Assembly: GCF_003711105.1 (NCBI RefSeq)
Contig: NZ_CP023865.1
Coordinates: forward strand, 5,729,001-5,793,000
Reading direction: 5' to 3'
Origin: Actinoplanes teichomyceticus ATCC 31121
Lineage (GTDB): Bacteria; Actinomycetota; Actinomycetes; Mycobacteriales; Micromonosporaceae
DNA length: 64,000 bases
Shown: piece after piece, positions 1 to 64,000 of the stretch
Layout: each line of letters starts with the position of its first letter
Position numbering within the stretch: position 1 is the stretch's first letter
Made by a program: the position numbers and the translations under genes
Notes under the pieces: generated by a model
Told to the model about the DNA's origin: nothing
Database searches by the model: none
Seen by the model: the letters and a program-made list of their open reading frames with translations, nothing else

Positions 1-193
1 GACCACGCTGGACCGGTCCTCGGCGCCCGAGGCGCTGGCGGTCAACGACATCGCCACGATCGACCTGGAGCTCGACGAGCCGATCACGCCGGACCCCTAC
101 CGGTTCCTCCGGACCACCGGCGCGTTCCTGCTGATCGACCCGGCCGACGGCGCGACGTTGAGCGCCGGGCTGGCCGGGCCGGCATTCCGCTGA
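1..193 (+). CDS. cysN: Sulfate adenylyltransferase large subunit, C-terminal end (partial)
   Basis: The window opens inside a reading frame (codons from base 2) that ends at TGA 191-193. The 63 visible residues carry the CysN C-terminal pattern: a DIATIDLEL strand, then DPYRFLRTTGAFLLID and a final G-L-A-G-P turn, as in the third beta-barrel of the EF-Tu-like GTPase subunit of sulfate adenylyltransferase. That enzyme activates sulfate to APS for assimilation. The N-terminal GTPase domain lies outside the window. The family call rests on this tail only, so a CysN-CysC fusion cannot be judged, although the stop here rules out a C-terminal kinase fusion. Confidence 0.75.
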   Translation, partial: TTLDRSSAPEALAVNDIATIDLELDEPITPDPYRFLRTTGAFLLIDPADGATLSAGLAGPAFR

Positions 194-236
194 TCCCCGC
201 GACATTTCACCGTTCCCGATGGGAGGAACCCCAACC

Positions 237-869
237 GTGTCCGACACCGAGCGCACCCGCGTGGACATGTTCTTCGACCCGGTCTGCCCGTGGGCCTGGC
301 TGACGTCCCGCTGGCTGCTGGAGGCGGAGAAACTGCGCCCGATCGAGGTGCGCTTCCGGATCATGAGCCTGTCCGCGCTCAACGAGGGGCGTACCGACAT
401 CGACCTCTTCTATCAGCGCAACATCGAGTCATGGCGTAAGCCGGTTCGCGTGATGATGGCCACCGAGCAGCGCCACGGACACGACGCGGTCCGCGCCCTC
501 TACACCGCCGTCGGCACCCGCAAGCACGTCGAGGGCCAGCGTTTCGGGGTGGGGCTCTACCGCGCCGCGCTGGCCGAGTGCGGTCTGCCGGCCGAGCTGG
601 CCGACGCCGCCGGCGACGCGAGTCTCGACGATGCCGTCCGCAAGAGCCACCAGGAGGGTATGCAGCCGGTCGGGCTCGACGTCGGAACCCCGACGGTGCA
701 CGTGCACGTACCGGGCGCGGACACCGTCGCGCTGTTCGGACCGGTCGTCACGCCCGCCCCGCGTGGGGACGACGCGGCCCGGCTCTGGGACGGCTTCCTG
801 CTGATGGCGCAGACGCCCGGCTTCTACGAGCTCAAGCGCAGCCGGACCCGTGGCCCCCAGATCCGCTGA
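237..869 (+). CDS. DsbA-fold mycothiol-dependent nitroreductase family protein (Rv2466c-like)
   Basis: A 210-residue protein from GTG 237, preferred over ATG 219 because GGGAGG at 221-226 is a Shine-Dalgarno for the GTG. Residues 9-36 follow the Mycobacterium Rv2466c pattern (FFDPVCPW, TSRWLLE, MSLSALNE), and the tail keeps GTPTVHV, the FGPV turn and the ELKRSRT end. The family is a DsbA/FrnE-type thioredoxin fold that uses mycothiol to reduce nitro compounds and oxidants. The family CPWC active site is CPWA here (C17, A20), so only the nucleophilic cysteine remains; that suits glutaredoxin-like monothiol chemistry. It is followed after 19 bp by the N-acetyltransferase gene, and the two probably form a short operon beside the N-N cluster. 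Substrate unknown. Confidence 0.85.
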   Translation: MSDTERTRVDMFFDPVCPWAWLTSRWLLEAEKLRPIEVRFRIMSLSALNEGRTDIDLFYQRNIESWRKPVRVMMATEQRHGHDAVRALYTAVGTRKHVEGQRFGVGLYRAALAECGLPAELADAAGDASLDDAVRKSHQEGMQPVGLDVGTPTVHVHVPGADTVALFGPVVTPAPRGDDAARLWDGFLLMAQTPGFYELKRSRTRGPQIR

Positions 870-888
870 GCGGCTGCGGAGCACGGCG

Positions 889-1719
889 ATGAGGCTCGAC
901 CACGCGGTCGTGTCGCGGTACCTGGCCCGGCTGGGGTTGCGGGAATCACCCGCACGGACCCCGGCCGGGCTGGCCCTGCTGCACGAGCGGCACGTACAGC
1001 GGATCTCCTACGAGAACATCGACATTCAGCTCGGCCGGCCGACCACGGTGCGGCCCGAGGAGAACGCCGTCCGCACCGCCGGCGGGCGGGGTGGTTACTG
1101 CTTCCACCTGAACGGGTCCTTCGCCGCGCTGCTGGCCACGCTGGGCTTTCCGGTCGTGCTGCACCGCGGCCAGGTCAAGAAGGAGCCGGACCCGCCGTAC
1201 GGCGTCGCCGTCGCCAACCACCTGACGCTGACCGTCGAACTCGGCGGCACCGGCTGGCTGGTCGACGTGGGACTCGGCGACGGCCTGCTGCGCCCGGTGC
1301 CGCTGCGGCCCGGCGTGGTGCACCAGCCGCCGCTCACGTTCCGGCTCAGCCGCACCGGCCGCACCTGGCGGTTCGTCCACGACCCGCGAGGATCGTTCAC
1401 GGTCATGGACTGGACCGAGGAGCCGGCCGAGCCGGGCGACTTCGCCGGCCGGCACCGGTTCCTCTCCACCGATCCGGAGTCGACGTTCGTCCGGCGTTTC
1501 CTGGCGATGAACCGCGACCGCGACCGGGTCCACACGCTGGTGGACCGGAAGCTGGCGCGGATCGACGCCGACGGGCAGGTCGAACAGCAGCTCGACAGCT
1601 TCGACGAGTGGCGCGACGTGCTGGCCGACACGTTCCGGCTACGCCTCGACGCCGTCGACCTGCACCGCCTGTGGCGCCGCCTCCACCAGACCGCGAAGAG
1701 CGGTGCCGAGGGAGGCTGA
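889..1719 (+). CDS. nat: Arylamine N-acetyltransferase
   Basis: A 276-residue protein from ATG 889. An upstream ATG at 850 would overlap the previous gene by 20 bp, and CGGAG sits before 889. The NAT catalytic triad is visible: Cys71 in RGGYCFHLN, His111 in ANHLTL and Asp126 in LVDVGLGD; the length is typical of bacterial NATs. These cytosolic enzymes move acetyl from acetyl-CoA onto arylamines, arylhydrazines and hydrazides; relatives in ansamycin clusters act as amide synthases. It sits tail-to-tail with a cluster predicted to make an arylamine or N-N compound, so tailoring or self-protection by N-acetylation is a reasonable inference. A housekeeping detoxifying NAT is the alternative. Confidence 0.9.
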   Translation: MRLDHAVVSRYLARLGLRESPARTPAGLALLHERHVQRISYENIDIQLGRPTTVRPEENAVRTAGGRGGYCFHLNGSFAALLATLGFPVVLHRGQVKKEPDPPYGVAVANHLTLTVELGGTGWLVDVGLGDGLLRPVPLRPGVVHQPPLTFRLSRTGRTWRFVHDPRGSFTVMDWTEEPAEPGDFAGRHRFLSTDPESTFVRRFLAMNRDRDRVHTLVDRKLARIDADGQVEQQLDSFDEWRDVLADTFRLRLDAVDLHRLWRRLHQTAKSGAEGG

Positions 1720-1753
1720 GCCGGCGCCGCCGCGGGCGCCGCCCGCACACCTC

Positions 1754-1789
1754 GACGGCCGTCCCGCCACCACCGGCGGGACGGCCGTC
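1754..1789 (+). terminator. Hairpin terminator between convergent genes
   Basis: A perfect 15-bp stem (1754-1768 with 1775-1789, loop ACCACC) is followed by GTTTCTC. It lies in the 88-bp gap between the stop of nat and the stop of the minus-strand methyltransferase, and could end transcription from both sides. Confidence 0.8.
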
Positions 1790-1807
1790 CGTTTCTCGCG
1801 CGCAGCG

Positions 1808-2479
1808 TCACTTCCGCTGCGCGATCAGCAGGTATTCGTGTGCCCGGTTGGTGAGCATCGGGTCGTCCCCGCCGATCGGTCGCGGATAGAGGTGGATCCG
1901 CTCGTCACCCAGGGTCAGGTGACGTCCCAGCAGCCGGCCGACGTCCCAGGCGAGCGGGACGAACGCGCCGGCGAGGCGCCGGTTCTGCACGGCCACCACC
2001 GCGTACGCCCCGGGCCGCAGCGTCGCGGTCAGCGCCGTGAACGCCTCGTCGACCGCCGCCAGGTACGCCTCGTAGTCACTCACGGCGTACAACTGGCCCC
2101 GCACCGCAGAATCGGCGTCCAGGGCGGTGCCGAAGTACGGCAGGTCGGTCACGATCAGGTCGACGGATCCGTCCGGCACCGGCGGGCGGCGGGCGTCGGT
2201 GCAGATCACCACCTGCCCCGGGTACCGCCGCAGCCGTTCGGTGGCCTGCGCGGCGCGCTCCGGCGAAACCTCGATGCCCACGCCGCGGCGGCCGGTGATC
2301 GAGGCGGCCACCAGCGTCGTGCCCCACCCGCAGAACGGGTCGAGCACCAGGTCGCCGGGGTGGCTGAACTCGGTGATCAGCGGGGCGATCTGGCTGACCC
2401 AGCCACACTGCCCGGCCGCCGCGGGCGGCGTGTGCTCCGGGTCGTCCCCGGTGAGCACGTGCCAGCTGGACACTCCCAT
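1808..2479 (-). CDS. SAM-dependent N-methyltransferase of the DNA/RNA-methylase fold
   Basis: A 223-residue protein starting at ATG 2479, which shares one base with the stop of the exporter gene (TGATG), so translation is probably coupled. A SAM-binding motif DPFCGWGTT (motif I) near residue 57 precedes a DLPYF motif (motif IV, DPPY-like). This order and these motifs mark enzymes that methylate exocyclic amino groups of nucleic acids. There is no target-recognition domain and no nuclease partner. As the last gene of the cluster operon it may instead methylate a nitrogen of the pathway product, or modify a nucleic-acid target for resistance. The fold is clear; the substrate is not. Confidence 0.75.
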   Translation of the reverse strand: MGVSSWHVLTGDDPEHTPPAAAGQCGWVSQIAPLITEFSHPGDLVLDPFCGWGTTLVAASITGRRGVGIEVSPERAAQATERLRRYPGQVVICTDARRPPVPDGSVDLIVTDLPYFGTALDADSAVRGQLYAVSDYEAYLAAVDEAFTALTATLRPGAYAVVAVQNRRLAGAFVPLAWDVGRLLGRHLTLGDERIHLYPRPIGGDDPMLTNRAHEYLLIAQRK

Positions 2480-3708
2480 CAACGTTCCTCCAGTACGGTC
2501 ATGGCGGTCGGGGTGCGGACCGCTTCGGCGGGCAGGCGTGGCTCCAGGCGCAGCACCCCGAGCGCGGACACGGTCACGCCGGCGGCGAGCACCAGCCACA
2601 TGCCGGCCGGGGACAGCGCGAGCAGCCCGGTGAGCACGGCCGGGGCGAGGGCGGACGGCACCGCCCAGGACAGCTGGTAGACCGCGATGTGCCGGCCCCG
2701 GGTCTCCTCCGGGGCCGCGTTGACCACCAGCGCCGAGGCGGTCGCGCCGTGCAGCAGCTCGCCCAGCGTGAAGATCGCGGTGGCGACGAACACACCGACC
2801 AGCAGGGTGACGCCGGTGGACACGATGCCGAGCACCGCGAAGGACACGAAGGACACCGCGAAGACGGCGGCGCCGGCGGCCACCGCCCGGGTCCGGCGGA
2901 ACCGGGTGAGCAGGCGGGTGACCTGGATCTGGGCGAGCGCGATACCCACGGTGTTGACCGCGTAGAGGGTGCCGATCAGCGAAGCCGGCTGGTCCAGCTC
3001 GGTGGTGAGATAGACCGGCAGGCTGACCGCGAGCACCATGTAGCCGAACGCGGTGGGGATGTTGAGCAGGGTGAGCCCGAGGAACGGCCGGTTGCGGACG
3101 ACCGTGCGGTAGCCCCCGGACGGCGGCGCCGCGCCGGCCTCGGCGCGGTGCGGTGCGGGAATGGACCGGATCAGCGCGGCCGCCCCGGCGAACGCCGCGG
3201 CGCTGGTCAGGACGATCGCGGTGAAGGCGTGGTCGTCGCCGGCCGCCAGGACGCCGCTCGCGATCAGGCCGCCGGCGCCCAGGCCGGCGTTACGGATGCT
3301 GCGCTGCGCGGCGATCAGTCTGTCGCGCTCGGTGCCCGTGGAGATCTCGGCGACCAGCGCGTGGACCGACGGTGAGAAGGACACGTCACCGAAGGCCACG
3401 ACCAGGACCGCCAGGAAGAGCGGCACGGCCGAGTCGACCAGCGGGTAGCAGGTGAAGGCGGCGGCCCGCAGCAGATAGCCGCCGGTCACCACGGCCCGTG
3501 CGCCGAACCGGTCGACCAGCACGCCGGTGAGCGGGTTGCTCAGCAGTCCGAGCACCGCCGCGGCGCTGACCACGGCACCGACCTGGCCGATCGGCAGGCC
3601 GGTGGTGTGGTGGAAATAGATCAGCGACAGGGGCAGGTACATGCCACTTCCGGTGGCGTCGACGATCATCGCCGCCATGTACCGGACGCGGATCCCGGCG
3701 CTCGTCAT
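2479..3708 (-). CDS. MFS transporter, probable product exporter
   Basis: A 409-residue membrane protein with about twelve hydrophobic segments. Start ATG 3708 overlaps the ATP-grasp stop by four bases (ATGA); the longer frame upstream is antisense-like and arginine-rich. The loop after TM2 reads GVLVDRFGARAVVTGG, the MFS motif A pattern (GxLaDrxGrr), and STGTERDRLIAAQRSIRNAGLG resembles drug/H+ antiporters of the MMR or YqjV type. Its place at the end of a biosynthetic operon, coupled at both ends, suggests proton-driven export of the cluster product and self-resistance. An unrelated drug-efflux role is less likely given the tight coupling. Confidence 0.85.
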   Translation of the reverse strand: MTSAGIRVRYMAAMIVDATGSGMYLPLSLIYFHHTTGLPIGQVGAVVSAAAVLGLLSNPLTGVLVDRFGARAVVTGGYLLRAAAFTCYPLVDSAVPLFLAVLVVAFGDVSFSPSVHALVAEISTGTERDRLIAAQRSIRNAGLGAGGLIASGVLAAGDDHAFTAIVLTSAAAFAGAAALIRSIPAPHRAEAGAAPPSGGYRTVVRNRPFLGLTLLNIPTAFGYMVLAVSLPVYLTTELDQPASLIGTLYAVNTVGIALAQIQVTRLLTRFRRTRAVAAGAAVFAVSFVSFAVLGIVSTGVTLLVGVFVATAIFTLGELLHGATASALVVNAAPEETRGRHIAVYQLSWAVPSALAPAVLTGLLALSPAGMWLVLAAGVTVSALGVLRLEPRLPAEAVRTPTAMTVLEER

Positions 3709-4961
3709 GACACCTCCGCGATCTCGAACCCGGCGGCGATCCGGTCGCCCAGCTTGCGCAGCCGGGCCTCGCACTCGGCGCGGCTGGGCGCGCTCGCCAC
3801 GACGCAGGCCAGGAAGTCGGCCGACCCCGCGGCGGGCGGGATCACCTGGCCCGGCCGGGCCCAGTACCAGTGCCGCCGCACCCACTCCTCCTCCGGCGCC
3901 GGCGGAACCGCGCGGACCAGGCCGGGCCGCTTCATCAGGATCACCTGGCCGGCCATGGTCCGCGGCCGGGAGCCGGCCAGCCCGTCCAGGCCGGGGGTGG
4001 GCAGGCCGAGCTGGGTACGGACCTCCAACTCGGCCAGGTTCACCCCGAACAGCACCTCGAAGACCTCCCGGACCTTCCCCCCGCTGCTGCGGCAGGCGAT
4101 CTCACAGAGCACCAGCCGGTCGTCGGGGGTGTGGAACACCTCGGCGTGGAACGCGTGGTCGGTGAGCCGGCCGGACCGGTCGGTGAGGGCGGCGAGAACC
4201 CGGTCGACCAGGGTCAGCAGCCGGTCGGTGAGCGGGTCCTGCGGATCCAGCGCCAGGTCGACGCGCGGGCCCGGGTCGGTGCCGAACGACGCGAGGTCGT
4301 ACTGGTACTGCGACGGCCAGGCGACAGCCGTGCGCCCGGCGCGGACGAAGCCGTCGACGTGGCACATCCGGCCGGCGACGAAGCTCTCGACGATGAGGTC
4401 GTCACGCGACCGGCCGGGACCGAACGCCTCGGCGAGCACCGCCTCCAGCCCGGCCTCGTCCCGGACGATCCGCAGGCCGATGCTGTTGTAGCCGGCGCGC
4501 TGCTTGAGCACGACGGGCAGGCCGTGCTCGGCCACGAACGCCCGGACCTGGCCGGCGTCGGACGCCGCGGCGTAGGGAGCGACGGGGATGCCGGCGGCGC
4601 CGGCCAGCCGCTTCATCACCAGCTTGTCCCGGAACGGGAGGATGTCGCCCGGGTACGGCCCGGCAAGCCCGCGCCGCTCGCGCAGCGCGGCGGCCACCTG
4701 CAGGTCGGCCTCGTGCGGGGCGAGCACGTGGCTCACCCGGTGCTGTTCGGCGAGCGCGGCGGCCCGCCCCGGCATGTCGCGCTCGTAGTCGTCGAGGACT
4801 TCGAGGTGGCGGAAGCCGAGGTGGTCCGGCGGCACCCGCTCGCCGAAGGCCTCCAGCTTGTCCCGGGCGGCGACGATCACCACGTCGCCGTCGTAGTCGG
4901 CCAGCCAGCGCTGGTACGGGAACGGTTCGAACGGGTTGCGGTGCAGGACGAGTACGGCCAT
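3705..4961 (-). CDS. ATP-grasp carboxylate-amine ligase (second of two)
   Basis: A 418-residue protein. An N-terminal pre-ATP-grasp domain (about 1-110) leads into FRDKLVMKRLAGAAGIPVAPY, the lid pattern of ATP-grasp ligases. LPVVLKQRAGYNSIGLRIV (about 150-168) holds the ATP-binding lysine, and LCEIACRSSGGKV holds the metal-binding Glu. Enzymes of this type join a carboxylate to an amine through an acyl-phosphate; relatives include BacD-type amino acid ligases. Start ATG 4961 follows the first ATP-grasp stop after one base. A pair of different ATP-grasp genes suggests two successive amide or peptide bonds in the product, or one bond plus activation of an unusual acceptor. Substrates cannot be read from sequence. 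Confidence 0.85.
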   Translation of the reverse strand: MAVLVLHRNPFEPFPYQRWLADYDGDVVIVAARDKLEAFGERVPPDHLGFRHLEVLDDYERDMPGRAAALAEQHRVSHVLAPHEADLQVAAALRERRGLAGPYPGDILPFRDKLVMKRLAGAAGIPVAPYAAASDAGQVRAFVAEHGLPVVLKQRAGYNSIGLRIVRDEAGLEAVLAEAFGPGRSRDDLIVESFVAGRMCHVDGFVRAGRTAVAWPSQYQYDLASFGTDPGPRVDLALDPQDPLTDRLLTLVDRVLAALTDRSGRLTDHAFHAEVFHTPDDRLVLCEIACRSSGGKVREVFEVLFGVNLAELEVRTQLGLPTPGLDGLAGSRPRTMAGQVILMKRPGLVRAVPPAPEEEWVRRHWYWARPGQVIPPAAGSADFLACVVASAPSRAECEARLRKLGDRIAAGFEIAEVS

Positions 4962-4962
4962 C

Positions 4963-6246
4963 TCAGCCCACCATCACCGGCACGACGTCGGCGGCCCGGG
5001 CGAGCGTGACCTCACCGGACGGCTCCTGGACGCGTACCCGCAGGTGCTCCTCGACGATCCGCGCCCCGCGCTCCAGCGCGGCCTGCGCGCTCTCCGCCTG
5101 CACCGCGACCAGGCCGAGACGGTCCCAGTTGTCGTGGCAGTCGCGCACCTCGTCACCGGGCCGGGCGCTGATCCGCACCGCCAGCACCCCCTCCTGCCGG
5201 GCGGCCTCCTCGACCCCGTCGACCGACAGCACCCGGCCGGCCGGCGCCACCAGGGCGCGCACCGCGGCCGTACGGGTCGCCATCGGCCGGTCCGGCAGCT
5301 CGTCGACCAGCCGGAACGGCCAGCCCACGGCGAGCCGGTCGAGGTCGATGCCGAAGGCCGCCCGGACCAGCTCGGGTATGGCGTCGCCGCCGTAGCGGTT
5401 GTGCCCCTCCACGATCCGCGGGCCCTGCCCGGTCAGCTTGACCTCGGTGTGTCCGGCGCCGTCGGCGATGCCGATGTGGTCGAGGAACCGGGTCACCGCC
5501 GCGCACACCCGGGCGCGCTCGTCCTCGCCGATGCGGGCCGGCACCACGTGCCCGAGCTCGGCCGGCCGGGTCGGGTGGGTGAGCTTCTCGGTCACCGTGA
5601 CGACCACGTGCCGGCCGGCGAAGCTGAACGTCTCGACACTGAACTCGCGGCCGTCGAGGTACTCCTCCATGAGGAAGTCCTCAAGCACCAGCAGCGTGGA
5701 CACCCGGTCGGTGCGGGTGCCGCGCAGCCGCCGCACCTGCCGCCAGACCCGGTCGTGGTCGCCGGGACCGTCCACCCGGAAGACGCCGATGCTGGCGGTC
5801 GCCGTGGTCGGCTTCACCACGTACGGGTACCCGTGCCGGGCGCCGAACGTCACCAGGTCGCGCGGGTCGTGCACCGGCGCGGCGGCGACCGCGGCGGCGT
5901 CCCGGCCGGCCAGGTGCTGCCGCATGGCCAGCTTGTCGCGCAGCCGGCGGGCGGCCGCGTAGCCGGTCCCGCCGAGACCCAGCAGGTCGTTGACCCGGCC
6001 GGCGATCTCCAGTCCCGGCTCGGTCAACGACACCACCCGGTCGATGCGCCACTGCCGGTGCAGGTCGCGGACCACCGGCTCGGCGTAGGCCCAGTCGGTG
6101 TAGTCCCCGACGACCGTCACGTCGGCCAGCGCGCGCTGCCGCTCTGTGATCTTGGTCGGGTGCTGGAGCAGCAGCACCCGCAACCCCAACTCCTTGGCCG
6201 CGGCGACCGTGGCGTCTACTCCGCCCACCACCAGAAGGGTTGGCAT
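4963..6246 (-). CDS. ATP-grasp carboxylate-amine ligase (first of two)
   Basis: A 427-residue protein with a GAGAGGAAG ribosome site just before ATG 6246. The N-terminus (MPTLLVVGG) is a Rossmann-like pre-grasp domain. YPYVVKPTTATASIGVFRV carries the ATP-contacting lysine, MEEYLDGREFSVETFS the grasp core, and GAGHTEVKLTGQGPRIVEGHNRYGG the Mg-binding Glu and Asn. This layout matches L-amino acid ligases (BacD/YwfE-like). It shares only short motifs with its neighbour at 3705-4961, so this does not look like a recent duplication. It probably ligates a cluster intermediate to an amino acid. It lies between the cysteine-synthase-like gene and the second ligase, in one operon. Confidence 0.85.
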   Translation of the reverse strand: MPTLLVVGGVDATVAAAKELGLRVLLLQHPTKITERQRALADVTVVGDYTDWAYAEPVVRDLHRQWRIDRVVSLTEPGLEIAGRVNDLLGLGGTGYAAARRLRDKLAMRQHLAGRDAAAVAAAPVHDPRDLVTFGARHGYPYVVKPTTATASIGVFRVDGPGDHDRVWRQVRRLRGTRTDRVSTLLVLEDFLMEEYLDGREFSVETFSFAGRHVVVTVTEKLTHPTRPAELGHVVPARIGEDERARVCAAVTRFLDHIGIADGAGHTEVKLTGQGPRIVEGHNRYGGDAIPELVRAAFGIDLDRLAVGWPFRLVDELPDRPMATRTAAVRALVAPAGRVLSVDGVEEAARQEGVLAVRISARPGDEVRDCHDNWDRLGLVAVQAESAQAALERGARIVEEHLRVRVQEPSGEVTLARAADVVPVMVG

Positions 6247-6262
6247 CGGCTTCCTCTCTCTT

Positions 6263-7207
6263 TCAGTGGGACCACTGGCTCAGGTAGCGCTCGCCGGTGT
6301 CCGGCAGGAGCACGACGATGGTTCGCCCGGCGCTGTCGGGGCGGCGGGCCACCCGGATGGCCGCGTGCACGGCGGCGCCGGAGGAGATCCCGGCGAGCAC
6401 GCCCGCCCGGCGGGCCAGCCAGCGCGTGGTGTCGGCCGCCTCGTCGTCGCGGACGGTGAGGACCTCGTCGATGAGCTCACGGTCGGTGGTGGGCGCGATG
6501 AAGCCCCCGTTGTAACCGGGGATGGCGTGGGTGCCCGCCTCGCCGCCGGAGAGCAGCGGCGAGGCGGCCGGTTCGACGGCGATGGCGCGCAGCCCGGGCT
6601 TGCGCTCCTTGAGGTACGCGGCGGCGCCGCACAGCGTGCCGCCGGTGCCCACGCCGCAGACCAGGATGTCCACGTCCCCGGCGGTGTCCGCCCAGATCTC
6701 CGGGCCGGTGGTGGCCCGGTGCGCCCGCGGGTTCTCCGCGTTGTCGTGCTGCCGGGCGAACCAGGCGCCCTCGGTCGCGGCCACGATCTCCTCGGCGCGG
6801 TCCACGCAACCCTGATAGCGCAGTTCCCGCGGGGTCTGCACCACCTCGGCGCCGAAGACGCGCAGCAGCGCCACCCGCTCGGCCGTGGCGTTGTCCGGCA
6901 GCACTATGACGCAGCGGTAGCCGCGCGCGGCGGCCAGCGCGGCCAGCGCGATACCGGTGTTGCCCGAGGTGGCCTCGACCACCGTGCCGCCGGGGCGCAG
7001 CCAGCCGCGCTCCTCGGCGGCGCGCAGCATGAACAGCGCGGCGCGGTCCTTGACGCTGGCGACCGGGTTGGCCGACTCCAGCTTGGCGATCACCTCGGTG
7101 TCCGGCGCCAGGCCGTCCACCGGCAGGCGCAGCAGTGGGGTGTTGCCGATCAGGTCATCGATGGCGGCCGCGACGCGTCGCGTGGCCGGGAGCGCGGTGG
7201 TTGTCAC
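6263..7207 (-). CDS. Cysteine-synthase-family PLP enzyme (beta-replacement)
   Basis: A 314-residue protein from GTG 7207, with GGAGG six bases upstream. Fold-type II PLP marks are complete: Lys53 in SVKDR (Schiff base), the TSGNTG substrate loop at 80-85, GVGTGGT for PLP phosphate binding, and the C-terminal LPDTGERYLS. O-acetylserine sulfhydrylases and relatives such as SbnA replace a beta leaving group of an activated serine with S, N or other nucleophiles. Inside a predicted N-N cluster it may build a beta-substituted alanine with a nitrogen nucleophile, rather than cysteine. A role in cysteine supply cannot be excluded, because the sequence alone does not distinguish nucleophiles. Confidence 0.85.
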   Translation of the reverse strand: MTTTALPATRRVAAAIDDLIGNTPLLRLPVDGLAPDTEVIAKLESANPVASVKDRAALFMLRAAEERGWLRPGGTVVEATSGNTGIALAALAAARGYRCVIVLPDNATAERVALLRVFGAEVVQTPRELRYQGCVDRAEEIVAATEGAWFARQHDNAENPRAHRATTGPEIWADTAGDVDILVCGVGTGGTLCGAAAYLKERKPGLRAIAVEPAASPLLSGGEAGTHAIPGYNGGFIAPTTDRELIDEVLTVRDDEAADTTRWLARRAGVLAGISSGAAVHAAIRVARRPDSAGRTIVVLLPDTGERYLSQWSH

Positions 7208-7222
7208 CGGTTACCTCCGTTG

Positions 7223-7447
7223 TCAGTAGTTGGGCGCCTTCTTGAGCAGGTGGCGGCGCTCGACGATCTCCGGCTGGTAGACCCTCGCGTCCCACTCCGG
7301 CTGGTCGACCGGCTCCAAGGCGATCGAGACCACGCCCGGATCGCATCCGAGCGCTCCGGTGACCGCCTCGGTCACCCGGCTGAGCAGGCGCTGCTCGGCC
7401 TCGGGCGCCAGCGGCACCGGAAAGAACTTGATGTTGACGTGCGGCAT
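7223..7447 (-). CDS. 4-oxalocrotonate tautomerase family protein (PptA-like)
   Basis: A 74-residue protein with Pro directly after the initiator Met, the catalytic base of the tautomerase superfamily. The start PHVNIKFFPVPL and the internal ISIALE and W-D-A-R-V-Y stretches resemble E. coli PptA (YdcE). Members interconvert keto and enol forms or protonate at carbon. ATG 7447 overlaps the upstream lyase stop as TGATG. A dedicated tautomerase next to nitrosuccinate-pathway genes could act on an enol, imine or azo/hydrazone form of the intermediate; that is speculation from context. Confidence 0.85.
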   Translation of the reverse strand: MPHVNIKFFPVPLAPEAEQRLLSRVTEAVTGALGCDPGVVSIALEPVDQPEWDARVYQPEIVERRHLLKKAPNY

Positions 7448-8850
7448 CAGTCAATCCCCTCGTGGTAGCGGTGCAGGACCCGGTCGACGAGCTCGCCCGC
7501 GGCGCCGACGTAGCCGGCCGGGTCCAGGGTGGCCGCGACCCGGCCGGCGTCCATCACGTCGGCGACGCGCGGGTCGGCGGTGGCGACGTCGCGCAGCGAC
7601 TTCCCCCGCTGGTGGGCGCGAAGGGCCAGGTCGACGACGATCTCCTCGGCCACGGCCGGGCCGAACGGCGGGCCGAGCCACACCGCGAGTCGCCCGGCGG
7701 CGGCCAGCTGACCGAACACGTCCAGGTTGGCGCGCATCCGTGCCGGGAAGACGGTCAGCCCCTCGGTCAGCTCGGCGGCGGCGTCGGCCGCTCCCCCGGC
7801 CAGCCGCAGCGCCTCGCGCAGTGGCTGCCATTCGGCGTGCCAGGCCCCACCGGGCCGCTCGTCCTCGGCGACGAGGCAGTGCGCCACGCTGGCGGCGAGC
7901 AGCGGCACCTGGGTGGCCGCCGTCCGGATCCGGGTGGCCAGCACCGGCTGCCGCCGGTGCGGCAGAGCGCAGGACAGGCCACCCCCGGGTGGGGCCGGCT
8001 CGGCCAGCTCACCGATCTCGGTACGGGTCATCACCTGCACGTCGGCCGCCAGCGCACCGAGGACGCCGGTGGTCAGGCTGGCCGCGGTGGCGATCTCGTG
8101 CAGCGGCGTGCGGACGGTGTGCCAGGCCAGGGCCGGCTCGGCGAGGGTGACCTCCTCGGCGAAGGCGCGGATCAGCCGGGCCGCGTACGCCTCGCCGGAA
8201 TCGCCGGCCAGCCGGGCGTACTCCAGGTAGCCGCCGAGCGTGCCGGCCTCGCCGCCCAGCTGCACCGGGAGCCCGCCGTCCAGCACCGAGCGCAGGCGCC
8301 GCCGGGCGTCGAGCACCCCGGTCAGCCAGCCGGCCGCCTTGAGCCCGAAGGTGATCGGCGCCCCGTGCTGGGTGAGCGCCCGGCCGGGCATCGCGGTGGC
8401 CCGGTGCCGCGCCGCGAGCGCCGCCAGCGCATCGGCGGTGGCCGCCAGGTCCGCGTCGATCAGCCGCAGGGCCCGGTCGGCGACCAGCATCAGCCCGGTG
8501 TCCAGGATGTCCTGGGCGGTGGAGCCGCGGTGCACGTACTCCGCGGCGGCCGGGTCGACGGCCGTCACCGCGGCGGTCAGCTCCGCCACGAGAGCGTCCA
8601 CCGGGTTGCCGGCCTTGACGCCGCGCCGGGCGATCCGGTCCAGGTCGAGGCGGCCGGCGCCGGCCACCGCGGTGATGGTGGTGGCGTGCTCGTCGGGCAC
8701 CACGCCCAGCTGTGCCTGGGCCCGCACCAGCGCGGCCTCGGCGTCGAGCATCGCCTGCAGGACGGCCTCGTCGTCGGTGACCGCCTCGATCGGGCGGCCG
8801 GCGCTGGACGGGCTGAGCAGTCCGTGGTCGAATCCCGGGTCCTTGGTCAT
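7447..8850 (-). CDS. Fumarase/adenylosuccinate-lyase superfamily, nitrosuccinate lyase-like (CreD-like)
   Basis: A 467-residue protein from ATG 8850, overlapping the CreE-like stop by four bases; the open frame continues upstream only as an antisense-type extension. HRGSTAQDILDT (107-118) is the superfamily first conserved region, and QHGAPITFGLK (161-171) also fits 3-carboxymuconate-cycloisomerase-like members. In the cremeomycin pathway CreD eliminates nitrous acid from nitrosuccinate, leaving fumarate. The coupled CreE-like gene directly upstream supports this role. The normally strict GSSxMPxKxNP loop is altered to GLSCALPHRRQP at 291-302: the serine is kept, but Lys and Asn are Arg and Gln. 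A hydrazinosuccinate-type or adenylosuccinate-type lyase is the alternative. Confidence 0.8.
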   Translation of the reverse strand: MTKDPGFDHGLLSPSSAGRPIEAVTDDEAVLQAMLDAEAALVRAQAQLGVVPDEHATTITAVAGAGRLDLDRIARRGVKAGNPVDALVAELTAAVTAVDPAAAEYVHRGSTAQDILDTGLMLVADRALRLIDADLAATADALAALAARHRATAMPGRALTQHGAPITFGLKAAGWLTGVLDARRRLRSVLDGGLPVQLGGEAGTLGGYLEYARLAGDSGEAYAARLIRAFAEEVTLAEPALAWHTVRTPLHEIATAASLTTGVLGALAADVQVMTRTEIGELAEPAPPGGGLSCALPHRRQPVLATRIRTAATQVPLLAASVAHCLVAEDERPGGAWHAEWQPLREALRLAGGAADAAAELTEGLTVFPARMRANLDVFGQLAAAGRLAVWLGPPFGPAVAEEIVVDLALRAHQRGKSLRDVATADPRVADVMDAGRVAATLDPAGYVGAAGELVDRVLHRYHEGID

Positions 8851-10757
8851 GCCGCGCCGTCTTCCGCGTACGCGGCCGGGGCGGTGGCCGGTGTGCCGTC
8901 GCCGGCCCGCCCTTCGACGCCTCCGGCGATGCCGAGCACGGCGAGACTGATCGCGTCGGCGTCGGCGAGCGTCGCCGGGCTCACGCCGGGCCGGGCCCCG
9001 CCCGCGCTGGACCAGCACACGCCCTCGGGCGGGACGCCGAAGACGAACCGGCGCGGGTGCGCCTGCCCGGCCGCGGTCACCGGGCGGAAGGGGCGGCCGG
9101 TGACGGCCACGGCGCCGGTGACGTACGGCGCGCCGGTGGGGTCGGTGGTCTCCTCCACCGCGCAGGTGCGGTTGGCCAGCATCCAGCTCAGCAACGGGTC
9201 GGCGGTGCGGCGCAGGTCGGTCCGCGGCAGCCGGGCCTCGATCATGCCGGTCACCTGGTGCCGGACGCCGGGGGTCTGCGCCGACGTGACCAGGAACGCC
9301 GCCCGGTCCGGGTGCGGCTCGACGTGCAGGTCCGCGCCGGCCGGCTGCACCACGCCGGCCCGGATCAGGGCGGCCAGCTGCTCGGTGCGCGCCGCCGGCA
9401 GGCCGAGGCCGAGCAGCGCGTTGATCGGGGTGTACCACTGGTCGAGCCGCCGCCGGCCGGCGTCGGTGAGCCCACCCGGCCCGAGCGCCAGCCGTACCTC
9501 GTCGCGCAGGTCGTCCAGCACGCCCACCGCGGCCTCGATCGGGCCGTCGTCGCCGGTCGGGTCCGGCCGCGGGTCGAGGCGGTCGAGCAGCCACTCGCGC
9601 AGCTCGTCCGGCCCCGCGAAGACCGGCCCGTCGCCCGGATATCCGATGTCGTCCCAGCTCCACCGCCGACTGATCGGGTAGCGCTCCAGGATGTCGCGTT
9701 CAGCGGGGCTGCGCCAGGCGACCGCGAGGTAGTCGGCCTGGAACGCGCGGGCGGTGCAGTCGCATACGTCACGGCGCAGCAGCGCGGTGTAGAAGGCGGT
9801 CTCCACCTCCTTGGCGATCCGCGGCCACGCGTCGGCGCCCAGGTCCAGCGGCGCGCCGGCGCGCCGCCGCCGGCCTGCGCGCGGGTCGCGCCCGCCGGCC
9901 GGGCCGGGCAGGCCCCAGCGCGAGCCGACCAGCAGGCGCGGTTCCAACCCGGACGGCAGGTAGTCGAGCCGGCCGCGGTCGTCGCGGACGTACCGCCCGG
10001 CCCGCCCCTCGGTGAGCAGGGCCAGGTAGTCGGAGAGGCACATCCCGACCCCGCGCAGCAGGGTGGGCTCGCCCGGCCGGACCATCGACAGGTCCACGTC
10101 GGCCGGATTGGCCGGCAGCACGTACGTGAGTCCCTGCTCCACCGCGAAGCCCGCCAGCCGCTGCTCCTCGCCGGTCGGTGTGACCGGGTAGTGGCCCTGG
10201 GCCAGCACCACGGCGTCGAGGCCGGCGATGCGGTCGCCGGTCTGCAGCAGCAGGCACTGCCGGCCGTCCGGCTCGTCCCACAACGCCACCGCCAGGGTGG
10301 CGTGCGCGTGGATCGTGACGTTGTCGCCCGAGGTGGCGAGCACGTGGCGGTAGGCCCAGTCGAGATAGTGGCCGAACAGGCGGCGCGTCGCGGACGAGTC
10401 CGGTTCCAGGGCGCGCAGCTCGTCCGCCACGTCCGCCGGGAACCCGCTCAGGTCGCCCAGCAGCACCTGGAAGCGGGCCCACTCGTACAGGGTCGGGCCC
10501 TCGCGCAGGTCCCCCTCGATCGCCACGGCGCGATCGGCGAAGACGGTGGTCCGCGCGGCCGGCGTGTTCATCAGCAGGACGCTGGACTGGTCGGTGCGCC
10601 AGACCCGGCCGGCGCCCGGCGGGTACGGGTCGACCACGTCCACCCGTACCCGCCGGGTGGGGTCACCGGCGGCGTTGCGGGCGATCCGTTCGAGGACCGC
10701 GAGACCGCGGGGTCCCATCCCGACGATGGCGACCGCCAGCGTGTCATCGGCGGACAT
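8847..10757 (-). CDS. FAD/NAD(P)-binding monooxygenase, aspartate N-oxygenase-like (CreE-like)
   Basis: A 636-residue protein with an N-terminal dinucleotide fold (GMGPRG, 13-18), then DVVDPYPPGAGRVW and LMNTPAARTTVFAD, typical of the large FAD/NAD(P)-binding COG4529-type proteins to which CreE belongs. CreE oxidises the amino group of L-aspartate to nitrosuccinate, using FAD, NADPH and O2. The next gene is the CreD-like lyase (ATGA overlap), and the pair is the hallmark of nitrous acid supply for diazo, N-nitroso or azo formation. The start ATG 10757 overlaps the pabAB stop by 14 bases. The family match is strong. Aspartate as substrate is inferred from the pairing. Confidence 0.82.
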   Translation of the reverse strand: MSADDTLAVAIVGMGPRGLAVLERIARNAAGDPTRRVRVDVVDPYPPGAGRVWRTDQSSVLLMNTPAARTTVFADRAVAIEGDLREGPTLYEWARFQVLLGDLSGFPADVADELRALEPDSSATRRLFGHYLDWAYRHVLATSGDNVTIHAHATLAVALWDEPDGRQCLLLQTGDRIAGLDAVVLAQGHYPVTPTGEEQRLAGFAVEQGLTYVLPANPADVDLSMVRPGEPTLLRGVGMCLSDYLALLTEGRAGRYVRDDRGRLDYLPSGLEPRLLVGSRWGLPGPAGGRDPRAGRRRRAGAPLDLGADAWPRIAKEVETAFYTALLRRDVCDCTARAFQADYLAVAWRSPAERDILERYPISRRWSWDDIGYPGDGPVFAGPDELREWLLDRLDPRPDPTGDDGPIEAAVGVLDDLRDEVRLALGPGGLTDAGRRRLDQWYTPINALLGLGLPAARTEQLAALIRAGVVQPAGADLHVEPHPDRAAFLVTSAQTPGVRHQVTGMIEARLPRTDLRRTADPLLSWMLANRTCAVEETTDPTGAPYVTGAVAVTGRPFRPVTAAGQAHPRRFVFGVPPEGVCWSSAGGARPGVSPATLADADAISLAVLGIAGGVEGRAGDGTPATAPAAYAEDGAA

Positions 10758-12801
10758 CGGCGCTCTCCTGGTACTGGCCGGCCAGCACGGCGCGCAGCGG
10801 CGCCGCGGCCTTGAGCAGCATCTCGGCGAACTCGCCCTCGGGGTCGGAGTCCAGGATGATGGCGCCGCCGGCGCCGATGCGCATCCGGTCGCCGGCGAGC
10901 ACCGCGGTCCGGATGACGATGTTCAGGTCGGCGGTGCCGTTGCAGCCGAGGAAGCCGATCGAGCCGGAGTAGACGCCACGCGCCGTGGTCTCCAGGCCGT
11001 CGATGATTTCCAGGGTGCGGAGCTTGGGCGCGCCGGTCATCGAGCCGCCCGGGAAACACGCCTCGACGCAACCGAGGATGTCCGCGTCCGCGCGCAGCCG
11101 GCCGCGGATCGTGGAGACGAGCTGGTGCACGCTCGCGTACGACTCGGTCTGCATGAGCTTGGGCACCGTGACGCTGCCGACCTCGCACACCCGGCCGAGG
11201 TCGTTGCGCAGCAGATCGACGATCATGAGGTTCTCGGCGCGGGTCTTGTCGCTGACGGTCAGCTCCGCGCGCAGTTTCTCGTCGATCACCGGGTCGGGGT
11301 CGCGGGGCGCGGTGCCCTTGATCGGCTTGGTCTCCACCGTGCGGTCCGCGGTGACCCGCAGGAACCGCTCGGGCGACGAGCAGGCCACCTCGATGTCGCC
11401 GAATCGCAGGTACGCCGCGTACGGCGCGGGGTTGTACCGGCGCATGGCCTGGTAGAACGCGAATCCGTCGCGGGGGCGGGGCAGCACCACCGAGTTGGTC
11501 AGGCAGATCTCGTAGCTCTCCCCGGCGACCAGCTCGCGCTTGCAGGAGGCGATGTCGGCCAGGTACTGCTCCCGGTCGCGGACCAGCGCGTCGGCCAGGA
11601 CCGTGGTGTCGACCGGCGGCGCGGCGAGCGGCTCGGCCGGCGTGGCCTCGGGAACCGACAACAGCCGCTCGACGGTGGCGGTGAGCCACTCCTCGGCGGC
11701 GGTGTCGCCGCCCGCGGTGCCGTCGGAGAGCGCCACGAGGTACGTCACCTTGTCCCGATGGTCGACGGCGATCAGCCGGTCGGCGAGCAGCCAGCAGGCG
11801 TCCGGCGTGTCGGCCCGGTGCACGATCGGAGAGCCGAGGTCGCCCTTGAGCTCGTAGCCGAACCAGCCGACGTAGCCGCAGGCGAGGTCCCCCGGCAGGT
11901 CCGGGTGCCGGGCCTCGATCTCGGCGAGCCGGCGCCGCAGGTAGGTGAAGATCGTGCCGGGCTCCCGCCGGGTCTCGCCGGTGGGTGTCGTGACCTCGAC
12001 GGCCCCGGAGCCGGTGTCGTACCGGACCACCTCGGACAGCGGCCCCGCCGCGTCACCGAGATAGGAGAACCGGGACAGCCCCTCCTCGACCCGGGCGCTG
12101 TCCAGCCAGAACGCGTGGGTGGCGTCGCGGTAGAGCCGGTCGAAGGCGCTCTCCGCGTCGGTCTCCCAGCCGAGGGAGCGCACATGCAGCCGGTGGGCCG
12201 TCCGCGCCGGGCGGACCCGGGCCTGGTGGGCGAGGGTCAGCTCACGGAAGTTGGTGAACAGGGTGACACCGTGCTCGGTGCAGATCGACTCCGGGTGGAA
12301 CTGCACCCCCCACATCGGGCGGGTCCGGTGCCGCAGCGCCATGATGACGCCGTCCTCGGCCCACGCGGTCGCTTCCAGGTCGGGCGGCAGCTGCTCGACG
12401 CACAGCGAGTGGTAACGCACCGCCGTGAAGTTCTGCGGGACACCCGCGAACAGGCCGGTGCCGTCGTGGGTCACCGAGGTGAGGTGACCGTGCCGGGGCT
12501 CGGGCGCCGGCACCACCTCGGCGCCGTGCCCGGCGGCGATGCCCTGGTGCCCGAGGCAGACGCCGAGGACCGGGACCGGCGCTTCGGCGATCACCCGGGC
12601 CGAGAAGCCGAAGTCATGCTCGCGGTCGGGCCGGCCGGGCCCGGGCGAGATCACCACGTTGTCGAACGTGGTGAGGTCCAAGTCCGCGATCGTGGGGTCG
12701 TCGTGGCGCACCACCACCGGCTCGGCGCCGTTGACCATCGCGATGAGCTGGAACAGGTTGTAGGTGTACGAGTCGTAATTGTCGACCAGCAAGGTGCGCA
12801 C
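10744..12801 (-). CDS. pabAB: Aminodeoxychorismate synthase, fused PabA-PabB
   Basis: A 685-residue fusion. Residues 1-195 are a class I glutamine amidotransferase (VDNYDSYTYNL; Cys82 in GVCLGHQ; HPES). Residues about 230-680 are the chorismate-binding domain, ending with SGSIGFLG and GAGGAIILDSDPEGEF. Lys495 in PIKGT is the residue that separates PabB (4-amino-4-deoxychorismate) from TrpE/PhzE-type enzymes, which have Ala there; the amidotransferase-first order is also PabAB and not PhzE. It converts chorismate plus glutamine to ADC, the precursor of p-aminobenzoate and p-aminophenylalanine. Streptomyces antibiotic clusters (candicidin, chloramphenicol) use the same fusion. No ADC lyase or aminodeoxyprephenate enzymes are present in the window. 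Confidence 0.93.
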   Translation of the reverse strand: MRTLLVDNYDSYTYNLFQLIAMVNGAEPVVVRHDDPTIADLDLTTFDNVVISPGPGRPDREHDFGFSARVIAEAPVPVLGVCLGHQGIAAGHGAEVVPAPEPRHGHLTSVTHDGTGLFAGVPQNFTAVRYHSLCVEQLPPDLEATAWAEDGVIMALRHRTRPMWGVQFHPESICTEHGVTLFTNFRELTLAHQARVRPARTAHRLHVRSLGWETDAESAFDRLYRDATHAFWLDSARVEEGLSRFSYLGDAAGPLSEVVRYDTGSGAVEVTTPTGETRREPGTIFTYLRRRLAEIEARHPDLPGDLACGYVGWFGYELKGDLGSPIVHRADTPDACWLLADRLIAVDHRDKVTYLVALSDGTAGGDTAAEEWLTATVERLLSVPEATPAEPLAAPPVDTTVLADALVRDREQYLADIASCKRELVAGESYEICLTNSVVLPRPRDGFAFYQAMRRYNPAPYAAYLRFGDIEVACSSPERFLRVTADRTVETKPIKGTAPRDPDPVIDEKLRAELTVSDKTRAENLMIVDLLRNDLGRVCEVGSVTVPKLMQTESYASVHQLVSTIRGRLRADADILGCVEACFPGGSMTGAPKLRTLEIIDGLETTARGVYSGSIGFLGCNGTADLNIVIRTAVLAGDRMRIGAGGAIILDSDPEGEFAEMLLKAAAPLRAVLAGQYQESADVRR

Positions 12802-12833
12802 GACGAAAGCTCCTTCTCGCAGATCCGGTTCGG

Positions 12834-14051
12834 TCAGGGGCGCATCGCTTCGGCGACGGCGTCCACCACGACCCCGGCCTGGTGCGGGTTCAGGCGGGGA
12901 TCACACAACGAGTGGTACGCGCGACCCAGCCGGCTCTCGTCCGGCACGGTCGGCCCGCCCACGCATTCGGTCACGTCTTCGGCGGTCAGCTCCAGGTGCA
13001 GGCCGGCCGGCTCGGCGCCGCCGGCGCGCACCGCGGCCACGAAACCGGTGGCCTCGGCGACCACGGTGTCCAGGTGGCGGGTCTTCAGGCCCACACCGGT
13101 CCGGACGGTGTTGCCGTGCATGGGGTCGCAGATCCAGGCGACCCGGTGACCGGCCGCCGCCACCGCGTGCACCAGGGGCGGCAGGCGGTCGGCGACGCGC
13201 CCGGCCCCCATCCGGCTGATCAGGGTGAGCCGGCCCGGCAGCCGATGCGGGTCGAGCAGCGCGCAGATGCGCACCGCGTCCTCGGGCGTGGCGTCCGGAC
13301 CGATCTTGACGGCCACCGGGTTCCCGAGGCCGGCCAGGAAGTGCAGGTGTGCGCCGCCGATCTGGCGGGTACGGTCGCCCACCCACGGCAGGTGGGTGGA
13401 GCGCAGGAACCACTCGCCGGATTCGTCGTCGAACCGGGTCAGCGCCTGTTCGTACTCCAGGATCAGCGTCTCGTGGCTGGTGTCCAGCGGCCCTCCGGCC
13501 CCGGCCAGCTCCTCGATCACCTGCTTGGCGGTGTAGTACGCGGACAGCAGCCGGTACGGGTCCGGCTGGCGGGCCGCCGTCGTGGGCGCCGGATCGTTGA
13601 CCATGAGCCCGCGGAAGACCGGCAGAAGCCGGTCGCCGACCTGCTCGGTCGGGGCCGATCGCGGCTTGGCGAACTGCCCGGCGATCCGCCCGACGGTGAC
13701 CGCCCGCCGGCCGGACGACTCGGCGAGCCGCTCGCCGAGCGCGGCCAGCAGCCCACGTTTACCGCGGGCCGCCTCGGCCGCCGCGCGGCCCAGTGGCTCC
13801 GCGCAGTCACCGCCCTGCAGCAGGACGGCCGCTCCCTCGGCGACCTGGGCGAGATCGTCGCGGAGCGCGCGGATCTCGCCGACCGCCGTCAGCGGAGGCA
13901 GCCCGGACAGGTAGTCGGTGACGGCGGCGAGTTCGCCCGGATCGGGCCAGTCCGGCTGTTGTACGGCGGGCAGCGCCCGCCAGGTGTCCGGCCGCCAGAG
14001 GCCGGCGTCGATTTCCTCGAAGTTGGGTGCCAGAAGCCGTGGCGAAGGCAT
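12834..14051 (-). CDS. Class II DAHP synthase (plant/PhzC type)
   Basis: A 405-residue enzyme with GGGGGAG before ATG 14051. Class II marks: LLQGGDCAE, GRIAGQFAKPRS, DPMHGNT, LHLELT and DPRLNP, covering the metal and phosphoenolpyruvate sites. It makes 3-deoxy-D-arabino-heptulosonate-7-phosphate from PEP and erythrose-4-phosphate, the first shikimate step. It is shorter than the housekeeping actinobacterial enzyme (about 460 residues) and resembles PhzC. Cluster copies like this usually raise flux to chorismate and may escape aromatic feedback. It is the first gene of the long biosynthetic operon, 32 bp ahead of pabAB. Confidence 0.93.
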   Translation of the reverse strand: MPSPRLLAPNFEEIDAGLWRPDTWRALPAVQQPDWPDPGELAAVTDYLSGLPPLTAVGEIRALRDDLAQVAEGAAVLLQGGDCAEPLGRAAAEAARGKRGLLAALGERLAESSGRRAVTVGRIAGQFAKPRSAPTEQVGDRLLPVFRGLMVNDPAPTTAARQPDPYRLLSAYYTAKQVIEELAGAGGPLDTSHETLILEYEQALTRFDDESGEWFLRSTHLPWVGDRTRQIGGAHLHFLAGLGNPVAVKIGPDATPEDAVRICALLDPHRLPGRLTLISRMGAGRVADRLPPLVHAVAAAGHRVAWICDPMHGNTVRTGVGLKTRHLDTVVAEATGFVAAVRAGGAEPAGLHLELTAEDVTECVGGPTVPDESRLGRAYHSLCDPRLNPHQAGVVVDAVAEAMRP

Positions 14052-14221
14052 GCTCTCCCCCTACAACCGTGTGGAGCACGTCGCGGCATCGATGTGTCGG
14101 AACGGACCGTATAGGGGGTGTCAGACATGGCACAGAGCCATGTGGAGATTCACGGAAGTGCCACTGGAATTGGTTCCGCGAGAAGCGTCCGACATGGCTC
14201 TGTGCCGTCGAAGTGGTTCCC
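14052..14221 (-). promoter_or_regulatory. Promoter/operator region of the main biosynthetic operon
   Basis: This 170-bp gap between the MocR regulator and the DAHP synthase gene is densely structured. A 19-bp palindrome at 14125-14143 has arms ACATGGC/GCCATGT around ACAGA. Its reverse complement recurs at 14192-14206 as ACATGGCTCTGTGCC. Two direct repeats, AATTGGTTCC (14168-14177) and AAGTGGTTCC (14211-14220), are 43 bp apart, about four helical turns. Paired direct repeats are typical of MocR/GabR/PdxR operators, and the divided palindromes could form a loop. Together they suggest direct control of the operon by the adjacent regulator. No convincing -35/-10 pair was identified. Confidence 0.65.
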
Positions 14222-15775
14222 TTATATGCTGCGACGCATCCCCGGATTCCGGACATCACGGCCACCGGTGGGGAAGCGACTCCCGGTATAGCGTTCGACC
14301 ACCATCGCGAGGCGATCCACACCAGAAAGAATCTTCTCGGGTGGCGTGGCGGCGTAACCCAGGACCAGCCCTCGCCCCAGCCGGTCCGGCTCGTCGGCGA
14401 AGGAGGACAGAGGGTAGACACGCAACCGCGACTCCCGGCTGAGCTGGGCCAGTCGTCTCTCGTCGGTGTCGTCGGGGGTCCACGCGACCAGGTGCGTCCC
14501 GGGTGGAGCGTCGGTGACCGTGACGAAGCCGCCGAGTTTCGCGCGCAGCCCGTCGACCAGGGCCTCACCACGCTCGGCGTAGATGCCGCGCATCCGGCGG
14601 ACGTGCCGGGCCAGGTGGTTGCCGTCGATGAATTCGGCGAGCGCGGCCTGGGTGAGGATGTTCAGCGAGTTCACCGTGGCGCGCTGGACGGCGGCGGCCA
14701 CCTGCGCGAGATCGGGCGGGACGACCAGATAGGCCAGGCACATGCCGGGGAAGAGGATCTTGCTGAACGTGCCGACGTAGATGGCGCGTCCCTCGGCGTC
14801 CGTCTGGTGCAGCGGCGGACCGGGGTTCTGCGACCAGAACTCGCCGTCGTAATCGTCCTCGACCACCCAGCCGTCCCGCTCCCGGGCCCAGTCCAGCAGC
14901 CGCCGGCGGCGGGCTTCGGACATGCGGACGCTCAGCGGGAAGTGGTTGTTCGGCGTCACCACGGCCATCCGGGCATCCGGATATCGCTCCGCGCCGACGT
15001 CGATGCACATCCCCTCGGCGTCGACCGGAACCGGGCAGAGGCGGACACCCGCCGAGTGCAACGCGCCCCGGATGGCCTGCAGACCCGGGTCCTCCACGAG
15101 GACCTGGTCGCCGGGCTCCAGCAGCGTCATCGCCACCATGTGCACCGCGGTCTGCGCGCTGGGCTGCACGATCACCTGTTCGGGAGTGCACCGCACGCCG
15201 CGCATGAGACCGAGCATGGCGGCGATGCCCTTGCGCAGCGGCCAGTAACCGGCCGGGTCCCGGTGGGTGTACAGCGCGCCGGTCAGCTGATGCGAGGCGC
15301 GCAGCAGCAGATGCCCCCAGACCTTGGCCGGGAACTGGTCGAGGGCGGGCACCCCGAGGGTGAACGGCCGGTCGGGGTAGCGCAGCTGGTCGTGCGCCGG
15401 GGTGAAGTAGGCGGCCGCCTCGGCCATCCGGGTGGCGGCCCGGGAGATCCGCAGCTCCGGGCGGGCCGCCGGACGCGGGGGCGACGCGCCCTCGTCACGA
15501 GCGGGCTTGCGGGAGGCCACCACGGTGCCGGAACCGACCCGGCCGTCGAGGTAGCCCTCGGCCAGCAGCCGGTCGTAGGCGACGAGCACCGTGTTGCGGG
15601 ACACCCCGAGCTCCTTGGCCAGGGTGCGGGTGGCCGGCAGGCGGGTGCCCGCCGGCAGCTGCCCCGCCTCGATGCTCCATCGCATCTGCTCGTACAGCTG
15701 CTGGTACAAAGGAATTGTCGAGTTGCGGTCGAGAACGAGACCGCTCCCGGGAAGTGCGGGAGAATCTCGAGGCAT
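14222..15775 (-). CDS. MocR/GabR-type transcriptional regulator (GntR HTH plus aminotransferase-like domain)
   Basis: A 517-residue regulator. Residues about 18-90 are a GntR winged helix (IPLYQQLYEQMRWSIEAG, LPATRTLAKELGVSRNTV, YDRLLAEGYLDGRVGSGTVV). The rest is a fold-type I PLP aminotransferase-like domain with VTPNNHFP, EDDYDGEF and the PLP-lysine pattern GTFSKILFPG. Such proteins sense PLP, an amino compound or its aldimine, and change DNA contacts. It lies between the two biosynthetic blocks in the same orientation, with a repeat-rich promoter immediately downstream, so it is the likely pathway-specific regulator. Catalytic transamination is less likely, because the HTH is intact. Confidence 0.92.
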   Translation of the reverse strand: MPRDSPALPGSGLVLDRNSTIPLYQQLYEQMRWSIEAGQLPAGTRLPATRTLAKELGVSRNTVLVAYDRLLAEGYLDGRVGSGTVVASRKPARDEGASPPRPAARPELRISRAATRMAEAAAYFTPAHDQLRYPDRPFTLGVPALDQFPAKVWGHLLLRASHQLTGALYTHRDPAGYWPLRKGIAAMLGLMRGVRCTPEQVIVQPSAQTAVHMVAMTLLEPGDQVLVEDPGLQAIRGALHSAGVRLCPVPVDAEGMCIDVGAERYPDARMAVVTPNNHFPLSVRMSEARRRRLLDWARERDGWVVEDDYDGEFWSQNPGPPLHQTDAEGRAIYVGTFSKILFPGMCLAYLVVPPDLAQVAAAVQRATVNSLNILTQAALAEFIDGNHLARHVRRMRGIYAERGEALVDGLRAKLGGFVTVTDAPPGTHLVAWTPDDTDERRLAQLSRESRLRVYPLSSFADEPDRLGRGLVLGYAATPPEKILSGVDRLAMVVERYTGSRFPTGGRDVRNPGMRRSI

Positions 15776-15801
15776 TGATCCCCCCTTGCGAGTGCCGAGT
15801 C

Positions 15802-15830
15802 AGGCCGGACGCCAAAACGGCGCCCGGCCT
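15802..15830 (-). terminator. Hairpin downstream of the upper cluster operon
   Basis: Arms 15802-15813 and 15819-15830 pair over 12 bp (one position a G-U wobble in the minus-strand RNA) around a 5-nt loop. It lies 95 nt beyond the stop of the half adenylation gene and 27 nt upstream of the MocR start, so it may end the upper operon or sit in the regulator leader. No T-run follows. Confidence 0.5.
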
Positions 15831-15924
15831 CGCTGACAATTTTCACGGACCACTCGCGACACGACGGGATGCAACCGATCCGTCAAGTCCGGAGTGGACC
15901 GCCGGAATTCTCGTTCCAGCAAAG

Positions 15925-16674
15925 CTAGCCGACACCCAGAAGTAGGTCGGCCATTTGTGTCGGATTATCGACCACATAAGGCGCGTCAGCCGCCGGTAGT
16001 GTCGTCGCAATGGGCCGGTCGCCCGATTGCGTGGCGAGATGGACGACCTCACCGGAGGCCAGCCTCTGATAGGTCTCGATCTGCCCGGCCAGGGTGCTCA
16101 GCCCGCCCGAAGCGGCCGGCACGCGCCACGGATTGCGCACCGCGTGGTCCAGCGCGAACCCGGTGAGTGCCACCACCAGCGGCGACCGCCGCGGATCGAG
16201 ATACGCGATCTTGCAAACGTCGTCCTGATCGGCGCAGATCCGCGGGGCGACGCTCACCGCGCCGGCGCCGGCCTCCTCGATCGATACCGCCCGGTAGTCC
16301 GGCCTCACGCCGGTGAGGCGCTCGTTGCAGGCGAGCAGGGCCGCGCCGGTGTCGTCGGTCAGCACCACGTCCGGATCGCCGAGCAGGCCGACCGGCCACG
16401 GATCCCGGGACTGGATCGGCGTGCTGATCACCACCGCGCCGGCGATCAGGCCGGCGATCAGCCCGACGAATCCCTCCAGCGGGCTCATCGCCACGATGGC
16501 CAGGCGTGTCTGCTCGCTGTCGCTGGGCTCACCGATGTGTCGCGCCAGGTTCGCGGCCCGGCGCAGCAGCTCGCCGTACGCCATCGTCTGTTCCCGGCCG
16601 TCGGGTGACTGGCACCGGACCGCCGTGCCGGTCGCCCACCATCCGTCCGTCAGTAGGTCCTCAAGCCATCGCAT
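15925..16674 (-). CDS. Half-length adenylation (AMP-binding) protein
   Basis: A 249-residue protein with a strong ribosome site (GGGGAAAGAGG) before ATG 16674; it overlaps the luxC-like stop by 14 bases. Residues 30-120 resemble the N-terminal part of acyl-CoA synthetases (TMAYGELLRRAANLARH, LAIVAMSPLEGFVGLIAGLIAGAVVISTP). The protein ends before any TSGSTGxPK-type P-loop, the adenylate core or the C-terminal lid. It is therefore not a complete ligase. It could be a scaffold or partner of the LuxE-like protein, a substrate-binding half-enzyme, or a decaying CreM-type ligase. The intact frame and translational coupling argue for function. Confidence 0.65.
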   Translation of the reverse strand: MRWLEDLLTDGWWATGTAVRCQSPDGREQTMAYGELLRRAANLARHIGEPSDSEQTRLAIVAMSPLEGFVGLIAGLIAGAVVISTPIQSRDPWPVGLLGDPDVVLTDDTGAALLACNERLTGVRPDYRAVSIEEAGAGAVSVAPRICADQDDVCKIAYLDPRRSPLVVALTGFALDHAVRNPWRVPAASGGLSTLAGQIETYQRLASGEVVHLATQSGDRPIATTLPAADAPYVVDNPTQMADLLLGVG

Positions 16675-18028
16675 CCTCTTTCCCCCCCATGTCGACGATG
16701 CCCTTCGGGTGAAGCAGAAAGACCGACAGGTTCCCGTCGTGCGGCGTGCCCGGCGCCGCCGCCCACGGCAGCGTCCGGCCGCGGGTGACCTTGCCGATGC
16801 GCGGATCGGCGACGGCGCCGGCCACGATGTCCTCGTCTTCGGTCAGCAGGTTGGCGACCAGCGCGCCACCGAGCAGGTCCGGCTCCCCGCGGCGCCACGG
16901 GGCCACCACGACGAACGGGAACGGCAGTTCGAGGCCGACCGCCGGGTGCCGCGGATCGTCCGTGGACAGCACGGTCGGCAGCGGCCGGTACGAGCCGTCC
17001 GGCAGGCCGGTCACCGGCTCCGCGCCCACCGGGGCGTGCACGGTCAGCTCCTCCCGCAGCCCGCGCAGCTGCCCGGCGAGCACCTCCGCCCGGGCGGCGT
17101 CGACCGCGGGCAGCACCGCGTCCGGCGCGGTGACGACCGGGCCGCCCAGCTTGTCGAAGCGGGCCGCCAGCCCGTCGGCCACCGCCCGGACGTCGCCGGT
17201 GGTCAGCACCAGCGAGATGTTGTTGCACCGGGTGCCGCCGTCGTAGGCCGCCGCGGTCGCGAGGTGGTCGAGAACCTCGTCGGTGGGCGCGACGTCCAGC
17301 AGGGCACGGCTGCGCCCCGGGCCCCGCGTCGTCACCGACGCGCTGCCGCGCCAGCGGGCCACCGCCTCGTCGCCGCCGTAGACGATGCCCCGGTCCGCGG
17401 ACTCCAGCAGATAGGAGCCCACCGCGTGGCTGCCGGGCAGGTAGGACACCCGGTGCGCGGGCAGCCCCGCGGCGAGCAGCGCGAGGACGAGCCGGCGGGC
17501 GGTGAACGGGTCCCGGGTGCCGGGCCGGACCAGCACGCTGAAGCCGAGCGCGAGGGCGTGCAGCCACGAGTCGTTCGGCGCGGGATGGTTGCTGGCCATC
17601 ACGGCCGCGAAGATCCGCCCGGCCGGCACCCAGACGGTCCGGTAACCGCTGCCCTGCTCGGTGGCGGGCAGTTCGGCGGCCACGGTACGCGGCAGCCGGT
17701 CGATCGCGCGCACGATGTCGGCGGTGGCGTGGCGGACGGTTCCGCGCGGCAAACCGGTGCCCAGCGCCACGCGGCGCTCGTACTCGTCCGGGGTCTCCCC
17801 GTCGAGCTCGGCGTTGGCGAACAGCTCGGCGGCGCGCACCAGCAGGGCGTGCTCGACCGGCCGGCCGTCGGCGGCGCGCCGGGCCTGGGCCAGGGCGCCG
17901 GCCGCCATGAGCCGCGGCGCCTGACCCACGTCGGCCAGCGGGGTGCCGCACACGTCGGCCAGCACCGCCCGGTCCAGGCTGTGCACCGTGCGACCGCAGA
18001 CGATCGGCTCGATCGCGGCGGCCGACAT
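16661..18028 (-). CDS. LuxC-like acyl/aryl reductase
   Basis: A 455-residue protein in the LuxC acyl-protein reductase branch of the aldehyde dehydrogenase superfamily. Cys268 in GGTRCNNISL is the probable acyl-accepting cysteine, and WVPAGRIFAAVMASNHPAPND and FSVLVRPGTRDPFTARR fit the nucleotide-binding half. It would reduce an enzyme-bound acyl thioester to the aldehyde with NADPH. ATG 18028 shares one base with the LuxE-like stop (TGATG), so the two are made together. There are no luxA/luxB genes. In Streptomyces griseus the related pair GriC-GriD reduces 3-amino-4-hydroxybenzoate, which fits an aryl acid substrate here. Confidence 0.82.
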   Translation of the reverse strand: MSAAAIEPIVCGRTVHSLDRAVLADVCGTPLADVGQAPRLMAAGALAQARRAADGRPVEHALLVRAAELFANAELDGETPDEYERRVALGTGLPRGTVRHATADIVRAIDRLPRTVAAELPATEQGSGYRTVWVPAGRIFAAVMASNHPAPNDSWLHALALGFSVLVRPGTRDPFTARRLVLALLAAGLPAHRVSYLPGSHAVGSYLLESADRGIVYGGDEAVARWRGSASVTTRGPGRSRALLDVAPTDEVLDHLATAAAYDGGTRCNNISLVLTTGDVRAVADGLAARFDKLGGPVVTAPDAVLPAVDAARAEVLAGQLRGLREELTVHAPVGAEPVTGLPDGSYRPLPTVLSTDDPRHPAVGLELPFPFVVVAPWRRGEPDLLGGALVANLLTEDEDIVAGAVADPRIGKVTRGRTLPWAAAPGTPHDGNLSVFLLHPKGIVDMGGKEDAMA

Positions 18029-19122
18029 CAGTACACCCCTTCGATGACCCGGTTCGCGCCGACCGTCGCGATCGTGCCGACCTCGGCCAGACCGTCGACC
18101 GCACCGCCCTCGGCCGGCTCGACCCGCACCGCGGTGTCCCGCTCCATGACGTTGGGCAGGAACATCTCCTCGGTGACCAGGCTGAGCCGCACCCGCCCGC
18201 GCTCGCCGTAACCGACCGGCTCGCCGTCCTCGACCAGGTCGATCCGGATCGCCTCGGCCCACGGCTCGAACACGCAGCGGTGCTTGTCGCCGGGTTGCGG
18301 CGGGCGCTGCGGCGCCACGCCCATCAGCGTGTTGCCGTAGATGCCGATGACGGTGGTGTCGGGGAAGAAGATCTCGTCCACCTGCCGCAGGCTCTCCGGG
18401 CTGAACGACGTGCCCGCCCAGATGATCGTGTCGACCCGGCGGTTGACCAGCTCGTGCAGCTCCGGGTCGGCGCAGATCGCCTCGATCAGCGGCGGAGTGG
18501 TGCTGAGCACCCCGATCGGCTGGGAGCTCAGCACGTCGCGGGCCTGGTCCAGCAGGTGGCGCACATAGCGCCCGACGATCTCCGTGTCACCGGCCGCGAC
18601 CAGGCGCTTGACCCAGCGCGGGTCGAAGTCGACCGGGTAGAACAGCCCCCCGCCGAGGGCGGCGTAACGCGCGCAGTCGTACGCGAACACGTGCGGCCCG
18701 CTCGGGCCCAGGTGCAGCCAGTGCGCCGGGTCGGGCAGGTGGTGCGCGCGCAGCCGCTCGAAGGCCCAGGACAGCAGGCGGCTGCGGTAGTCGCGGTCCA
18801 CGATGCGCTTGGGCGCGCCGCTGCTGCCACCGGACTCGTACACCTGGAACCCGGCGCCGGTGAGCCCGCGCGGGATGAGGTCGCCGGCCGGCGTGGTGCG
18901 CAACCGGTCGCTGAGGTCCGGGAAGCGCAGCAGCCCGGCCGCGTCGGTCACCTCCTCGATCGGGTCGAAGCCCAGCTCGGGCAGCTGCCGCAGCCAGAAG
19001 GGCGATCCGGTCTCCGGGCTGAAGTGCCACCGCATGAGGTGCCGGACGCGCTCGTCGAAGGTCAGGCCGGTGGTCGCCGGAACGCTGGTCGTCGTCATCA
19101 TCTCCCCCGCAGTCACGCTCAT
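18028..19122 (-). CDS. LuxE-like acid-activating enzyme (acyl-protein synthetase)
   Basis: A 364-residue member of the LuxE/PaaK adenylate-forming group. YESGGSSGAPKR (95-106) is the ATP phosphate-binding loop, followed by IIWAGTSFSPESL, IGIYGNT and GERGRVRLSLVTEEMFLPN, matching the later adenylation motifs. It should activate a carboxylate as an acyl-AMP and hand it to the LuxC-like cysteine. ATG 19122 overlaps the SDR stop (ATGA). An internal ATG pair near 19098-19101 is possible but has its purine-rich stretch too close. By analogy with GriD the substrate may be an aminobenzoate; this is inference from the pabAB gene in the same cluster. Confidence 0.82.
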   Translation of the reverse strand: MSVTAGEMMTTTSVPATTGLTFDERVRHLMRWHFSPETGSPFWLRQLPELGFDPIEEVTDAAGLLRFPDLSDRLRTTPAGDLIPRGLTGAGFQVYESGGSSGAPKRIVDRDYRSRLLSWAFERLRAHHLPDPAHWLHLGPSGPHVFAYDCARYAALGGGLFYPVDFDPRWVKRLVAAGDTEIVGRYVRHLLDQARDVLSSQPIGVLSTTPPLIEAICADPELHELVNRRVDTIIWAGTSFSPESLRQVDEIFFPDTTVIGIYGNTLMGVAPQRPPQPGDKHRCVFEPWAEAIRIDLVEDGEPVGYGERGRVRLSLVTEEMFLPNVMERDTAVRVEPAEGGAVDGLAEVGTIATVGANRVIEGVY

Positions 19123-19970
19123 CGACCGGCGGCGACGGCCGGCTCAGGGAACGACATGGCCAGTCCCACCGTACGGGTGGCCGCCAAGTCGGCGGTCACC
19201 TCGGCGAGCTTGAGCTGCACCCGCTCGACCGCGTCGGTGCCCAGCGGCAGCCGGAAGGTGGACTCGGCGGCGTCGCCGAGCGCGATGATCGCCGCGGCGG
19301 CCTTCGCGGGGTCGCCGGCCTGGGCGCCGTTGTGCGTCCCGGCCCAGGCACGCACCCGGCCGGAGGTGGGGGCATAGTCGTCGATGACCCGGCCGGCCAG
19401 GCGTACCGACGACGGGTCGAGGAAGTTCGTGCGGAACAGCCCCGGTTCGACCAGGGAGACCCGGATGCCCAGCGGCTCGAGCTCCACCCGCAGCGCCTCG
19501 CTGAGACCCTCGACGGCGAACTTGGTCGCGGCGTAGACGCCCCAGCCGGGCTTGGCGCTGAAGCCGAGGATCGAACTGATGTTGATCAGGTGCCCCCGGC
19601 GCCGGCCGCGCATCGCCGGAAGCGCGCTGCGGACCACGTTGAGCAGGCCGAACACGTTGGTTTCGAAGACCGACCGGACCTCCTCGTCGCTGGCCTCCTC
19701 GACCGCGCCGATCAGCCCGCGGCCGGCGTTGTTGACGAGCACGTCGATGCCGCCGAAGCGGTCCACCGCCGCGGCGACGGCCGCGTCGGCCTGCCCGGGG
19801 TCGGTGACGTCGAGCGGGACGGCGAGCAGCCGGTGGTCGTAGGCGGCGAGCCGGTCGAGCGCGTGCGGGTCACGCGCCGCCGCGACGACCCGTTCGCCGG
19901 CGTCGAGCAACTGTTCCACGATCTCGGATCCGAGGCCGCGAGACGCCCCGGTCACGAACCAGACAGACAT
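19119..19970 (-). CDS. Short-chain dehydrogenase/reductase
   Basis: A 283-residue classical SDR: TGASRGLG (NAD(P) loop, 7-14), NNAG, and the catalytic Ser-Tyr-Lys as ISS and YAATK. GGAAG precedes ATG 19970. The pattern GLSEALRVELEPLGIRVSLVEPG is common in oxidoreductases related to retinol or 17-beta-hydroxysteroid types. Placed directly ahead of the LuxE/LuxC pair, it may reduce the aldehyde they make to an alcohol, or oxidise a pathway alcohol. The gene ends in a four-base overlap with the LuxE-like gene. Confidence 0.85.
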   Translation of the reverse strand: MSVWFVTGASRGLGSEIVEQLLDAGERVVAAARDPHALDRLAAYDHRLLAVPLDVTDPGQADAAVAAAVDRFGGIDVLVNNAGRGLIGAVEEASDEEVRSVFETNVFGLLNVVRSALPAMRGRRRGHLINISSILGFSAKPGWGVYAATKFAVEGLSEALRVELEPLGIRVSLVEPGLFRTNFLDPSSVRLAGRVIDDYAPTSGRVRAWAGTHNGAQAGDPAKAAAAIIALGDAAESTFRLPLGTDAVERVQLKLAEVTADLAATRTVGLAMSFPEPAVAAGR

Positions 19971-19998
19971 GTAACTTCCTCTCCCTCACGAAGGGGTG

Positions 19999-20574
19999 CT
20001 ACAGCGCGAGTGCGGCCTTGCGCGCCTCGTCCCGGGCCCGGTCCAGGTCGCCGGCGAGGCGGTCGGTGAAGTCGGTCGGGCGCAGCGTGATCGCGGTGAC
20101 CTGGGTGAGCCCCAGGAAGCCGAGCCAGTAGTCGAGGTACGACGACTGGAAGTCCGCGCCGAAGTGGGCGGGCAGACCGGGCGCGTACGCCCCGCTGGTG
20201 TAGACCACGCAGGCGGTCCGGCCGGCCAGCAGGCCGGTGTACCCGGTCTGCGGGCTCAGCCGGAACGTCAGGCCCGGCTGGGTCACGACGTCGATGAAAT
20301 GCTTCAGGACGTACGGGATGCCGAAGTTCCACATCGGCACGGAGAACAGGTAGTGGTCCGCGGCGGTGAACCGGTCGACCATGGCCCTGGACCTCCGCCG
20401 GAACGCGGCAACGCCGTCGGCGGCCGTCGGCAACGGCGTATCGAAGAGGTCGACGACGTCGACGGTGGCGTCCGGGTTCCGGTCGCGGAACGTGTCGAGG
20501 AACGCCTCGGCGACGGCACCTGAGCGGCTGCCGGGACCGGGCGGGGTGGCTTTGACGTACAGCAGTCGGGTCAC
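19999..20574 (-). CDS. FMN-dependent NADH azoreductase/quinone reductase (AzoR-like)
   Basis: A 191-residue flavodoxin-like protein. VTRLLYVKATPPGPGSRSGAVAEAFLDTFR is the N-terminal FMN-binding pattern of AzoR/AcpD, and VPMWNFGIPYVLKHFIDVV matches their conserved middle. GTG 20574 is chosen for its AGGAC ribosome site six bases away; ATG 20589 and ATG 20634 are alternatives, but 20634 would bury an inverted-repeat operator in the coding region. AzoR enzymes reduce azo bonds and quinones by two-electron transfer from NADH. As first gene of the upper cluster operon it could reduce a diazo/azo intermediate or protect against quinoid forms. The gap to the SDR start is 28 bp. Confidence 0.82.
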   Translation of the reverse strand: MTRLLYVKATPPGPGSRSGAVAEAFLDTFRDRNPDATVDVVDLFDTPLPTAADGVAAFRRRSRAMVDRFTAADHYLFSVPMWNFGIPYVLKHFIDVVTQPGLTFRLSPQTGYTGLLAGRTACVVYTSGAYAPGLPAHFGADFQSSYLDYWLGFLGLTQVTAITLRPTDFTDRLAGDLDRARDEARKAALAL

Positions 20575-20600
20575 TGTCTGTCCTACCATCACCGAGTCGG

Positions 20601-20621
20601 GTGAGAGCGCTTCAATCTCAC
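20601..20621 (-). promoter_or_regulatory. Inverted-repeat operator candidate upstream of the AzoR-like operon
   Basis: GTGAGA (20601-20606) and TCTCAC (20616-20621) form a perfect 6-bp inverted repeat with a 9-bp spacer, centred about 37 bp upstream of the chosen start. It lies in the divergent region between the cluster and the antiporter gene. It does not resemble the ACATGGC palindrome of the other cluster promoter, so a different regulator may bind. In the rest of the gap to 20906 only a CTGATCC direct repeat (20747-20762) was noted. Confidence 0.5.
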
Positions 20622-20906
20622 GGGAATCAGTCATACGCGGGCATCCCTGCACACTCGCAGTAGCGATGCAGGGGCGGAACGTCGAGCACGCTAGTCGACA
20701 CCGCGGCAGGCGCCCAGTGCCATTCATCGCGTGGGGACGGTGCCACTGATCCGCGCTGATCCACACCCCGGAATTGGCACCCTCGGTGACACCGATGTGG
20801 ACATGGGCCGGCACAGCGGGCGCTGCTACGGTCGGTCACCGCGGCGCACTGTGCGTAGTTCCCCGGGCTCGGCCAAGCCCCTGCCACGTGAGGATCCGGA
20901 GTTCCC

Positions 20907-22193
20907 ATGAAGTCAATCGCCCCTGCGGCCGAACTCACCGTAGCGACGGTGCTGGCCGACATCGCCATCGTGCTGGTGGTCGGATACGTCTTCGGCCGGG
21001 CGGCTCGGCGGCTCGGTCAGCCCGTGGTCGTCGGCGAGATCCTCGCCGGCATCGCACTCGGCCCCAGCCTGCTGGGCCTGCTTCCCGGCGACCTGACCTC
21101 CGCCGTCTTCCCGCCCGCGGGCCGCCCGTACCTCTCGGCGATCTCCCAGGTCGGGTTGCTGCTGTTCATGTTCCTGATCGGATGGGAGTTCGACCGCCGG
21201 CTGGTGGCCCGCCGCAAGAGCCTCACCGTGTCGGTGTCGGTGTGCTCCATCGCCCTGGCGTTCGGGCTCGGCGTGGGCCTGGCCGCGCTGCTCTACGACC
21301 GGCACGCGACCGTGGCCGGCCGGCACGTCCCGTTCACCGCCTTCGCGCTGTTCATCGGCGCCGCCATGTCGATCACGGCGTTCCCCGTCCTGGCTCGCAT
21401 CCTGCGGGACCGGCGCATCGCGCACACCGAGGTGGGCGTCCTGGCGCTGGCCAGCGCCGCCATCGACGACGTGCTGGCCTGGTGCATCCTGGCCGTGGTC
21501 GCCATGGTGGCGACCGCGCGGGACCCCGGCGATCTGATCCAGGTCGTCGCGCTGTCGGCGCTCTACGTGACGGCGATGACAGCGGTGGTCCGGCCGGCGC
21601 TCGCCAGGCTGGTGCGGCGCGTGGAGTCCGCCCCGGCACTGGCGGTGATCACCGCGTCCGGGGTCTTCCTCTCGTCGTACGCCACCACCTGGATCGGCAT
21701 CCACGCGGTCTTCGGCGCGTTCGCGTTCGGCTTCGTCATGCCCCGCGAGCCGGTCGAGCGGCTGACCCAGGCGGTCCGCCGGCCGTTCGAGAACATCGGC
21801 CTGCTGCTCATGCCGGTCTTCTTCATCGTGACCGGGCTGAGCGTGGACATCAGCGGGCTGACCGTCACGAACGCCGTCGAGCTCGCCGCGATCGTCCTGG
21901 TCGCCTGCGCCGGCAAGATGCTCGGCGCCACCGGCGCGGGCCGGGCCTTCGGGCTGCCCTGGAGCGACGCGCGCCGGCTGGGCGTGCTGATGAACACCCG
22001 AGGCCTCACCGAGCTGATCGTCCTCAACGTCGGGGTCAGCCTCGGGGTTCTCGACACCCCCATGTTCACCATGATGGTGATCATGGCGCTGGTGACGACG
22101 GCGATGGCCGGGCCGCTGCTGTCGCGGCGCTGGCCGGACTCCGGAGACGAAATCGCCGCCCGCGCCGCCGAACCGGTCGCGGCCCGCGGGTGA
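20907..22193 (+). CDS. CPA2 family cation/proton antiporter
   Basis: A 428-residue protein with about twelve to thirteen membrane segments. Features include GQPVVVGEILAGIALGPSLLG, GLLLFMFLIGWEFDRR, AMSITAFPVLARIL and SAAIDDVLAW, the last carrying the aspartate pair used for ion binding in KefB/NapA-like exchangers. There is no C-terminal RCK/TrkA-N domain. A CGGAG site precedes ATG 20907. It would exchange Na+ or K+ for H+ across the membrane. It is divergent from the cluster, and nothing ties it to the product except proximity; KefB-like systems can answer electrophile stress. Confidence 0.9.
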   Translation: MKSIAPAAELTVATVLADIAIVLVVGYVFGRAARRLGQPVVVGEILAGIALGPSLLGLLPGDLTSAVFPPAGRPYLSAISQVGLLLFMFLIGWEFDRRLVARRKSLTVSVSVCSIALAFGLGVGLAALLYDRHATVAGRHVPFTAFALFIGAAMSITAFPVLARILRDRRIAHTEVGVLALASAAIDDVLAWCILAVVAMVATARDPGDLIQVVALSALYVTAMTAVVRPALARLVRRVESAPALAVITASGVFLSSYATTWIGIHAVFGAFAFGFVMPREPVERLTQAVRRPFENIGLLLMPVFFIVTGLSVDISGLTVTNAVELAAIVLVACAGKMLGATGAGRAFGLPWSDARRLGVLMNTRGLTELIVLNVGVSLGVLDTPMFTMMVIMALVTTAMAGPLLSRRWPDSGDEIAARAAEPVAARG

Positions 22194-22207
22194 CGATCCA
22201 CCGGCGC

Positions 22208-22235
22208 GGCACGGGCGCTCAGCGGCGCCCGTGCC
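22208..22235 (+). terminator. Hairpin terminator between convergent genes
   Basis: An 11-bp perfect stem (22208-22218 with 22225-22235) surrounds a 6-nt loop and overlaps the stop codon of the minus-strand EVE-like gene. It follows the antiporter stop by 14 nt and may serve both strands. Confidence 0.65.
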
Positions 22236-22659
22236 GCCGCCACAGCTCGTGCACCTGCTGTTCGGCCGCGGCCGGCACCGTGGTCCCGGAGCCGAAGACG
22301 TAATCCCAGGCCACCCCGGGCGCCTCCGCCTTCAGCACGTGCGGCTCGATCCGGTCCTCGACCGGGAGCAGGCCGTCCCACGCCACGTCCACGTAGTTGG
22401 TCACGGCGCCGGGGTCGCGGTCGTGCGGCCCGGGATACGGCGCCCGGGTGACCACCGCGTGCCCGACCAGCCCCCGGCGCCGGCCCTGCATCAGCAGCCA
22501 GGCGTCGGTGCCCTCCGGGATGTTGACCCGCCGCCCGACCGTCCACGAGCCGGCGAGCGTACGGGCCGGTGAGACGCCCGGCACGAGCTGGTCGTAGCCG
22601 GGTGTCCAGCCGTTCCAGCGCTGCGGGTTCCAGCCCAGGATGACCGCCGCCACGGTCAC
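22219..22659 (-). CDS. Small EVE/PUA-like domain protein
   Basis: A 146-residue protein from GTG 22659, overlapping the YjbR-like stop (GTGA). The start VILGWNPQRWNGW, then WTVGRRVNIPEGTDAWLLMQGRRRGLVGHAVV, resembles EVE/PUA-like domains that precede HNH nucleases in actinobacteria and are thought to read modified bases. No nuclease domain follows here; the tail ends in a charged stretch. The partner gene upstream is a YjbR-like DNA-binding fold. Function unknown; the domain call is from pattern only. Confidence 0.6.
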   Translation of the reverse strand: MTVAAVILGWNPQRWNGWTPGYDQLVPGVSPARTLAGSWTVGRRVNIPEGTDAWLLMQGRRRGLVGHAVVTRAPYPGPHDRDPGAVTNYVDVAWDGLLPVEDRIEPHVLKAEAPGVAWDYVFGSGTTVPAAAEQQVHELWRRHGRR

Positions 22660-23006
22660 CGCCCGCCCTGGTCGTAGGCGGTCACCAGCCGCTTGGGCGC
22701 GGCCCGGCGCCAGCCTTCCACCACCAGGTCGCGGATCTCGTCCGGATCGGCCCGGGCCAGCTGCGCGCGCACCCAGCCGTACCGGCCGAAATAGTCGGCC
22801 GGGTCGTACGTCTCCGGGTCGGCCGCCATCAGCTCGGCCAGCTCCTCCTTGGACGCCTTGATGATCGCGACCACGCCGTCGGCCGAAGTGCTGGCGAAGA
22901 TCTTGTCGCGGACCCGGAAGGTCGGGTGTCCCCACGTCTCGACCTCCACCGCGTCGGGCATGGCCAGGGCGAACTCGCGTACCTGCTCAACCGTCGTCAC
23001 CGGCAC
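22656..23006 (-). CDS. MmcQ/YjbR family protein
   Basis: A 116-residue protein from GTG 23006, with AGGAG nine bases upstream. The family core is clear: VREFALAMPDAVEVETWGHPTFRV, KIFAST, and the C-terminal RYGWVRAQLARADPDEIRDLVVEGWRRAAPKRL. YjbR proteins adopt a CyaY-like fold with a double-wing surface and are proposed to bind DNA; their role is unsettled. It forms a two-gene unit with the EVE-like gene. The divergent gap to 23123 holds the start region of the PPOX gene. Confidence 0.85.
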   Translation of the reverse strand: MPVTTVEQVREFALAMPDAVEVETWGHPTFRVRDKIFASTSADGVVAIIKASKEELAELMAADPETYDPADYFGRYGWVRAQLARADPDEIRDLVVEGWRRAAPKRLVTAYDQGGR

Positions 23007-23122
23007 GTCCGGTTTCTCCTCTCTGCTCACGCGTGAGCTTCGCAGGCCCCCTGGTCCCACGGAAACGACCACTTGCGGACAGGGGAAGGGGGCCAATTGC
23101 CGGGCATGACATGCTCCGCACC

Positions 23123-23548
23123 ATGCCGAAGATGTCCCGGGAGGAAGCACTGGCCTTCCTCACCGCCGGTACCCGTACCGGCAAGCTCGCCACCGTCTCA
23201 CCCGCCGGCGTGCCGCACGTGGTGCCGATCTGGTTCGTGGCCGACGGCGACACCCTGCTGTTCACCACCGGCCACAGCAGCATCAAAGCACGCAACCTGC
23301 GCGCCGATCCGCGTGCCGCGCTCAGCGTCGACGTGCAGGACTTCCCGTACCACTACGTGTCTGTGCAGGGCCGGGTCGGCCTCCAGGAGGGCGCGCCCGA
23401 CCTGCTCGACTGGACCACCCGGATCGCCCAGCGGTACGTGCCGGCGGACCAGGCCGAGGCCTACGGCCGGCGCAACGCCGTTCCGGAGGAGCTGCTCTGC
23501 CGGCTCTCGATCGAACGGATCACCGGATTCAGCGACATCGCGTTGTGA
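23123..23548 (+). CDS. PPOX-class flavin/F420-dependent oxidoreductase
   Basis: A 141-residue split-barrel protein. EALAFLTAGTRTGKLATVSPAGVPHVVPIWFVADGDTLLFTTG is the typical N-terminal strand pattern of PPOX-class enzymes of the F420 type, followed by ARNLRADPRAALSVD. They bind FMN or F420 and reduce varied small molecules. No good ribosome site lies before ATG 23123 or ATG 23111, so the start is uncertain and the transcript may be leaderless. No operon partner downstream: 118 bp separate it from the ABC importer operon. Confidence 0.85.
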   Translation: MPKMSREEALAFLTAGTRTGKLATVSPAGVPHVVPIWFVADGDTLLFTTGHSSIKARNLRADPRAALSVDVQDFPYHYVSVQGRVGLQEGAPDLLDWTTRIAQRYVPADQAEAYGRRNAVPEELLCRLSIERITGFSDIAL

Positions 23549-23666
23549 TCCACGGCGGGCCGGAGTGGCTCCGGGCCGCCGTGCGATGTGGCTCTGGCTC
23601 GCCGGTTCCCGGCGCTCCTACGGTGTGGCCACACATCCCACTCGACGTGTCGGGGGAGCACACACC

Positions 23667-24866
23667 ATGGGCGCAGCTCGCATCAACCGCAGAACGCTGC
23701 TCGGCTTCGCCGCCGCGGTCGGAGCCGCCGGGGTAACCGGGTGCGGCAACAGCCTCGGCGGCGCGACCGCGAACGCGGCCGGCGGCGCAACGATCAAGAT
23801 CGGCCTGGTCATTCCGCAGTCCGGGGTCTATGCCCCGCTCGGTGAGGACATCCGGCGTGGCTGGGAGCTGTGGCTGGCCCGCAACGGCGGGAAGCTCGGC
23901 GGCCTGCGCGCCGTCACCGTCGTCGCCGACGAGGGCGAGGGGCCGCAGACCGGCGTCCCCGCGGTCCAGCAGCTGCTGCAACGCGACCAGGTCGACGTCC
24001 TGGTCGGCATCGTCAACTCGGCCACCGCCCTCGGCGTGCGTGACCTGGTCGGCGGCGTGCGCAAGCTGCTGCTGATCGCCAACGCCGGAGCCGGCGAGAT
24101 CACCGGGTCCGGGCGCAGCCCGTACATCTGGCGCACCTCGTTCACCAACGCGCAGGTCGCCGCCGCGATGGGCCGGCATCTCGCCGGCACCGGCCTGCGC
24201 CGGGCCTACGCCATCGCGCCGGACTACGTGGCCGGGGCCGAGGCGATCGCCGGCTTCAGCCAGGCGTTCCGGGCCGGCGGCGGCACGATCGCCGGCGAGA
24301 GCCGGCCGCCGTTCGGCAAGACCCAGGACTATCAGCCGTTCCTCAGCCGCATCCAGTCGTCCGGCGCGCAGGGCACCTTCTGCTTCTTCGGCGGCGCCGA
24401 GTCGGTCGCCTTCGTCAAGCAGTACGCCCAGTTCGGCCTCTCGGGCAGGATGCCGCTGTACGCCTCCGGGTTCCTGGTCGAGGGCGGTGTTCTCGCCGCC
24501 CAGGGCGACGCCGCCGTCGGCGTGCTGTCCACCCTGCACTACACCGCGGAGCTGGACAACCCGGCGAACGTGGCGTTCCGCACCGCGTACCGGGCGGCCT
24601 ATCAGGTGGCGCCGACCGTCTACGCGGTCCAGGCGTGGGACGCCGCCGCGGTGCTGTCCCGCGCGCTGGAGAAGACCGGCGGCGCCCGTGACGGCGACAG
24701 CCTGGCGCGGGCCGTCGAGGGTCCCGCCGACAGCCCGCGCGGGCCGTGGACGTTCGCCGGCCAGTCCCCCCGGCAGTCGTTCTACCTGCGCCGGGTCGAG
24801 TCGCGCGGCGGCGAACTGGTCAACACCGTGGTCTCCGACCTCGGTCCGCTGGACGCGGAGGCATAG
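23667..24866 (+). CDS. livK: Branched-chain amino acid-type ABC transporter, substrate-binding lipoprotein
   Basis: A 399-residue protein with GGGGGAG before ATG 23667. The N-terminus NRRTLLGFAAAVGAAGVTGC joins a twin-arginine-like signal to a lipobox ending at Cys, so it is probably a membrane-anchored lipoprotein. The mature part follows the periplasmic-binding type I fold (IKIGLVIPQSGVYAPLGEDIRRGWELW, VDVLVGIVNSATALGVRDLV, YIWRTSFTNAQ). Such proteins bind leucine-type amino acids, amides, urea or aromatic acids. It leads a five-gene importer operon; the actual ligand cannot be read. Confidence 0.9.
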   Translation: MGAARINRRTLLGFAAAVGAAGVTGCGNSLGGATANAAGGATIKIGLVIPQSGVYAPLGEDIRRGWELWLARNGGKLGGLRAVTVVADEGEGPQTGVPAVQQLLQRDQVDVLVGIVNSATALGVRDLVGGVRKLLLIANAGAGEITGSGRSPYIWRTSFTNAQVAAAMGRHLAGTGLRRAYAIAPDYVAGAEAIAGFSQAFRAGGGTIAGESRPPFGKTQDYQPFLSRIQSSGAQGTFCFFGGAESVAFVKQYAQFGLSGRMPLYASGFLVEGGVLAAQGDAAVGVLSTLHYTAELDNPANVAFRTAYRAAYQVAPTVYAVQAWDAAAVLSRALEKTGGARDGDSLARAVEGPADSPRGPWTFAGQSPRQSFYLRRVESRGGELVNTVVSDLGPLDAEA

Positions 24867-24868
24867 CC

Positions 24869-25759
24869 GTGGCCGGCGCCGACGTGGCGGCCACGGCCGT
24901 GCTCAACGGCCTGGCGGTGGGGCTGCTGCTGTTCCTCACCGCGGCCGGGCTCTCGCTGATCTTCGGCATGATGGACGTCCTCAACCTCGCGCACGGCTCG
25001 CTCTTCCTGGCCGGCGCGTACCTCGCCTGGTGGGTCGGTGGCGACCGGCAGACCTGGCCCTCACTGGCCGCCGCGGCCGGGGCCGCCGTGCTGGTCGGCA
25101 TCCTCGGCGGCGCCGTGCTGGCGCTGCTGGCCGCGCCGCTGGCCCGCCGGTCGCACCTGGAGCAGGCGCTGCTCACCCTCGGCGTCGCGCTGATCGCCGG
25201 TGACCTGTTCTCGGCGCTGTTCGGCGACGACGTGCGTGCCACGGTGCCGCCGCCGGGGCTGGACGGCACCATCACCGTCGCGGGCTGGACCTATCCGCGG
25301 TACCGCCTGGTCCTGGTCGTGGTCGGCGCCGTGCTGGCCGCGGCGGTCTACTGGACGGTCGAGCGGACGCTGCTGGGCGCGCTGTTCCGCGCCACGGTCG
25401 CCGACCGGGACATGGTGGCCGCGATCGGCATGGATCCGCGCCGGGCGCGGGTCGCGGCGTTCGCGCTCGGCGCCGTCCTGGCCACCCTGGCGGGTCTGCT
25501 GGGCGCCCCGATCTACCACGCCCGGCCCGGCCTCGACCTGACCATCCTGGTGCTGGCGCTGGTCGTGGTCGTGGTCGGTGGCCTCGGCACGGTCCGCGGG
25601 CCGCTGCTGGCCGCGCTGCTGTTCGGCCAGGTCGAGTCGGTCGGCCAGGCGGTGCTGCCGGAATTCGCCTCCTTCCTGCTCTTCGGGGCCCTGGCGGCGG
25701 TGCTGGTGGTCCGCCCGCGGGGCCTGTTCGGGGCGGCCACGGCGGGAGCCGCACGATGA
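24869..25759 (+). CDS. livH: Branched-chain amino acid-type ABC transporter permease
   Basis: A 296-residue membrane protein from GTG 24869, two bases after the livK stop. LTAAGLSLIFGMMDVLNLAHGSLFLAGAYLAW is the LivH signature region; DMVAAIGMDPRRARVAAFALGAVLATLAGLL is the cytoplasmic coupling helix. About eight membrane segments are visible. It overlaps the next permease gene by four bases (ATGA). Confidence 0.93.
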   Translation: MAGADVAATAVLNGLAVGLLLFLTAAGLSLIFGMMDVLNLAHGSLFLAGAYLAWWVGGDRQTWPSLAAAAGAAVLVGILGGAVLALLAAPLARRSHLEQALLTLGVALIAGDLFSALFGDDVRATVPPPGLDGTITVAGWTYPRYRLVLVVVGAVLAAAVYWTVERTLLGALFRATVADRDMVAAIGMDPRRARVAAFALGAVLATLAGLLGAPIYHARPGLDLTILVLALVVVVVGGLGTVRGPLLAALLFGQVESVGQAVLPEFASFLLFGALAAVLVVRPRGLFGAATAGAAR

Positions 25760-26754
25760 CCGCCGGCACCCTCACCACGCTCGCCCGTCGCCCGCGGTGG
25801 CTGGCGCCGGCGACCTCGGTGGTCACGGTGGGCGCGCTCGCCGCCGGGCCGTTCCTGCTGCTTCCGTACGCGACCGCGACACTGACCCGGATGCTCGTCT
25901 TCGGCCTGCTCGCGGCGAGTCTGAGTGTGCTGGTCGGACTGGCCGGGACACCGTCGCTCGGACATGCCGCGTTCTTCGGCGCCGGCGCGTACGCGACCGC
26001 CTGGACCGCCGTGCACCAGACGTCCACCGTCCTGGCGCTGTGCGCCGGCACGCTCGTGGCCGCCGTCCTGGCGGCGCTGGTCGGCGCCGTGGCCGTACGC
26101 ACCCACGGCGTCTGGTTCCTGATGTTCACCCTCGCCGTCGGGGAGTTGCTGCAGCAGACCGCGGACAGCTGGGAGCCGGTCACCGGCGGGTCCAACGGGC
26201 TCTACGGGATCCCGGCGCTCGCCGTCGGCCCGCTGGTCGCCGACGGTCCCGCGACGACGTACTGGTTCGTGCTGATCTTCTTCGTGCTCGGCATGGCGAC
26301 GCTGTGGGCGGTCGCCACCTCCTCGTTCGGCACCAGGCTGCGCGCCGTCCGGGACAGCGAGGACCGGATGCGGGCGCTCGGGCACCGCGCCACCGCGGTG
26401 AAGTGGACCGCCTTCCTCCTGGCCGGCGCGGTGGCCGGCCTGGCCGGTGGCCTGTTCGCCGCGCAGCAGCGCCTGGTCACCCCGGCCGACCTCGGGTTCA
26501 GCACCTCCGCGCTGGCCCTGCTGGCCGTGGTGATCGGCGGCAGCGGGTCGCTGTGGGGGCCGGTGCTGGGCGCGGCGCTGGTGATCGCGGTCCGCGACGT
26601 GCTCGGCGCGGACCTCGACGGGCACGGCCCGCTCGCGCTGGGCCTGCTCTTCGTCCTCGTCGTCTATCTGCTTCCCGGTGGGTTCCTGCGCCCGAGGGGC
26701 GCCGGTCCCCGACCGCTTCCCGGCATCCGGCTCCTGCGAAGGGATCAACGGTGA
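25756..26754 (+). CDS. livM: Branched-chain amino acid-type ABC transporter permease
   Basis: A 332-residue LivM-type membrane protein. SLSVLVGLAGTPSLGHAAFFGAGAYATAW is the LivM N-terminal signature, and TRLRAVRDSEDRMRALGHRATAVKWTAFLLAGAVAGLAGGL the coupling loop. It pairs with LivH to form the channel and ends in a GTGA overlap with livG. The C-terminal arginine/proline tail is longer than usual. Confidence 0.93.
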   Translation: MTAGTLTTLARRPRWLAPATSVVTVGALAAGPFLLLPYATATLTRMLVFGLLAASLSVLVGLAGTPSLGHAAFFGAGAYATAWTAVHQTSTVLALCAGTLVAAVLAALVGAVAVRTHGVWFLMFTLAVGELLQQTADSWEPVTGGSNGLYGIPALAVGPLVADGPATTYWFVLIFFVLGMATLWAVATSSFGTRLRAVRDSEDRMRALGHRATAVKWTAFLLAGAVAGLAGGLFAAQQRLVTPADLGFSTSALALLAVVIGGSGSLWGPVLGAALVIAVRDVLGADLDGHGPLALGLLFVLVVYLLPGGFLRPRGAGPRPLPGIRLLRRDQR

Positions 26755-27474
26755 ACGAGTTGCTGCGCTGCGCCGGCGTGCACCACCGCTACGGCGCGCT
26801 CCCGGTGCTCACCGGGATCGATCTGACCGTCGTGCCGGGCGCCCGGCACGCCCTGATCGGGCCCAACGGCGCGGGCAAGAGCACCCTGCTCAAACTGATC
26901 GCGGGCGCGATGCGCCCGTCGGCGGGACGGATCCACTACGCCGGGAACGACGTCACCCGGCATCGCGAGGGCCGGCGCGCCCGGGCCGGCATCGGGCGTA
27001 CCTTCCAGCACTCGACGCTGTTCGGCTCGCTGACCGTACGCCAGAACGTGGCGCTCGGCCTCGGCGCCGGGCGCGCCGGCCGGCGGCACCGCGAGGCGAT
27101 CGACGCGCTGCTGGCCTCCGTCGGCCTGCAGGACCTGCCGGAGGTGCCGGTGGCCACGCTGTCCTACAGCCAGTGCCGCCGCCTGGAGATCGCCGTCGCG
27201 CTGGCCGCGCGGCCCCGGCTGCTGCTGCTCGACGAGCCGGCGGCCGGCATGTCCGGCGAGGAGCGCGCCCGGCTGGTCGATCTGCTGCGCGGCCTGCCGC
27301 CCACGGTCACCGTGGTCTTCGTCGAGCACGACCTGGACGTGGTGTTCCAGCTGGCCACCGAGGTGAGTGTGCTGCACCTGGGCACGATCCTGGTCACCGG
27401 GTCGCCGGACGAGGTGCGCCGCAGTCCCGAGGTACGCGACGCCTATCTCGGTGCCCGGACGGTGGAGGTGAGCC

Positions 27475-27491
<17 letters not shown>
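26751..27491 (+). CDS. livG: Branched-chain amino acid-type ABC transporter ATPase
   Basis: A 246-residue ATPase from GTG 26751. Walker A GPNGAGKST, IGRTFQHSTLFGSLTVRQNV, Walker B LLLLDEPAAGMS and the H-loop VEHDLDVVF are present. The signature motif reads LSYSQCRRLEIA, where LivG proteins usually have LSYGQQRRLEIA; the Gly to Ser change at the ATP-contacting position is notable. It overlaps livF by 17 bases. Confidence 0.92.
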
Positions 27492-28179
<688 letters not shown>

Positions 28180-28369
28180 GCCGACCCGCATGCTGGTCAG
28201 ACCGGAGGCGGGTGCGCCCGTCGACGCTCACCTGCGGCCGGTGGTGTGCGCCCGCCACCGGCCGCCGGCGGGTGCGTGGCTCCCCGCCCGGCGGACCGGG
28301 CGCGCCGGGCCGGGTTTCGGCGGCGCGGGCACGGACGGCGGCGCCGCGCCGATGCGTACGATCGTCGGC

Positions 28370-29110
28370 ATGGCGCTGCGCCCCGTCCAGGTCAACATCA
28401 AGGCACGTGACGCCCCGGCGGTCGGCCGGTTCTGGGGGCACGCCCTCGGCTGGCACGTCTTCCAACCCGGCGTGACCACCTACGTCGGACCCGCCGACGA
28501 GTTCGTCTGGCCGGACCCGGACACCCTCGGCATCGACGTCGTTCCGGTTCCGGGTGCCGGGACGGCCGGGAAGAACCGGGTACACCTCGACCTCGCCACC
28601 ACGTCGGCGGCCCATCAGGCCGAGTTGATCGCGCGGCTCGTGGCTCTCGGCGCGACGCCCGCCGACATCGGCCAGGGCGACGTGCCGTGGGCCGTGCTCG
28701 CCGACCCGGAAGGCAACGAGTTCTGCGTGCTGGAGCCCCGGGAGATCTACCGGGACACCGGGCCGGTCGCCCGGGTGGTCATGGACTGCGTGGATGCGCG
28801 TGCCACGGCCCGCTTCTGGGGCGAGGCGACGGACTGGACGGTGCACGAGGTGACCGACGACCGTGCGGCGTTGCGCTGCGCCCAGGGCCGTGGACCGTAC
28901 CTGGAGTTCGTCCGCACGCCCGGCGCGAAGACCGCCCCCGGTCGGGTCCATCTCGACCTGCTGCCCCGCCCCGGCGACGACCACGCGGCGCAGGTGGCCC
29001 GGCTGCGGGCGCTCGGCGCGGCCGACCTCGACGTGGGCCAGGGCGATGTCTCGTGGACATGCCTGACCGACCCGGAGGGTCACGAGTTCTGCGTCCTCAC
29101 GCTGTCCTGA
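28370..29110 (+). CDS. Tandem VOC (glyoxalase-like) domain protein
   Basis: A 246-residue protein of two similar halves, each a glyoxalase-like domain: VQVNIKARDAPAVGRFWGHALGW with LADPEGNEFCVLEP, and RVVMDCVDARATARFWGEATDW with LTDPEGHEFCVLTL. Such actinobacterial proteins are of unknown or detoxifying function. TACGAT at 28356-28361 lies eight bases before ATG 28370, as in leaderless actinobacterial promoters, which sets this start over the longer frame. Upstream of it, 28180-28355 holds no gene. Confidence 0.88.
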   Translation: MALRPVQVNIKARDAPAVGRFWGHALGWHVFQPGVTTYVGPADEFVWPDPDTLGIDVVPVPGAGTAGKNRVHLDLATTSAAHQAELIARLVALGATPADIGQGDVPWAVLADPEGNEFCVLEPREIYRDTGPVARVVMDCVDARATARFWGEATDWTVHEVTDDRAALRCAQGRGPYLEFVRTPGAKTAPGRVHLDLLPRPGDDHAAQVARLRALGAADLDVGQGDVSWTCLTDPEGHEFCVLTLS

Positions 29111-29571
29111 CGGCTCGCCTGCGTGCCGGCGCCCCGCAGCGCTGAAACCAACGCCATTTTTTCGGCCCGCAACTCCGAAACTTCCGGAAGCCGGGCTTCC
29201 GTGAGCGACGGCATTTCCGCAGCTGGACACCGCAGCCCCCGGGTCCGCTGGCACAGCGAGCAAATATTCATCGTTGTAATTGCCGCAACCTCTCTGTAAC
29301 GTTTCGGTCGATCCGGATCAGCCTGCTTCCCGGCCGCGCGCGGCCGCTTCCCGCCTCCCCCGTCGTGCTGGAGGGCACGGCATGTCTGGTCCCCCGTCCG
29401 CTCCCGGCGGCGCCTGTTCCGCGACCGCCGCCACGGTCGCGCTCGGCGCCGTGAGCGCGGTCCGCGGCATCGGGTTGTCTGCCGTCACTCGTCCCGCCCG
29501 CTGAGCGGCACCTCCCCCACCCAGGTGTGGTCGCGCCCGTCCGCACGGCCACATCGCGAAAGGAACCGTCC
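29111..29571. other. Intergenic region upstream of the secreted esterase
   Basis: This 461-bp stretch holds no standard gene. Its first half is AT-richer than the surroundings. TGTAACGTTTCGG at 29295-29307 contains a near-palindrome (GTAACGTTTC, eight of ten symmetrical) of the LacI-operator sort. A small open frame at 29382-29504 is listed separately. Confidence 0.4.
29382..29504 (+). CDS. Possible small leader or microprotein
   Basis: A 40-codon frame begins at ATG 29382, with a textbook GGAGGG six bases upstream, and ends 67 bp before the esterase start. The product is Ala/Gly/Ser/Val-rich with one weak hydrophobic patch (ATVALGAVSAV). No family is recognised. It may be a translated leader or a chance frame; the good ribosome site is the main support. 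Confidence 0.3.
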   Translation: MSGPPSAPGGACSATAATVALGAVSAVRGIGLSAVTRPAR

Positions 29572-30858
29572 ATGAAACGACACTGGCGCAAACTGCTGGC
29601 CTCGATGGCCGCGGTCCTCGCCGGCCTGGTCGTGACCACCGCGCTCCTGCCCGCGTCGCCGGCCTCCGCGGCGGCGTTGACGGAGGTCACCGGGTTCGGC
29701 GCCAACCCCACCGGCATCCGCATGTACCTCTACGTGCCCGACCGGCTGCCCACCAAGCCGGCGGTGCTGGTGGCGGTGCACTACTGCACCGGCTCCGGCC
29801 CGGCGTTCTACTCCGGCACCGAGTTCAAGTCGCTGGCCGACCAGTACGGCTTCATCGTCATCTACCCGTCGACCGTGCGTACCGGCAACTGCTGGGACGT
29901 CTCCTCGCCGGGCGCGCTGACCCACAACGGCAACAGCGACCCGGTCGGCATCACCTCGATGGTCAGGTACGTGCAGCAGAGGTACAACACCGACACCGCG
30001 CGCACGTTCGTCACCGGCGCCTCGTCCGGCGCCATGATGACCAACGTGCTGCTCGCCGACTACCCCGACGTGTTCGCCGGCGGCGCCGCGTTCTCGGGTG
30101 TGCCGCACACCTGTTTCCAGGCGAGCGCCGGCAACCCGGCCGACCCGAGCCAGCAGGCCGGCTGGAACAGCGCGTGCGCGAACGGCCAGATCAGCAAGAC
30201 CCCCGCGCAGTGGGGCGACGCGGTGCGCAACTCGTACCCGGGCTATTCCGGGCCCCGCCCGCGCATGCAGCTGTGGCACGGCGCCACGGACACCACGCTG
30301 CACTACAACAACTTCGGCGAAGAGATCAAGCAGTGGACCAACGTGCTCGGCGTCAGCCAGACACCGGTCAAGACCGACACGCCGCAGCCCGGCTGGACCC
30401 GCACCTGGTACGGCAACACCTCGGCGCAGCCGCCGGTCCAGGCCATCAGCCTCGCCGGCGTCGGCCACGCGCTGCCGATGCCCGGCCAGGCGAGGATGGC
30501 GATCAGCTTCTTCGGCCTCGACCAGGGCACCGTCCCGCCGTCCTCGTCGCCGACGTCGTCGCAGCCGCCGCTCCCGGGTGGGTGCACCGCGTCGATCTCG
30601 CTGAACTCGTGGAACGGCGGCTACGTCGCCACCGTCACGGTCACCGCCGGTTCGTCGGCGCTCAACGGCTGGACGGTCGACACCACCCTGCCGTCCGGTT
30701 CGGCCATCACCAACGTGTGGAACGCCAACGGCAGCGCCAGGACCGGGGCGGTGAGCTTCACCAACGTGGGCTTCAACGGCTCCGTCCCGGCCGGCGGCAC
30801 CACCCAGTTCGGCTTCCAGGGCACCGGCACCGGGCCGGCCGGCGCCACCTGTCGCTGA
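29572..30858 (+). CDS. Secreted CE1/PHB-depolymerase-type esterase with CBM2
   Basis: A 428-residue protein with AAAGGA before ATG 29572. A Sec signal (KRHWRKLLASMAAVLAGLVVTTALLPASPASA) precedes an alpha/beta hydrolase: catalytic Ser in TGASSGAMM, Asp in WHGATDTTLHY and His in GVGHALP. A Ser/Pro linker (about 323-335) leads to a C-terminal CBM2 (CTASISLNSWNGGYVATVTVTAG to FGFQGTG). Relatives are acetylxylan or feruloyl esterases that attack plant cell wall esters. It heads a run of secreted carbohydrate-related genes. Confidence 0.9.
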   Translation: MKRHWRKLLASMAAVLAGLVVTTALLPASPASAAALTEVTGFGANPTGIRMYLYVPDRLPTKPAVLVAVHYCTGSGPAFYSGTEFKSLADQYGFIVIYPSTVRTGNCWDVSSPGALTHNGNSDPVGITSMVRYVQQRYNTDTARTFVTGASSGAMMTNVLLADYPDVFAGGAAFSGVPHTCFQASAGNPADPSQQAGWNSACANGQISKTPAQWGDAVRNSYPGYSGPRPRMQLWHGATDTTLHYNNFGEEIKQWTNVLGVSQTPVKTDTPQPGWTRTWYGNTSAQPPVQAISLAGVGHALPMPGQARMAISFFGLDQGTVPPSSSPTSSQPPLPGGCTASISLNSWNGGYVATVTVTAGSSALNGWTVDTTLPSGSAITNVWNANGSARTGAVSFTNVGFNGSVPAGGTTQFGFQGTGTGPAGATCR

Positions 30859-30903
30859 CCGGCTCCCGGCAGACGCGAGCCGGCGGCAGGCACCGGACCT
30901 CGG

Positions 30904-30960
30904 GCGGGCGCGGGCCCATCGATCATCGGAATCCTCGGTGAGCGATGGGCCCGCGCCCGC
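30904..30960 (+). terminator. Long-stem terminator after the esterase gene
   Basis: Arms 30904-30921 and 30943-30960 are an 18-bp perfect inverted repeat around a 21-nt loop, 45 nt after the esterase stop and upstream of the next + strand gene. Confidence 0.75.
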
Positions 30961-31043
30961 GCGCCGTCACGGCACCGGCCACACCGGACAGCGAGCGCCT
31001 CCGTCGATCCCTAAGATGCCGGGGAACACGGGAGGACAACCGT

Positions 31044-33089
31044 ATGCACAACACCACGGCCCGGCGTGCGCTCGCCGCCCTGGCCGCGCTCACCGCGCCC
31101 CTCACCCTGGCGGCCCCCGCGCGGGCCGACGACCGCCTGCCCCTGGGCGCGGGCGCGACGGTGTCGGTCACGGCCACGCCGGGCGGCGGCTTCACGGCGC
31201 CGCTGTCGGTCACCAACACCGGCACGATCCCGATCGACGGCGTCGCCGTCTCGTTCTTCGGCATCGACGGCTTCGCGACCGAGAGCCGGTACCGCAACTG
31301 CACCTACGACATCCGCGGGCAGTTGGAGGCCTGCGTCTTCGACCGGACCCTGGAGCCGGGCGGGTCGTACCGGGTGGATCTGCCGTTGCGGGCCCCGGCC
31401 GACGCCTACGCGCCGAGCGCCATGAGGACCCAGTTCACCTGGGAGAAGAAGGCGTACCACCGCCCGTACGGCACATCCGGTGACGGCGCGACCATGCCGC
31501 TGCTCGACGACGCGACGCCGGAGGAGGTGGGCGTCTACCCGTGGCAGTTCGTGGATCTTGCGATCACCGGCCGGCAGAGCGCGGATCTGGTCGCCACCGG
31601 CGGCAAGGTGTACGGCGCGCCCGGCGACGTGGTGACGGTCCGGGCCGGGGTACGCAACGACGGTCCGGCCACGCTCAAGTGGATCGGCACCGGCGTGCCG
31701 CCCGGCCTCGTGGTCGTCACGATCCCGCCGGGCGCGTCCGTGCAGAGCGCCCCGGCCGACTGCGCGCCGGCCACGGACGCGCAGCGGACCCGCGCCGACG
31801 CGGCGCAGTACGCGTGCGTACTCGACGGGCTTCTCAAGATCGGCAGGTCCCACGCCCTGAGCCTGCCGTTCAGCCTGCGGATCGACCGGGTGATCCAGGA
31901 CGCGGCCGGTCTGGTCGAGGTGAACCCGGCGTGCACGTGCGAGCGCTTCGCCGAGGACCTCGACAGGTCCAACGACACCGCGCCGCTGGTCCTCAACCCG
32001 GCGCCGACCGCTCCGGGCGGCACGGACACCAACCCGCCGGTCGTCACCGCCACCGGGCTCACCGAGGGTCAGCTGCTCGGCTGGTACCGCGACATCACCC
32101 CGTCCTGGTCCGACGACGTCGCGGTGACCAAGGTGCAGGTCCTGGTGAACGGCACGGTCACCGCGACCCACGAGAGCCCGCTGCCCCACCAGGTCGGCGT
32201 CGTGCTGCCGAGCGGGGTGCACGGGCAGGAGCCGCGGATCACCATCCGTGCCTTCGACGCGGCCGGAAACACCGCGGAGAAGACCACCCGGGTACGGGCG
32301 GACGTGCTCAGCCCGGACGCGACGCTCACCCCCGCGTCCGGGTCGCGCGTGCGTGGCGTGGTCACGTTCCGGGCCACGAACGTCTCCGACGACACCGCCC
32401 GCATCGAGCTGCTCGACACGTCCGGCACGATCGTCGCCCGCAGCACCGCGGCGCCGTGGACGATGACCTGGAACACCAGCGGCCTCACCGGCGCGCAGTC
32501 CCTCGCGGTCCGGGTCTTCGACCGGGCCGACAACATCACCTTCGACATGGGCACCTACCACGTCGACGACTCCGGCCCGGCGGTCAGCTCCATCACCCCG
32601 GGCGACCGGGCGCTGGTGCGCGGCAGCGTGCGCACCACCGCGCAAGCCTCCGACCCGAGCGGCATCGCCACGGTGCGGGTCACCGGCGGCACGGCCACGG
32701 GCTCGCCGTGGGCCTGGACGGTGACCCCGAGAACGCAGGGCAACCACACCATCGAGTGGGTCGTGACCGACAAGCTGGGCAACACCACGGTCGCCCGGCG
32801 CGTCGTCGTCAACGACACCGTCGCGCCCGCGCTGAAGCTGACCAAGGCGCCGAAGAACGACGCGAAGCTGACGAAGACCACGACGCTGGCCGCGTCCGCG
32901 AGCGACCGGAACGGCGTCGCGAAGGTGCAGCTGCTGGTCAACGGCAAGGTGGCCGGCACCGACACGAAGGCCGGCTACAGCTTCACGCTGTACCCGAAGA
33001 GGTACGGCAAGAAGTTCACGGTCCAGCTCCGCGCGTACGACCGGGCCGGCAACGTGACGACGCTCGGTAAGCGCACCTATCGCCGCTGA
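31044..33089 (+). CDS. Secreted multi-domain protein with Ig-like repeats
   Basis: A 681-residue protein with GGGAGGA before ATG 31044 and a Sec signal ending near APARA/DD. The N-terminal half is unassigned, with paired cysteines (for example NCTYD, EACVF, PACTCERF). The C-terminal half holds about three to four Ig-like modules, recognised by repeats of VTKVQVLVNGTVTAT, IRAFDAAGNTAEKTTRVRAD, VRVFDRADN and VQLRAYDRAGNVT. These resemble bacterial Ig_3/Big_9-type adhesion or spacer domains. No anchor motif is visible, so it is probably exported to the medium. It lies between CAZyme genes. Function unknown. Confidence 0.8.
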   Translation: MHNTTARRALAALAALTAPLTLAAPARADDRLPLGAGATVSVTATPGGGFTAPLSVTNTGTIPIDGVAVSFFGIDGFATESRYRNCTYDIRGQLEACVFDRTLEPGGSYRVDLPLRAPADAYAPSAMRTQFTWEKKAYHRPYGTSGDGATMPLLDDATPEEVGVYPWQFVDLAITGRQSADLVATGGKVYGAPGDVVTVRAGVRNDGPATLKWIGTGVPPGLVVVTIPPGASVQSAPADCAPATDAQRTRADAAQYACVLDGLLKIGRSHALSLPFSLRIDRVIQDAAGLVEVNPACTCERFAEDLDRSNDTAPLVLNPAPTAPGGTDTNPPVVTATGLTEGQLLGWYRDITPSWSDDVAVTKVQVLVNGTVTATHESPLPHQVGVVLPSGVHGQEPRITIRAFDAAGNTAEKTTRVRADVLSPDATLTPASGSRVRGVVTFRATNVSDDTARIELLDTSGTIVARSTAAPWTMTWNTSGLTGAQSLAVRVFDRADNITFDMGTYHVDDSGPAVSSITPGDRALVRGSVRTTAQASDPSGIATVRVTGGTATGSPWAWTVTPRTQGNHTIEWVVTDKLGNTTVARRVVVNDTVAPALKLTKAPKNDAKLTKTTTLAASASDRNGVAKVQLLVNGKVAGTDTKAGYSFTLYPKRYGKKFTVQLRAYDRAGNVTTLGKRTYRR

Positions 33090-33112
33090 GCCGCAGGTGA
33101 CCGGCGGTACCG

Positions 33113-33148
33113 GATCCGCCGGGATCGTCCACCCGATCCCGGCGGATC
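33113..33148. terminator. Bidirectional hairpin terminator
   Basis: A 15-bp perfect stem (33113-33127 with 33134-33148, 6-nt loop) sits in the 104-bp gap between the Ig-like gene and the convergent GH59 gene. It has the right position to stop both transcripts. Confidence 0.8.
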
Positions 33149-33193
33149 ACCGGAGCGGGCCTCCCCGGCGCCGCTGGCTGTTCCTGCCCCGGG

Positions 33194-36141
<2,948 letters not shown>

Positions 36142-37329
36142 ATGCGAACCAGGGCGAAGATCGGCGTGGTACTGAGTGCCGTCGTCGTGTCGGTCACCGC
36201 GGCAGCCGTGGTGCTCGGCGCGACACCGGCCGATGCCGCCACCGGCGGTTCCGGTCCGTATCCCGCGGATTACGAAACCTCGGCCGGGCTGCCCGATCAC
36301 ACCATCTACCGGCCGCAGGCCCTCCCGGCGCAGCGGCTTCCCATCTTCGTGTGGGGCAACGGTGGCTGCGCGGCCAACGGCACCGGACAGGTCAACTTCC
36401 TGCGGGAGATCTCCTCGCACGGCTTCCTCGCGATCGCCAGCGGAGCTCCGAACGGGTCCGGCTCGACGACGTCGCCGATGCTCACCCGGTCCATCGACTG
36501 GGCGGTCGCGGAGAACTCCCGGCCGGGCAGCAAGTATTACGGCAGGCTCGACACCACCAAGATCGCCGTCGGCGGCTGGTCCTGCGGAGGCCTGGAAGCC
36601 TATGCCGTCTCCCACGACGCACGGGTCACCACGACCACCATCTTCAGCAGCGGACTGCTCAACGACGCCGACGACTACCAGCTCAGGAGACTGACCAAGC
36701 CGATCGCGTACTTCATCGGCGGTCCCAGCGACATCGCCTACCCGAACGCCGTCGACGACTGGGGCAAACTCCCGGCCGGACTGCCCGCCTTCATGGGCAA
36801 CCTGAACGTCGGGCACGGCGGCACCTACGACCAGCCCAACGGCGGCGAGTTCGGCCGCGTGGCGGTGCTCTACCTCACCTGGCGGCTCAAGGGCGACACC
36901 ACCGCCGGCGCCAACTTCGTCGGCGCGGCCTGCGGTCTGTGCCGCAGCCAGTGGCAGGTACAGCAGAAGAACCTGACGCTCGACGACGGTACGCCGGTCA
37001 CACCGCCGGTCACGCCGTCCAGCTCACCGTCCGGCGGGGCAAACCCGGCCTGCTCCGCGGTCTACGCGGTGCAGGACCAGTGGCCCGGGGGCTTCGTCGC
37101 CAACGTGACCGTCACCGCCGGGTCCACCGCGCTCACCGGCTGGCAGGTCGCCCTGGGCCTGCCCAGCGGAGCCACGATCACCTCGCTGTGGAACGCCGTC
37201 CCCGGCGACGCCGCCACGGTCACCAACCAGAGCTACAACGGGCGGTTGACCGCCGGCCAGAGCACCACGTTCGGGTTCCAGGGCACCGGGAACGGCAGCG
37301 GCGCCACGGTCACCTGCGCCGCACGCTGA
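36142..37329 (+). CDS. Secreted alpha/beta hydrolase with C-terminal CBM2
   Basis: A 395-residue protein with GGGAGGG before ATG 36142. A Sec signal (to about ADA/AT) precedes an alpha/beta hydrolase whose nucleophile elbow is GGWSCGGLEA; GPSDIAYPNA and GHGGTYDQ could carry the acid and His. A TPPVTPSSSPSGG linker leads to CBM2 (CSAVYAVQDQWPGGFVANVTVTAG to FGFQGTGNG). It shares the CBM type with the esterase at 29572 but not the catalytic core. Likely a polysaccharide-associated esterase; the substrate is unknown. Confidence 0.82.
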   Translation: MRTRAKIGVVLSAVVVSVTAAAVVLGATPADAATGGSGPYPADYETSAGLPDHTIYRPQALPAQRLPIFVWGNGGCAANGTGQVNFLREISSHGFLAIASGAPNGSGSTTSPMLTRSIDWAVAENSRPGSKYYGRLDTTKIAVGGWSCGGLEAYAVSHDARVTTTTIFSSGLLNDADDYQLRRLTKPIAYFIGGPSDIAYPNAVDDWGKLPAGLPAFMGNLNVGHGGTYDQPNGGEFGRVAVLYLTWRLKGDTTAGANFVGAACGLCRSQWQVQQKNLTLDDGTPVTPPVTPSSSPSGGANPACSAVYAVQDQWPGGFVANVTVTAGSTALTGWQVALGLPSGATITSLWNAVPGDAATVTNQSYNGRLTAGQSTTFGFQGTGNGSGATVTCAAR

Positions 37330-37480
37330 TCGGACCGCCCCAGCCGGACGGCAGGCCGTCTGCTTGCGGCGTCACCCGATGCGTTCCGTCGAGTCGCCCA
37401 GGTGGGTCCCGCTGGGCGCAGCGTGATCTTCACTATGCGGGCGTGAGAACCCTTCCGGCGGTCCGGTTAGGGTGCGTCTC

Positions 37481-37954
37481 ATGCGGCTGGAGAAGATCAC
37501 TCCCGGAAACTACGAGGCGGCCTTGGCGTTGTCGGTGCGTCCCGACCAAGAGGACCTGGTCGATCCGGTGGTCAAATCGCTGGCTGTGGCATACGTGTTC
37601 GCCGACTACGCGTGGCCGAGACTGATCTACGACGACGATCGCCTGGTCGGCTTCGTCATGGCCTTCCTGGACATCCCGTGGAATCCGGACCGTGATCCCG
37701 ATGATCGGCGGTCCGGTGTCTGGCGGCTGAACATCGCGGCCGACGCGCAGGGAAGGGGCTACGGTCGATTCGCTGTCCGAGCTGTCTGCGACGAGATCCG
37801 CGCCCGCGGCGGCACCCGGGCCTACGTCACGTGGGAACCCCGCGAGGGCGGCCCGGAAGGGTTCTATCTCACGTTGGGCTTCCGCCCGACCGGCGAGCGA
37901 AGCGGTGGCCAGGTCGTTGGCGTTTCTTCCTGGAGACCTTCGGAGGCCAGGTGA
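37481..37954 (+). CDS. GNAT acetyltransferase, spermidine/spermine N-acetyltransferase-like
   Basis: A 157-residue GNAT protein. RLEKITPGNYEAALALSVRPDQEDLV and SLAVAYV match the BltD/PaiA start, and IAADAQGRGYGRFAVRAV is the acetyl-CoA loop. A TAGGGT -10-like element (37468-37473) eight bases before ATG 37481 suggests a leaderless transcript. It would acetylate polyamines or similar amines. It stands alone between the CAZyme region and the copper genes; 37955-38057 holds no gene. Confidence 0.85.
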   Translation: MRLEKITPGNYEAALALSVRPDQEDLVDPVVKSLAVAYVFADYAWPRLIYDDDRLVGFVMAFLDIPWNPDRDPDDRRSGVWRLNIAADAQGRGYGRFAVRAVCDEIRARGGTRAYVTWEPREGGPEGFYLTLGFRPTGERSGGQVVGVSSWRPSEAR

Positions 37955-38057
37955 CGGGCGGCCATCCCGCCGTCGCGCCGGCCGTCCGGGGCTCGGGTCA
38001 CCGCCGTGACCGTCCCGCTGAGCCGGCGCTCTGTCCTGCCGAAGCAGGGTAGCGCGC

Positions 38058-38105
38058 ACGGCGCCGCCTCGGCCCGGCCGTGTCGCCGGGCCGAGGCGGC
38101 GCCGT
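38058..38105. terminator. Very strong hairpin terminator next to copA
   Basis: A 21-bp perfect stem (38058-38078 with 38085-38105, loop CGTGTC) lies eight bases beyond the minus-strand copA stop and may also end the + strand GNAT transcript. Confidence 0.85.
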
Positions 38106-38112
38106 CCTACGG

Positions 38113-40386
38113 TCAGGGCTGGTGGGCGATACCGGTGAAGCGGCGCAGTCGCAGGCTGTTGGCGACGACGAACACCGAGCTGAACGCCATCGCGGCGCCG
38201 GCGATCATCGGGTTGAGCAGCCCGGCCGCGGCCAGCGGGAGGGCGGCCACGTTGTAGGCGAACGCCCAGAACAGGTTGCTCTTGATGATCCGCAGCGTAC
38301 GGCGTGACAACCGGATCGCGTCGGCCGCGGCCATCAGGTCGCCGCGGACCAGGGTCAGATCCGACGCCTCGATGGCGGCATCGGTGCCGGTGCCCATGGC
38401 CAGGCCCAGATCGGCCTGGGCCAGCGCGGCGGCGTCGTTCACGCCGTCGCCGACCATCGCCACCACCCGCCCCCGCGCCTGCAGCCCCTTGACGACATCC
38501 ACCTTGTCCGCCGGCAGCACCTCGGCGACCACCTGATCGATGCCGACCTCGGCCGCCACCGCCCGCGCCACGGTCTCGTTGTCGCCGGTCAGCAGCACCG
38601 GCGTCAGCCCGAGAGCGCGCAGCTGGGCGACAGCCTCCCGGCTGGTCGGCTTGACGACGTCGGCGACCGCGAGCACCCCCCGGGCCCGGCCGTCCCAACC
38701 GGCGACCACCGCGGTCCGCCCGGCCGCGTGCGCCGCGGCGACCGCCTGCTCCACCTCCACCGGCACGGCCAGCCCGGCCTGAGCCAGCAACGCCGGCCGG
38801 CCCACATGCACCAGGCGGCCGTCCACCGTGCCGCTGACCCCGCGTCCCTCGGCGTTGACGAAACCGTCGACCCGCGGCAGCACCGCCCCGCCGCCGGCGG
38901 CGGCCCGGGCCACCGCCTGAGCGATCGGGTGCTCGGACGCGGCCTCCACCGCCCCGGCCAGACGCAGCAACTCATCCCGGTCCACCCCCGGGGCGGCGAC
39001 CACGTCGACCAGGGTCATCCGCCCGGTGGTGACCGTGCCGGTCTTGTCCAGCACCACGGTGTCCACACCCCGGGTCGACTCGAGCATCTCCGGACCCTTG
39101 ATCAGAATGCCGAGCTGGGCGCCACGGCCGGTGCCGACCAGCAACGCGGTCGGGGTGGCCAGGCCGAGCGCGCACGGGCAGGCGATGATCAGCACGGCCA
39201 CCGCCGCGGTGAACGCGGCGGTCCAGCCACTGCCGGCGCCGACCCACCAGCCCAGCGTGCCGACCGACAGGGCGATCACGATCGGCACGAACACCGCGGA
39301 CACCCGATCGGCCAGCCGCTGCACCGCCGCCTTGCCCGCCTGCGCCTGTTCGACCAGCTTCGCCATCTGTGCCAGCTGGGTGTCGGCGCCGACCCGGGTG
39401 GCCCGCACCACCAAGCGGCCGCCGGCGTTGACCGTCGCCCCGGCGACCGTGTCGCCCGGCTCGACCTCGACCGGCACCGACTCACCGGTCAACATGCTGG
39501 CATCGACCGCCGACGTACCCTCCTCGATCACCCCGTCCGTGGCGACCTTCTCCCCCGGCCGGACCACGAACCGGTCGCCGACGACCAGCTCGTCCACCGG
39601 GACACGCCGCTCGGCGCCGTCGCGCAGCACGGCGACGTCCTTGGCGCCCAGCTCCAGCAGAGCCCGCAGGGCGGCACCGGCCCGGCGCTTGGAACGCGCC
39701 TCGAAATAGCGGCCGGCGAGGATGAACGTGGTGACGCCGGCAGCCGCCTCCAGGTAGATCGTGCCGGCGCCGTCGGTGACGCCGATGTCCAGGCTGAACG
39801 GGTGCGTCATACCCGGCTCACCGGCGGTGCCGAGGAACAACGCCCACAACGACCACCCGAACGCGGCGATCGTGCCGACCGAGATGAGGGTGTCCATCGT
39901 GGCGGCCCCGTGCCGCAGATTCGTCCACGCGGCCCGGTGGAACGGCCACCCACCCCACACCACCACCGGCGCGGCCAACGTCAACGACAACCACTGCCAG
40001 TAGGTGAACTGCCAGGCCGGGACCATCGCCAACACCACCACGGGCACGCTCAGCGCGATGGCGGCCGACAACCGGGTCCGCAGGGCCCGCAGCTCGTCGA
40101 CCGGCTGCGCCCGCTCCGCCGCGTCCTCCCCGGCCGGCCGCGGTGGCGGCGGCAACGTGGCGGTATAACCCGTCCGCTCGACAGTGGCGATCAGATCATC
40201 GGTGGTGACCCCCTCGGCGTACGCGACGCTCGCCTTCTCCGTGGCGTAATTGACCGTCGCGGTCACCCCCTCCATGCGGTTGAGCTTCTTCTCGATCCGC
40301 GCGGCGCAGGAGGCACAGGTCATACCACCGATCGCCAGCTCGATCCGGTGCGGGGCCACGGGCAGCGGCCCGGTGACGGTTGCCAT
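38113..40386 (-). CDS. copA: Copper-translocating P1B-type ATPase
   Basis: A 757-residue pump from ATG 40386; the open frame upstream is not coding. One N-terminal metal-binding domain ([10 protein letters not shown], Cys24 and Cys27), then P-type marks in order: TGES, CPCALG in the metal-binding helix, the DKTGT phosphorylation site, SEHPIA and [19 protein letters not shown] with one HMA domain indicates a Cu(I)-exporting CopA. It is the third gene after copZ and the YtkA-like gene, under a CsoR-type operator, and would remove excess cytosolic copper. Confidence 0.95.
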
Positions 40387-40396
40387 GGGTGCTCTC

Positions 40397-41347
40397 CTAG
40401 TTGTGGGTGTGACCGTCGGCGCCGTGCGCGGGCGACGGCTGCGGGGCGGCCGGCGCCACACCGCCGGTGGCAACGGTGAACTCGGCGGTGCGGACCTTGC
40501 CGGCGTGCTGGAAGTCCAGGTACAGCCGGTACGTCCCGGCGCTGGGCACCTCGGCGTGGAACACGACGTCCGGACCCGCCGCGGTGCGGCCGTCGCCGGG
40601 CGTGCCGTCGGGGTGTACGTGCAGGTAGGCCAGGTCACCGTCGCGCAGCGCCACCAGGTGGCCGTAGGCGCCGAGGTAGGGCTGCAGGTCGGTGACCGGC
40701 CGGCCGGCCCTGCTCACCGACAGGGTCAGTGTCGACGAGCCACCCGCGGTGAGGTCACCGGCGAGGGTGACGGTGTAGCCGTCCACGGTCGCGGTCCGCG
40801 CGGGCCCGGGCAGCGGGGTCGGTCGGTAGTCGCCGGGTGCGGGCACGTCCGCGCCGAGGGTGAGGCCGTCGGGGCGCCCGGCGGGCTGGAAATCGGCGAA
40901 GACCCGGTACTGCCCGGCGGCGGGCACGGCCAGCGGGATCGACCAGGTGCCGTCGGCGCCGAGGTGCGGGTGGACGTGCTGGAAGCCGGACAGGTCCCGG
41001 CGGACCACGATCAGGTGCAGGTCCTTGTCGTGGCTGGTGGTGTAGCGGGTGACGGGCTTGCCGTCCGGCCCGGTGATCTGGAACCGGAACGGCTGCGCGG
41101 CGCCGGGCGGCAGCTCGCGGCTCAGCGGGGTGAGCCGGTAGCCGTCCTGGGTGACCTGCAGCCCGGCGGGCAGGGCCACGGCCACGGCGGCCGGGTCCGG
41201 GGCCGGGCTGCCGGCGTGGCCGTCGTGCGCGGCCGGGGTCGTGGTCGCGGGCCTGGGCGCCGCGGTGGCGTTGCCGAGACCGAGGGCGGCCGCGAACACG
41301 GCCGCCAGCCCGATCCCGAAGCCGCCCAGTTTGATGGCGGTGTTCAT
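40397..41347 (-). CDS. Exported YtkA-like protein, probable copper-handling
   Basis: A 316-residue protein starting two bases after the copZ stop. A signal peptide or anchor ([25 protein letters not shown]) is followed by a His-rich linker. Two repeated beta-sandwich parts contain [19 protein letters not shown] with ADFQPAG, and [19 protein letters not shown] with LDFQHAG. The C-terminus ends in HGADGHTHN. Paired HVHP motifs and the operon position suggest extracytoplasmic copper binding beside CopA. Such proteins are common in actinobacterial cop operons but lack an assigned biochemical role. Confidence 0.8.
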
Positions 41348-41349
41348 GA

Positions 41350-41556
41350 CTACCTCGCGAGTTCGTATCCGGCCTCGTCGACGGCCGCGGCCACCGCGGC
41401 GGTGTCGACGGGCTGGTCGCTGGTGACGGTGACCGTGCCGGAGGCCAGATCGACCTGGACGTCGGTCACACCGGGGATCCTGCCGACTTCGGTGCCGACC
41501 GAGTTGACGCAGTGCGAGCAGGTCATGCCGGTCACGGTGTAAGTCTGCGTCGTCAT
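41350..41556 (-). CDS. copZ: Heavy-metal-associated chaperone
   Basis: A 68-residue HMA protein; AAGGAG lies seven bases before ATG 41556, so the ATG at 41571 is rejected. GMTCSHCVNSV holds the CxxC copper site, and the fold continues as VGRIPGVTDVQVDLASGTVTV. It would carry Cu(I) to CopA, encoded in the same operon. Confidence 0.92.
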   Translation of the reverse strand: MTTQTYTVTGMTCSHCVNSVGTEVGRIPGVTDVQVDLASGTVTVTSDQPVDTAAVAAAVDEAGYELAR

Positions 41557-41609
41557 GACGGTCTCCTTCATTGATTCGGACGGCAGCGCTGGTCGCCGCC
41601 GGCACCTAC

Positions 41610-41638
41610 AGACTACCCATACCCCCTAGGGGTACCAA
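41610..41638 (-). promoter_or_regulatory. CsoR-type operator inside a -35/-10 promoter for the copper operon
   Basis: On the minus strand, -35 TTGGTA (41638-41633) and -10 TAGTCT (41615-41610) are exactly 17 bp apart. The spacer carries the G-tract/C-tract palindrome TACCCCCTAGGGGTA (41620-41634, extending into the -35), which matches the CsoR operator form seen in actinobacteria. A Cu(I)-responsive CsoR would block RNA polymerase until copper is bound. No csoR gene lies in the window. Confidence 0.8.
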
Positions 41639-41789
41639 CGGCGGGTCGGGTGTCGCCGCGCGGCTCAGGGACGCCTGCGCCGCGGACACCGGCCACCCGG
41701 GTGCATCCGTACGCCCGGCGGCAGACCCTGGGCCGCCCACGTCAGGAACGGATCAGCGGCGGCGCCACGCCGCACCTCGACCGGGTGGC

Positions 41790-42078
41790 GCAGCCGCCTG
41801 CTCACGTCCCGGCGCCCGCCGGATCAGCGAGCAGTTCCTGGTCTACCTGCGCCGGTTTCAGCCAGGACGTCGGCATCACCCCGGCCCGGTACGTGGAGCA
41901 GGTACGGGTCCGCGCCGCCCAGACCCTGCTGGAGAACACCGACGACACCACCGACACCGTCGCCCGCCGCTGCGGCTTCGGCACCGCGGAGACCATGCGC
42001 CGGGCCTTCCAGCGCGTGCTGGGCATCCCGCCGGCCAGCTACCGCGAGCGCTTCCACGCGGCGCACCCCTGGGGATGA
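41790..42078 (+). pseudogene. AraC-family regulator remnant (GlxA type)
   Basis: The frame ending at 42078 carries the last part of an AraC DNA-binding domain: GITPARYVEQVRVRAAQTLLENT, TVARRCGFGTAETMRRAFQRVLGIPPASYRERF. In another frame immediately upstream (about 41811-41856) is EQFLVYLRR, which in intact GlxA-like regulators lies just after the DJ-1-type sensor domain and well before the helix-turn-helix. The first HTH and about fifty residues are missing between them, so a deletion with frameshift has joined the two pieces. No start or sensor domain remains. It is probably non-functional. Confidence 0.65.
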
Positions 42079-42168
42079 GCTGGACCGTCGACCGGAGCGG
42101 GTGTGCGGGCACTCCCGGCAAGCGGCACCGAGAGCTTCCGCACCCTGCCGGGGCGACGGCGGTTGCGC

Positions 42169-42212
42169 GATCGGCCACACAGGTCGGCCGCTACTTCTGT
42201 GGATCGGCCACA
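42169..42212 (+). promoter_or_regulatory. Direct-repeat operator candidate upstream of the hydroxybutyrate-dehydrogenase-like gene
   Basis: GATCGGCCACA occurs at 42169-42179 and 42202-42212, 33 bp apart (three helical turns). A TACGGT -10-like element (42237-42242) lies seven bases before the ATG at 42250, which suggests a leaderless promoter. The repeats end 25 bp upstream of the -10, a position suited to an activator. Confidence 0.55.
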
Positions 42213-42249
42213 TACCGATGGCCGCCGGGAGGTCCGTACGGTCGGCGCC

Positions 42250-43014
42250 ATGACGACGGCACGAGTGGTCGATCTGGACCTGACGGGGCGTACCGCGCTG
42301 GTCACCGGCGCCGGCAGCGGCATCGGCCGGGCCTGCGCCGAGCGGCTGGCCGCGGCCGGCGCCGAGGTGGTGGTGCTGGACATCGACGAGCGGTCGGTGA
42401 CGCGGGTGGCGGCCGCGATCGGCGGCCGGGCGGTGACCGCCGACCTGTCCGACCTCGACACCCTGGACGCGTTCACGGCCGCCGACGTGCTGGTCAACAA
42501 CGCCGGGCTGCAGGTGGTGGCGCCGCTGCCGGACTTCCCGGCCGACAAGTTCGCGCTGCTCCAACGGGTCATGGTGGAGGCGCCGTTCCGGCTGATCAAG
42601 GCGGTGCTGCCACACATGTACCAGCGCGGCTGGGGCCGGATCGTGAACATCTCCTCGGTGCACGGGTTGGTCGCCTCGCCGTACAAGGCGGCCTACGTGA
42701 CCGCCAAGCACGCCCTGGAGGGGCTGTCCAAGGTGACCGCGCTGGAGGGCGCCAAGCACGGGGTGACCTCCAACTGCGTCAACCCGGCCTTCGTCCGTAC
42801 CCCCCTGGTCGAGCGGCAGATCGACGACCAGGCCGCGGTCAACGGCATCGACCGGGCCGAGGTGGTCGACAGGATCCTGCTCGACCGGGCGGCGATCCGT
42901 CAGCTGATCGAGCCGGAGCAGGTGGCCGAGATCGTGGCGTACCTGTGCAGTCCACCGGCCTCGCTGATCACCGGATCGTCGATCGTGATCGACGGCGGCT
43001 GGACGGCGCACTGA
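42250..43014 (+). CDS. 3-hydroxybutyrate dehydrogenase-like SDR
   Basis: A 254-residue classical SDR: TGAGSGIG, NNAG, the catalytic ISSVHG Ser and YVTAK. The pattern VHGLVASPYKAAYVTAKHALEGLSKVTALEGAKHGVTSNCVNPAFVRTPLVERQI is that of D-beta-hydroxybutyrate dehydrogenases, which interconvert 3-hydroxybutyrate and acetoacetate with NAD. The next gene encodes a GAF/PucR regulator, and an MHS-type carboxylate transporter follows, giving a plausible uptake-and-use unit for hydroxy or keto acids. Confidence 0.88.
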   Translation: MTTARVVDLDLTGRTALVTGAGSGIGRACAERLAAAGAEVVVLDIDERSVTRVAAAIGGRAVTADLSDLDTLDAFTAADVLVNNAGLQVVAPLPDFPADKFALLQRVMVEAPFRLIKAVLPHMYQRGWGRIVNISSVHGLVASPYKAAYVTAKHALEGLSKVTALEGAKHGVTSNCVNPAFVRTPLVERQIDDQAAVNGIDRAEVVDRILLDRAAIRQLIEPEQVAEIVAYLCSPPASLITGSSIVIDGGWTAH

Positions 43015-43152
43015 TCCGATGACCGGCGCCGACCGGATCGACGCGCGGCACGCCGCGGGTCCGAGCCGACCCGTCGTCGCCGACGGACCGTGTCGATTGC
43101 CGGATCCGGCGACAGTGTTCAGAATGGCGCCGGGAGCCGGGGCGGGAGGGCG

Positions 43153-45048
43153 ATGCGGCACGAACAGGAGTTCCTCGAACTGCTGGCGCGTGAGGCCGCC
43201 CTCGTGGAGTTCGAGCGGCCACTGGTCGACGCCCGCTCAGCCGGCCTGTCCGGTGCCGCGCTCGCCGACCTCGAGCAGGCCAAACTGCTCGCTCTGCGGG
43301 TGCGGGCGCTGCTGGAGCGGCGCCGCCGCCGCGAGGAGGAGCTGTCCGCTCTCTACGACACCGCCGGCGACCTGGCCGGGCTGCGGGACGTGGACGCGGT
43401 GCTGCGGGCCATCGTGCACCGGGCCCGGACCCTGCTCAATGTCGACGTGTCGTACATGACGCTCAACGACGCCGACCGCGGCGACACCTACATGCGGATC
43501 ACCGACGGGTCGGTCGCGGCCAGCTTCCAGCGGCTGCGACTGCCGCCGGGCGCCGGGCTGGGCGGGCTGGTCGCGCTCACCGGCACGCCGTACGCCACCG
43601 CGAACTACCCGTCCGACGCCCGGTTCGAGCACGTGACCTCGATCGACGTGGGGGTCAGGGACGAGGGGCTGGTGGCGATCCTCGGCGTGCCGATGCGGCT
43701 GGGATCCACCGTGATCGGCGTGCTGTTCGCCGCCGACCGCACCGAACGGCCGTTCGCCCGCGACGAGGTGGCCCTGCTGCAATCGCTCGCCGCACACGCG
43801 GCCGTCGCCCTCGACACCGCGCGCCTGCTCAGCGAGACCCAGACCGCCCTCGCCGAACTGTCCGCCGCCAACACCGTGATCCGCGCGCACAGCGAGTCGG
43901 TGGAACGGGCGGCCGCCGCCCACGACCGGATGACCGCGGTCGTGCTGCGCGGCGGACAGGTCGACGACGTCGCCGCCGACCTGGTGGACGTACTGCACGG
44001 CGCCCTGCTGGTGATCGACGCGCACGGCCGTACGGTGGCCACCGCCGCCGGCCCGGACCTCTCCGCCGGCCTCCCGGAACCCGACGCCGCCCTGATCGAG
44101 GAGGCCGTGGCGGCATCGCGCGGCAAGGGCGGCAGCGTCCGGCGCGGCGACCTGGTGATCACCGCGGTGGTGGCCGGCGCGGACGATCTCGGCGCGCTGG
44201 TGCTGCGCCCGGCGCAGCCGCTCACCGACGTCGACGAGCGCATCCTGGAACGCGCCGCCCAGGTCACCGCGCTGCTGCTGCTCTTCCGGCGCACCGTGGC
44301 CGACGCCGAGGCGCAGGTCCGCGGTGACCTGCTCGACGACCTGATCAGCCGGCCGGTGCGCGACACCCAGGCGGTGCGGGTCCGGGCCGGGCGGTTGGGA
44401 CTCGACATGGACGCGCCGTTCGTCGTCGTCGCCGCCGGCAACGACGCCGGCGATGGTCTGGGCCAGCGCGCGGTGTCCTGGGCGCGGACGTTCGCGGCCG
44501 GCCGGCGCGGCCTGGCGATCGCCCGGGACGGCCGGGTGGTGCTGCTGCTGCCGGGCGAGGACCCGGGCGCGGTGGCCCGGCTGGTCGCCCGGGATCTGGG
44601 GCGCACGCTCGGCCGGCCGGTCACCGCGGGCGGCGCCGGCCCGGCCCGGGGAGCGCAGGCTGTCGCCTCCGCCTACCGCGAGGCCGACCGGTGCCTCAGC
44701 GCGCTGGTCGCCCTGGGCCGCTCCGGCACCGGCGGTGGTACGGATGAACTCGGCTACGTCGGGCTGCTGCTGAGCGAGCGACGCGACGTGGCCGGTTTCG
44801 TGCACGCCGTCGCCGGGCCGGTGATCGACTACGACACGCGCCGGGGCACCGCCCTGGTCCGCACCCTGGAGGCCTGGTTCGAGGCCGGCGGCGGGCACGC
44901 GAAGGCCGCCGAGGCGCTGCACGTGCACGTCAACACCGTCACCCAGCGTCTGGAACGGGTCGCCCACCTGCTCGGCGACGACTGGCAGGCGCCGGCCCGG
45001 ATGCTCGACCTTCAGCTGGCCCTGCGCTTGCACCGGCTGCGTGGCTGA
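43153..45048 (+). CDS. GAF-domain PucR/CdaR-type transcriptional regulator
   Basis: A 631-residue regulator from ATG 43153 (GGAGG upstream). Residues about 60-230 contain a GAF sensor (LRDVDAVLRAIVHRARTLLNVDVSYMTLND, ILGVPMRLGSTVIGVLFAADR, EVALLQSLAAHAAVALDTARLL). The C-terminus is the PucR HTH: LEAWFEAGGGHAKAAEALHVHVNTVTQRLERV. Such proteins activate catabolic genes on binding a small ligand. It lies 138 bp after the hydroxybutyrate dehydrogenase gene and 102 bp before the transporter, and probably controls both. Confidence 0.92.
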   Translation: MRHEQEFLELLAREAALVEFERPLVDARSAGLSGAALADLEQAKLLALRVRALLERRRRREEELSALYDTAGDLAGLRDVDAVLRAIVHRARTLLNVDVSYMTLNDADRGDTYMRITDGSVAASFQRLRLPPGAGLGGLVALTGTPYATANYPSDARFEHVTSIDVGVRDEGLVAILGVPMRLGSTVIGVLFAADRTERPFARDEVALLQSLAAHAAVALDTARLLSETQTALAELSAANTVIRAHSESVERAAAAHDRMTAVVLRGGQVDDVAADLVDVLHGALLVIDAHGRTVATAAGPDLSAGLPEPDAALIEEAVAASRGKGGSVRRGDLVITAVVAGADDLGALVLRPAQPLTDVDERILERAAQVTALLLLFRRTVADAEAQVRGDLLDDLISRPVRDTQAVRVRAGRLGLDMDAPFVVVAAGNDAGDGLGQRAVSWARTFAAGRRGLAIARDGRVVLLLPGEDPGAVARLVARDLGRTLGRPVTAGGAGPARGAQAVASAYREADRCLSALVALGRSGTGGGTDELGYVGLLLSERRDVAGFVHAVAGPVIDYDTRRGTALVRTLEAWFEAGGGHAKAAEALHVHVNTVTQRLERVAHLLGDDWQAPARMLDLQLALRLHRLRG

Positions 45049-45150
45049 CCGACATGACATCGATCACCGTTGTGTGTCCCGGCTCCATGTGCTGACGGCC
45101 GCGCCACGCATAGCGTGCCGGTACTGTCGCCCACCGAGAGGACCGCGCCC

Positions 45151-46500
45151 ATGTCCCGTACCCCCATCGTCAAGGTCGTTCTGGCATCCCTGGTCGGCAC
45201 CGCCGTGGAGTGGTACGACTTCTTCCTCTACGGCTCCGCGGCCGCCCTGATCTTCGGCACCCTGTTCTTCCCCTCGTCCGATCCGGTGACCGGCACCCTG
45301 CTGGCGTTCGGCACCTATGCGCTCGGCTTCGTCGCCCGCCCGCTCGGCGGGGTGATCTTCGGGCATTTCGGTGACCGGGTCGGCCGCAAGCGGATGCTGG
45401 TCGTCTCGCTCCTGGTGATGGGCCTGGCCACCGTGGCGATCGGCCTCCTGCCGACGTACGCGACGATCGGCCTGGCCGCACCGGTGCTGCTGCTGGTGTG
45501 CCGCCTGCTGCAGGGCTTCGCGGTCGGCGGCGAGTGGGGCGGGGCCGTGCTGATGGCCGCCGAGCACGGCGACGACGCCCGGCGCGGCTTCTGGTCCTCC
45601 TGGCCACAGGCCGGTGTCGCGCTCGGCAACCTGCTCGCGACCGGCGTGCTGTGGCTGCTCGCGCTGGTGCAGCCGGACGAGACCTTCGAGGCGTGGGGCT
45701 GGCGGGTCCCGTTCCTGCTCAGCGCCGTCCTCGTGCTCGTCGGCCTCTGGGTGCGCCTGTCCATCGAGGAGTCGCCGGTGTTCCGGCAGGCCCGCGCCGA
45801 ACGCGACGCCCGCGACGGCGGCCGCGGTCACCAGCCACTGCTCGAGGTGATCCGCCGCTACCCGCGCGAGATCCTGCTGGCGATGGGCATGCGGCTCGCC
45901 GAGAACATCGGGTACTACCTGGTCACGGTCATCTCGATCACCTACCTGACGACGTTCGCCGGCACCTCCGCGGACCGCGGCATGATCCTCACCGCGCTGC
46001 TGATCGGCTCCGCCGTCCAGTTCGTCGTCGTCCCCGCCGTCGGCGCGCTCTCCGACCGGGTCGGCCGCCGCCCGCTCTACCTGACCGGCGCGATCGGCCT
46101 CGCCCTCTGGTCGTACGTGTTCTTCGGCCTGGTCGGCAGCCGCTCCGAGCCGAAGATCATCCTCGCCGTGGTCGTCGGCCTGATCCTGCACGCGCTCATG
46201 TACGCCCCGCAGGCCGCGTTCTTCTCCGAGCTGTTCGGCACCTCGGTGCGGTACACCGGCGCCTCGGTGGGATATCAGCTCGCCTCGATCATGGCCGGGG
46301 CGCTGGCCCCGATCGTCGCGCTGAAACTGCTCGGCGACGTGAGCCGGCCGAACACCACGGCGGTGGCCGTCTACATGACCGTGGCGTCGGTGCTCACCGT
46401 GGTCGCGGTGCTGCTGGCCCGGGAGACCGCCGGGTCGTCGCTGCGCCACGACCGGACCCTGGACAGCGCCGAGGACCAGCAGTCCCCGGCCCGTACCTGA
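45151..46500 (+). CDS. MHS-family MFS transporter (carboxylate/proton symporter type)
   Basis: A 449-residue protein with GAGAGGA before ATG 45151. The family start VGTAVEWYDFFLYGSAAALIFGTLFFP, FGHFGDRVGRKRMLV (motif A), LLQGFAVGGEWGGAVLMAAEH and the second motif ALSDRVGRRPLYLTG place it with metabolite:H+ symporters such as KgtP, ProP and ShiA. It probably imports a carboxylic acid. The adjacent dehydrogenase suggests hydroxybutyrate or a related acid; this is inference. Confidence 0.92.
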   Translation: MSRTPIVKVVLASLVGTAVEWYDFFLYGSAAALIFGTLFFPSSDPVTGTLLAFGTYALGFVARPLGGVIFGHFGDRVGRKRMLVVSLLVMGLATVAIGLLPTYATIGLAAPVLLLVCRLLQGFAVGGEWGGAVLMAAEHGDDARRGFWSSWPQAGVALGNLLATGVLWLLALVQPDETFEAWGWRVPFLLSAVLVLVGLWVRLSIEESPVFRQARAERDARDGGRGHQPLLEVIRRYPREILLAMGMRLAENIGYYLVTVISITYLTTFAGTSADRGMILTALLIGSAVQFVVVPAVGALSDRVGRRPLYLTGAIGLALWSYVFFGLVGSRSEPKIILAVVVGLILHALMYAPQAAFFSELFGTSVRYTGASVGYQLASIMAGALAPIVALKLLGDVSRPNTTAVAVYMTVASVLTVVAVLLARETAGSSLRHDRTLDSAEDQQSPART

Positions 46501-46737
46501 GCCGGACATTCGTCGGAGCGCCTCGACGACGACCGCCGTCCGCCGGCCGCGCGCGGATCGCGACGGCGCCCAGGCTCCCGGCGCCCGGCTGGTGCGGCCG
46601 GCGAACCAGGGTGCCGGCCGCTTGTCCGGCCCGGCACGCCGGGACTCGCGACGACCGGATCCGGCCGGTCATCGATGATCGGCGGTCGGCGTATCGCCGG
46701 CCGGCACGATCCTCGGCTCGGCGCCGGATAGGGCATC
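46501..46737. other. Intergenic region, nothing recognised
   Basis: A 237-bp stretch with no gene. GGATAGGGC at 46727-46735, just before the next start, may be part of a promoter. Confidence 0.4.
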
Positions 46738-47040
46738 ATGGGTGCCGTGGGAGCCTATTGGATCAACACGTTCACCGCCATCCACGACGAAACGAAGCTC
46801 GCGCGCTACATCGATCTGGCCGGCCCGGCGATGCGGGCGGCCGGCGGAGTGTTCCTCGCCCGCGGTAACCCCGTGCACGTCCTGGAGGGATCCTCCGGCC
46901 TTCGCACCACCGTCATCCGCTTCGACAGCGTCGATGCCGCGGTGGCGGCATACCACAGCCCGGCCTACCAGGAGGCGCTCGCCGAGCTGGGCGACGGCGC
47001 GGAACGCGACATCCGGATCCTCAACGCCGTGGATTCCTGA
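46738..47040 (+). CDS. DUF1330 family small protein
   Basis: A 100-residue protein: YWINTFTAIHDETKLARYIDLAGPAMRAAGGVFLARG, VIRFDSVDAAVAAYHSPAYQEALAEL is the DUF1330 dimeric alpha/beta-barrel pattern. These are small stand-alone proteins without firm biochemical assignment. ATG 46738 has no strong ribosome site; GTG 46747 is possible. It has no operon partner. Confidence 0.85.
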   Translation: MGAVGAYWINTFTAIHDETKLARYIDLAGPAMRAAGGVFLARGNPVHVLEGSSGLRTTVIRFDSVDAAVAAYHSPAYQEALAELGDGAERDIRILNAVDS

Positions 47041-47344
47041 CCGTCCGCGGCGGCCGGCTCCCGGGATCCAGCGCGGATCGCCCGAGGGCCGCGGCCGGGC
47101 GAGGGCCGCCCACCCCAGGTGAGCGTCCCTCCGCCCGTCCGTCCGCGGAGGCGCCGCGTCGCCGTTCCGCGCGCCGTGTCCCCCGCACTCCCTACCGGCA
47201 CGAGCCGGCAGAGAAGCTCGCCGCGGCCGCCTGCCGGGCCCAGAGACACCGCGATCGCACCGGCGGCCGCCGCACCGCCACCGGTCGCATGGCCGGCGCC
47301 GACCGCCGTGCGGCACCTTCGATCGACGAGCCGCTCCCGGCGTG
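47041..47344. other. Intergenic region, nothing recognised
   Basis: A 304-bp GC-rich stretch between convergent genes. Open frames here are arginine/proline-rich and lack ribosome sites, so none is called. No long inverted repeat was noticed. Confidence 0.4.
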
Positions 47345-47980
47345 CTACCGAGCCGGTCGCGGCTGATCGCAGCCCCCGTCGGGGTCGCCCGTCCCCTTGG
47401 ACCTGGCGTAGTGCCGGGCGGCCCGGGCGCGGTTGGAGCACCCGGCGGAGCAGAACTCCCGCCGTGACCCTTCGCGGACGAAGTAGAGCACGCATCCGGG
47501 ACCCGGGCAGGCCCGCACGTCGTCGCGCGGCCGGCCGCCGAAGAAATCGACGGCTTCCTCCGCGAGGGCGGAGAGCGCGGCCGCGACCGGCCGACCGGCC
47601 GAGCACTGCGTCACGTGCGGTTCCGGAAGAGTACGCAACTCGCGCCATCGCGGTGTCCGGCCGGCGTGCCGGTTGAGGGTCGCCACGGCCTCCGGGTCCG
47701 GTGGGCGCCCGGCCACCGCGGTGGCGCCGAGGGCCCGGATGGCGTCGCGCAGCTCCCGGGCCAGGCGTAGCTCGTGGTCGGTCACGCTCCGCACGTCGTC
47801 GTCGGTGAGCGTGACGCCCAGGCGTGGACGCATGTCGCGCAGCCACGCGGCGAGGTGTTCGACCGTCTGCAGACCGTCCTTGAGCCGGCCTCGCACGGCG
47901 TAGACGGTGTTGCCCAGTTCGATCGGCGCAGGCTCGCCGAGGAGCGGCGCACCCCCTCCGGGAAGACTCGCCACACTCAC
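47345..47980 (-). CDS. CGNR zinc-finger (ABATE domain) putative regulator
   Basis: A 211-residue protein. The N-terminal ABATE-type region (LGNTVYAVRGRLKDGLQTVEHLAAWL) is followed by the C-terminal zinc finger RACPGPGCVLYFVREGSRREFCSAGCSNRARAARHYAR, with CSNR in place of CGNR. These proteins are thought to bind DNA as stress-related regulators. It is divergent from a VOC gene with inverted-repeat sites in the gap, and probably controls itself and that gene. Confidence 0.88.
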   Translation of the reverse strand: MSVASLPGGGAPLLGEPAPIELGNTVYAVRGRLKDGLQTVEHLAAWLRDMRPRLGVTLTDDDVRSVTDHELRLARELRDAIRALGATAVAGRPPDPEAVATLNRHAGRTPRWRELRTLPEPHVTQCSAGRPVAAALSALAEEAVDFFGGRPRDDVRACPGPGCVLYFVREGSRREFCSAGCSNRARAARHYARSKGTGDPDGGCDQPRPAR

Positions 47981-47981
47981 G

Positions 47982-48062
47982 TTCTAACGATACCCGGCCC
48001 TTGACACCGTGAGAAACTCCGGGCAGGGTTCTAACGGACACGCAAGGATTCATCCGTTAGAA
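47982..48062 (+). promoter_or_regulatory. Promoter and TTCTAACG operators between CGNR regulator and VOC gene
   Basis: A promoter TTGACA (48001-48006), 17 bp, CAGGGT (48024-48029) points to the VOC gene. TTCTAACGGA (48029-48038) and TCCGTTAGAA (48053-48062) are perfect 10-bp inverted arms with a 14-bp spacer. A third half-site TTCTAACG is at 47982-47989, next to the regulator start. The arrangement fits repression of both divergent genes by the CGNR protein. Confidence 0.75.
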
Positions 48063-48077
48063 ATGCTGGAGGTTCGC

Positions 48078-48530
48078 ATGAGTTCGCCCCACCTCACGAC
48101 CGGGCACGTCGGGTTGAACGTGACCGACCTGGCCCGCTCCACCGACTTCTACCGTCGGGTCTTCGGCTTCGACCTGATCGGGGAGCAGACCGGCGGCGAC
48201 CGCGCGTTCGCGTTCCTCGGCCGTGACGGGGCCCTGCTGGTCGCGCTGTGGCAGCAGAGCGGCGGCCGGTTCCCGGTCGACCGCCCGGGTCTGCACCATC
48301 TGTCGTTCCAGGTGCCCGACATCGAGGCGGTGCGGCGGGCCGAGGCCACGCTGCGGGACCTGGGCGTGGAGATCCTCCACGACGGCATCGTCCCGCACGG
48401 CGAGGGCGCCTCCTCCGGCGGCGTGTTCTTCACCGATCCGGACGGCATCCGTCTGGAGATCTTCGCGCCGACCGGCGCCGACACCGCACCGGCGCCGACC
48501 CAGGGCGCACCGACCTGCGGCTTCTTCTAG
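48078..48530 (+). CDS. VOC family (glyoxalase/dioxygenase-like) protein
   Basis: A 150-residue single VOC protein; CTGGAGG precedes ATG 48078. GHVGLNVTDLARSTDFYRRVFGFDLIGE, HHLSFQV and GGVFFTDPDGIRLEIFAP carry the usual metal-site His and Glu positions. It could be a thiol transferase, lyase or drug-binding protein. Its promoter has strong operator sites for the divergent regulator, which suggests induction by a toxic compound. The Gly/Cys tail (TCGFF) is unusual. Confidence 0.87.
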   Translation: MSSPHLTTGHVGLNVTDLARSTDFYRRVFGFDLIGEQTGGDRAFAFLGRDGALLVALWQQSGGRFPVDRPGLHHLSFQVPDIEAVRRAEATLRDLGVEILHDGIVPHGEGASSGGVFFTDPDGIRLEIFAPTGADTAPAPTQGAPTCGFF

Positions 48531-48612
48531 GCCGCTCGCCGCAGTCCACCGGCCCGGGCCGCGCGGACACCCGCCGCGTCCCGGCCCGGGCCCCACCCGA
48601 GAGGAGCACCCC

Positions 48613-49494
48613 GTGCCGCATCAGGGCGAGCAGACGGTTCAACGCCGTGCCGGCGTCACCGTCGACCACTGGGGATCGGCCCGCGTCGACCCGGTCATCC
48701 CACCGGTCGCCGCGCGATTCCTGAGCCGGCAGCGATTGGTGGTGATCTCGGCCGTCGCCGACGACGGCGCGCCCTGGGCCAGCGTCCTCACCGGACCGCC
48801 GGGATTCGCCACCTCACCCGATGACCGGACCGTCGTCACCGATCGAGTGCCGGGTCCCGGAGACCCGCTCGCCGACCGGTTCGACATCGAACACGACCTC
48901 GGCATGCTGATCATCGACCCGGTCACCCGCAGACGGATGCGCGTCAACGGACGGGCCCGCCGCGACGGGCACCGCCTCCTGGTCCGTACCGAGCAGGTGT
49001 ACTCGAACTGCCCGAAGTACATCCAGACCCGAACCTTCGGCGACGACGAGGCGCCGGTACACCGCGCGGTGGCCGCCGGGACGGAACTCACCGCCGGGCA
49101 GCGACGCTGGATCGCCGACGCCGACACGTTCTTCGTCGGTACGTACGCGGCCGGCCACGGCGCCGACGCCTCGCACCGTGGCGGCAACCCCGGCTTCGTC
49201 ACCGTCGCCGGCAACCGGCTGACCTGGCCGGACTACCGCGGCAACTCGATGTACATGACGCTGGGCAACCTCCAGCTCGAGCCGCGCTGCGGACTGCTGT
49301 TCCCGGACTGGGACAACGGCCGCACGCTGCACCTGACCGGCCGCGCGACCGTCGACTGGGACCCCGGCCGGGCCTCCGCCGTGCCGGGCGCCCAGCGGCT
49401 CGTCGACTTCGACGTCGAGCGTGTCGTCGAGGTGTCCGGCGGTCTCCCGCGGCGGTGGACGTTCGGCGGGTACTCCCGTTTCAACCCGGCCTGA
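48613..49494 (+). CDS. Pyridoxamine-phosphate-oxidase-like flavoprotein
   Basis: A 293-residue protein from GTG 48613, with GAGAGGAG upstream. RQRLVVISAVADDGAPWASVLTGPPGFA and the C-terminal HRGGNPGFVTVAGNRLTWPDYRGNSMYMTLGNLQLEPRCGLLFPDW are typical of the PNPO-related, two-lobe flavin-binding group, some of which are fused to ferredoxin-like domains. Function unknown; redox detoxification is likely from family. It is 82 bp behind the VOC gene and may share its transcript. Confidence 0.85.
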   Translation: MPHQGEQTVQRRAGVTVDHWGSARVDPVIPPVAARFLSRQRLVVISAVADDGAPWASVLTGPPGFATSPDDRTVVTDRVPGPGDPLADRFDIEHDLGMLIIDPVTRRRMRVNGRARRDGHRLLVRTEQVYSNCPKYIQTRTFGDDEAPVHRAVAAGTELTAGQRRWIADADTFFVGTYAAGHGADASHRGGNPGFVTVAGNRLTWPDYRGNSMYMTLGNLQLEPRCGLLFPDWDNGRTLHLTGRATVDWDPGRASAVPGAQRLVDFDVERVVEVSGGLPRRWTFGGYSRFNPA

Positions 49495-49699
49495 ACGCCG
49501 CCCATGACCGGAGGGCCCTCGCAGGCGCGTGCACGTCGTCGTCGCGTTCGGCGCCGATCCCGACGTCGACCGGCTGCGCGACAGCGGGATACGCCTCGGC
49601 GGCGGGGTCGGCCCGGCGGGCCCGCGCCGGAGAGACGAGGGAGACGCCATCATGGCCGCGTCGACCGCCACCGGCGCGGCCCGGCCGGGCGACCGCGCC

Positions 49700-50470
49700 T
49701 CAGAGGTGCGATCCGCCGGTGGCGTCGATGTTCTGGCCGCTGACCCAACGCGCGTCGGCTGAAGCAACGAACGCGACGACGTCGGCGATGTCCGCGGGTT
49801 CGCCGACCCGGTTGAAGGTCGAATACGCGGCGGCGTGCGCCCAGGCGTCGGGGTTGTCGCGGAGCCAGTCGGCGTTGACGTCCGTGTCGACGATGCCGGG
49901 CGAGACCGAGTTGACGGTGATGTTCCGGGCCCCGAGCACCTTGGCGAGGGTGAGGCTGAAGGTGTCGAGCGCCCCCTTGGTCATCGAGTACGCGATCGTC
50001 TCGGGGTAGGCGATGCGTGTGACGCCCGAGGAGATGTTGATGATCCGGCCACCGTCGCGGATGCGGTCCAGGCCGTGCTGGACGATGAAGAACGGCGCTC
50101 TGACGTTGACGGCGAAGACGGCATCGAACTCCTCCGGCGTGACGGCGTCGATGCCCTTCGAGCGTCCGATCGCCGCGTTGTTGACGAGGATGTCCAGGCC
50201 GGGCGCTGCCCCGATGTCACGTAGCCCGGCGTCGAAGCCGGCCCACAGCGTGGCCGCGTCGCCGGGGCGACCCAACTCGGCGTGGACCGCGAAGGCGCGA
50301 CCGCCGGCCTCGGTGATCAGCTCGATCGTCTCCTTCGCCGCCGTCACGTTGCTGCCGTAGTGCACCGCGACGAGGGCGCCGTCGGCGGCGAGCCGAAGGG
50401 CGATCGCGCGTCCGATGCCACGACTGGCACCGGTGACGAGCGCGGTTCTGCCGGTGAGCGATCCGTTCAC
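49700..50470 (-). CDS. Short-chain dehydrogenase/reductase (FabG-like)
   Basis: A 256-residue SDR: TGASRGIG, NNAAIG, ISSGVTRIAYPETIAYSMTK (catalytic Ser, Tyr, Lys) and the C-terminal WVSGQNIDATGG. It is divergent from a TetR gene with a clear palindromic operator in the gap, an arrangement widespread in actinobacteria, where the TetR represses the SDR until an unknown substrate or oxidant appears. The 205 bp between its end and the preceding gene hold no convincing gene. Confidence 0.9.
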   Translation of the reverse strand: MNGSLTGRTALVTGASRGIGRAIALRLAADGALVAVHYGSNVTAAKETIELITEAGGRAFAVHAELGRPGDAATLWAGFDAGLRDIGAAPGLDILVNNAAIGRSKGIDAVTPEEFDAVFAVNVRAPFFIVQHGLDRIRDGGRIINISSGVTRIAYPETIAYSMTKGALDTFSLTLAKVLGARNITVNSVSPGIVDTDVNADWLRDNPDAWAHAAAYSTFNRVGEPADIADVVAFVASADARWVSGQNIDATGGSHL

Positions 50471-50481
50471 GGGAACTCCCT

Positions 50482-50503
50482 TTCTGTAGTGATCGCTACA
50501 GAA
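50482..50503. promoter_or_regulatory. TetR operator palindrome
   Basis: TTCTGTAG (50482-50489) and CTACAGAA (50496-50503) are perfect 8-bp arms around TGATCG, giving a 22-bp near-palindrome 11 bp from the SDR start. A -10-like TAGAAT (50532-50537) six bases before the TetR GTG suggests a leaderless regulator transcript. Confidence 0.82.
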
Positions 50504-50543
50504 GGTAGCGGCACTTCTTTAACGGGCGCTATAGAATGGGACT

Positions 50544-51173
50544 GTGACCACTGCGACACCACGACGCGGACGACCCCGCGCCTTCGACCGTGACCGGGCC
50601 GTCGCCGTGGCCATGCACGCGTTCTGGGAGCACGGTTTCGAGGCCACCTCGATCGCCGAGCTGACCGCGGCCATGGGAATCGGTGCGCCCAGCCTCTATG
50701 CGGCCTTCGGTGACAAGAAAGCGCTGTTCCGCGAGGTTGTCGAGGTGTACAGCCGCACCCACGGCGCGTTCGCCATGCGGGCGCTGGCCGAGGAACCCAC
50801 CGCTCGCCGAGGCGTGGAGCGCATGCTGCACGAGGCCGCCACCGAGTACAGCGATCCGCGACACCCGCGCGGCTGCCTGGTCATCAGCGCCGCGATCAAC
50901 TGCAGTCCGGCCTCGGCCGACATCGAGGAAGACCTCCGCCGGCAGCGCAACGCCAACGTCCGCGAGATCGGACGCCGCATCCGAACCGACATCGACACCG
51001 GAGCGCTGCCGGCCGACGCGGATCCGCAGACGTTGGCGATGTTCACCGCGGCGACGCTGCAGGGCATGTCCCAACAGGCACGCGACGGCGCGACCCGCGC
51101 CCAGCTGGAGTCCGTCGCGCAGGTCGCGATGCGCGCGTGGCCGGCGCCCGCACGGCGAAACTCCCGGCCGTAG
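50544..51173 (+). CDS. TetR family transcriptional regulator
   Basis: A 209-residue regulator from GTG 50544. The N-terminal HTH is RGRPRAFDRDRAVAVAMHAFWEHGFEATSIAELTAAMGIGAPSLYAAFGDKKALF; the ligand domain contains RGCLVISAAINC and ADADPQTLAMFTAATLQGMSQQARDGA, resembling the TetR_C_33/AcrR-like group. It most likely represses itself and the divergent SDR through the palindrome at 50482-50503. Confidence 0.93.
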   Translation: MTTATPRRGRPRAFDRDRAVAVAMHAFWEHGFEATSIAELTAAMGIGAPSLYAAFGDKKALFREVVEVYSRTHGAFAMRALAEEPTARRGVERMLHEAATEYSDPRHPRGCLVISAAINCSPASADIEEDLRRQRNANVREIGRRIRTDIDTGALPADADPQTLAMFTAATLQGMSQQARDGATRAQLESVAQVAMRAWPAPARRNSRP

Positions 51174-51339
51174 CGGCAAGCCCGATACCGTCCTTCCGGC
51201 CGTGTGCGCGCGACCGCGGCCCGTCGGCGCCGGGCCGTGAAGGTCGCCGACCGCGCTACGAGCACGGCAGCTCGCCGCCCCGCCGCCCCACGAGTGCGGC
51301 GCCGGCCTACGGCGCAGGAGTTTCCGTCGATGTCCTCGT

Positions 51340-51542
51340 GGCGTGGTAGCGCCGAATCTTCGCGCGCCCCGCTGGACCCTGATACCCCGTTGCGCGGCCG
51401 TCTCGTCGGTCACGTCGGGCCAGCCGGCGGCCGAGGTGTACCCGAAGCTGATCATCCGGCCACCGCAGCCGAGCGGCTCGAACACGGTCTCGGCGACAGC
51501 GCCGGCACCACCGTCCCGGCCACCCCGTTACCGGGGATCATC
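51340..51542 (-). pseudogene. Remnant of a quinone oxidoreductase/alcohol dehydrogenase (MDR) gene
   Basis: Reading the minus strand from 51542, MIPGNGVAGTVV resembles the N-terminal catalytic region of zinc-free MDR enzymes. After a frame change near 51495, AETVFEPLGCGGRMISFGYTSAAGWPDVTDETAAQRGI follows, which belongs to the nucleotide-binding half over a hundred residues later in intact proteins. A large internal deletion and frameshift are the simplest reading. No promoter or complete domain remains. Confidence 0.6.
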
Positions 51543-51851
51543 GGCGGCCGCGGACAAGGGCCCATCACGCTGACCAGCACCAATGCCATGACATGCGGGC
51601 GGACCGGCCGCGTCCGGCCGATGGTGCACGACGGTGGCCGCCTGCGAAGTCACGGCGGTGGAGGCGTTTGCCGGCGAGGTGAACGGCTCTCCGCGGCAGG
51701 CCTTCGCCGTATATTTCTTGTCACGTGCGCAGCTGCGACCGCGGCGGGCAACAGAGCACTCTGCCGTATGACGGGGGCACCCGCGCGCCGCGAGGATCAC
51801 GGAGGTTGAGGGACGCCGATCGACGTCCCCGAATCTCCGAGGGGATGTGCG
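51543..51851. other. Intergenic region, nothing recognised
   Basis: A 309-bp stretch with no supported gene or long inverted repeat. The UnbV operon promoter presumably lies here. GAGGGG near 51839 is part of its ribosome site region. Confidence 0.4.
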
Positions 51852-53819
51852 ATGCCATCCAGATCCGCCGGTGGGCTGCGCCGGCTCGCTCCAGCCGCAT
51901 TCGTCCTCGTACTCGTGTCGGCGCTGTTCCTCGGCGCCCGGCTTCCCGCCGCGTCCGCCGGGGACCGGGCCTCGATGGCGTCGCGGTTCGCGTTCACGCA
52001 GCTGCCCATCGCGCTGCCGCCGGGCTTGCCGATGCAGACGGTACGGCAGGTGAACCCGCAGTACGAGCACATCAAATCGTGGATCTCATCGGTCGGCGCC
52101 GCGGTGGCCGTCAACGACCTGGACGGGGCCGGCAAGGCCGACGATCTCTGCCTGGTGGACACCCGTACGGACCGCGCGGTCGTCACCCCGGCGCCGGGCG
52201 GAGCCGGACGCTACGCGCCGTTCGTGCTCGATCCGGCACCGCTGCCGACCAGCCCGACGATGGCGCCGATGGGCTGCGTACCCGGCGACTTCAACATGGA
52301 CGGCTGGACGGACCTGATCGTGTACTACTGGGGACGTACCCCGGTGCTGTTCCTGAATGCCGGCGCGGGGGGCACGCTGAGCGCGACCTCCTTCCGGGCG
52401 ACCGAGCTGATCCAGCAGGCGGACTCGCCGGACCACGTCTATCGCGGGGCGCTGTGGAACACCAACGCGGTGGCCGTGGCGGACTTCGACGGCGACGGGC
52501 GCCCCGATGTCGGGGTGTTCAACTACTTCCCGGACACCCAGGTGCTCGACCCGCAGGGGCACCCGAACGTGCAGATGAACCACTCGATGTCGAATGCCAC
52601 CAACGCGGGCGGGGCGCACGTGCTGCGCTGGACCTCGGCCACCGCCGACTCCGTGGTGTTCACCGAGCAGCCCGCGATCGACCCGGCTGTGGCGACCGGC
52701 TGGACACTGGGCTCGGCGTCCGTGGACCTCGACGGTGACCTGCTGCCGGAGTTGTACCTGGCCAACGATTTCGGCCGGGACCGGTTCTTCCACAACGTCT
52801 CGGCGCCCGGCCGGATCCGGTTCGCGCTGGCCGAGGGCAAACGCGGGCCGCTGGACCCGAAGTCGCTGGTGCTCGGGCACGACTCGTTCAAGAGCATGTC
52901 GATCGACTTCGCCGACCTGCGCGGCACCGGCCGCTTCGACGCGTTCGTCAGCAATATCACCACCTCGTGGGGGCTGGAGGAGAGCAACTTCTTCTGGCGC
53001 AACACCGCCGCCGATGCCGCGAGCGCGCGGGACCAGTTGCGGCGCGGGGTCGCACCGTACGACAACAGCGCCGCCGGGCGAAACATCGCGTGGACGGGCT
53101 GGGGCTGGGACACCAAGGCCGCGGACTTCGACAACAACGGCCTGCCCGAGATCGTGCAGGCGGCCGGGTTCGTGGCCGGCGACACCAACCGGTTCGCCTG
53201 GCTGCAGGAACTGGCCGCCGCGAACGATCTGCTGCTGGCGAACCCGGCGATGTGGCCGAACGCCGAGCCGGGCGACGACCTTGCCGGTGACCAACCGCTG
53301 GCGTTCTGGGCCAAGGAGGATCACGTCGATCGCTACGTCGACCTGTCCGGGCCGCTCGGGCTCGGCGATCCCACGCCCAGCCGGGGCATCGCCGTGGCCG
53401 ACGTCGACGGTGACGGCAGCCAGGACTTCGCGGTGGCCCGCCAATGGGGTGCACCGCAGTTCTTCCGCAACGGCCACCGGGCCGACTCCGACTTCCTCGG
53501 GCTGCGGCTCTACCGCCCGGTGCCGTCCGGCGCCACCAGACCCGGCCCCGTCGGCACGCCCTCGTACGGCGCCCAGGTGCGCATCACCACCGCCGACGGC
53601 AAGGTGCAGACGGCCCAGCTCGACGGCGGTGGCGGGCACTCCGGCAAGCGCAGCTTCGACCTCTTCTTCGGGCTCGGCGGCAACGGATCCGCCCCGGTCA
53701 GCGCCGAGCTCAGCTGGCGTGACCTCGGCGGCGCCACCCACACCCAGCGGCTGAACCTGAGCACCGGCTGGCACTCGCTCATCCTCGACTCCCAGGCACA
53801 GGAGGTGGCCTCGCGATGA
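51852..53819 (+). CDS. CRTAC1/UnbV-type FG-GAP repeat protein, exported
   Basis: A 655-residue protein with a signal or anchor (RRLAPAAFVLVLVSALFLGARLPAASA). Calcium-type FG-GAP/VCBS motifs recur: VADFDGDGRPDVGVFN, ASVDLDGDLLPELYLAND, ADFDNNGLPEIVQ and VADVDGDGSQDFAVAR. The ASPIC/UnbV domain closes the protein (GAQVRITTADGKVQTAQLDGGGGHSGKRSFDLFFGLGGN). UnbV is one of the conserved accessory proteins of enediyne clusters, with no proven biochemical role; homologues also occur elsewhere. It overlaps the UnbU-like gene by four bases (ATGA). Confidence 0.9.
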   Translation: MPSRSAGGLRRLAPAAFVLVLVSALFLGARLPAASAGDRASMASRFAFTQLPIALPPGLPMQTVRQVNPQYEHIKSWISSVGAAVAVNDLDGAGKADDLCLVDTRTDRAVVTPAPGGAGRYAPFVLDPAPLPTSPTMAPMGCVPGDFNMDGWTDLIVYYWGRTPVLFLNAGAGGTLSATSFRATELIQQADSPDHVYRGALWNTNAVAVADFDGDGRPDVGVFNYFPDTQVLDPQGHPNVQMNHSMSNATNAGGAHVLRWTSATADSVVFTEQPAIDPAVATGWTLGSASVDLDGDLLPELYLANDFGRDRFFHNVSAPGRIRFALAEGKRGPLDPKSLVLGHDSFKSMSIDFADLRGTGRFDAFVSNITTSWGLEESNFFWRNTAADAASARDQLRRGVAPYDNSAAGRNIAWTGWGWDTKAADFDNNGLPEIVQAAGFVAGDTNRFAWLQELAAANDLLLANPAMWPNAEPGDDLAGDQPLAFWAKEDHVDRYVDLSGPLGLGDPTPSRGIAVADVDGDGSQDFAVARQWGAPQFFRNGHRADSDFLGLRLYRPVPSGATRPGPVGTPSYGAQVRITTADGKVQTAQLDGGGGHSGKRSFDLFFGLGGNGSAPVSAELSWRDLGGATHTQRLNLSTGWHSLILDSQAQEVASR

Positions 53820-54781
53820 CCGCGGTCGTCACACCCCATCCGATCCCGGAACCCGGCACCGTCGCGCCGCGGTACGCCACCACCACCGAACGCGTCGACG
53901 CCACCGATCCGCGCTACAAGGCGCTGCGCAACTTCGCCATCTCGATGAGCGTGTTCAACATCCTCGGCTACACCCTGCTCGGCTTCGAGCAGCCGTGGAC
54001 GTGGCCGTTCTTCGCCCTCGCCGTCGGGTACGCCACCGAGATCACCGTCGAGCTGATCGCCGCGTGGGCGCAGCGCCGCCGGCCTGCGTTCCGCGGCCAC
54101 GGCGCCTGGGGCGTGTACACGTTCCTGCTGCCCACGCACATCACCGCGCTGGCCGCGAACATGCTGCTGTACGCCAACGACACGTTCTGGCCGATCGCGT
54201 TCGCCGTGGTCGTCGCGGTGGGCCAGAAGGCGGTGCTGCAGGCGCCCATCAAGGGCCGGATGCGGCACTTCATGAACCCGTCGAACCTGGGCATCACCGT
54301 CACGCTGCTGGTTTTCTCGTGGGTCAACGTCGCACCGCCGTACCACTTCACCGAGGACGTGCCGGACGTCATCCGGATCATGGTGCCGATCATCATCATC
54401 ACCGCGGGGACGGTGCTCAACGCCGCGCTGACCAAGAAGGTCGGCCTGATCATGGGCTGGATGGGGGCTTTCATCATCCAGGCGGTGGTGCGCCACTTCG
54501 TGTTCGACGTGGCGTTGTGGGCCGCGCTGGGCACCATGACCGGCGTCGCGTTCGTGCTGTTCACCAACTACATGATCACCGACCCCGGCACGACGCCGAG
54601 CGCGTTCAAGCACCAGTTCATGTTCGGCGCTAGCGTCGGCGCGGTGTACGGCGTGCTCATCGCGTTCAACATCGTCTACACGCTGTTCTTCGCGGTCACC
54701 CTGGTCTGCCTGGTGCGCGGGCTCTACTGGTGGGCCCGCTGGTTCCGCGAAGGCCGGCAGCAGCCCGTCTCCCCCGCCTGA
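53816..54781 (+). CDS. UnbU-type membrane protein (NqrB/RnfD-like)
   Basis: A 321-residue protein with about eight to ten membrane segments. HFMNPSNLGITVTLLVFSW (151-169) and MITDPGTTPSAF (253-264) match the FNPAA and TDPxTxP motifs of the NqrB/RnfD family, to which UnbU of enediyne clusters belongs. RnfD/NqrB carry flavin and move electrons across the membrane; the flavin-attachment Thr motif was not recognised here. Coupled to the UnbV gene, it may form an electron-transfer or transport complex with it. Confidence 0.88.
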   Translation: MTAVVTPHPIPEPGTVAPRYATTTERVDATDPRYKALRNFAISMSVFNILGYTLLGFEQPWTWPFFALAVGYATEITVELIAAWAQRRRPAFRGHGAWGVYTFLLPTHITALAANMLLYANDTFWPIAFAVVVAVGQKAVLQAPIKGRMRHFMNPSNLGITVTLLVFSWVNVAPPYHFTEDVPDVIRIMVPIIIITAGTVLNAALTKKVGLIMGWMGAFIIQAVVRHFVFDVALWAALGTMTGVAFVLFTNYMITDPGTTPSAFKHQFMFGASVGAVYGVLIAFNIVYTLFFAVTLVCLVRGLYWWARWFREGRQQPVSPA

Positions 54782-54848
54782 CCATCCCTGGGACGCCGCC
54801 GCCGTGCCGCGGCGGCGTGCCCGCCCCACCCTTCGCGAGGAGCACCGC

Positions 54849-55415
54849 ATGACCACGTACGACGCGGCCCCGCCCCGCCGCCTGCCCTGGTTGAACACCA
54901 CGCATCACCGCACCGCGCTGACCCTGTTCATGATCGTGGTCATCGCGCACTGGGCCGAGCACCTCGCCCAGGCCTACCAGCTGTGGGTGCTCGGCTGGGC
55001 CCCGCCGCAGGCGCGCGGCGTGCTGGGTCTGCCGTTCCCCTGGCTGATCAAGTCCGAGTGGCTGCACTACGGCTACGCCATCGTCATGCTGATCGGCCTG
55101 TTCCTGCTGCGCCCCGGCTTCACCGGCCGTGCCCGGACGTGGTGGACGGTGGCGCTCGGCATCCAGTTCTGGCACCACATCGAGCACCTGCTGTTGCTGG
55201 TGCAGGCCCAGACCGGGCACTTCCTGTTCGGCCGGGCCGTGCCCACCAGCATTCTGCAGATGGTGGCGCCGCGGGTGGAGCTGCACCTGTTCTACAACAC
55301 CGTCGTGTTCCTGCCCATGGTGGTCGCCATGGTGCTGCACCTGCGTCCGAACGAGACCGAGGCCCGCGCGGCCGGCTGCGGCTGTGCCCGCCCGGCCGCG
55401 TTGCCGGGCCGGTGA
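54849..55415 (+). CDS. Histidine-rich four-helix membrane protein of unknown function
   Basis: A 188-residue protein with GAGGAG before ATG 54849. Four or so membrane segments carry histidines in metal-ligand spacing: HWAEH (34-38), HYGY (73), FWHHIEH (108-113), TGH (124) and ELHLF (146). The C-terminus has CGC. No family is recognised. The pattern suggests a heme, copper or di-metal site in the membrane. It is 67 bp after the UnbU-like gene and overlaps the CopC-domain gene (GTGA), so it belongs to the same operon. Confidence 0.75.
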   Translation: MTTYDAAPPRRLPWLNTTHHRTALTLFMIVVIAHWAEHLAQAYQLWVLGWAPPQARGVLGLPFPWLIKSEWLHYGYAIVMLIGLFLLRPGFTGRARTWWTVALGIQFWHHIEHLLLLVQAQTGHFLFGRAVPTSILQMVAPRVELHLFYNTVVFLPMVVAMVLHLRPNETEARAAGCGCARPAALPGR

Positions 55416-55915
55416 ACCGGGTCAAGGCGCTGGCGGTGCTGGCGGTCACCGTCGTGCTCGCCCTGTTCCTGTGGCGCCCGGCGCACACCTCCCCGCGTCT
55501 GAGCAGCGTGTCCCCCGCCGACGGCGTCCGGCTCGACGACCCGCCCGCCGAGGTGGTGCTGACGTTCTCCGGCCGCCCCGAGACCAGTCTGGTGCACATC
55601 GTGGTGACCGGCGCCGACGGTACGACCATGCCTCAGCAACAGCCGCGGGTGAGCGGTGACCGGATCGTCGCGCCGCTGACGGCGATCGGCGCCGGCGCCT
55701 ACCGGGTCGCGTACCACGTGGAATTGAGCGACGGATCGCAGATCGCCGGGGACATCGGGTTCGCCGTCGGCGCCGGTGCGGCGGCGCCCGCGGCCGGGCA
55801 TGCGCACCTGAGCAAGGATCCGCTGAGCCTGGTGCTGGTCGTGCTGGATGTGGTGCTGGCCGTCGTGCTGGTGGTGGTCATGCTCCGGCGCCGCCCGGCC
55901 GGCCGGTCACGGTAG
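55412..55915 (+). CDS. CopC-domain membrane-anchored protein
   Basis: A 167-residue protein from GTG 55412. A signal or anchor is followed by SPRLSSVSPADGVRLDDPPAEVVLTFSGRPETSLVHIVVTGADG, then YRVAYHVELSDGSQIAGDIGFAVG, the CopC/YcnJ copper-binding beta-barrel. A C-terminal transmembrane helix (LSLVLVVLDVVLAVVLVVVML) holds it at the outer face. The usual N-terminal His after signal cleavage is not obvious (AHTSP is nearest). It ends the UnbV-UnbU operon and overlaps the sigma factor stop by nine bases. Confidence 0.85.
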   Translation: MNRVKALAVLAVTVVLALFLWRPAHTSPRLSSVSPADGVRLDDPPAEVVLTFSGRPETSLVHIVVTGADGTTMPQQQPRVSGDRIVAPLTAIGAGAYRVAYHVELSDGSQIAGDIGFAVGAGAAAPAAGHAHLSKDPLSLVLVVLDVVLAVVLVVVMLRRRPAGRSR

Positions 55916-57139
55916 CGGGCGGTCCAGCCGCTGCCGGGCGGCGGTGAGGTGGTCACGCATGGCCCGGTCGGTGGTCAGGGAGATCGCTTTGCCGTACGCC
56001 TCCCGGGCCGCCTCCACCTGCCCCGCCGCGGCCAGCAGGTGGGCCCGGGTCGCCCAGGCCGGCTGGAAGCGCCGCGCCGCCGTGCCGTCCAGGGCGTCGA
56101 GCAGAGCCAGCCCGGCGTGCGGGCCGTCGGTGTGTTCCAGCACCGCGGCGAGCGACACGGTGGCGCCGAGCGTGGGGGCGACGTCGAGCAGGCCCCGATG
56201 CAGCACCTTCAGCGCCGCCCAGTCGGTGACGCTGGTGCTGCGCCGGGCGCAGTGCGCCGACTGGATGGCCGCCTCCAGCTGGAACCGGCCGATGCGGGCG
56301 TGCCGGTGCGCCCGGTGCAGGTAACGCTCCCCGCGGTCGATCAGCTCGCCGTGCCACGCCTGCGGGTCCTGGTCGGCGAGTGCGATGAACGAGCCGTCGC
56401 CGGTGGTCTGCGCCGCGCTGCGGGCCGACGACAGGCAGATCAGCGCCGCAAGGCCGAGCGTCTCGGGTTCGCTGGGCAGCAGCTCGGCGAGCGTCTCGGC
56501 CAGGAACAGCGCCTCCGCGGCGAGCAGCCGGCGTTCGGTGGCCGCGGCGATGCCGTGCCAGTCGATGGCGTACGCGGCGTACACCGCTTCCAGCACTGCG
56601 GTGAGCCGGGCCGGCATGGCCGAACGGTCCGGGATGACGAACGGGATGCCGGCGTCGCGGATGCGCTGCTTGGCGCGGACCAGCCGTTGCAGCATGGTCG
56701 CGGCCGGCACGGCGAAGGCCCGCGCGATGTCCTTGGCGGTGACGCCCAGCACGGTCTGCAGCATCAGCGGGGTCCGGATGGTGGCGCCGATCGCCGGGTG
56801 CGAGCACACGAACATCAGGGCCAGGCGCTGGTCCGGGATCTCCACCGGGTCGGCGTCGGGGGCGGCGTGCAGCTCGGCGACCTGTTCGAGCGCGACGCTG
56901 GTGCGGTGGGCGGCGGAGCGGTACCGGTCGCGCTGGCGGTTGCGGGCCACCGTCAGCAGCCACGCCTCGGGATGATCTGGTACGCCGGTGCGCGGCCAGT
57001 GGATCAGGGCCTGCTCGAACGCCTCGGACAGGGCGTCCTCGGCGCCGGCGATGTCCCCGCTGCGCGCGGCGAGCAGCGCCAGCAGCCGCCCGTAGCCGGT
57101 GCGGGCGACAGCCTCCGCCCGCACCGACGCGGCGGTCAT
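55907..57139 (-). CDS. ECF sigma factor with C-terminal extension
   Basis: A 410-residue protein from ATG 57139, overlapping the YCII stop (ATGA). Region 2 (YGRLLALLAARSGDIAGAEDALSEAFEQALIHWPRTGVPDHPEAWLLTVARNRQRDRYRS) and region 4 (QTVLGVTAKDIARAFAVPAATMLQRLVRAKQRIRD) are followed by a 230-residue helical, TPR-like domain typical of the long ECF group paired with YCII proteins. That domain is thought to replace an anti-sigma factor in controlling activity. It probably directs stress genes; targets are unknown. Confidence 0.92.
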   Translation of the reverse strand: MTAASVRAEAVARTGYGRLLALLAARSGDIAGAEDALSEAFEQALIHWPRTGVPDHPEAWLLTVARNRQRDRYRSAAHRTSVALEQVAELHAAPDADPVEIPDQRLALMFVCSHPAIGATIRTPLMLQTVLGVTAKDIARAFAVPAATMLQRLVRAKQRIRDAGIPFVIPDRSAMPARLTAVLEAVYAAYAIDWHGIAAATERRLLAAEALFLAETLAELLPSEPETLGLAALICLSSARSAAQTTGDGSFIALADQDPQAWHGELIDRGERYLHRAHRHARIGRFQLEAAIQSAHCARRSTSVTDWAALKVLHRGLLDVAPTLGATVSLAAVLEHTDGPHAGLALLDALDGTAARRFQPAWATRAHLLAAAGQVEAAREAYGKAISLTTDRAMRDHLTAARQRLDRPLP

Positions 57140-57507
57140 CTCACCCATGCGCCGTCGAGGAAGGCCGCGGCGGTCGGCCGGATCTCGATCGTGCCGTACT
57201 GCGCGCCCGGGCACTGCTCGGCCCAGGCCAGCGCGGCGTCCAGGTCGTCGACGTCGATCACGAACACCCCGGCCAGCGCCTCCTTGGTGTCGGCGAACGG
57301 GCCGTCCTGCACCTGCAGCGAGCCGGTGCGCATGCTCACGGTGGTGGTCGAGGAACTGGGGTGCAGCACGTCCGCCGAGCGCAGCACACCGGCGGCCTCC
57401 AGCGAGACGGCGTACGACTGGTACGCCTGTCGGAACGAGCTCATCTCCTCCTCGGAGATCTCCCCCGCGGCCGGTTCGGGGGCGGTGAGCAGCAGGCAGT
57501 AACGCAC
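57136..57507 (-). CDS. YCII-related (DGPF domain) protein
   Basis: A 123-residue protein; QDGPFADTKEALAGVFVIDVDDLDAALAWAEQCPGAQYGTIEIRP is the DGPF/YCII core. These small dimeric ferredoxin-like-fold proteins almost always sit beside the long ECF sigma genes, as here, where start and stop overlap by four bases. They are presumed sensors or partners of the sigma factor. Confidence 0.93.
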   Translation of the reverse strand: MRYCLLLTAPEPAAGEISEEEMSSFRQAYQSYAVSLEAAGVLRSADVLHPSSSTTTVSMRTGSLQVQDGPFADTKEALAGVFVIDVDDLDAALAWAEQCPGAQYGTIEIRPTAAAFLDGAWVR

Positions 57508-57540
57508 GGTGTCCTCCTTGACGCGATGGCGGCTTCCCCA

Positions 57541-58617
57541 TCATGACGAATCGCGGGCGCCGGAGACGACACCGCCGCTCACCGCCGGAATCACCTCGCG
57601 GCTGAACAGCTCCACTCCGGAACGGTCGTGGGCGATGCCGGGGAAGTACACCATGGCGTACGCCAACCCGAGCGCGCGCATCCGCAGCAGCCGCTCGGCC
57701 ACCTGCTCGGCCGTGCCCACCAGCAGCCCCGAGGCGTAGTCGCGGCAGATCCGCTCGGCCTGCTCGGCGCCCACCAGCCGCTCGTAGCGGGCGCGCAACC
57801 GGCGCAGCGTGTCACGGACCTCGGCCGTGGTCTCGCCGATCACCACCTTGTAGCTGGCGGAGCGCCGGATCGTGGCGAAGTCGCGTCCCACGTCGCGGCA
57901 GTGCCCGGCCAGGACCGCCGATTTGTGCCGGAAGCCGTCGGGATCGCCGGTGAAGTTCGTGTACGTGGCATGGCGCGCGGCCAGCCGCAGGGTCACCTTC
58001 TCGCCACCCCCGGCGATCCACATCGGGATGCCGCCGCGTTGCAGCGGCAGCGGGCGGCACACGGCCCCGCTGACCCGGTGATAGCGTCCGTCGAGCGTGG
58101 CCCTGCCCTCGGTCCACAGCCGGTGCAGGATCTCGACGCTCTCGCGCAGCCGGCCGAGTCGCTCGCCCAGCGGCGGGAAGTCGTAGCCGTACGCGCGCCA
58201 CTCCGCCTCGTACCAGCCGGCGCCGAGCCCGACGTCGACGCGGCCACCGGAGATCACGTCGGTGGTCGCCGCGATCTTGGCGAGCAGGGCGGGGTTGCGA
58301 AAGCCCGCGCAGGTGCACATCTGCCCGAGGCGGATACGGGCCGTCGTGGCCGCCAGCGCTGCCATCAACGCCCACACCTCGTACGTCGCCTCGTCGGTGG
58401 CCACCGGCAGGGTGTGCAGGTGATCGACCAGCCAGAGGGAGTCCCACGGCCCCCGCTCGGCCAGCCGGGCCACGTCGAGCATCGCGGTCCAGTGCGCGGC
58501 GGTGTCGATGCCGGCCAGCTCCATCCGGGAGCCCTGCGGCACGAACAGCCCGAACTGCATGGCCGGGCCGGTCGGGGCCGCAACGGGCGGGGCGGCCAGG
58601 GTGATGGGGCTGGTCAT
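57541..58617 (-). CDS. LLM-class F420-dependent oxidoreductase
   Basis: A 358-residue bacterial-luciferase-like barrel: MQFGLFVPQG, WDSLWLVDHLHTLP, ATTARIRLGQMCTCAGFRNPALLAKIAATTDVISGGRVDVGLGAGWYEAEW and the late PMWIAGGGEK. This is the F420-dependent group common in actinobacteria, whose members oxidise alcohols or reduce various substrates. TGCAAT seven bases before ATG 58617 suggests a leaderless transcript. No functional partner is evident. Confidence 0.9.
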   Translation of the reverse strand: MTSPITLAAPPVAAPTGPAMQFGLFVPQGSRMELAGIDTAAHWTAMLDVARLAERGPWDSLWLVDHLHTLPVATDEATYEVWALMAALAATTARIRLGQMCTCAGFRNPALLAKIAATTDVISGGRVDVGLGAGWYEAEWRAYGYDFPPLGERLGRLRESVEILHRLWTEGRATLDGRYHRVSGAVCRPLPLQRGGIPMWIAGGGEKVTLRLAARHATYTNFTGDPDGFRHKSAVLAGHCRDVGRDFATIRRSASYKVVIGETTAEVRDTLRRLRARYERLVGAEQAERICRDYASGLLVGTAEQVAERLLRMRALGLAYAMVYFPGIAHDRSGVELFSREVIPAVSGGVVSGARDSS

Positions 58618-58734
58618 GGGCTTATTGCAGCACCGGCGCGGGGCCCGGAACGTCTCCCAATGTGCCGTCCGCATTCGTGCTCAGCTGCGCCGCCGAGGCT
58701 GCCGCGGCGCTACTCACCCGGACACAGTAAAGGT

Positions 58735-59304
58735 ATGCGAACAACCTCCTCGATTCCGCTGCGGGCCGAGCCCACCGCCATACCCGGCCTGCTGATGCTC
58801 ACCATGCGGCAGGCCGTCGACGCGCGCGGTACCGTCCGCGAGTTCTTCCGCGCGTCTGCGCTGGCCGAGATCGGCGGACCTGCCGGCCCGTGGCAGCAGA
58901 TCACGCTGACCAGCACCGCGCCGGGGGTGATCCGCGGGCTGCACGGTGAGCAGGTCACCAAGCTGGTCACGGTGGCTTCCGGAACGGCGTTCGGGGTGTA
59001 CGTCGACGCGCGGCCCGGCTCGGTGGCGCGCGGCAAGGTGGTCACCGTCGAGCTGCGCCCGGGCACCCAGGTGCTCGTCCCGCCCGGGGTGTGCAGCGGC
59101 CTGCAGGCGACAGGCGGCGAAGCGGCCGAGTACCTGTACGCCGCCGACCGCGAGTGGCAGCCGGGGCAGCCGCACATCGGCGTGCACCCGCTCGACCCGG
59201 CCCTTGGGGTGAGCTGGCCGATCCCGGTCGCGGCGGACGACACGACCCGGTTGTCGGTCCGGGACGCCGCGCAGCCCACGCTGGCCGAGGCTCTGGCGGG
59301 CTGA
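58735..59304 (+). CDS. rfbC: dTDP-4-dehydrorhamnose 3,5-epimerase-like protein
   Basis: A 189-residue RmlC/RfbC-like cupin: GTVREFFRAS, the catalytic His in IRGLHGEQVTKLVTVASGTAFGVYVDAR, VLVPPGVCSGLQ, AEYLYAADREWQPGQPHIGVHPLDPALGVSWPI. Family enzymes epimerise the 4-keto sugar nucleotide at C3 and C5. The usual RGLHYQ and YTCTxYY patterns are altered (RGLHGEQ, YLYAADREW), so a special deoxysugar or different substrate is possible. It is 2.6 kb from the minus-strand rfbA. Confidence 0.85.
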   Translation: MRTTSSIPLRAEPTAIPGLLMLTMRQAVDARGTVREFFRASALAEIGGPAGPWQQITLTSTAPGVIRGLHGEQVTKLVTVASGTAFGVYVDARPGSVARGKVVTVELRPGTQVLVPPGVCSGLQATGGEAAEYLYAADREWQPGQPHIGVHPLDPALGVSWPIPVAADDTTRLSVRDAAQPTLAEALAG

Positions 59305-59424
59305 CGCCGTACGGGTGAACGGGTTCATGGATTTTTCCGGGGTGTCGTTTTCGCGGGGCCCTGGTTCGTCTGTCTGCCGGGACGGCACTCCGCCGGCCCC
59401 GCTGAACGAGAGGAAGAACTGCCG

Positions 59425-60006
59425 ATGCGACGCGTGACCGTGCTCAACAACGTGAGCCTGGACGGCGTGATGCAGGCCCCCGGGCGGCCCGACGAGGACC
59501 GCCGGGGCGGGTTCGACCGCGGTGGCTGGGCGACCGGCTACGAGGACGAGGTGAAGGGCCGCACGCTCGGGCAGGGCATGGCCACCGGCGGTGCGCTGCT
59601 GCTCGGGCGGCGTACCTACGAGGATTTCTATCAGGTGTGGCACGGCCGGACGGACAACCCGTTCACCGAGGTGCTGGACAAGCTGCAGAAGTACGTGGCG
59701 TCGCGCACGCTCGCCGAGCCGCTGCCGTGGCAGAACTCGACGCTGCTGGAGGGTGACGCCGCGGACGCCGTGGCGGCGCTGAAGCGGACCGACGGCCCGG
59801 ACCTGCTGATCATGGGCAGCGGCGAGCTGGTGCAGAGCCTGCGCGAGCGGGCGCTGATCGACGAGTACATGCTGCTGATCCACCCGCTGCTGCTGGGCAC
59901 CGGGCGGCGGCAGTTCCCCGACGGTGTGCCCGCCGACCTCAAGTTGGTGGGCGAAACGGTGGTCACCACCACGGGCGTGATCATCGCGCGGTACCAGCCC
60001 GCCTGA
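59425..60006 (+). CDS. RibD-C/dihydrofolate-reductase-like protein
   Basis: A 193-residue protein; GAGAGGAAG precedes ATG 59425. NNVSLDGVMQAPGRPDEDRRGGFDRGGW, LLLGRRTYEDFYQVW, LLIMGSGELVQSLRERALIDEYMLLIHPLLLGTGRRQF are the YyaP/YwjB-like DHFR-fold pattern common in actinobacteria. It binds NADPH; the natural substrate is unknown. It is convergent with the asparagine synthase gene, 42 bp away. Confidence 0.9.
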   Translation: MRRVTVLNNVSLDGVMQAPGRPDEDRRGGFDRGGWATGYEDEVKGRTLGQGMATGGALLLGRRTYEDFYQVWHGRTDNPFTEVLDKLQKYVASRTLAEPLPWQNSTLLEGDAADAVAALKRTDGPDLLIMGSGELVQSLRERALIDEYMLLIHPLLLGTGRRQFPDGVPADLKLVGETVVTTTGVIIARYQPA

Positions 60007-60048
60007 TCCGGTACGGCCCGGCGGCTGGTGCGCCGCCGGGCCCGCCGT

Positions 60049-61893
60049 TCACCAACGCAGGCTGAGGTCGTACCGGGAAAGCCAGGAATTGAGCTGCACC
60101 GCCATCTCCATGCTCGCGCGCAGCACCGAGATCGACACCTCGCCGACCGGACGCCGCAGCTGCTCCCGGGCGGCATCCACGTTGAGCAACGCCAGTACCG
60201 GCGCCTGCGGATCGGCGAGCATCGCGGCGAACTCGGCGCGCAACGTGTGCTCATATGCCGGGTCTTGCACCGTCGGATAGACCACCTTGCGCCGCTGCAG
60301 GACGCTGTCCGGCAGCAGCTCGCGGCCCGCGGCGCGCAGCAGGCTCTTCTCGTGCCCGTCGAACGTCTTCATCGCCCACGGCACGTTGAACGCGTACTCG
60401 ACCAGCCGGTGGTCGCAGAACGGTACGCGCACCTCCAGCCCGACCGCCATGCTCATCCGGTCCTTGCGGTCGAGCATGGCCTGCAGGAAACGTGTGAGGT
60501 GCACGTAGCTCACGGCCCGCATGCGCTGGTCGAAGCCGGTCTCGCCGGCCAGTCGCGGCGCTTCGGCGAGGGCCTCGGCGTAGCGCTCCCGCCGGTAGCC
60601 GCTCAGGTCGAGCCGTTTGAGCAGACCCTCGTCGAGCAGGCCGCTGAGGGCGTGCTCGTTGTGCAGGAACGCCAGCCACGGGAAGGTGTCCGCCTGCACC
60701 GCCTCGGGGTGGAACATCCACGGGTAGCCGCCGAAGATCTCGTCCGCGGACTCCCCCGACAACGCCACGGTCGAGTGCTGCCGGATCGCCCGGAACAGCA
60801 GGTAGAGCGAGGTGTTGAAGTCACCCGAGCCGTTCGGGACGTCGGTGGCGCGCAGCACCGCGGCCCGCGCGTGGGCGTCGGTGAGTTCGGCGGTGTCCAG
60901 CACGATGTCGCGGTGCTCGGTGCCGGCATGCCGGGCGAGGTCGTGGGCGAACGGCAGGTCACGGGTCTCGGCGATGAGGTTGGGGGTGAACATCTCGCCG
61001 TACCCGGTGAAGTCGACGGTGAACGAGCGCAGCGGGCCGTCTCCTCGCTCGTGCAGCGCGCGGGCGGCGAAGGCGGTGACCACGCTGGAGTCGAGGCCGC
61101 CGGAGAGCTGGGCGCACAGCGGCACGTCGGAGACGGTCTGCCGGCGCACCGAGTCGTCGACCAGGTCACGCACCGTGCGTACCGTGGTGTCCAGGTCGTC
61201 GCTGTGCTCGCGCGCCTCGAGAGCCCAGTAGCGGCGGCGGGTCAGGCCGGTACGGCCGACGCGGACGAGATGACCCGGACGGACCTCGTGCACGTCGCGG
61301 TAGACGCTACGTTCCGGGGTCTTCGCCATCGCCAGCAGTTCGCGCAGCCCGTCCTCGTCGACGGCGCGCGACGCGTCCGGGTGCGCGAGGATCGCCTTGG
61401 GCTCCGAGCCGAACAGCACCCCGTGCGGCAGACGCTGGTAGTACAACGGTTTGACGCCCAGCCGGTCGCGGACGAGCAGCAGTTCCTGACGGCGCACGTC
61501 CCAGACGGCGAAGGCGTACATGCCGTTGAGCCGGTGCACGAACTCCTCGCCCCACTGCACGTACGCGCGCAGCACCACCTCCGTGTCGCTGCGGGTACGG
61601 AAACGGTGCCCGTATCCTTGCAGCTCGGTGCGCAGCTCGGTGAAGTTGTAGACCTCACCGCTGTAGCTGATCACCGCGAGCGCATGACCGTCCTCGTCCA
61701 CGGTCATCGGCTGGCGACCGCCGGCCACGTCGATGACCGCGAGGCGCCGATGGCCCAGCGCCACCGGGCCGTCGAGCACCAGGCCCTCGGCGTCCGGCCC
61801 GCGGCAGCTCATGGTGTCGGTCATGGCCTGGGCGATCGCGCGCCGCCCGGCCGGGGCCCGGTCGAAGTCGAGCCAGCCGGTGATGCCGCACAT
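60049..61893 (-). CDS. asnB: Asparagine synthase (glutamine-hydrolysing)
   Basis: A 614-residue enzyme starting MCGITGW, so Cys2 is the glutaminase nucleophile. The N-terminal amidotransferase holds YNFTELRTEL and GMYAFAVWD; the synthetase domain has the PP-loop LSGGLDSSVV and the LSGESADEIFGGYPW segment. It makes Asn from Asp, or amidates a carboxylate in secondary metabolism. Its place next to rfbA, ferredoxin and P450 genes on the same strand (31 bp to rfbA) suggests the biosynthetic-cluster type, possibly for an amide in that product. Housekeeping AsnB is the alternative. Confidence 0.93.
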   Translation of the reverse strand: MCGITGWLDFDRAPAGRRAIAQAMTDTMSCRGPDAEGLVLDGPVALGHRRLAVIDVAGGRQPMTVDEDGHALAVISYSGEVYNFTELRTELQGYGHRFRTRSDTEVVLRAYVQWGEEFVHRLNGMYAFAVWDVRRQELLLVRDRLGVKPLYYQRLPHGVLFGSEPKAILAHPDASRAVDEDGLRELLAMAKTPERSVYRDVHEVRPGHLVRVGRTGLTRRRYWALEAREHSDDLDTTVRTVRDLVDDSVRRQTVSDVPLCAQLSGGLDSSVVTAFAARALHERGDGPLRSFTVDFTGYGEMFTPNLIAETRDLPFAHDLARHAGTEHRDIVLDTAELTDAHARAAVLRATDVPNGSGDFNTSLYLLFRAIRQHSTVALSGESADEIFGGYPWMFHPEAVQADTFPWLAFLHNEHALSGLLDEGLLKRLDLSGYRRERYAEALAEAPRLAGETGFDQRMRAVSYVHLTRFLQAMLDRKDRMSMAVGLEVRVPFCDHRLVEYAFNVPWAMKTFDGHEKSLLRAAGRELLPDSVLQRRKVVYPTVQDPAYEHTLRAEFAAMLADPQAPVLALLNVDAAREQLRRPVGEVSISVLRASMEMAVQLNSWLSRYDLSLRW

Positions 61894-61924
61894 CAGAACT
61901 CCTTGTCGTCGCGGGTACGTGGGC

Positions 61925-62806
61925 TCATGAGTCGGCGCCGAGCTCGCGGGCTATCTCCATGACATAGCGGCCGTACGCCGATCCGGACTGTTCGACGCCC
62001 AGGCGGTAGCAGTCGTCGGCACCGATGAATCCCATCCGCAGCGCCGTTTCCTCCAGGCAGGCGATGCGCACACCCTGGCGTTCCTCGATCGTGCGTACGT
62101 ACTGGCTGGCCTGCATGAGGGCTTCGGGGGTCCCGGCATCCAGCCAGGCGTACCCGCGGCCGAGATCGATCAGCTTCGCCCGGCCGTCGGCGAGGTACTG
62201 CTGATTGAGGTCGGTGATCTCCAACTCGCCGCGCGCGGAGGGACGCAGCGCGGCGGCGCGGGCGACCACGTCGGCGTCGTAGAAGTACAGCCCGGTGACA
62301 GCGCGGTTGGAGTGCGGCCGTAGCGGCTTCTCCTCCAGGGACACCAGCCGGCCCTGCTCGTCGAGCACGCCGACGCCGTAGCGTTCGGGGTCGCTGACCG
62401 GGTAGCCGAACAGGGTGCAACCGTCCACGGCAGCGACCTCGTCGCGCAGGAGCTTGGAGAACACCGAGCCGTGAAAGATGTTGTCGCCCAGGATCAGCGC
62501 GCATGGCTCGGCGCCGATGTGGTCCGCGCCGATCACCAGCGCCTCGGCGACGCCGCGCGGCACGTCCTGCGCCGCGTACGTGATCTCAACGCCCAGGTGG
62601 CTGCCGTCGCCGAGCAACCGGCGGAAGTGCGGCAGGTCGATGGACTTGCCGATGAGCAGGATGTCGCGGATACCGGCGAGCAGCAGCACGGACAGCGGGT
62701 AGTAGATCATCGGTTTGTCACCGACCGGCAGCAGCTGTTTGGAGACCGGGATGGTGATCGGGTGCAGCCGGGTACCGGAGCCGCCGGCGAGCACGATGCC
62801 CTTCAC
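61925..62806 (-). CDS. rfbA: Glucose-1-phosphate thymidylyltransferase
   Basis: A 293-residue nucleotidyltransferase from GTG 62806, overlapping the ferredoxin stop (GTGA). KGIVLAGGSGTRLHPITIPVSKQLLPVGDKPMIYYPLSVLLLAGI is the RmlA signature, with EKP and DAGTPEALMQAS later. It makes dTDP-glucose, the entry to dTDP-deoxysugars. With the rfbC-like gene at 58735 it implies a deoxysugar, although rfbB and rfbD were not seen in the window. Confidence 0.95.
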   Translation of the reverse strand: MKGIVLAGGSGTRLHPITIPVSKQLLPVGDKPMIYYPLSVLLLAGIRDILLIGKSIDLPHFRRLLGDGSHLGVEITYAAQDVPRGVAEALVIGADHIGAEPCALILGDNIFHGSVFSKLLRDEVAAVDGCTLFGYPVSDPERYGVGVLDEQGRLVSLEEKPLRPHSNRAVTGLYFYDADVVARAAALRPSARGELEITDLNQQYLADGRAKLIDLGRGYAWLDAGTPEALMQASQYVRTIEERQGVRIACLEETALRMGFIGADDCYRLGVEQSGSAYGRYVMEIARELGADS

Positions 62807-62979
62807 CGCAGCGCCCCGGACGGGCACAGCCGGATCGCGAGGGCGGCCACATCCTCGGGTGGTTCCGGCAGGTCGGCGGCGCGCGCGAGCACCCGGCCGT
62901 CGTCGTCCTGGTCGAAGTAGCGCGGCGCGGTGAGCACGCACAGCGCCGCGCCGATGCAGCGGTCGCGGTCCACGATCAT
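62803..62979 (-). CDS. Small 3Fe-4S-type ferredoxin
   Basis: A 58-residue protein with MIVDRDRCIGAALCVLTAP and a late RLCPSGAL, giving three cluster cysteines plus the CP end typical of 3Fe-4S ferredoxins that feed actinobacterial P450s. ATG 62979 overlaps the P450 stop (ATGA), so it is almost certainly the redox partner of that P450. Confidence 0.92.
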   Translation of the reverse strand: MIVDRDRCIGAALCVLTAPRYFDQDDDGRVLARAADLPEPPEDVAALAIRLCPSGALR

Positions 62980-64000
62980 GGCTGTCCCCAGGTGAGCGGG
63001 AGCCGGTCGACGCCGTACACGCTGGCGTCGGTGCGAAACGGCAGGCCGGTGATCGGCTCGGCGAGACGCAGGCTCGGAATGCGGGTCATCAGGGTGCGCA
63101 GCACCACGTCGAGTTCGAGGCGGGCGAGGTTCTGCCCGAGGCATTGGTGTGCGCCGTAGCCGAACGCGACGTGGTGCCGGGCGCCGCGCCCGGTGTCCAG
63201 GGTGGCCGCGTCGCCGAAGGCCACCGGGTCATGATTGGCCGCGGCGAAGCCGAGCAGCAGGCCCGCGCCGGCCGGGATCGTCGTGCCGGCCACCGCCACG
63301 TCCGCGGTGACCACCCGCGGCATGGTGTCCACGATCGCCAGGTGGCGCAGCAGTTCCTCGACCACCGCGGGGGTACGCTCCGGCTCCGCGCGGAGCAGGG
63401 CGAGCTGATCGGGGTGTTCGAGCAGGTCGGCGACGCCCAGCGCGATCATGCTGGCGGTGCTCTCGAACCCGGCGATCAGCAGCAGCATGGCCAGCCCGGC
63501 CAGCGTGTCGTGATCCACGGTGCCGGCGAGGCGGCCCAGCAGGTCGTCCGGCCGGTCCGTCTCCTTGGTGGTGACCAGGTCGTCGAGGTAGTCGCGCAGC
63601 TCCTGGCCGGCCTGGCGGCGCTGGGCCGGGTCGACGCCGCGGCGCACCTGCACGGCGGCGCGTTCCTGGAAGAATTCACGGTCGGCGTAGGGCACGCCGA
63701 GCAGCTCGCAGATGACCATGGCGGTGACCGGCAGCGCGACGGCGGTGACGAGGTCCGCCGGGCGGGGGCCGGCCAGCATCGCGGTGATGTGCTGGTCGGT
63801 GATCTCCTGAACGCGCGGGCGCAGGGCGCGCATGCGGCGCAGCGTGAACTCGGGGATCAGGACCCGGCGGCGCACCGCGTGCTCGGCGCCGTCGAGTCCG
63901 ATCAGGGAGCGGCCGACGGCGGCGATGGCGGCGCGCCCGGCCGGGGTCACGGGTTCGGTCAGCGGCAGGTTCGGGTGCCCGCGGTCGGCGCTGACACGCG
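62976..64000 (-). CDS. Cytochrome P450 (N-terminus outside the window)
   Basis: The frame runs off the right edge; about 340 residues are visible. DRGHPNLPLTEPVTPAGRAAI is the region before the B-C loop. AGFESTAS is the I-helix oxygen-activation motif, EELLRH the ExxR pair, and FGYGAHQCLGQNLAR the heme-cysteine loop. This is the class I bacterial type (CYP105/CYP107-like). Coupled to a ferredoxin gene and near rfbA, it probably hydroxylates or epoxidises a secondary metabolite. The substrate is unknown. Confidence 0.93.
   Translation of the reverse strand, partial: RVSADRGHPNLPLTEPVTPAGRAAIAAVGRSLIGLDGAEHAVRRRVLIPEFTLRRMRALRPRVQEITDQHITAMLAGPRPADLVTAVALPVTAMVICELLGVPYADREFFQERAAVQVRRGVDPAQRRQAGQELRDYLDDLVTTKETDRPDDLLGRLAGTVDHDTLAGLAMLLLIAGFESTASMIALGVADLLEHPDQLALLRAEPERTPAVVEELLRHLAIVDTMPRVVTADVAVAGTTIPAGAGLLLGFAAANHDPVAFGDAATLDTGRGARHHVAFGYGAHQCLGQNLARLELDVVLRTLMTRIPSLRLAEPITGLPFRTDASVYGVDRLPLTWGQP

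Follow-up and report, generated by a model that had tools for sequence, protein, structure and literature searches.

The locus raises the question of whether a minus-strand gene block in Actinoplanes teichomyceticus makes an aromatic compound with a nitrogen–nitrogen bond, and if so, where the second nitrogen would come from. The block was studied in a 64-kb stretch of DNA, referred to in the following as the window, for which a sequence-only reading had proposed a cluster combining a pABA pathway with aspartate-derived nitrous acid. Every gene named in that reading was found on the minus strand. The block has a coding-type GC bias, its neighboring genes mostly overlap or sit short gaps apart, and it is real and conserved rather than a chance assembly, because four genomes from another genus share its synteny. 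Direct observation covers the genes present, their conservation, their placement in families and the residue losses described below. Taken together, we favor a hybrid cluster, with a probability of about 0.62, in which a pABA-derived aryl-diazonium arm would be combined with a CysK/ATP-grasp/NRPS peptide arm.

The window truncates the cluster. A search of the strain's own genome located a left arm outside the window, giving a whole cluster of about 33 kb (about 5717072–5749634, genome C1), of which the window holds the right part. The left arm contains genes for PabC, an ANL enzyme, a sulfotransferase, and PAPS_reduct/CysD-type and CysN-type proteins. Its last but one gene, on the plus strand at 219–869 of the window, encodes an Rv2466c-like mycothiol-dependent reductase (PF22234, 235.5 bits), whose neighbors are unchanged in Rhizocola and Micromonospora. 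An arylamine N-acetyltransferase (NAT) gene (850–1719, plus strand; PF00797, 140.4 bits) adjoins the Rv2466c-like and CysN genes, an arrangement that is conserved. The left arm and this pair (219–1719) were absent from the sequence-only reading, as were a SAM methyltransferase of the DNA-methylase type (1808–2479, minus strand; PF01555, 65.7 bits) and a half-ANL protein of 249 aa, conserved in relatives (15925–16674, minus strand). At the other end, a CPA2 cation/proton antiporter gene (20907–22193, plus strand) is also adjacent in Micromonospora-type clusters, and its membership of the cluster is uncertain. The genes discussed below with window coordinates are all on the minus strand.

The pABA route proposed earlier was supported. 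The PabAB aminodeoxychorismate synthase (10744–12801) carries the PIKGT motif and scored 344.3 bits with TIGR00553, above the cut-off of 328.4, and the left arm supplies a PabC-like lyase, 51% identical to a Rhizocola protein. Together with a class-II DAHP synthase (12834–14051; PF01474, 442.9 bits, above the cut-off, but below that of the NCBIfam equivalog), these enzymes would produce pABA. Activation and reduction of the carboxylate, also suggested previously, agrees with the adjacency of two genes, one for an EhpF/LuxE-like protein predicted to activate carboxylates with ATP (18028–19122; PDB 3hgu, E 4e-64; no Pfam match) and one for a LuxC/aldehyde-dehydrogenase-like reductase (16661–18028; Aldedh 41.1 bits, above the cut-off; LuxC 12.6, below 21). 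In griseoluteic-acid-type pathways, an EhpF-like protein likewise adjoins an aldehyde-dehydrogenase-like protein; there, the substrate of EhpF is a phenazine. Here, the pair may convert the carboxylate of pABA to an aldehyde, and an SDR oxidoreductase (19119–19970; PF00106, 175.3 bits) could possibly reduce this to the alcohol. An AzoR-like flavoprotein with an uncertain start (19999–20634; PF02525, Flavodoxin_2, 128.1 bits, above its cut-off; azoreductase model 62.6, below 188) might reduce the N–N group. A MocR/PdxR-type regulator (380.6 bits, cut-off 320) is encoded at 14222–15775.

The second arm, referred to as arm B, includes a CysK-like enzyme (6263–7207) that has the PLP lysine motif and exceeds the TIGR01139 cut-off (360.7 versus 350.95 bits), and two ATP-grasp ligases. 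Ligase 1 (4963–6246) is of the L-amino acid ligase type, with ATP-grasp_4 (75.9) and LAL_C2 (64.9) both above cut-off and matches to L-amino acid ligase structures; it weakly matches the BacD and DdaF models of the bacilysin and dapdiamide ligases, far below their equivalog cut-offs. Ligase 2 (3705–4961) scored above the PF02222 cut-off (31.4 bits) and just below that of LAL_C2 (29.2 versus 29.4). Along with a protein with A-domain, PCP and thioesterase parts and a large insert, these enzymes would build either a small peptide or an altered amino acid; after coupling to the aryl N–N unit, it would leave the cell through the MFS exporter (2479–3708; PF07690, 149.8 bits). The sulfotransferase, CysD/CysN, NAT and the methyltransferase may carry out tailoring. 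We infer from these genes each of the reactions, the sequence in which they run, the coupling of the two arms and what is made. Two genomes (G182 and G014) have arm B but neither CreE nor PabAB, and the aryl arm (arm A) occurs without arm B in Rhizocola.

The CreE (8847–10757; 436 bits to PDB 8cp2) and CreD (7447–8850) homologues had been expected to supply nitrous acid from aspartate. CreD scored 588.7 bits with the nitrosuccinate lyase model, below the cut-off of 650, as does a canonical Micromonospora CreD (635.7 bits). Neither protein falls outside the nitrosuccinate-forming clades: in trees including ScCreD and the Streptomyces sp. V2 enzyme, both adjoin canonical Micromonospora orthologues, CreE with support of 99/97. 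When the genus was searched for a sister strain sharing this CreE, four of 67 genomes gave a CreE-like match at E≤1e-60, and the three besides the strain's own are only 39–45% identical. The aspartate entry chamber of CreE is described as formed by R266, R409, N413 and their loop (PMC10404684). In this strain, about 18 residues of that loop are missing; among 136 aligned rows, R266G and R409D appear in its own row only, while the D of N413D is shared with one other row. Residues R13, W51, N62 and R577 are kept. For CreD, residues S302, S303, K308, N310, S123, R341 and H253 are reported as essential (PMC13411527). Four of these are replaced (S123A, S303C, K308R and N310Q), changes seen in none of the 134 other aligned rows, whereas S302, H253, R341, W346 and H347 are retained. 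Since residues called essential in the structural and mutant papers are lost in both proteins, production of nitrous acid from aspartate is doubtful here, and CreE and CreD are probably impaired. The tautomerase-like small protein encoded next to CreD (7223–7447) is a weak match (Pfam 20.7, cut-off 22; PptA 60.6, cut-off 83).

The relatives suggest how the cluster might nonetheless receive nitrite. The gene set is uncommon. All of it is present in four genomes that belong to a single genus, of which two bear the name Micromonospora, and Rhizocola hellebori has part of it. The four relatives retain canonical CreE and CreD plus a nitronate monooxygenase; a search of the strain's own genome, run without a positive control, found no close nitronate monooxygenase. 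The Rhizocola CreE also looks impaired, with no CreD match within 42 kb, and in the relative G503 the ANL, CreD and CreE genes are adjacent. Five Streptomyces core loci share the order PabC–ANL–DsbA-like–NarK-like–LuxE–LuxC–AzoR–DAHPS–PabAB, with PabC only partly covered in L151 and PabAB only partly in L149, and have the NarK-like transporter in place of CreE/CreD. The NarK-like proteins fall just below the subfamily cut-off (294.8 and 287.3 versus 311.7). A candidate Rv2466c orthologue in these loci was rejected, as it was only 28% identical over 89 residues (E 0.001). The nitrite supply looks exchangeable between clusters: it would be provided by CreE/CreD in the Micromonospora type and by the NarK-like transporter in Streptomyces. 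In our strain, nitrite is probably not derived from aspartate and would come from elsewhere than CreE/CreD; the genome contains narG (1562 bits, above the cut-off).

Of the three rival explanations, which are compatible with one another, the one that survives best holds that the nitrite branch has been lost, with CreE and CreD dead, the nitronate monooxygenase gone and the ANL left without nitrite, so that the cluster is decaying or its product lacks an N–N bond. The residue losses and the empty nitronate monooxygenase search (again, one lacking a positive control) fit this view, as do the metagenomic relative P0009, in which the substrate domain of CreE is mostly gone, and the 2.0–2.3 times more changes in CreE on its own branch than in Micromonospora (chi2 13.9–19.2). 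Similar branch ratios from fewer changes were seen for the SDR (32/16, chi2 5.3) and the half-ANL (19/9, chi2 3.6), and the DAHP synthase was skewed the opposite way (24/40, chi2 4.0). Acceleration of CreD was not significant. Its changes were moderately enriched at functional residues (4 of 13, hypergeometric P 0.028, assuming 13 functional residues, a number set by hand, among 127 near-invariant columns), and the change-rich CreD rows L074 and L077, with nine changes each, still have their catalytic residues. The pN/pS values of CreE (0.54–0.57) and CreD (0.43–0.44) lie inside the 0.38–0.57 spanned by the measured genes, and a frameshift behind the odd CreE stretch was rejected, there being no stop and no better frame. 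Long-standing pseudogene decay is not favored, because the rates and pN/pS of CreD are ordinary and CreE is within its neighbors' range. With an ANL still 89–90% identical to those of the four relatives and narG able to supply nitrite, we consider loss of the branch rather unlikely.

The candidate diazotase of the hybrid reading is the ANL, an adenylating enzyme. Its gene lies just beyond the window in one operon with that of the PabC-like lyase (4-bp overlap), so that the N–N chemistry proposed earlier gains a diazotase-family enzyme outside the sequence then visible. The AvaA6 diazotase model was its best family, matching over the full length at 372.3 bits, with the next model at 174.5; the equivalog cut-off for AvaA6 is much higher, at 975 bits, which counts against the hybrid reading. 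The Rhizocola orthologue (76% identity) scored 294.5 bits against structures of the N-nitrosylase Tri17 (8tf7/9bq0). Two PDB rows outscored Tri17, namely 8ztz, labeled "putative AMP-binding enzyme" (335 bits), and 9xb8, labeled "fatty-acid-CoA ligase FadD" (299.6 bits); other ANLs below the top four reached at most 75.7 bits. The ATP motifs SSGTTGMPK, GASEMG, TGDVGY and VTGKVLK are present, including the Mg-binding Glu, which is predicted to be equivalent to CreM E352. By sequence, the ANL resembles the diazotase references more than it does CoA ligases, and it would use ATP to combine nitrite and an aryl amine into a diazonium.

Alternatively, the ANL might be a CoA ligase for aryl or acyl substrates, and the cluster family might make a pABA-derived amide without an N–N bond. 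Most ANL enzymes are CoA ligases, and one of the top PDB rows carries the name FadD; moreover, the ANL of the G222 cluster, considered as a diazotase from one AvaA6 match, was rejected, since it prefers the CoA-ligase model (121.4 versus 104.3 bits). Against this, our ANL favors the diazotase model by 198 bits, and in the relatives the ANL accompanies CreE/CreD or NarK-like genes, making this alternative unlikely. Joint repurposing of CreE and CreD for another amine, in which cofactor and leaving-group residues were retained and carboxylate-binding residues lost, matches the kept residues, the chemically conservative CreD replacements and the ordinary overall CreD rate, but is improbable given the accelerated CreE with its shortened loop, the Rhizocola CreE with no CreD match nearby and the lack of a candidate substrate.

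The hybrid cluster resembles several known systems. Clusters of the ava type also have CreE/CreD and an ANL diazotase that uses ATP and takes an aryl amine as substrate, and 72 of 134 are described as lacking CreE/CreD homologues (PMC10777205); their ring comes from 3,4-AHBA, with a type II PKS and removal of the diazo group, whereas the present cluster has pABA genes and predicted carboxylate reduction, and no PKS was seen. Tasikamide clusters (aha + tsk) similarly join an aryl diazonium arm to a separate peptide arm, but with alkyl 5-hydroxyanthranilate and a cyclic NRPS pentapeptide rather than pABA, CysK and ATP-grasp ligases. In the spinamycin cluster (spi), the diazotase acts on an aniline without a hydroxyl and the final product is a hydrazide, although that system involves an aryl polyene and a fused SpiED. 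The cremeomycin cluster (cre) shares CreE, CreD and an ANL enzyme, CreM, and differs in its substrate, 3-amino-2-hydroxy-4-methoxybenzoate (all three, PMC11705231). The LuxC, tautomerase and azoreductase scores below cut-off are points against the hybrid reading.

As for the product, we tentatively suggest, with the odds against it, that Actinobacteria couple a pABA-derived 4-(hydroxymethyl or formyl)benzenediazonium or arylhydrazine to a peptide or amino acid, with nitrite drawn exchangeably from CreE/CreD, NarK-like transport or cellular nitrate reduction. Agaritine, from mushrooms, consists of an amino acid linked to a 4-hydroxymethyl aryl hydrazine. An agaritine-like or azo-peptide end product, as proposed in the earlier reading, would be hypothetical. 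Agaritine-like chemistry is possible as a product class for this cluster, agaritine itself being fungal; the titles and abstract openings of the literature searched mentioned neither an agaritine biosynthetic gene nor agaritine-type chemistry in bacteria. In a 2026 survey, products were assigned to only 20 of the 469 diazo clusters predicted (PMC13061610). For the cluster family described here, the aryl precursor is defined, there is a candidate for the diazotase, and nitrite has at least two alternative sources; the origin of the second nitrogen is therefore testable by comparing strains. The joining of an aryl-diazonium arm to a CysK/ATP-grasp arm that also occurs alone would constitute a natural experiment in pathway coupling.

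The cluster block in the window (G000 C1:5729001-5793000) comprises 16 genes on the minus strand (1808-20634), most of which overlap or are separated by short gaps. The gene identities proposed in the sequence-only reading were confirmed by matches in Pfam, NCBIfam or the PDB, with weaker support for the tautomerase and for the LuxC and azoreductase labels. PabAB scored 344.3, above the NCBIfam aminodeoxychorismate synthase cut-off of 328.4, and the LuxE-like protein is an EhpF homologue by PDB match (E 4e-64). Between MocR and LuxC, positions 15925-16674 encode a protein of 249 aa, conserved and similar to the N-terminal half of an ANL (adenylating-enzyme superfamily) enzyme, in which no obvious ATP loop was seen. 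The family scan returned no match for the gene at 22656-23150, right of the antiporter. The gene set was not described in the titles and abstract openings of the open-access literature searched.

The cluster is cut by the window edge. Searching 300 family genomes for CreE picked out three genomes of one genus, two of them Micromonospora antibiotica and M. matsumotoense, that are syntenic with the window from the methyltransferase through the CPA2 antiporter; Rhizocola hellebori has a partial version. In three relatives, an extra nitronate monooxygenase gene (PF03060, 308.1 bits) lies between the tautomerase and CreD. A fourth genome of the same genus (G705) also carries the cluster, but there the orientation of the two blocks to each other is the opposite of that in the others. 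After CreE in Rhizocola come an ANL enzyme, a PabC-like lyase, a sulfotransferase, a binding protein, CysD, CysN, Rv2466c and NAT, and this ANL-to-NAT gene set lies directly left of the window in A. teichomyceticus. Past these left-arm genes comes a protein of 1276 residues that has an A-domain, a PCP and a thioesterase as well as a long insert. It may be indigoidine-synthetase-like, a label based partly on the architecture of that enzyme and partly on a sub-threshold nitroreductase match in the relative locus L063. By eye, a periplasmic-binding-type protein was seen between the sulfotransferase and CysD (L176:14320-15516 and counterparts), as were ABC-transporter-like genes near NAT in L089, L195/L196 and L056.

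Parts of this gene set occur separately elsewhere. Two genomes (G182 and G014) have CysK, ATP-grasp 1, ATP-grasp 2 and MFS-type genes together with an NRPS resembling that found left of the window, with no CreE or PabAB match in the 20 kb analyzed from each; G014 additionally encodes a hexapeptide-repeat protein, possibly a serine acetyltransferase. In the 42 kb analyzed from Rhizocola, the aryl arm is present and no CysK, ligase or NRPS matches were found. Therefore, the window cluster appears to be an aryl-diazonium arm fused with a peptide arm, the two perhaps joined through an azo, hydrazone, hydrazide or amide linkage. A genome of the same genus (G222; L061, L062) combines the ATP-grasp pair, exporter, two CysK genes and CreE with a DAHP synthase, a PhzE-like synthase, a DhbA-like dehydrogenase and an FAD hydroxylase; no CreD match was found in 40 kb of this cluster. 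The DAHP synthase, PhzE-like and DhbA-like genes suggest that it is probably based on 3-hydroxyanthranilate.

Other groupings were also observed. Loci from Kitasatospora paracochleata (L159) and Streptomyces sp. TBY4 (L127) bring together NAT, an EhpF/LuxC-like pair and CreE/CreD, L159 additionally having PhzE-like and DhbA-like genes; this type is a candidate for another aryl N-N family. In Sphaerimonospora thailandensis (L147), DAHP synthase, DhbA-like, PhzE-like, NAT, an EhpF/LuxC-like pair, an FAD hydroxylase and an ANL are grouped.

Scanning of window genes turned up no CreM-type enzyme. The left-arm ANL, a candidate diazotase judged by homology, fills that gap. It matched the AvaA6 diazotase model over its full length at 372.3 bits (next model, 174.5), short of the equivalog cut-off of 975, and is therefore a relative of AvaA6 and not an orthologue. 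The Rhizocola orthologue matches PDB entries 8tf7 and 9bq0 (294.5 bits); according to a review (PMC11705231), both are Tri17, and Tri17 can diazotise anilines as well. Two entries scored higher still: 8ztz, recorded as a "putative AMP-binding enzyme", and 9xb8, recorded as "fatty-acid-CoA ligase FadD". Identity of the A. teichomyceticus ANL to those of the four relatives was 89-90%, the highest among the genes compared, followed by the sulfotransferase at 86%. At E<=1e-150, the ANL was found in 7/354 family genomes and 2/394 of a class-wide sample, our own genome being counted in both. Two of these genomes have distant ANLs (47-48%), again with CreE/CreD in the vicinity: next to the ANL in G503 and about 10 kb away in G034.

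The sequence-only reading had nitrous acid supplied by CreE/CreD. Residues named for CreE in PMC10404684 are R13, R266, R276, R409, R412, N413, R416, R577 and N62. Among 136 aligned rows, R266G and R409D occur only in the window CreE, and N413D recurs in one other row. The loop carrying R266 and R276 is about 18 residues short, so that the state of R276 is not assessable. In a 17-row set, the window CreE deviates at 16/92 otherwise invariant columns and Rhizocola at 15/91, the remaining 15 rows at 0-6. This is the single CreE-like gene in the genome at E<=1e-60. A JGI metagenome protein (P0009), with 74% identity across 44% of the query, retains both ends of CreE but lacks most of the substrate domain, which may be a later stage of this loss.

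For CreD, PMC13411527 gives S302, S303, K308, N310, R341 and H253 of the reference ScCreD as essential, and S123 changes as leaving at most 0.5% activity. S123A, S303C, K308R and N310Q were found only in the window CreD among 135 aligned rows (the best 120 of 5287 database hits, counting the own protein, plus ScCreD and 14 loci, with some proteins possibly represented more than once). Inactivity of the window CreD is a prediction, since the published mutants do not include K308R and N310Q themselves.

At the sites tested, all four relatives have the canonical residues. In trees the window CreE and CreD both group with canonical proteins, so the losses are taken to be derived. Relative-rate tests with three outgroups gave more change on our own branch than on that of Micromonospora for CreE (87/38, 81/40 and 84/41), the SDR and half-ANL leaning the same way, and no significant difference for CreD (41/36, 43/30 and 42/33). 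Against two Micromonospora genomes, pN/pS was 0.54-0.57 for CreE and 0.43-0.44 for CreD, within a range of 0.38-0.57 over the 13 genes yielding a value (MocR yielded none). On these rates and ratios, the genes do not look long dead, but aspartate-derived nitrite is doubtful in this strain. The genome has a narG above its cut-off, while its NarK-type proteins fall short of their own (291.6 vs 311.7).

Among 80 named EhpF-like loci, the best 80 of 508, five from Streptomyces (L110, L136, L146, L149 and L151) share one gene order: PabC, ANL (65-67% identical), a small DsbA-like protein, a NarK-like transporter, LuxE, LuxC, AzoR, DAHP synthase and PabAB, the sequence covering PabC only partly in L151 and PabAB only partly in L149. 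No CreE/CreD match at E<=1e-10 was found in these loci (14-21 kb each), in agreement with the 72/134 ava-type clusters without CreE/CreD homologues reported in PMC10777205. Two of the five NarK-like proteins scored 294.8 and 287.3 bits against the NCBIfam cut-off of 311.7. The nitrite source may thus be exchangeable across the cluster family, with putative NarK-like transport in the Streptomyces loci that have no CreE/CreD match.
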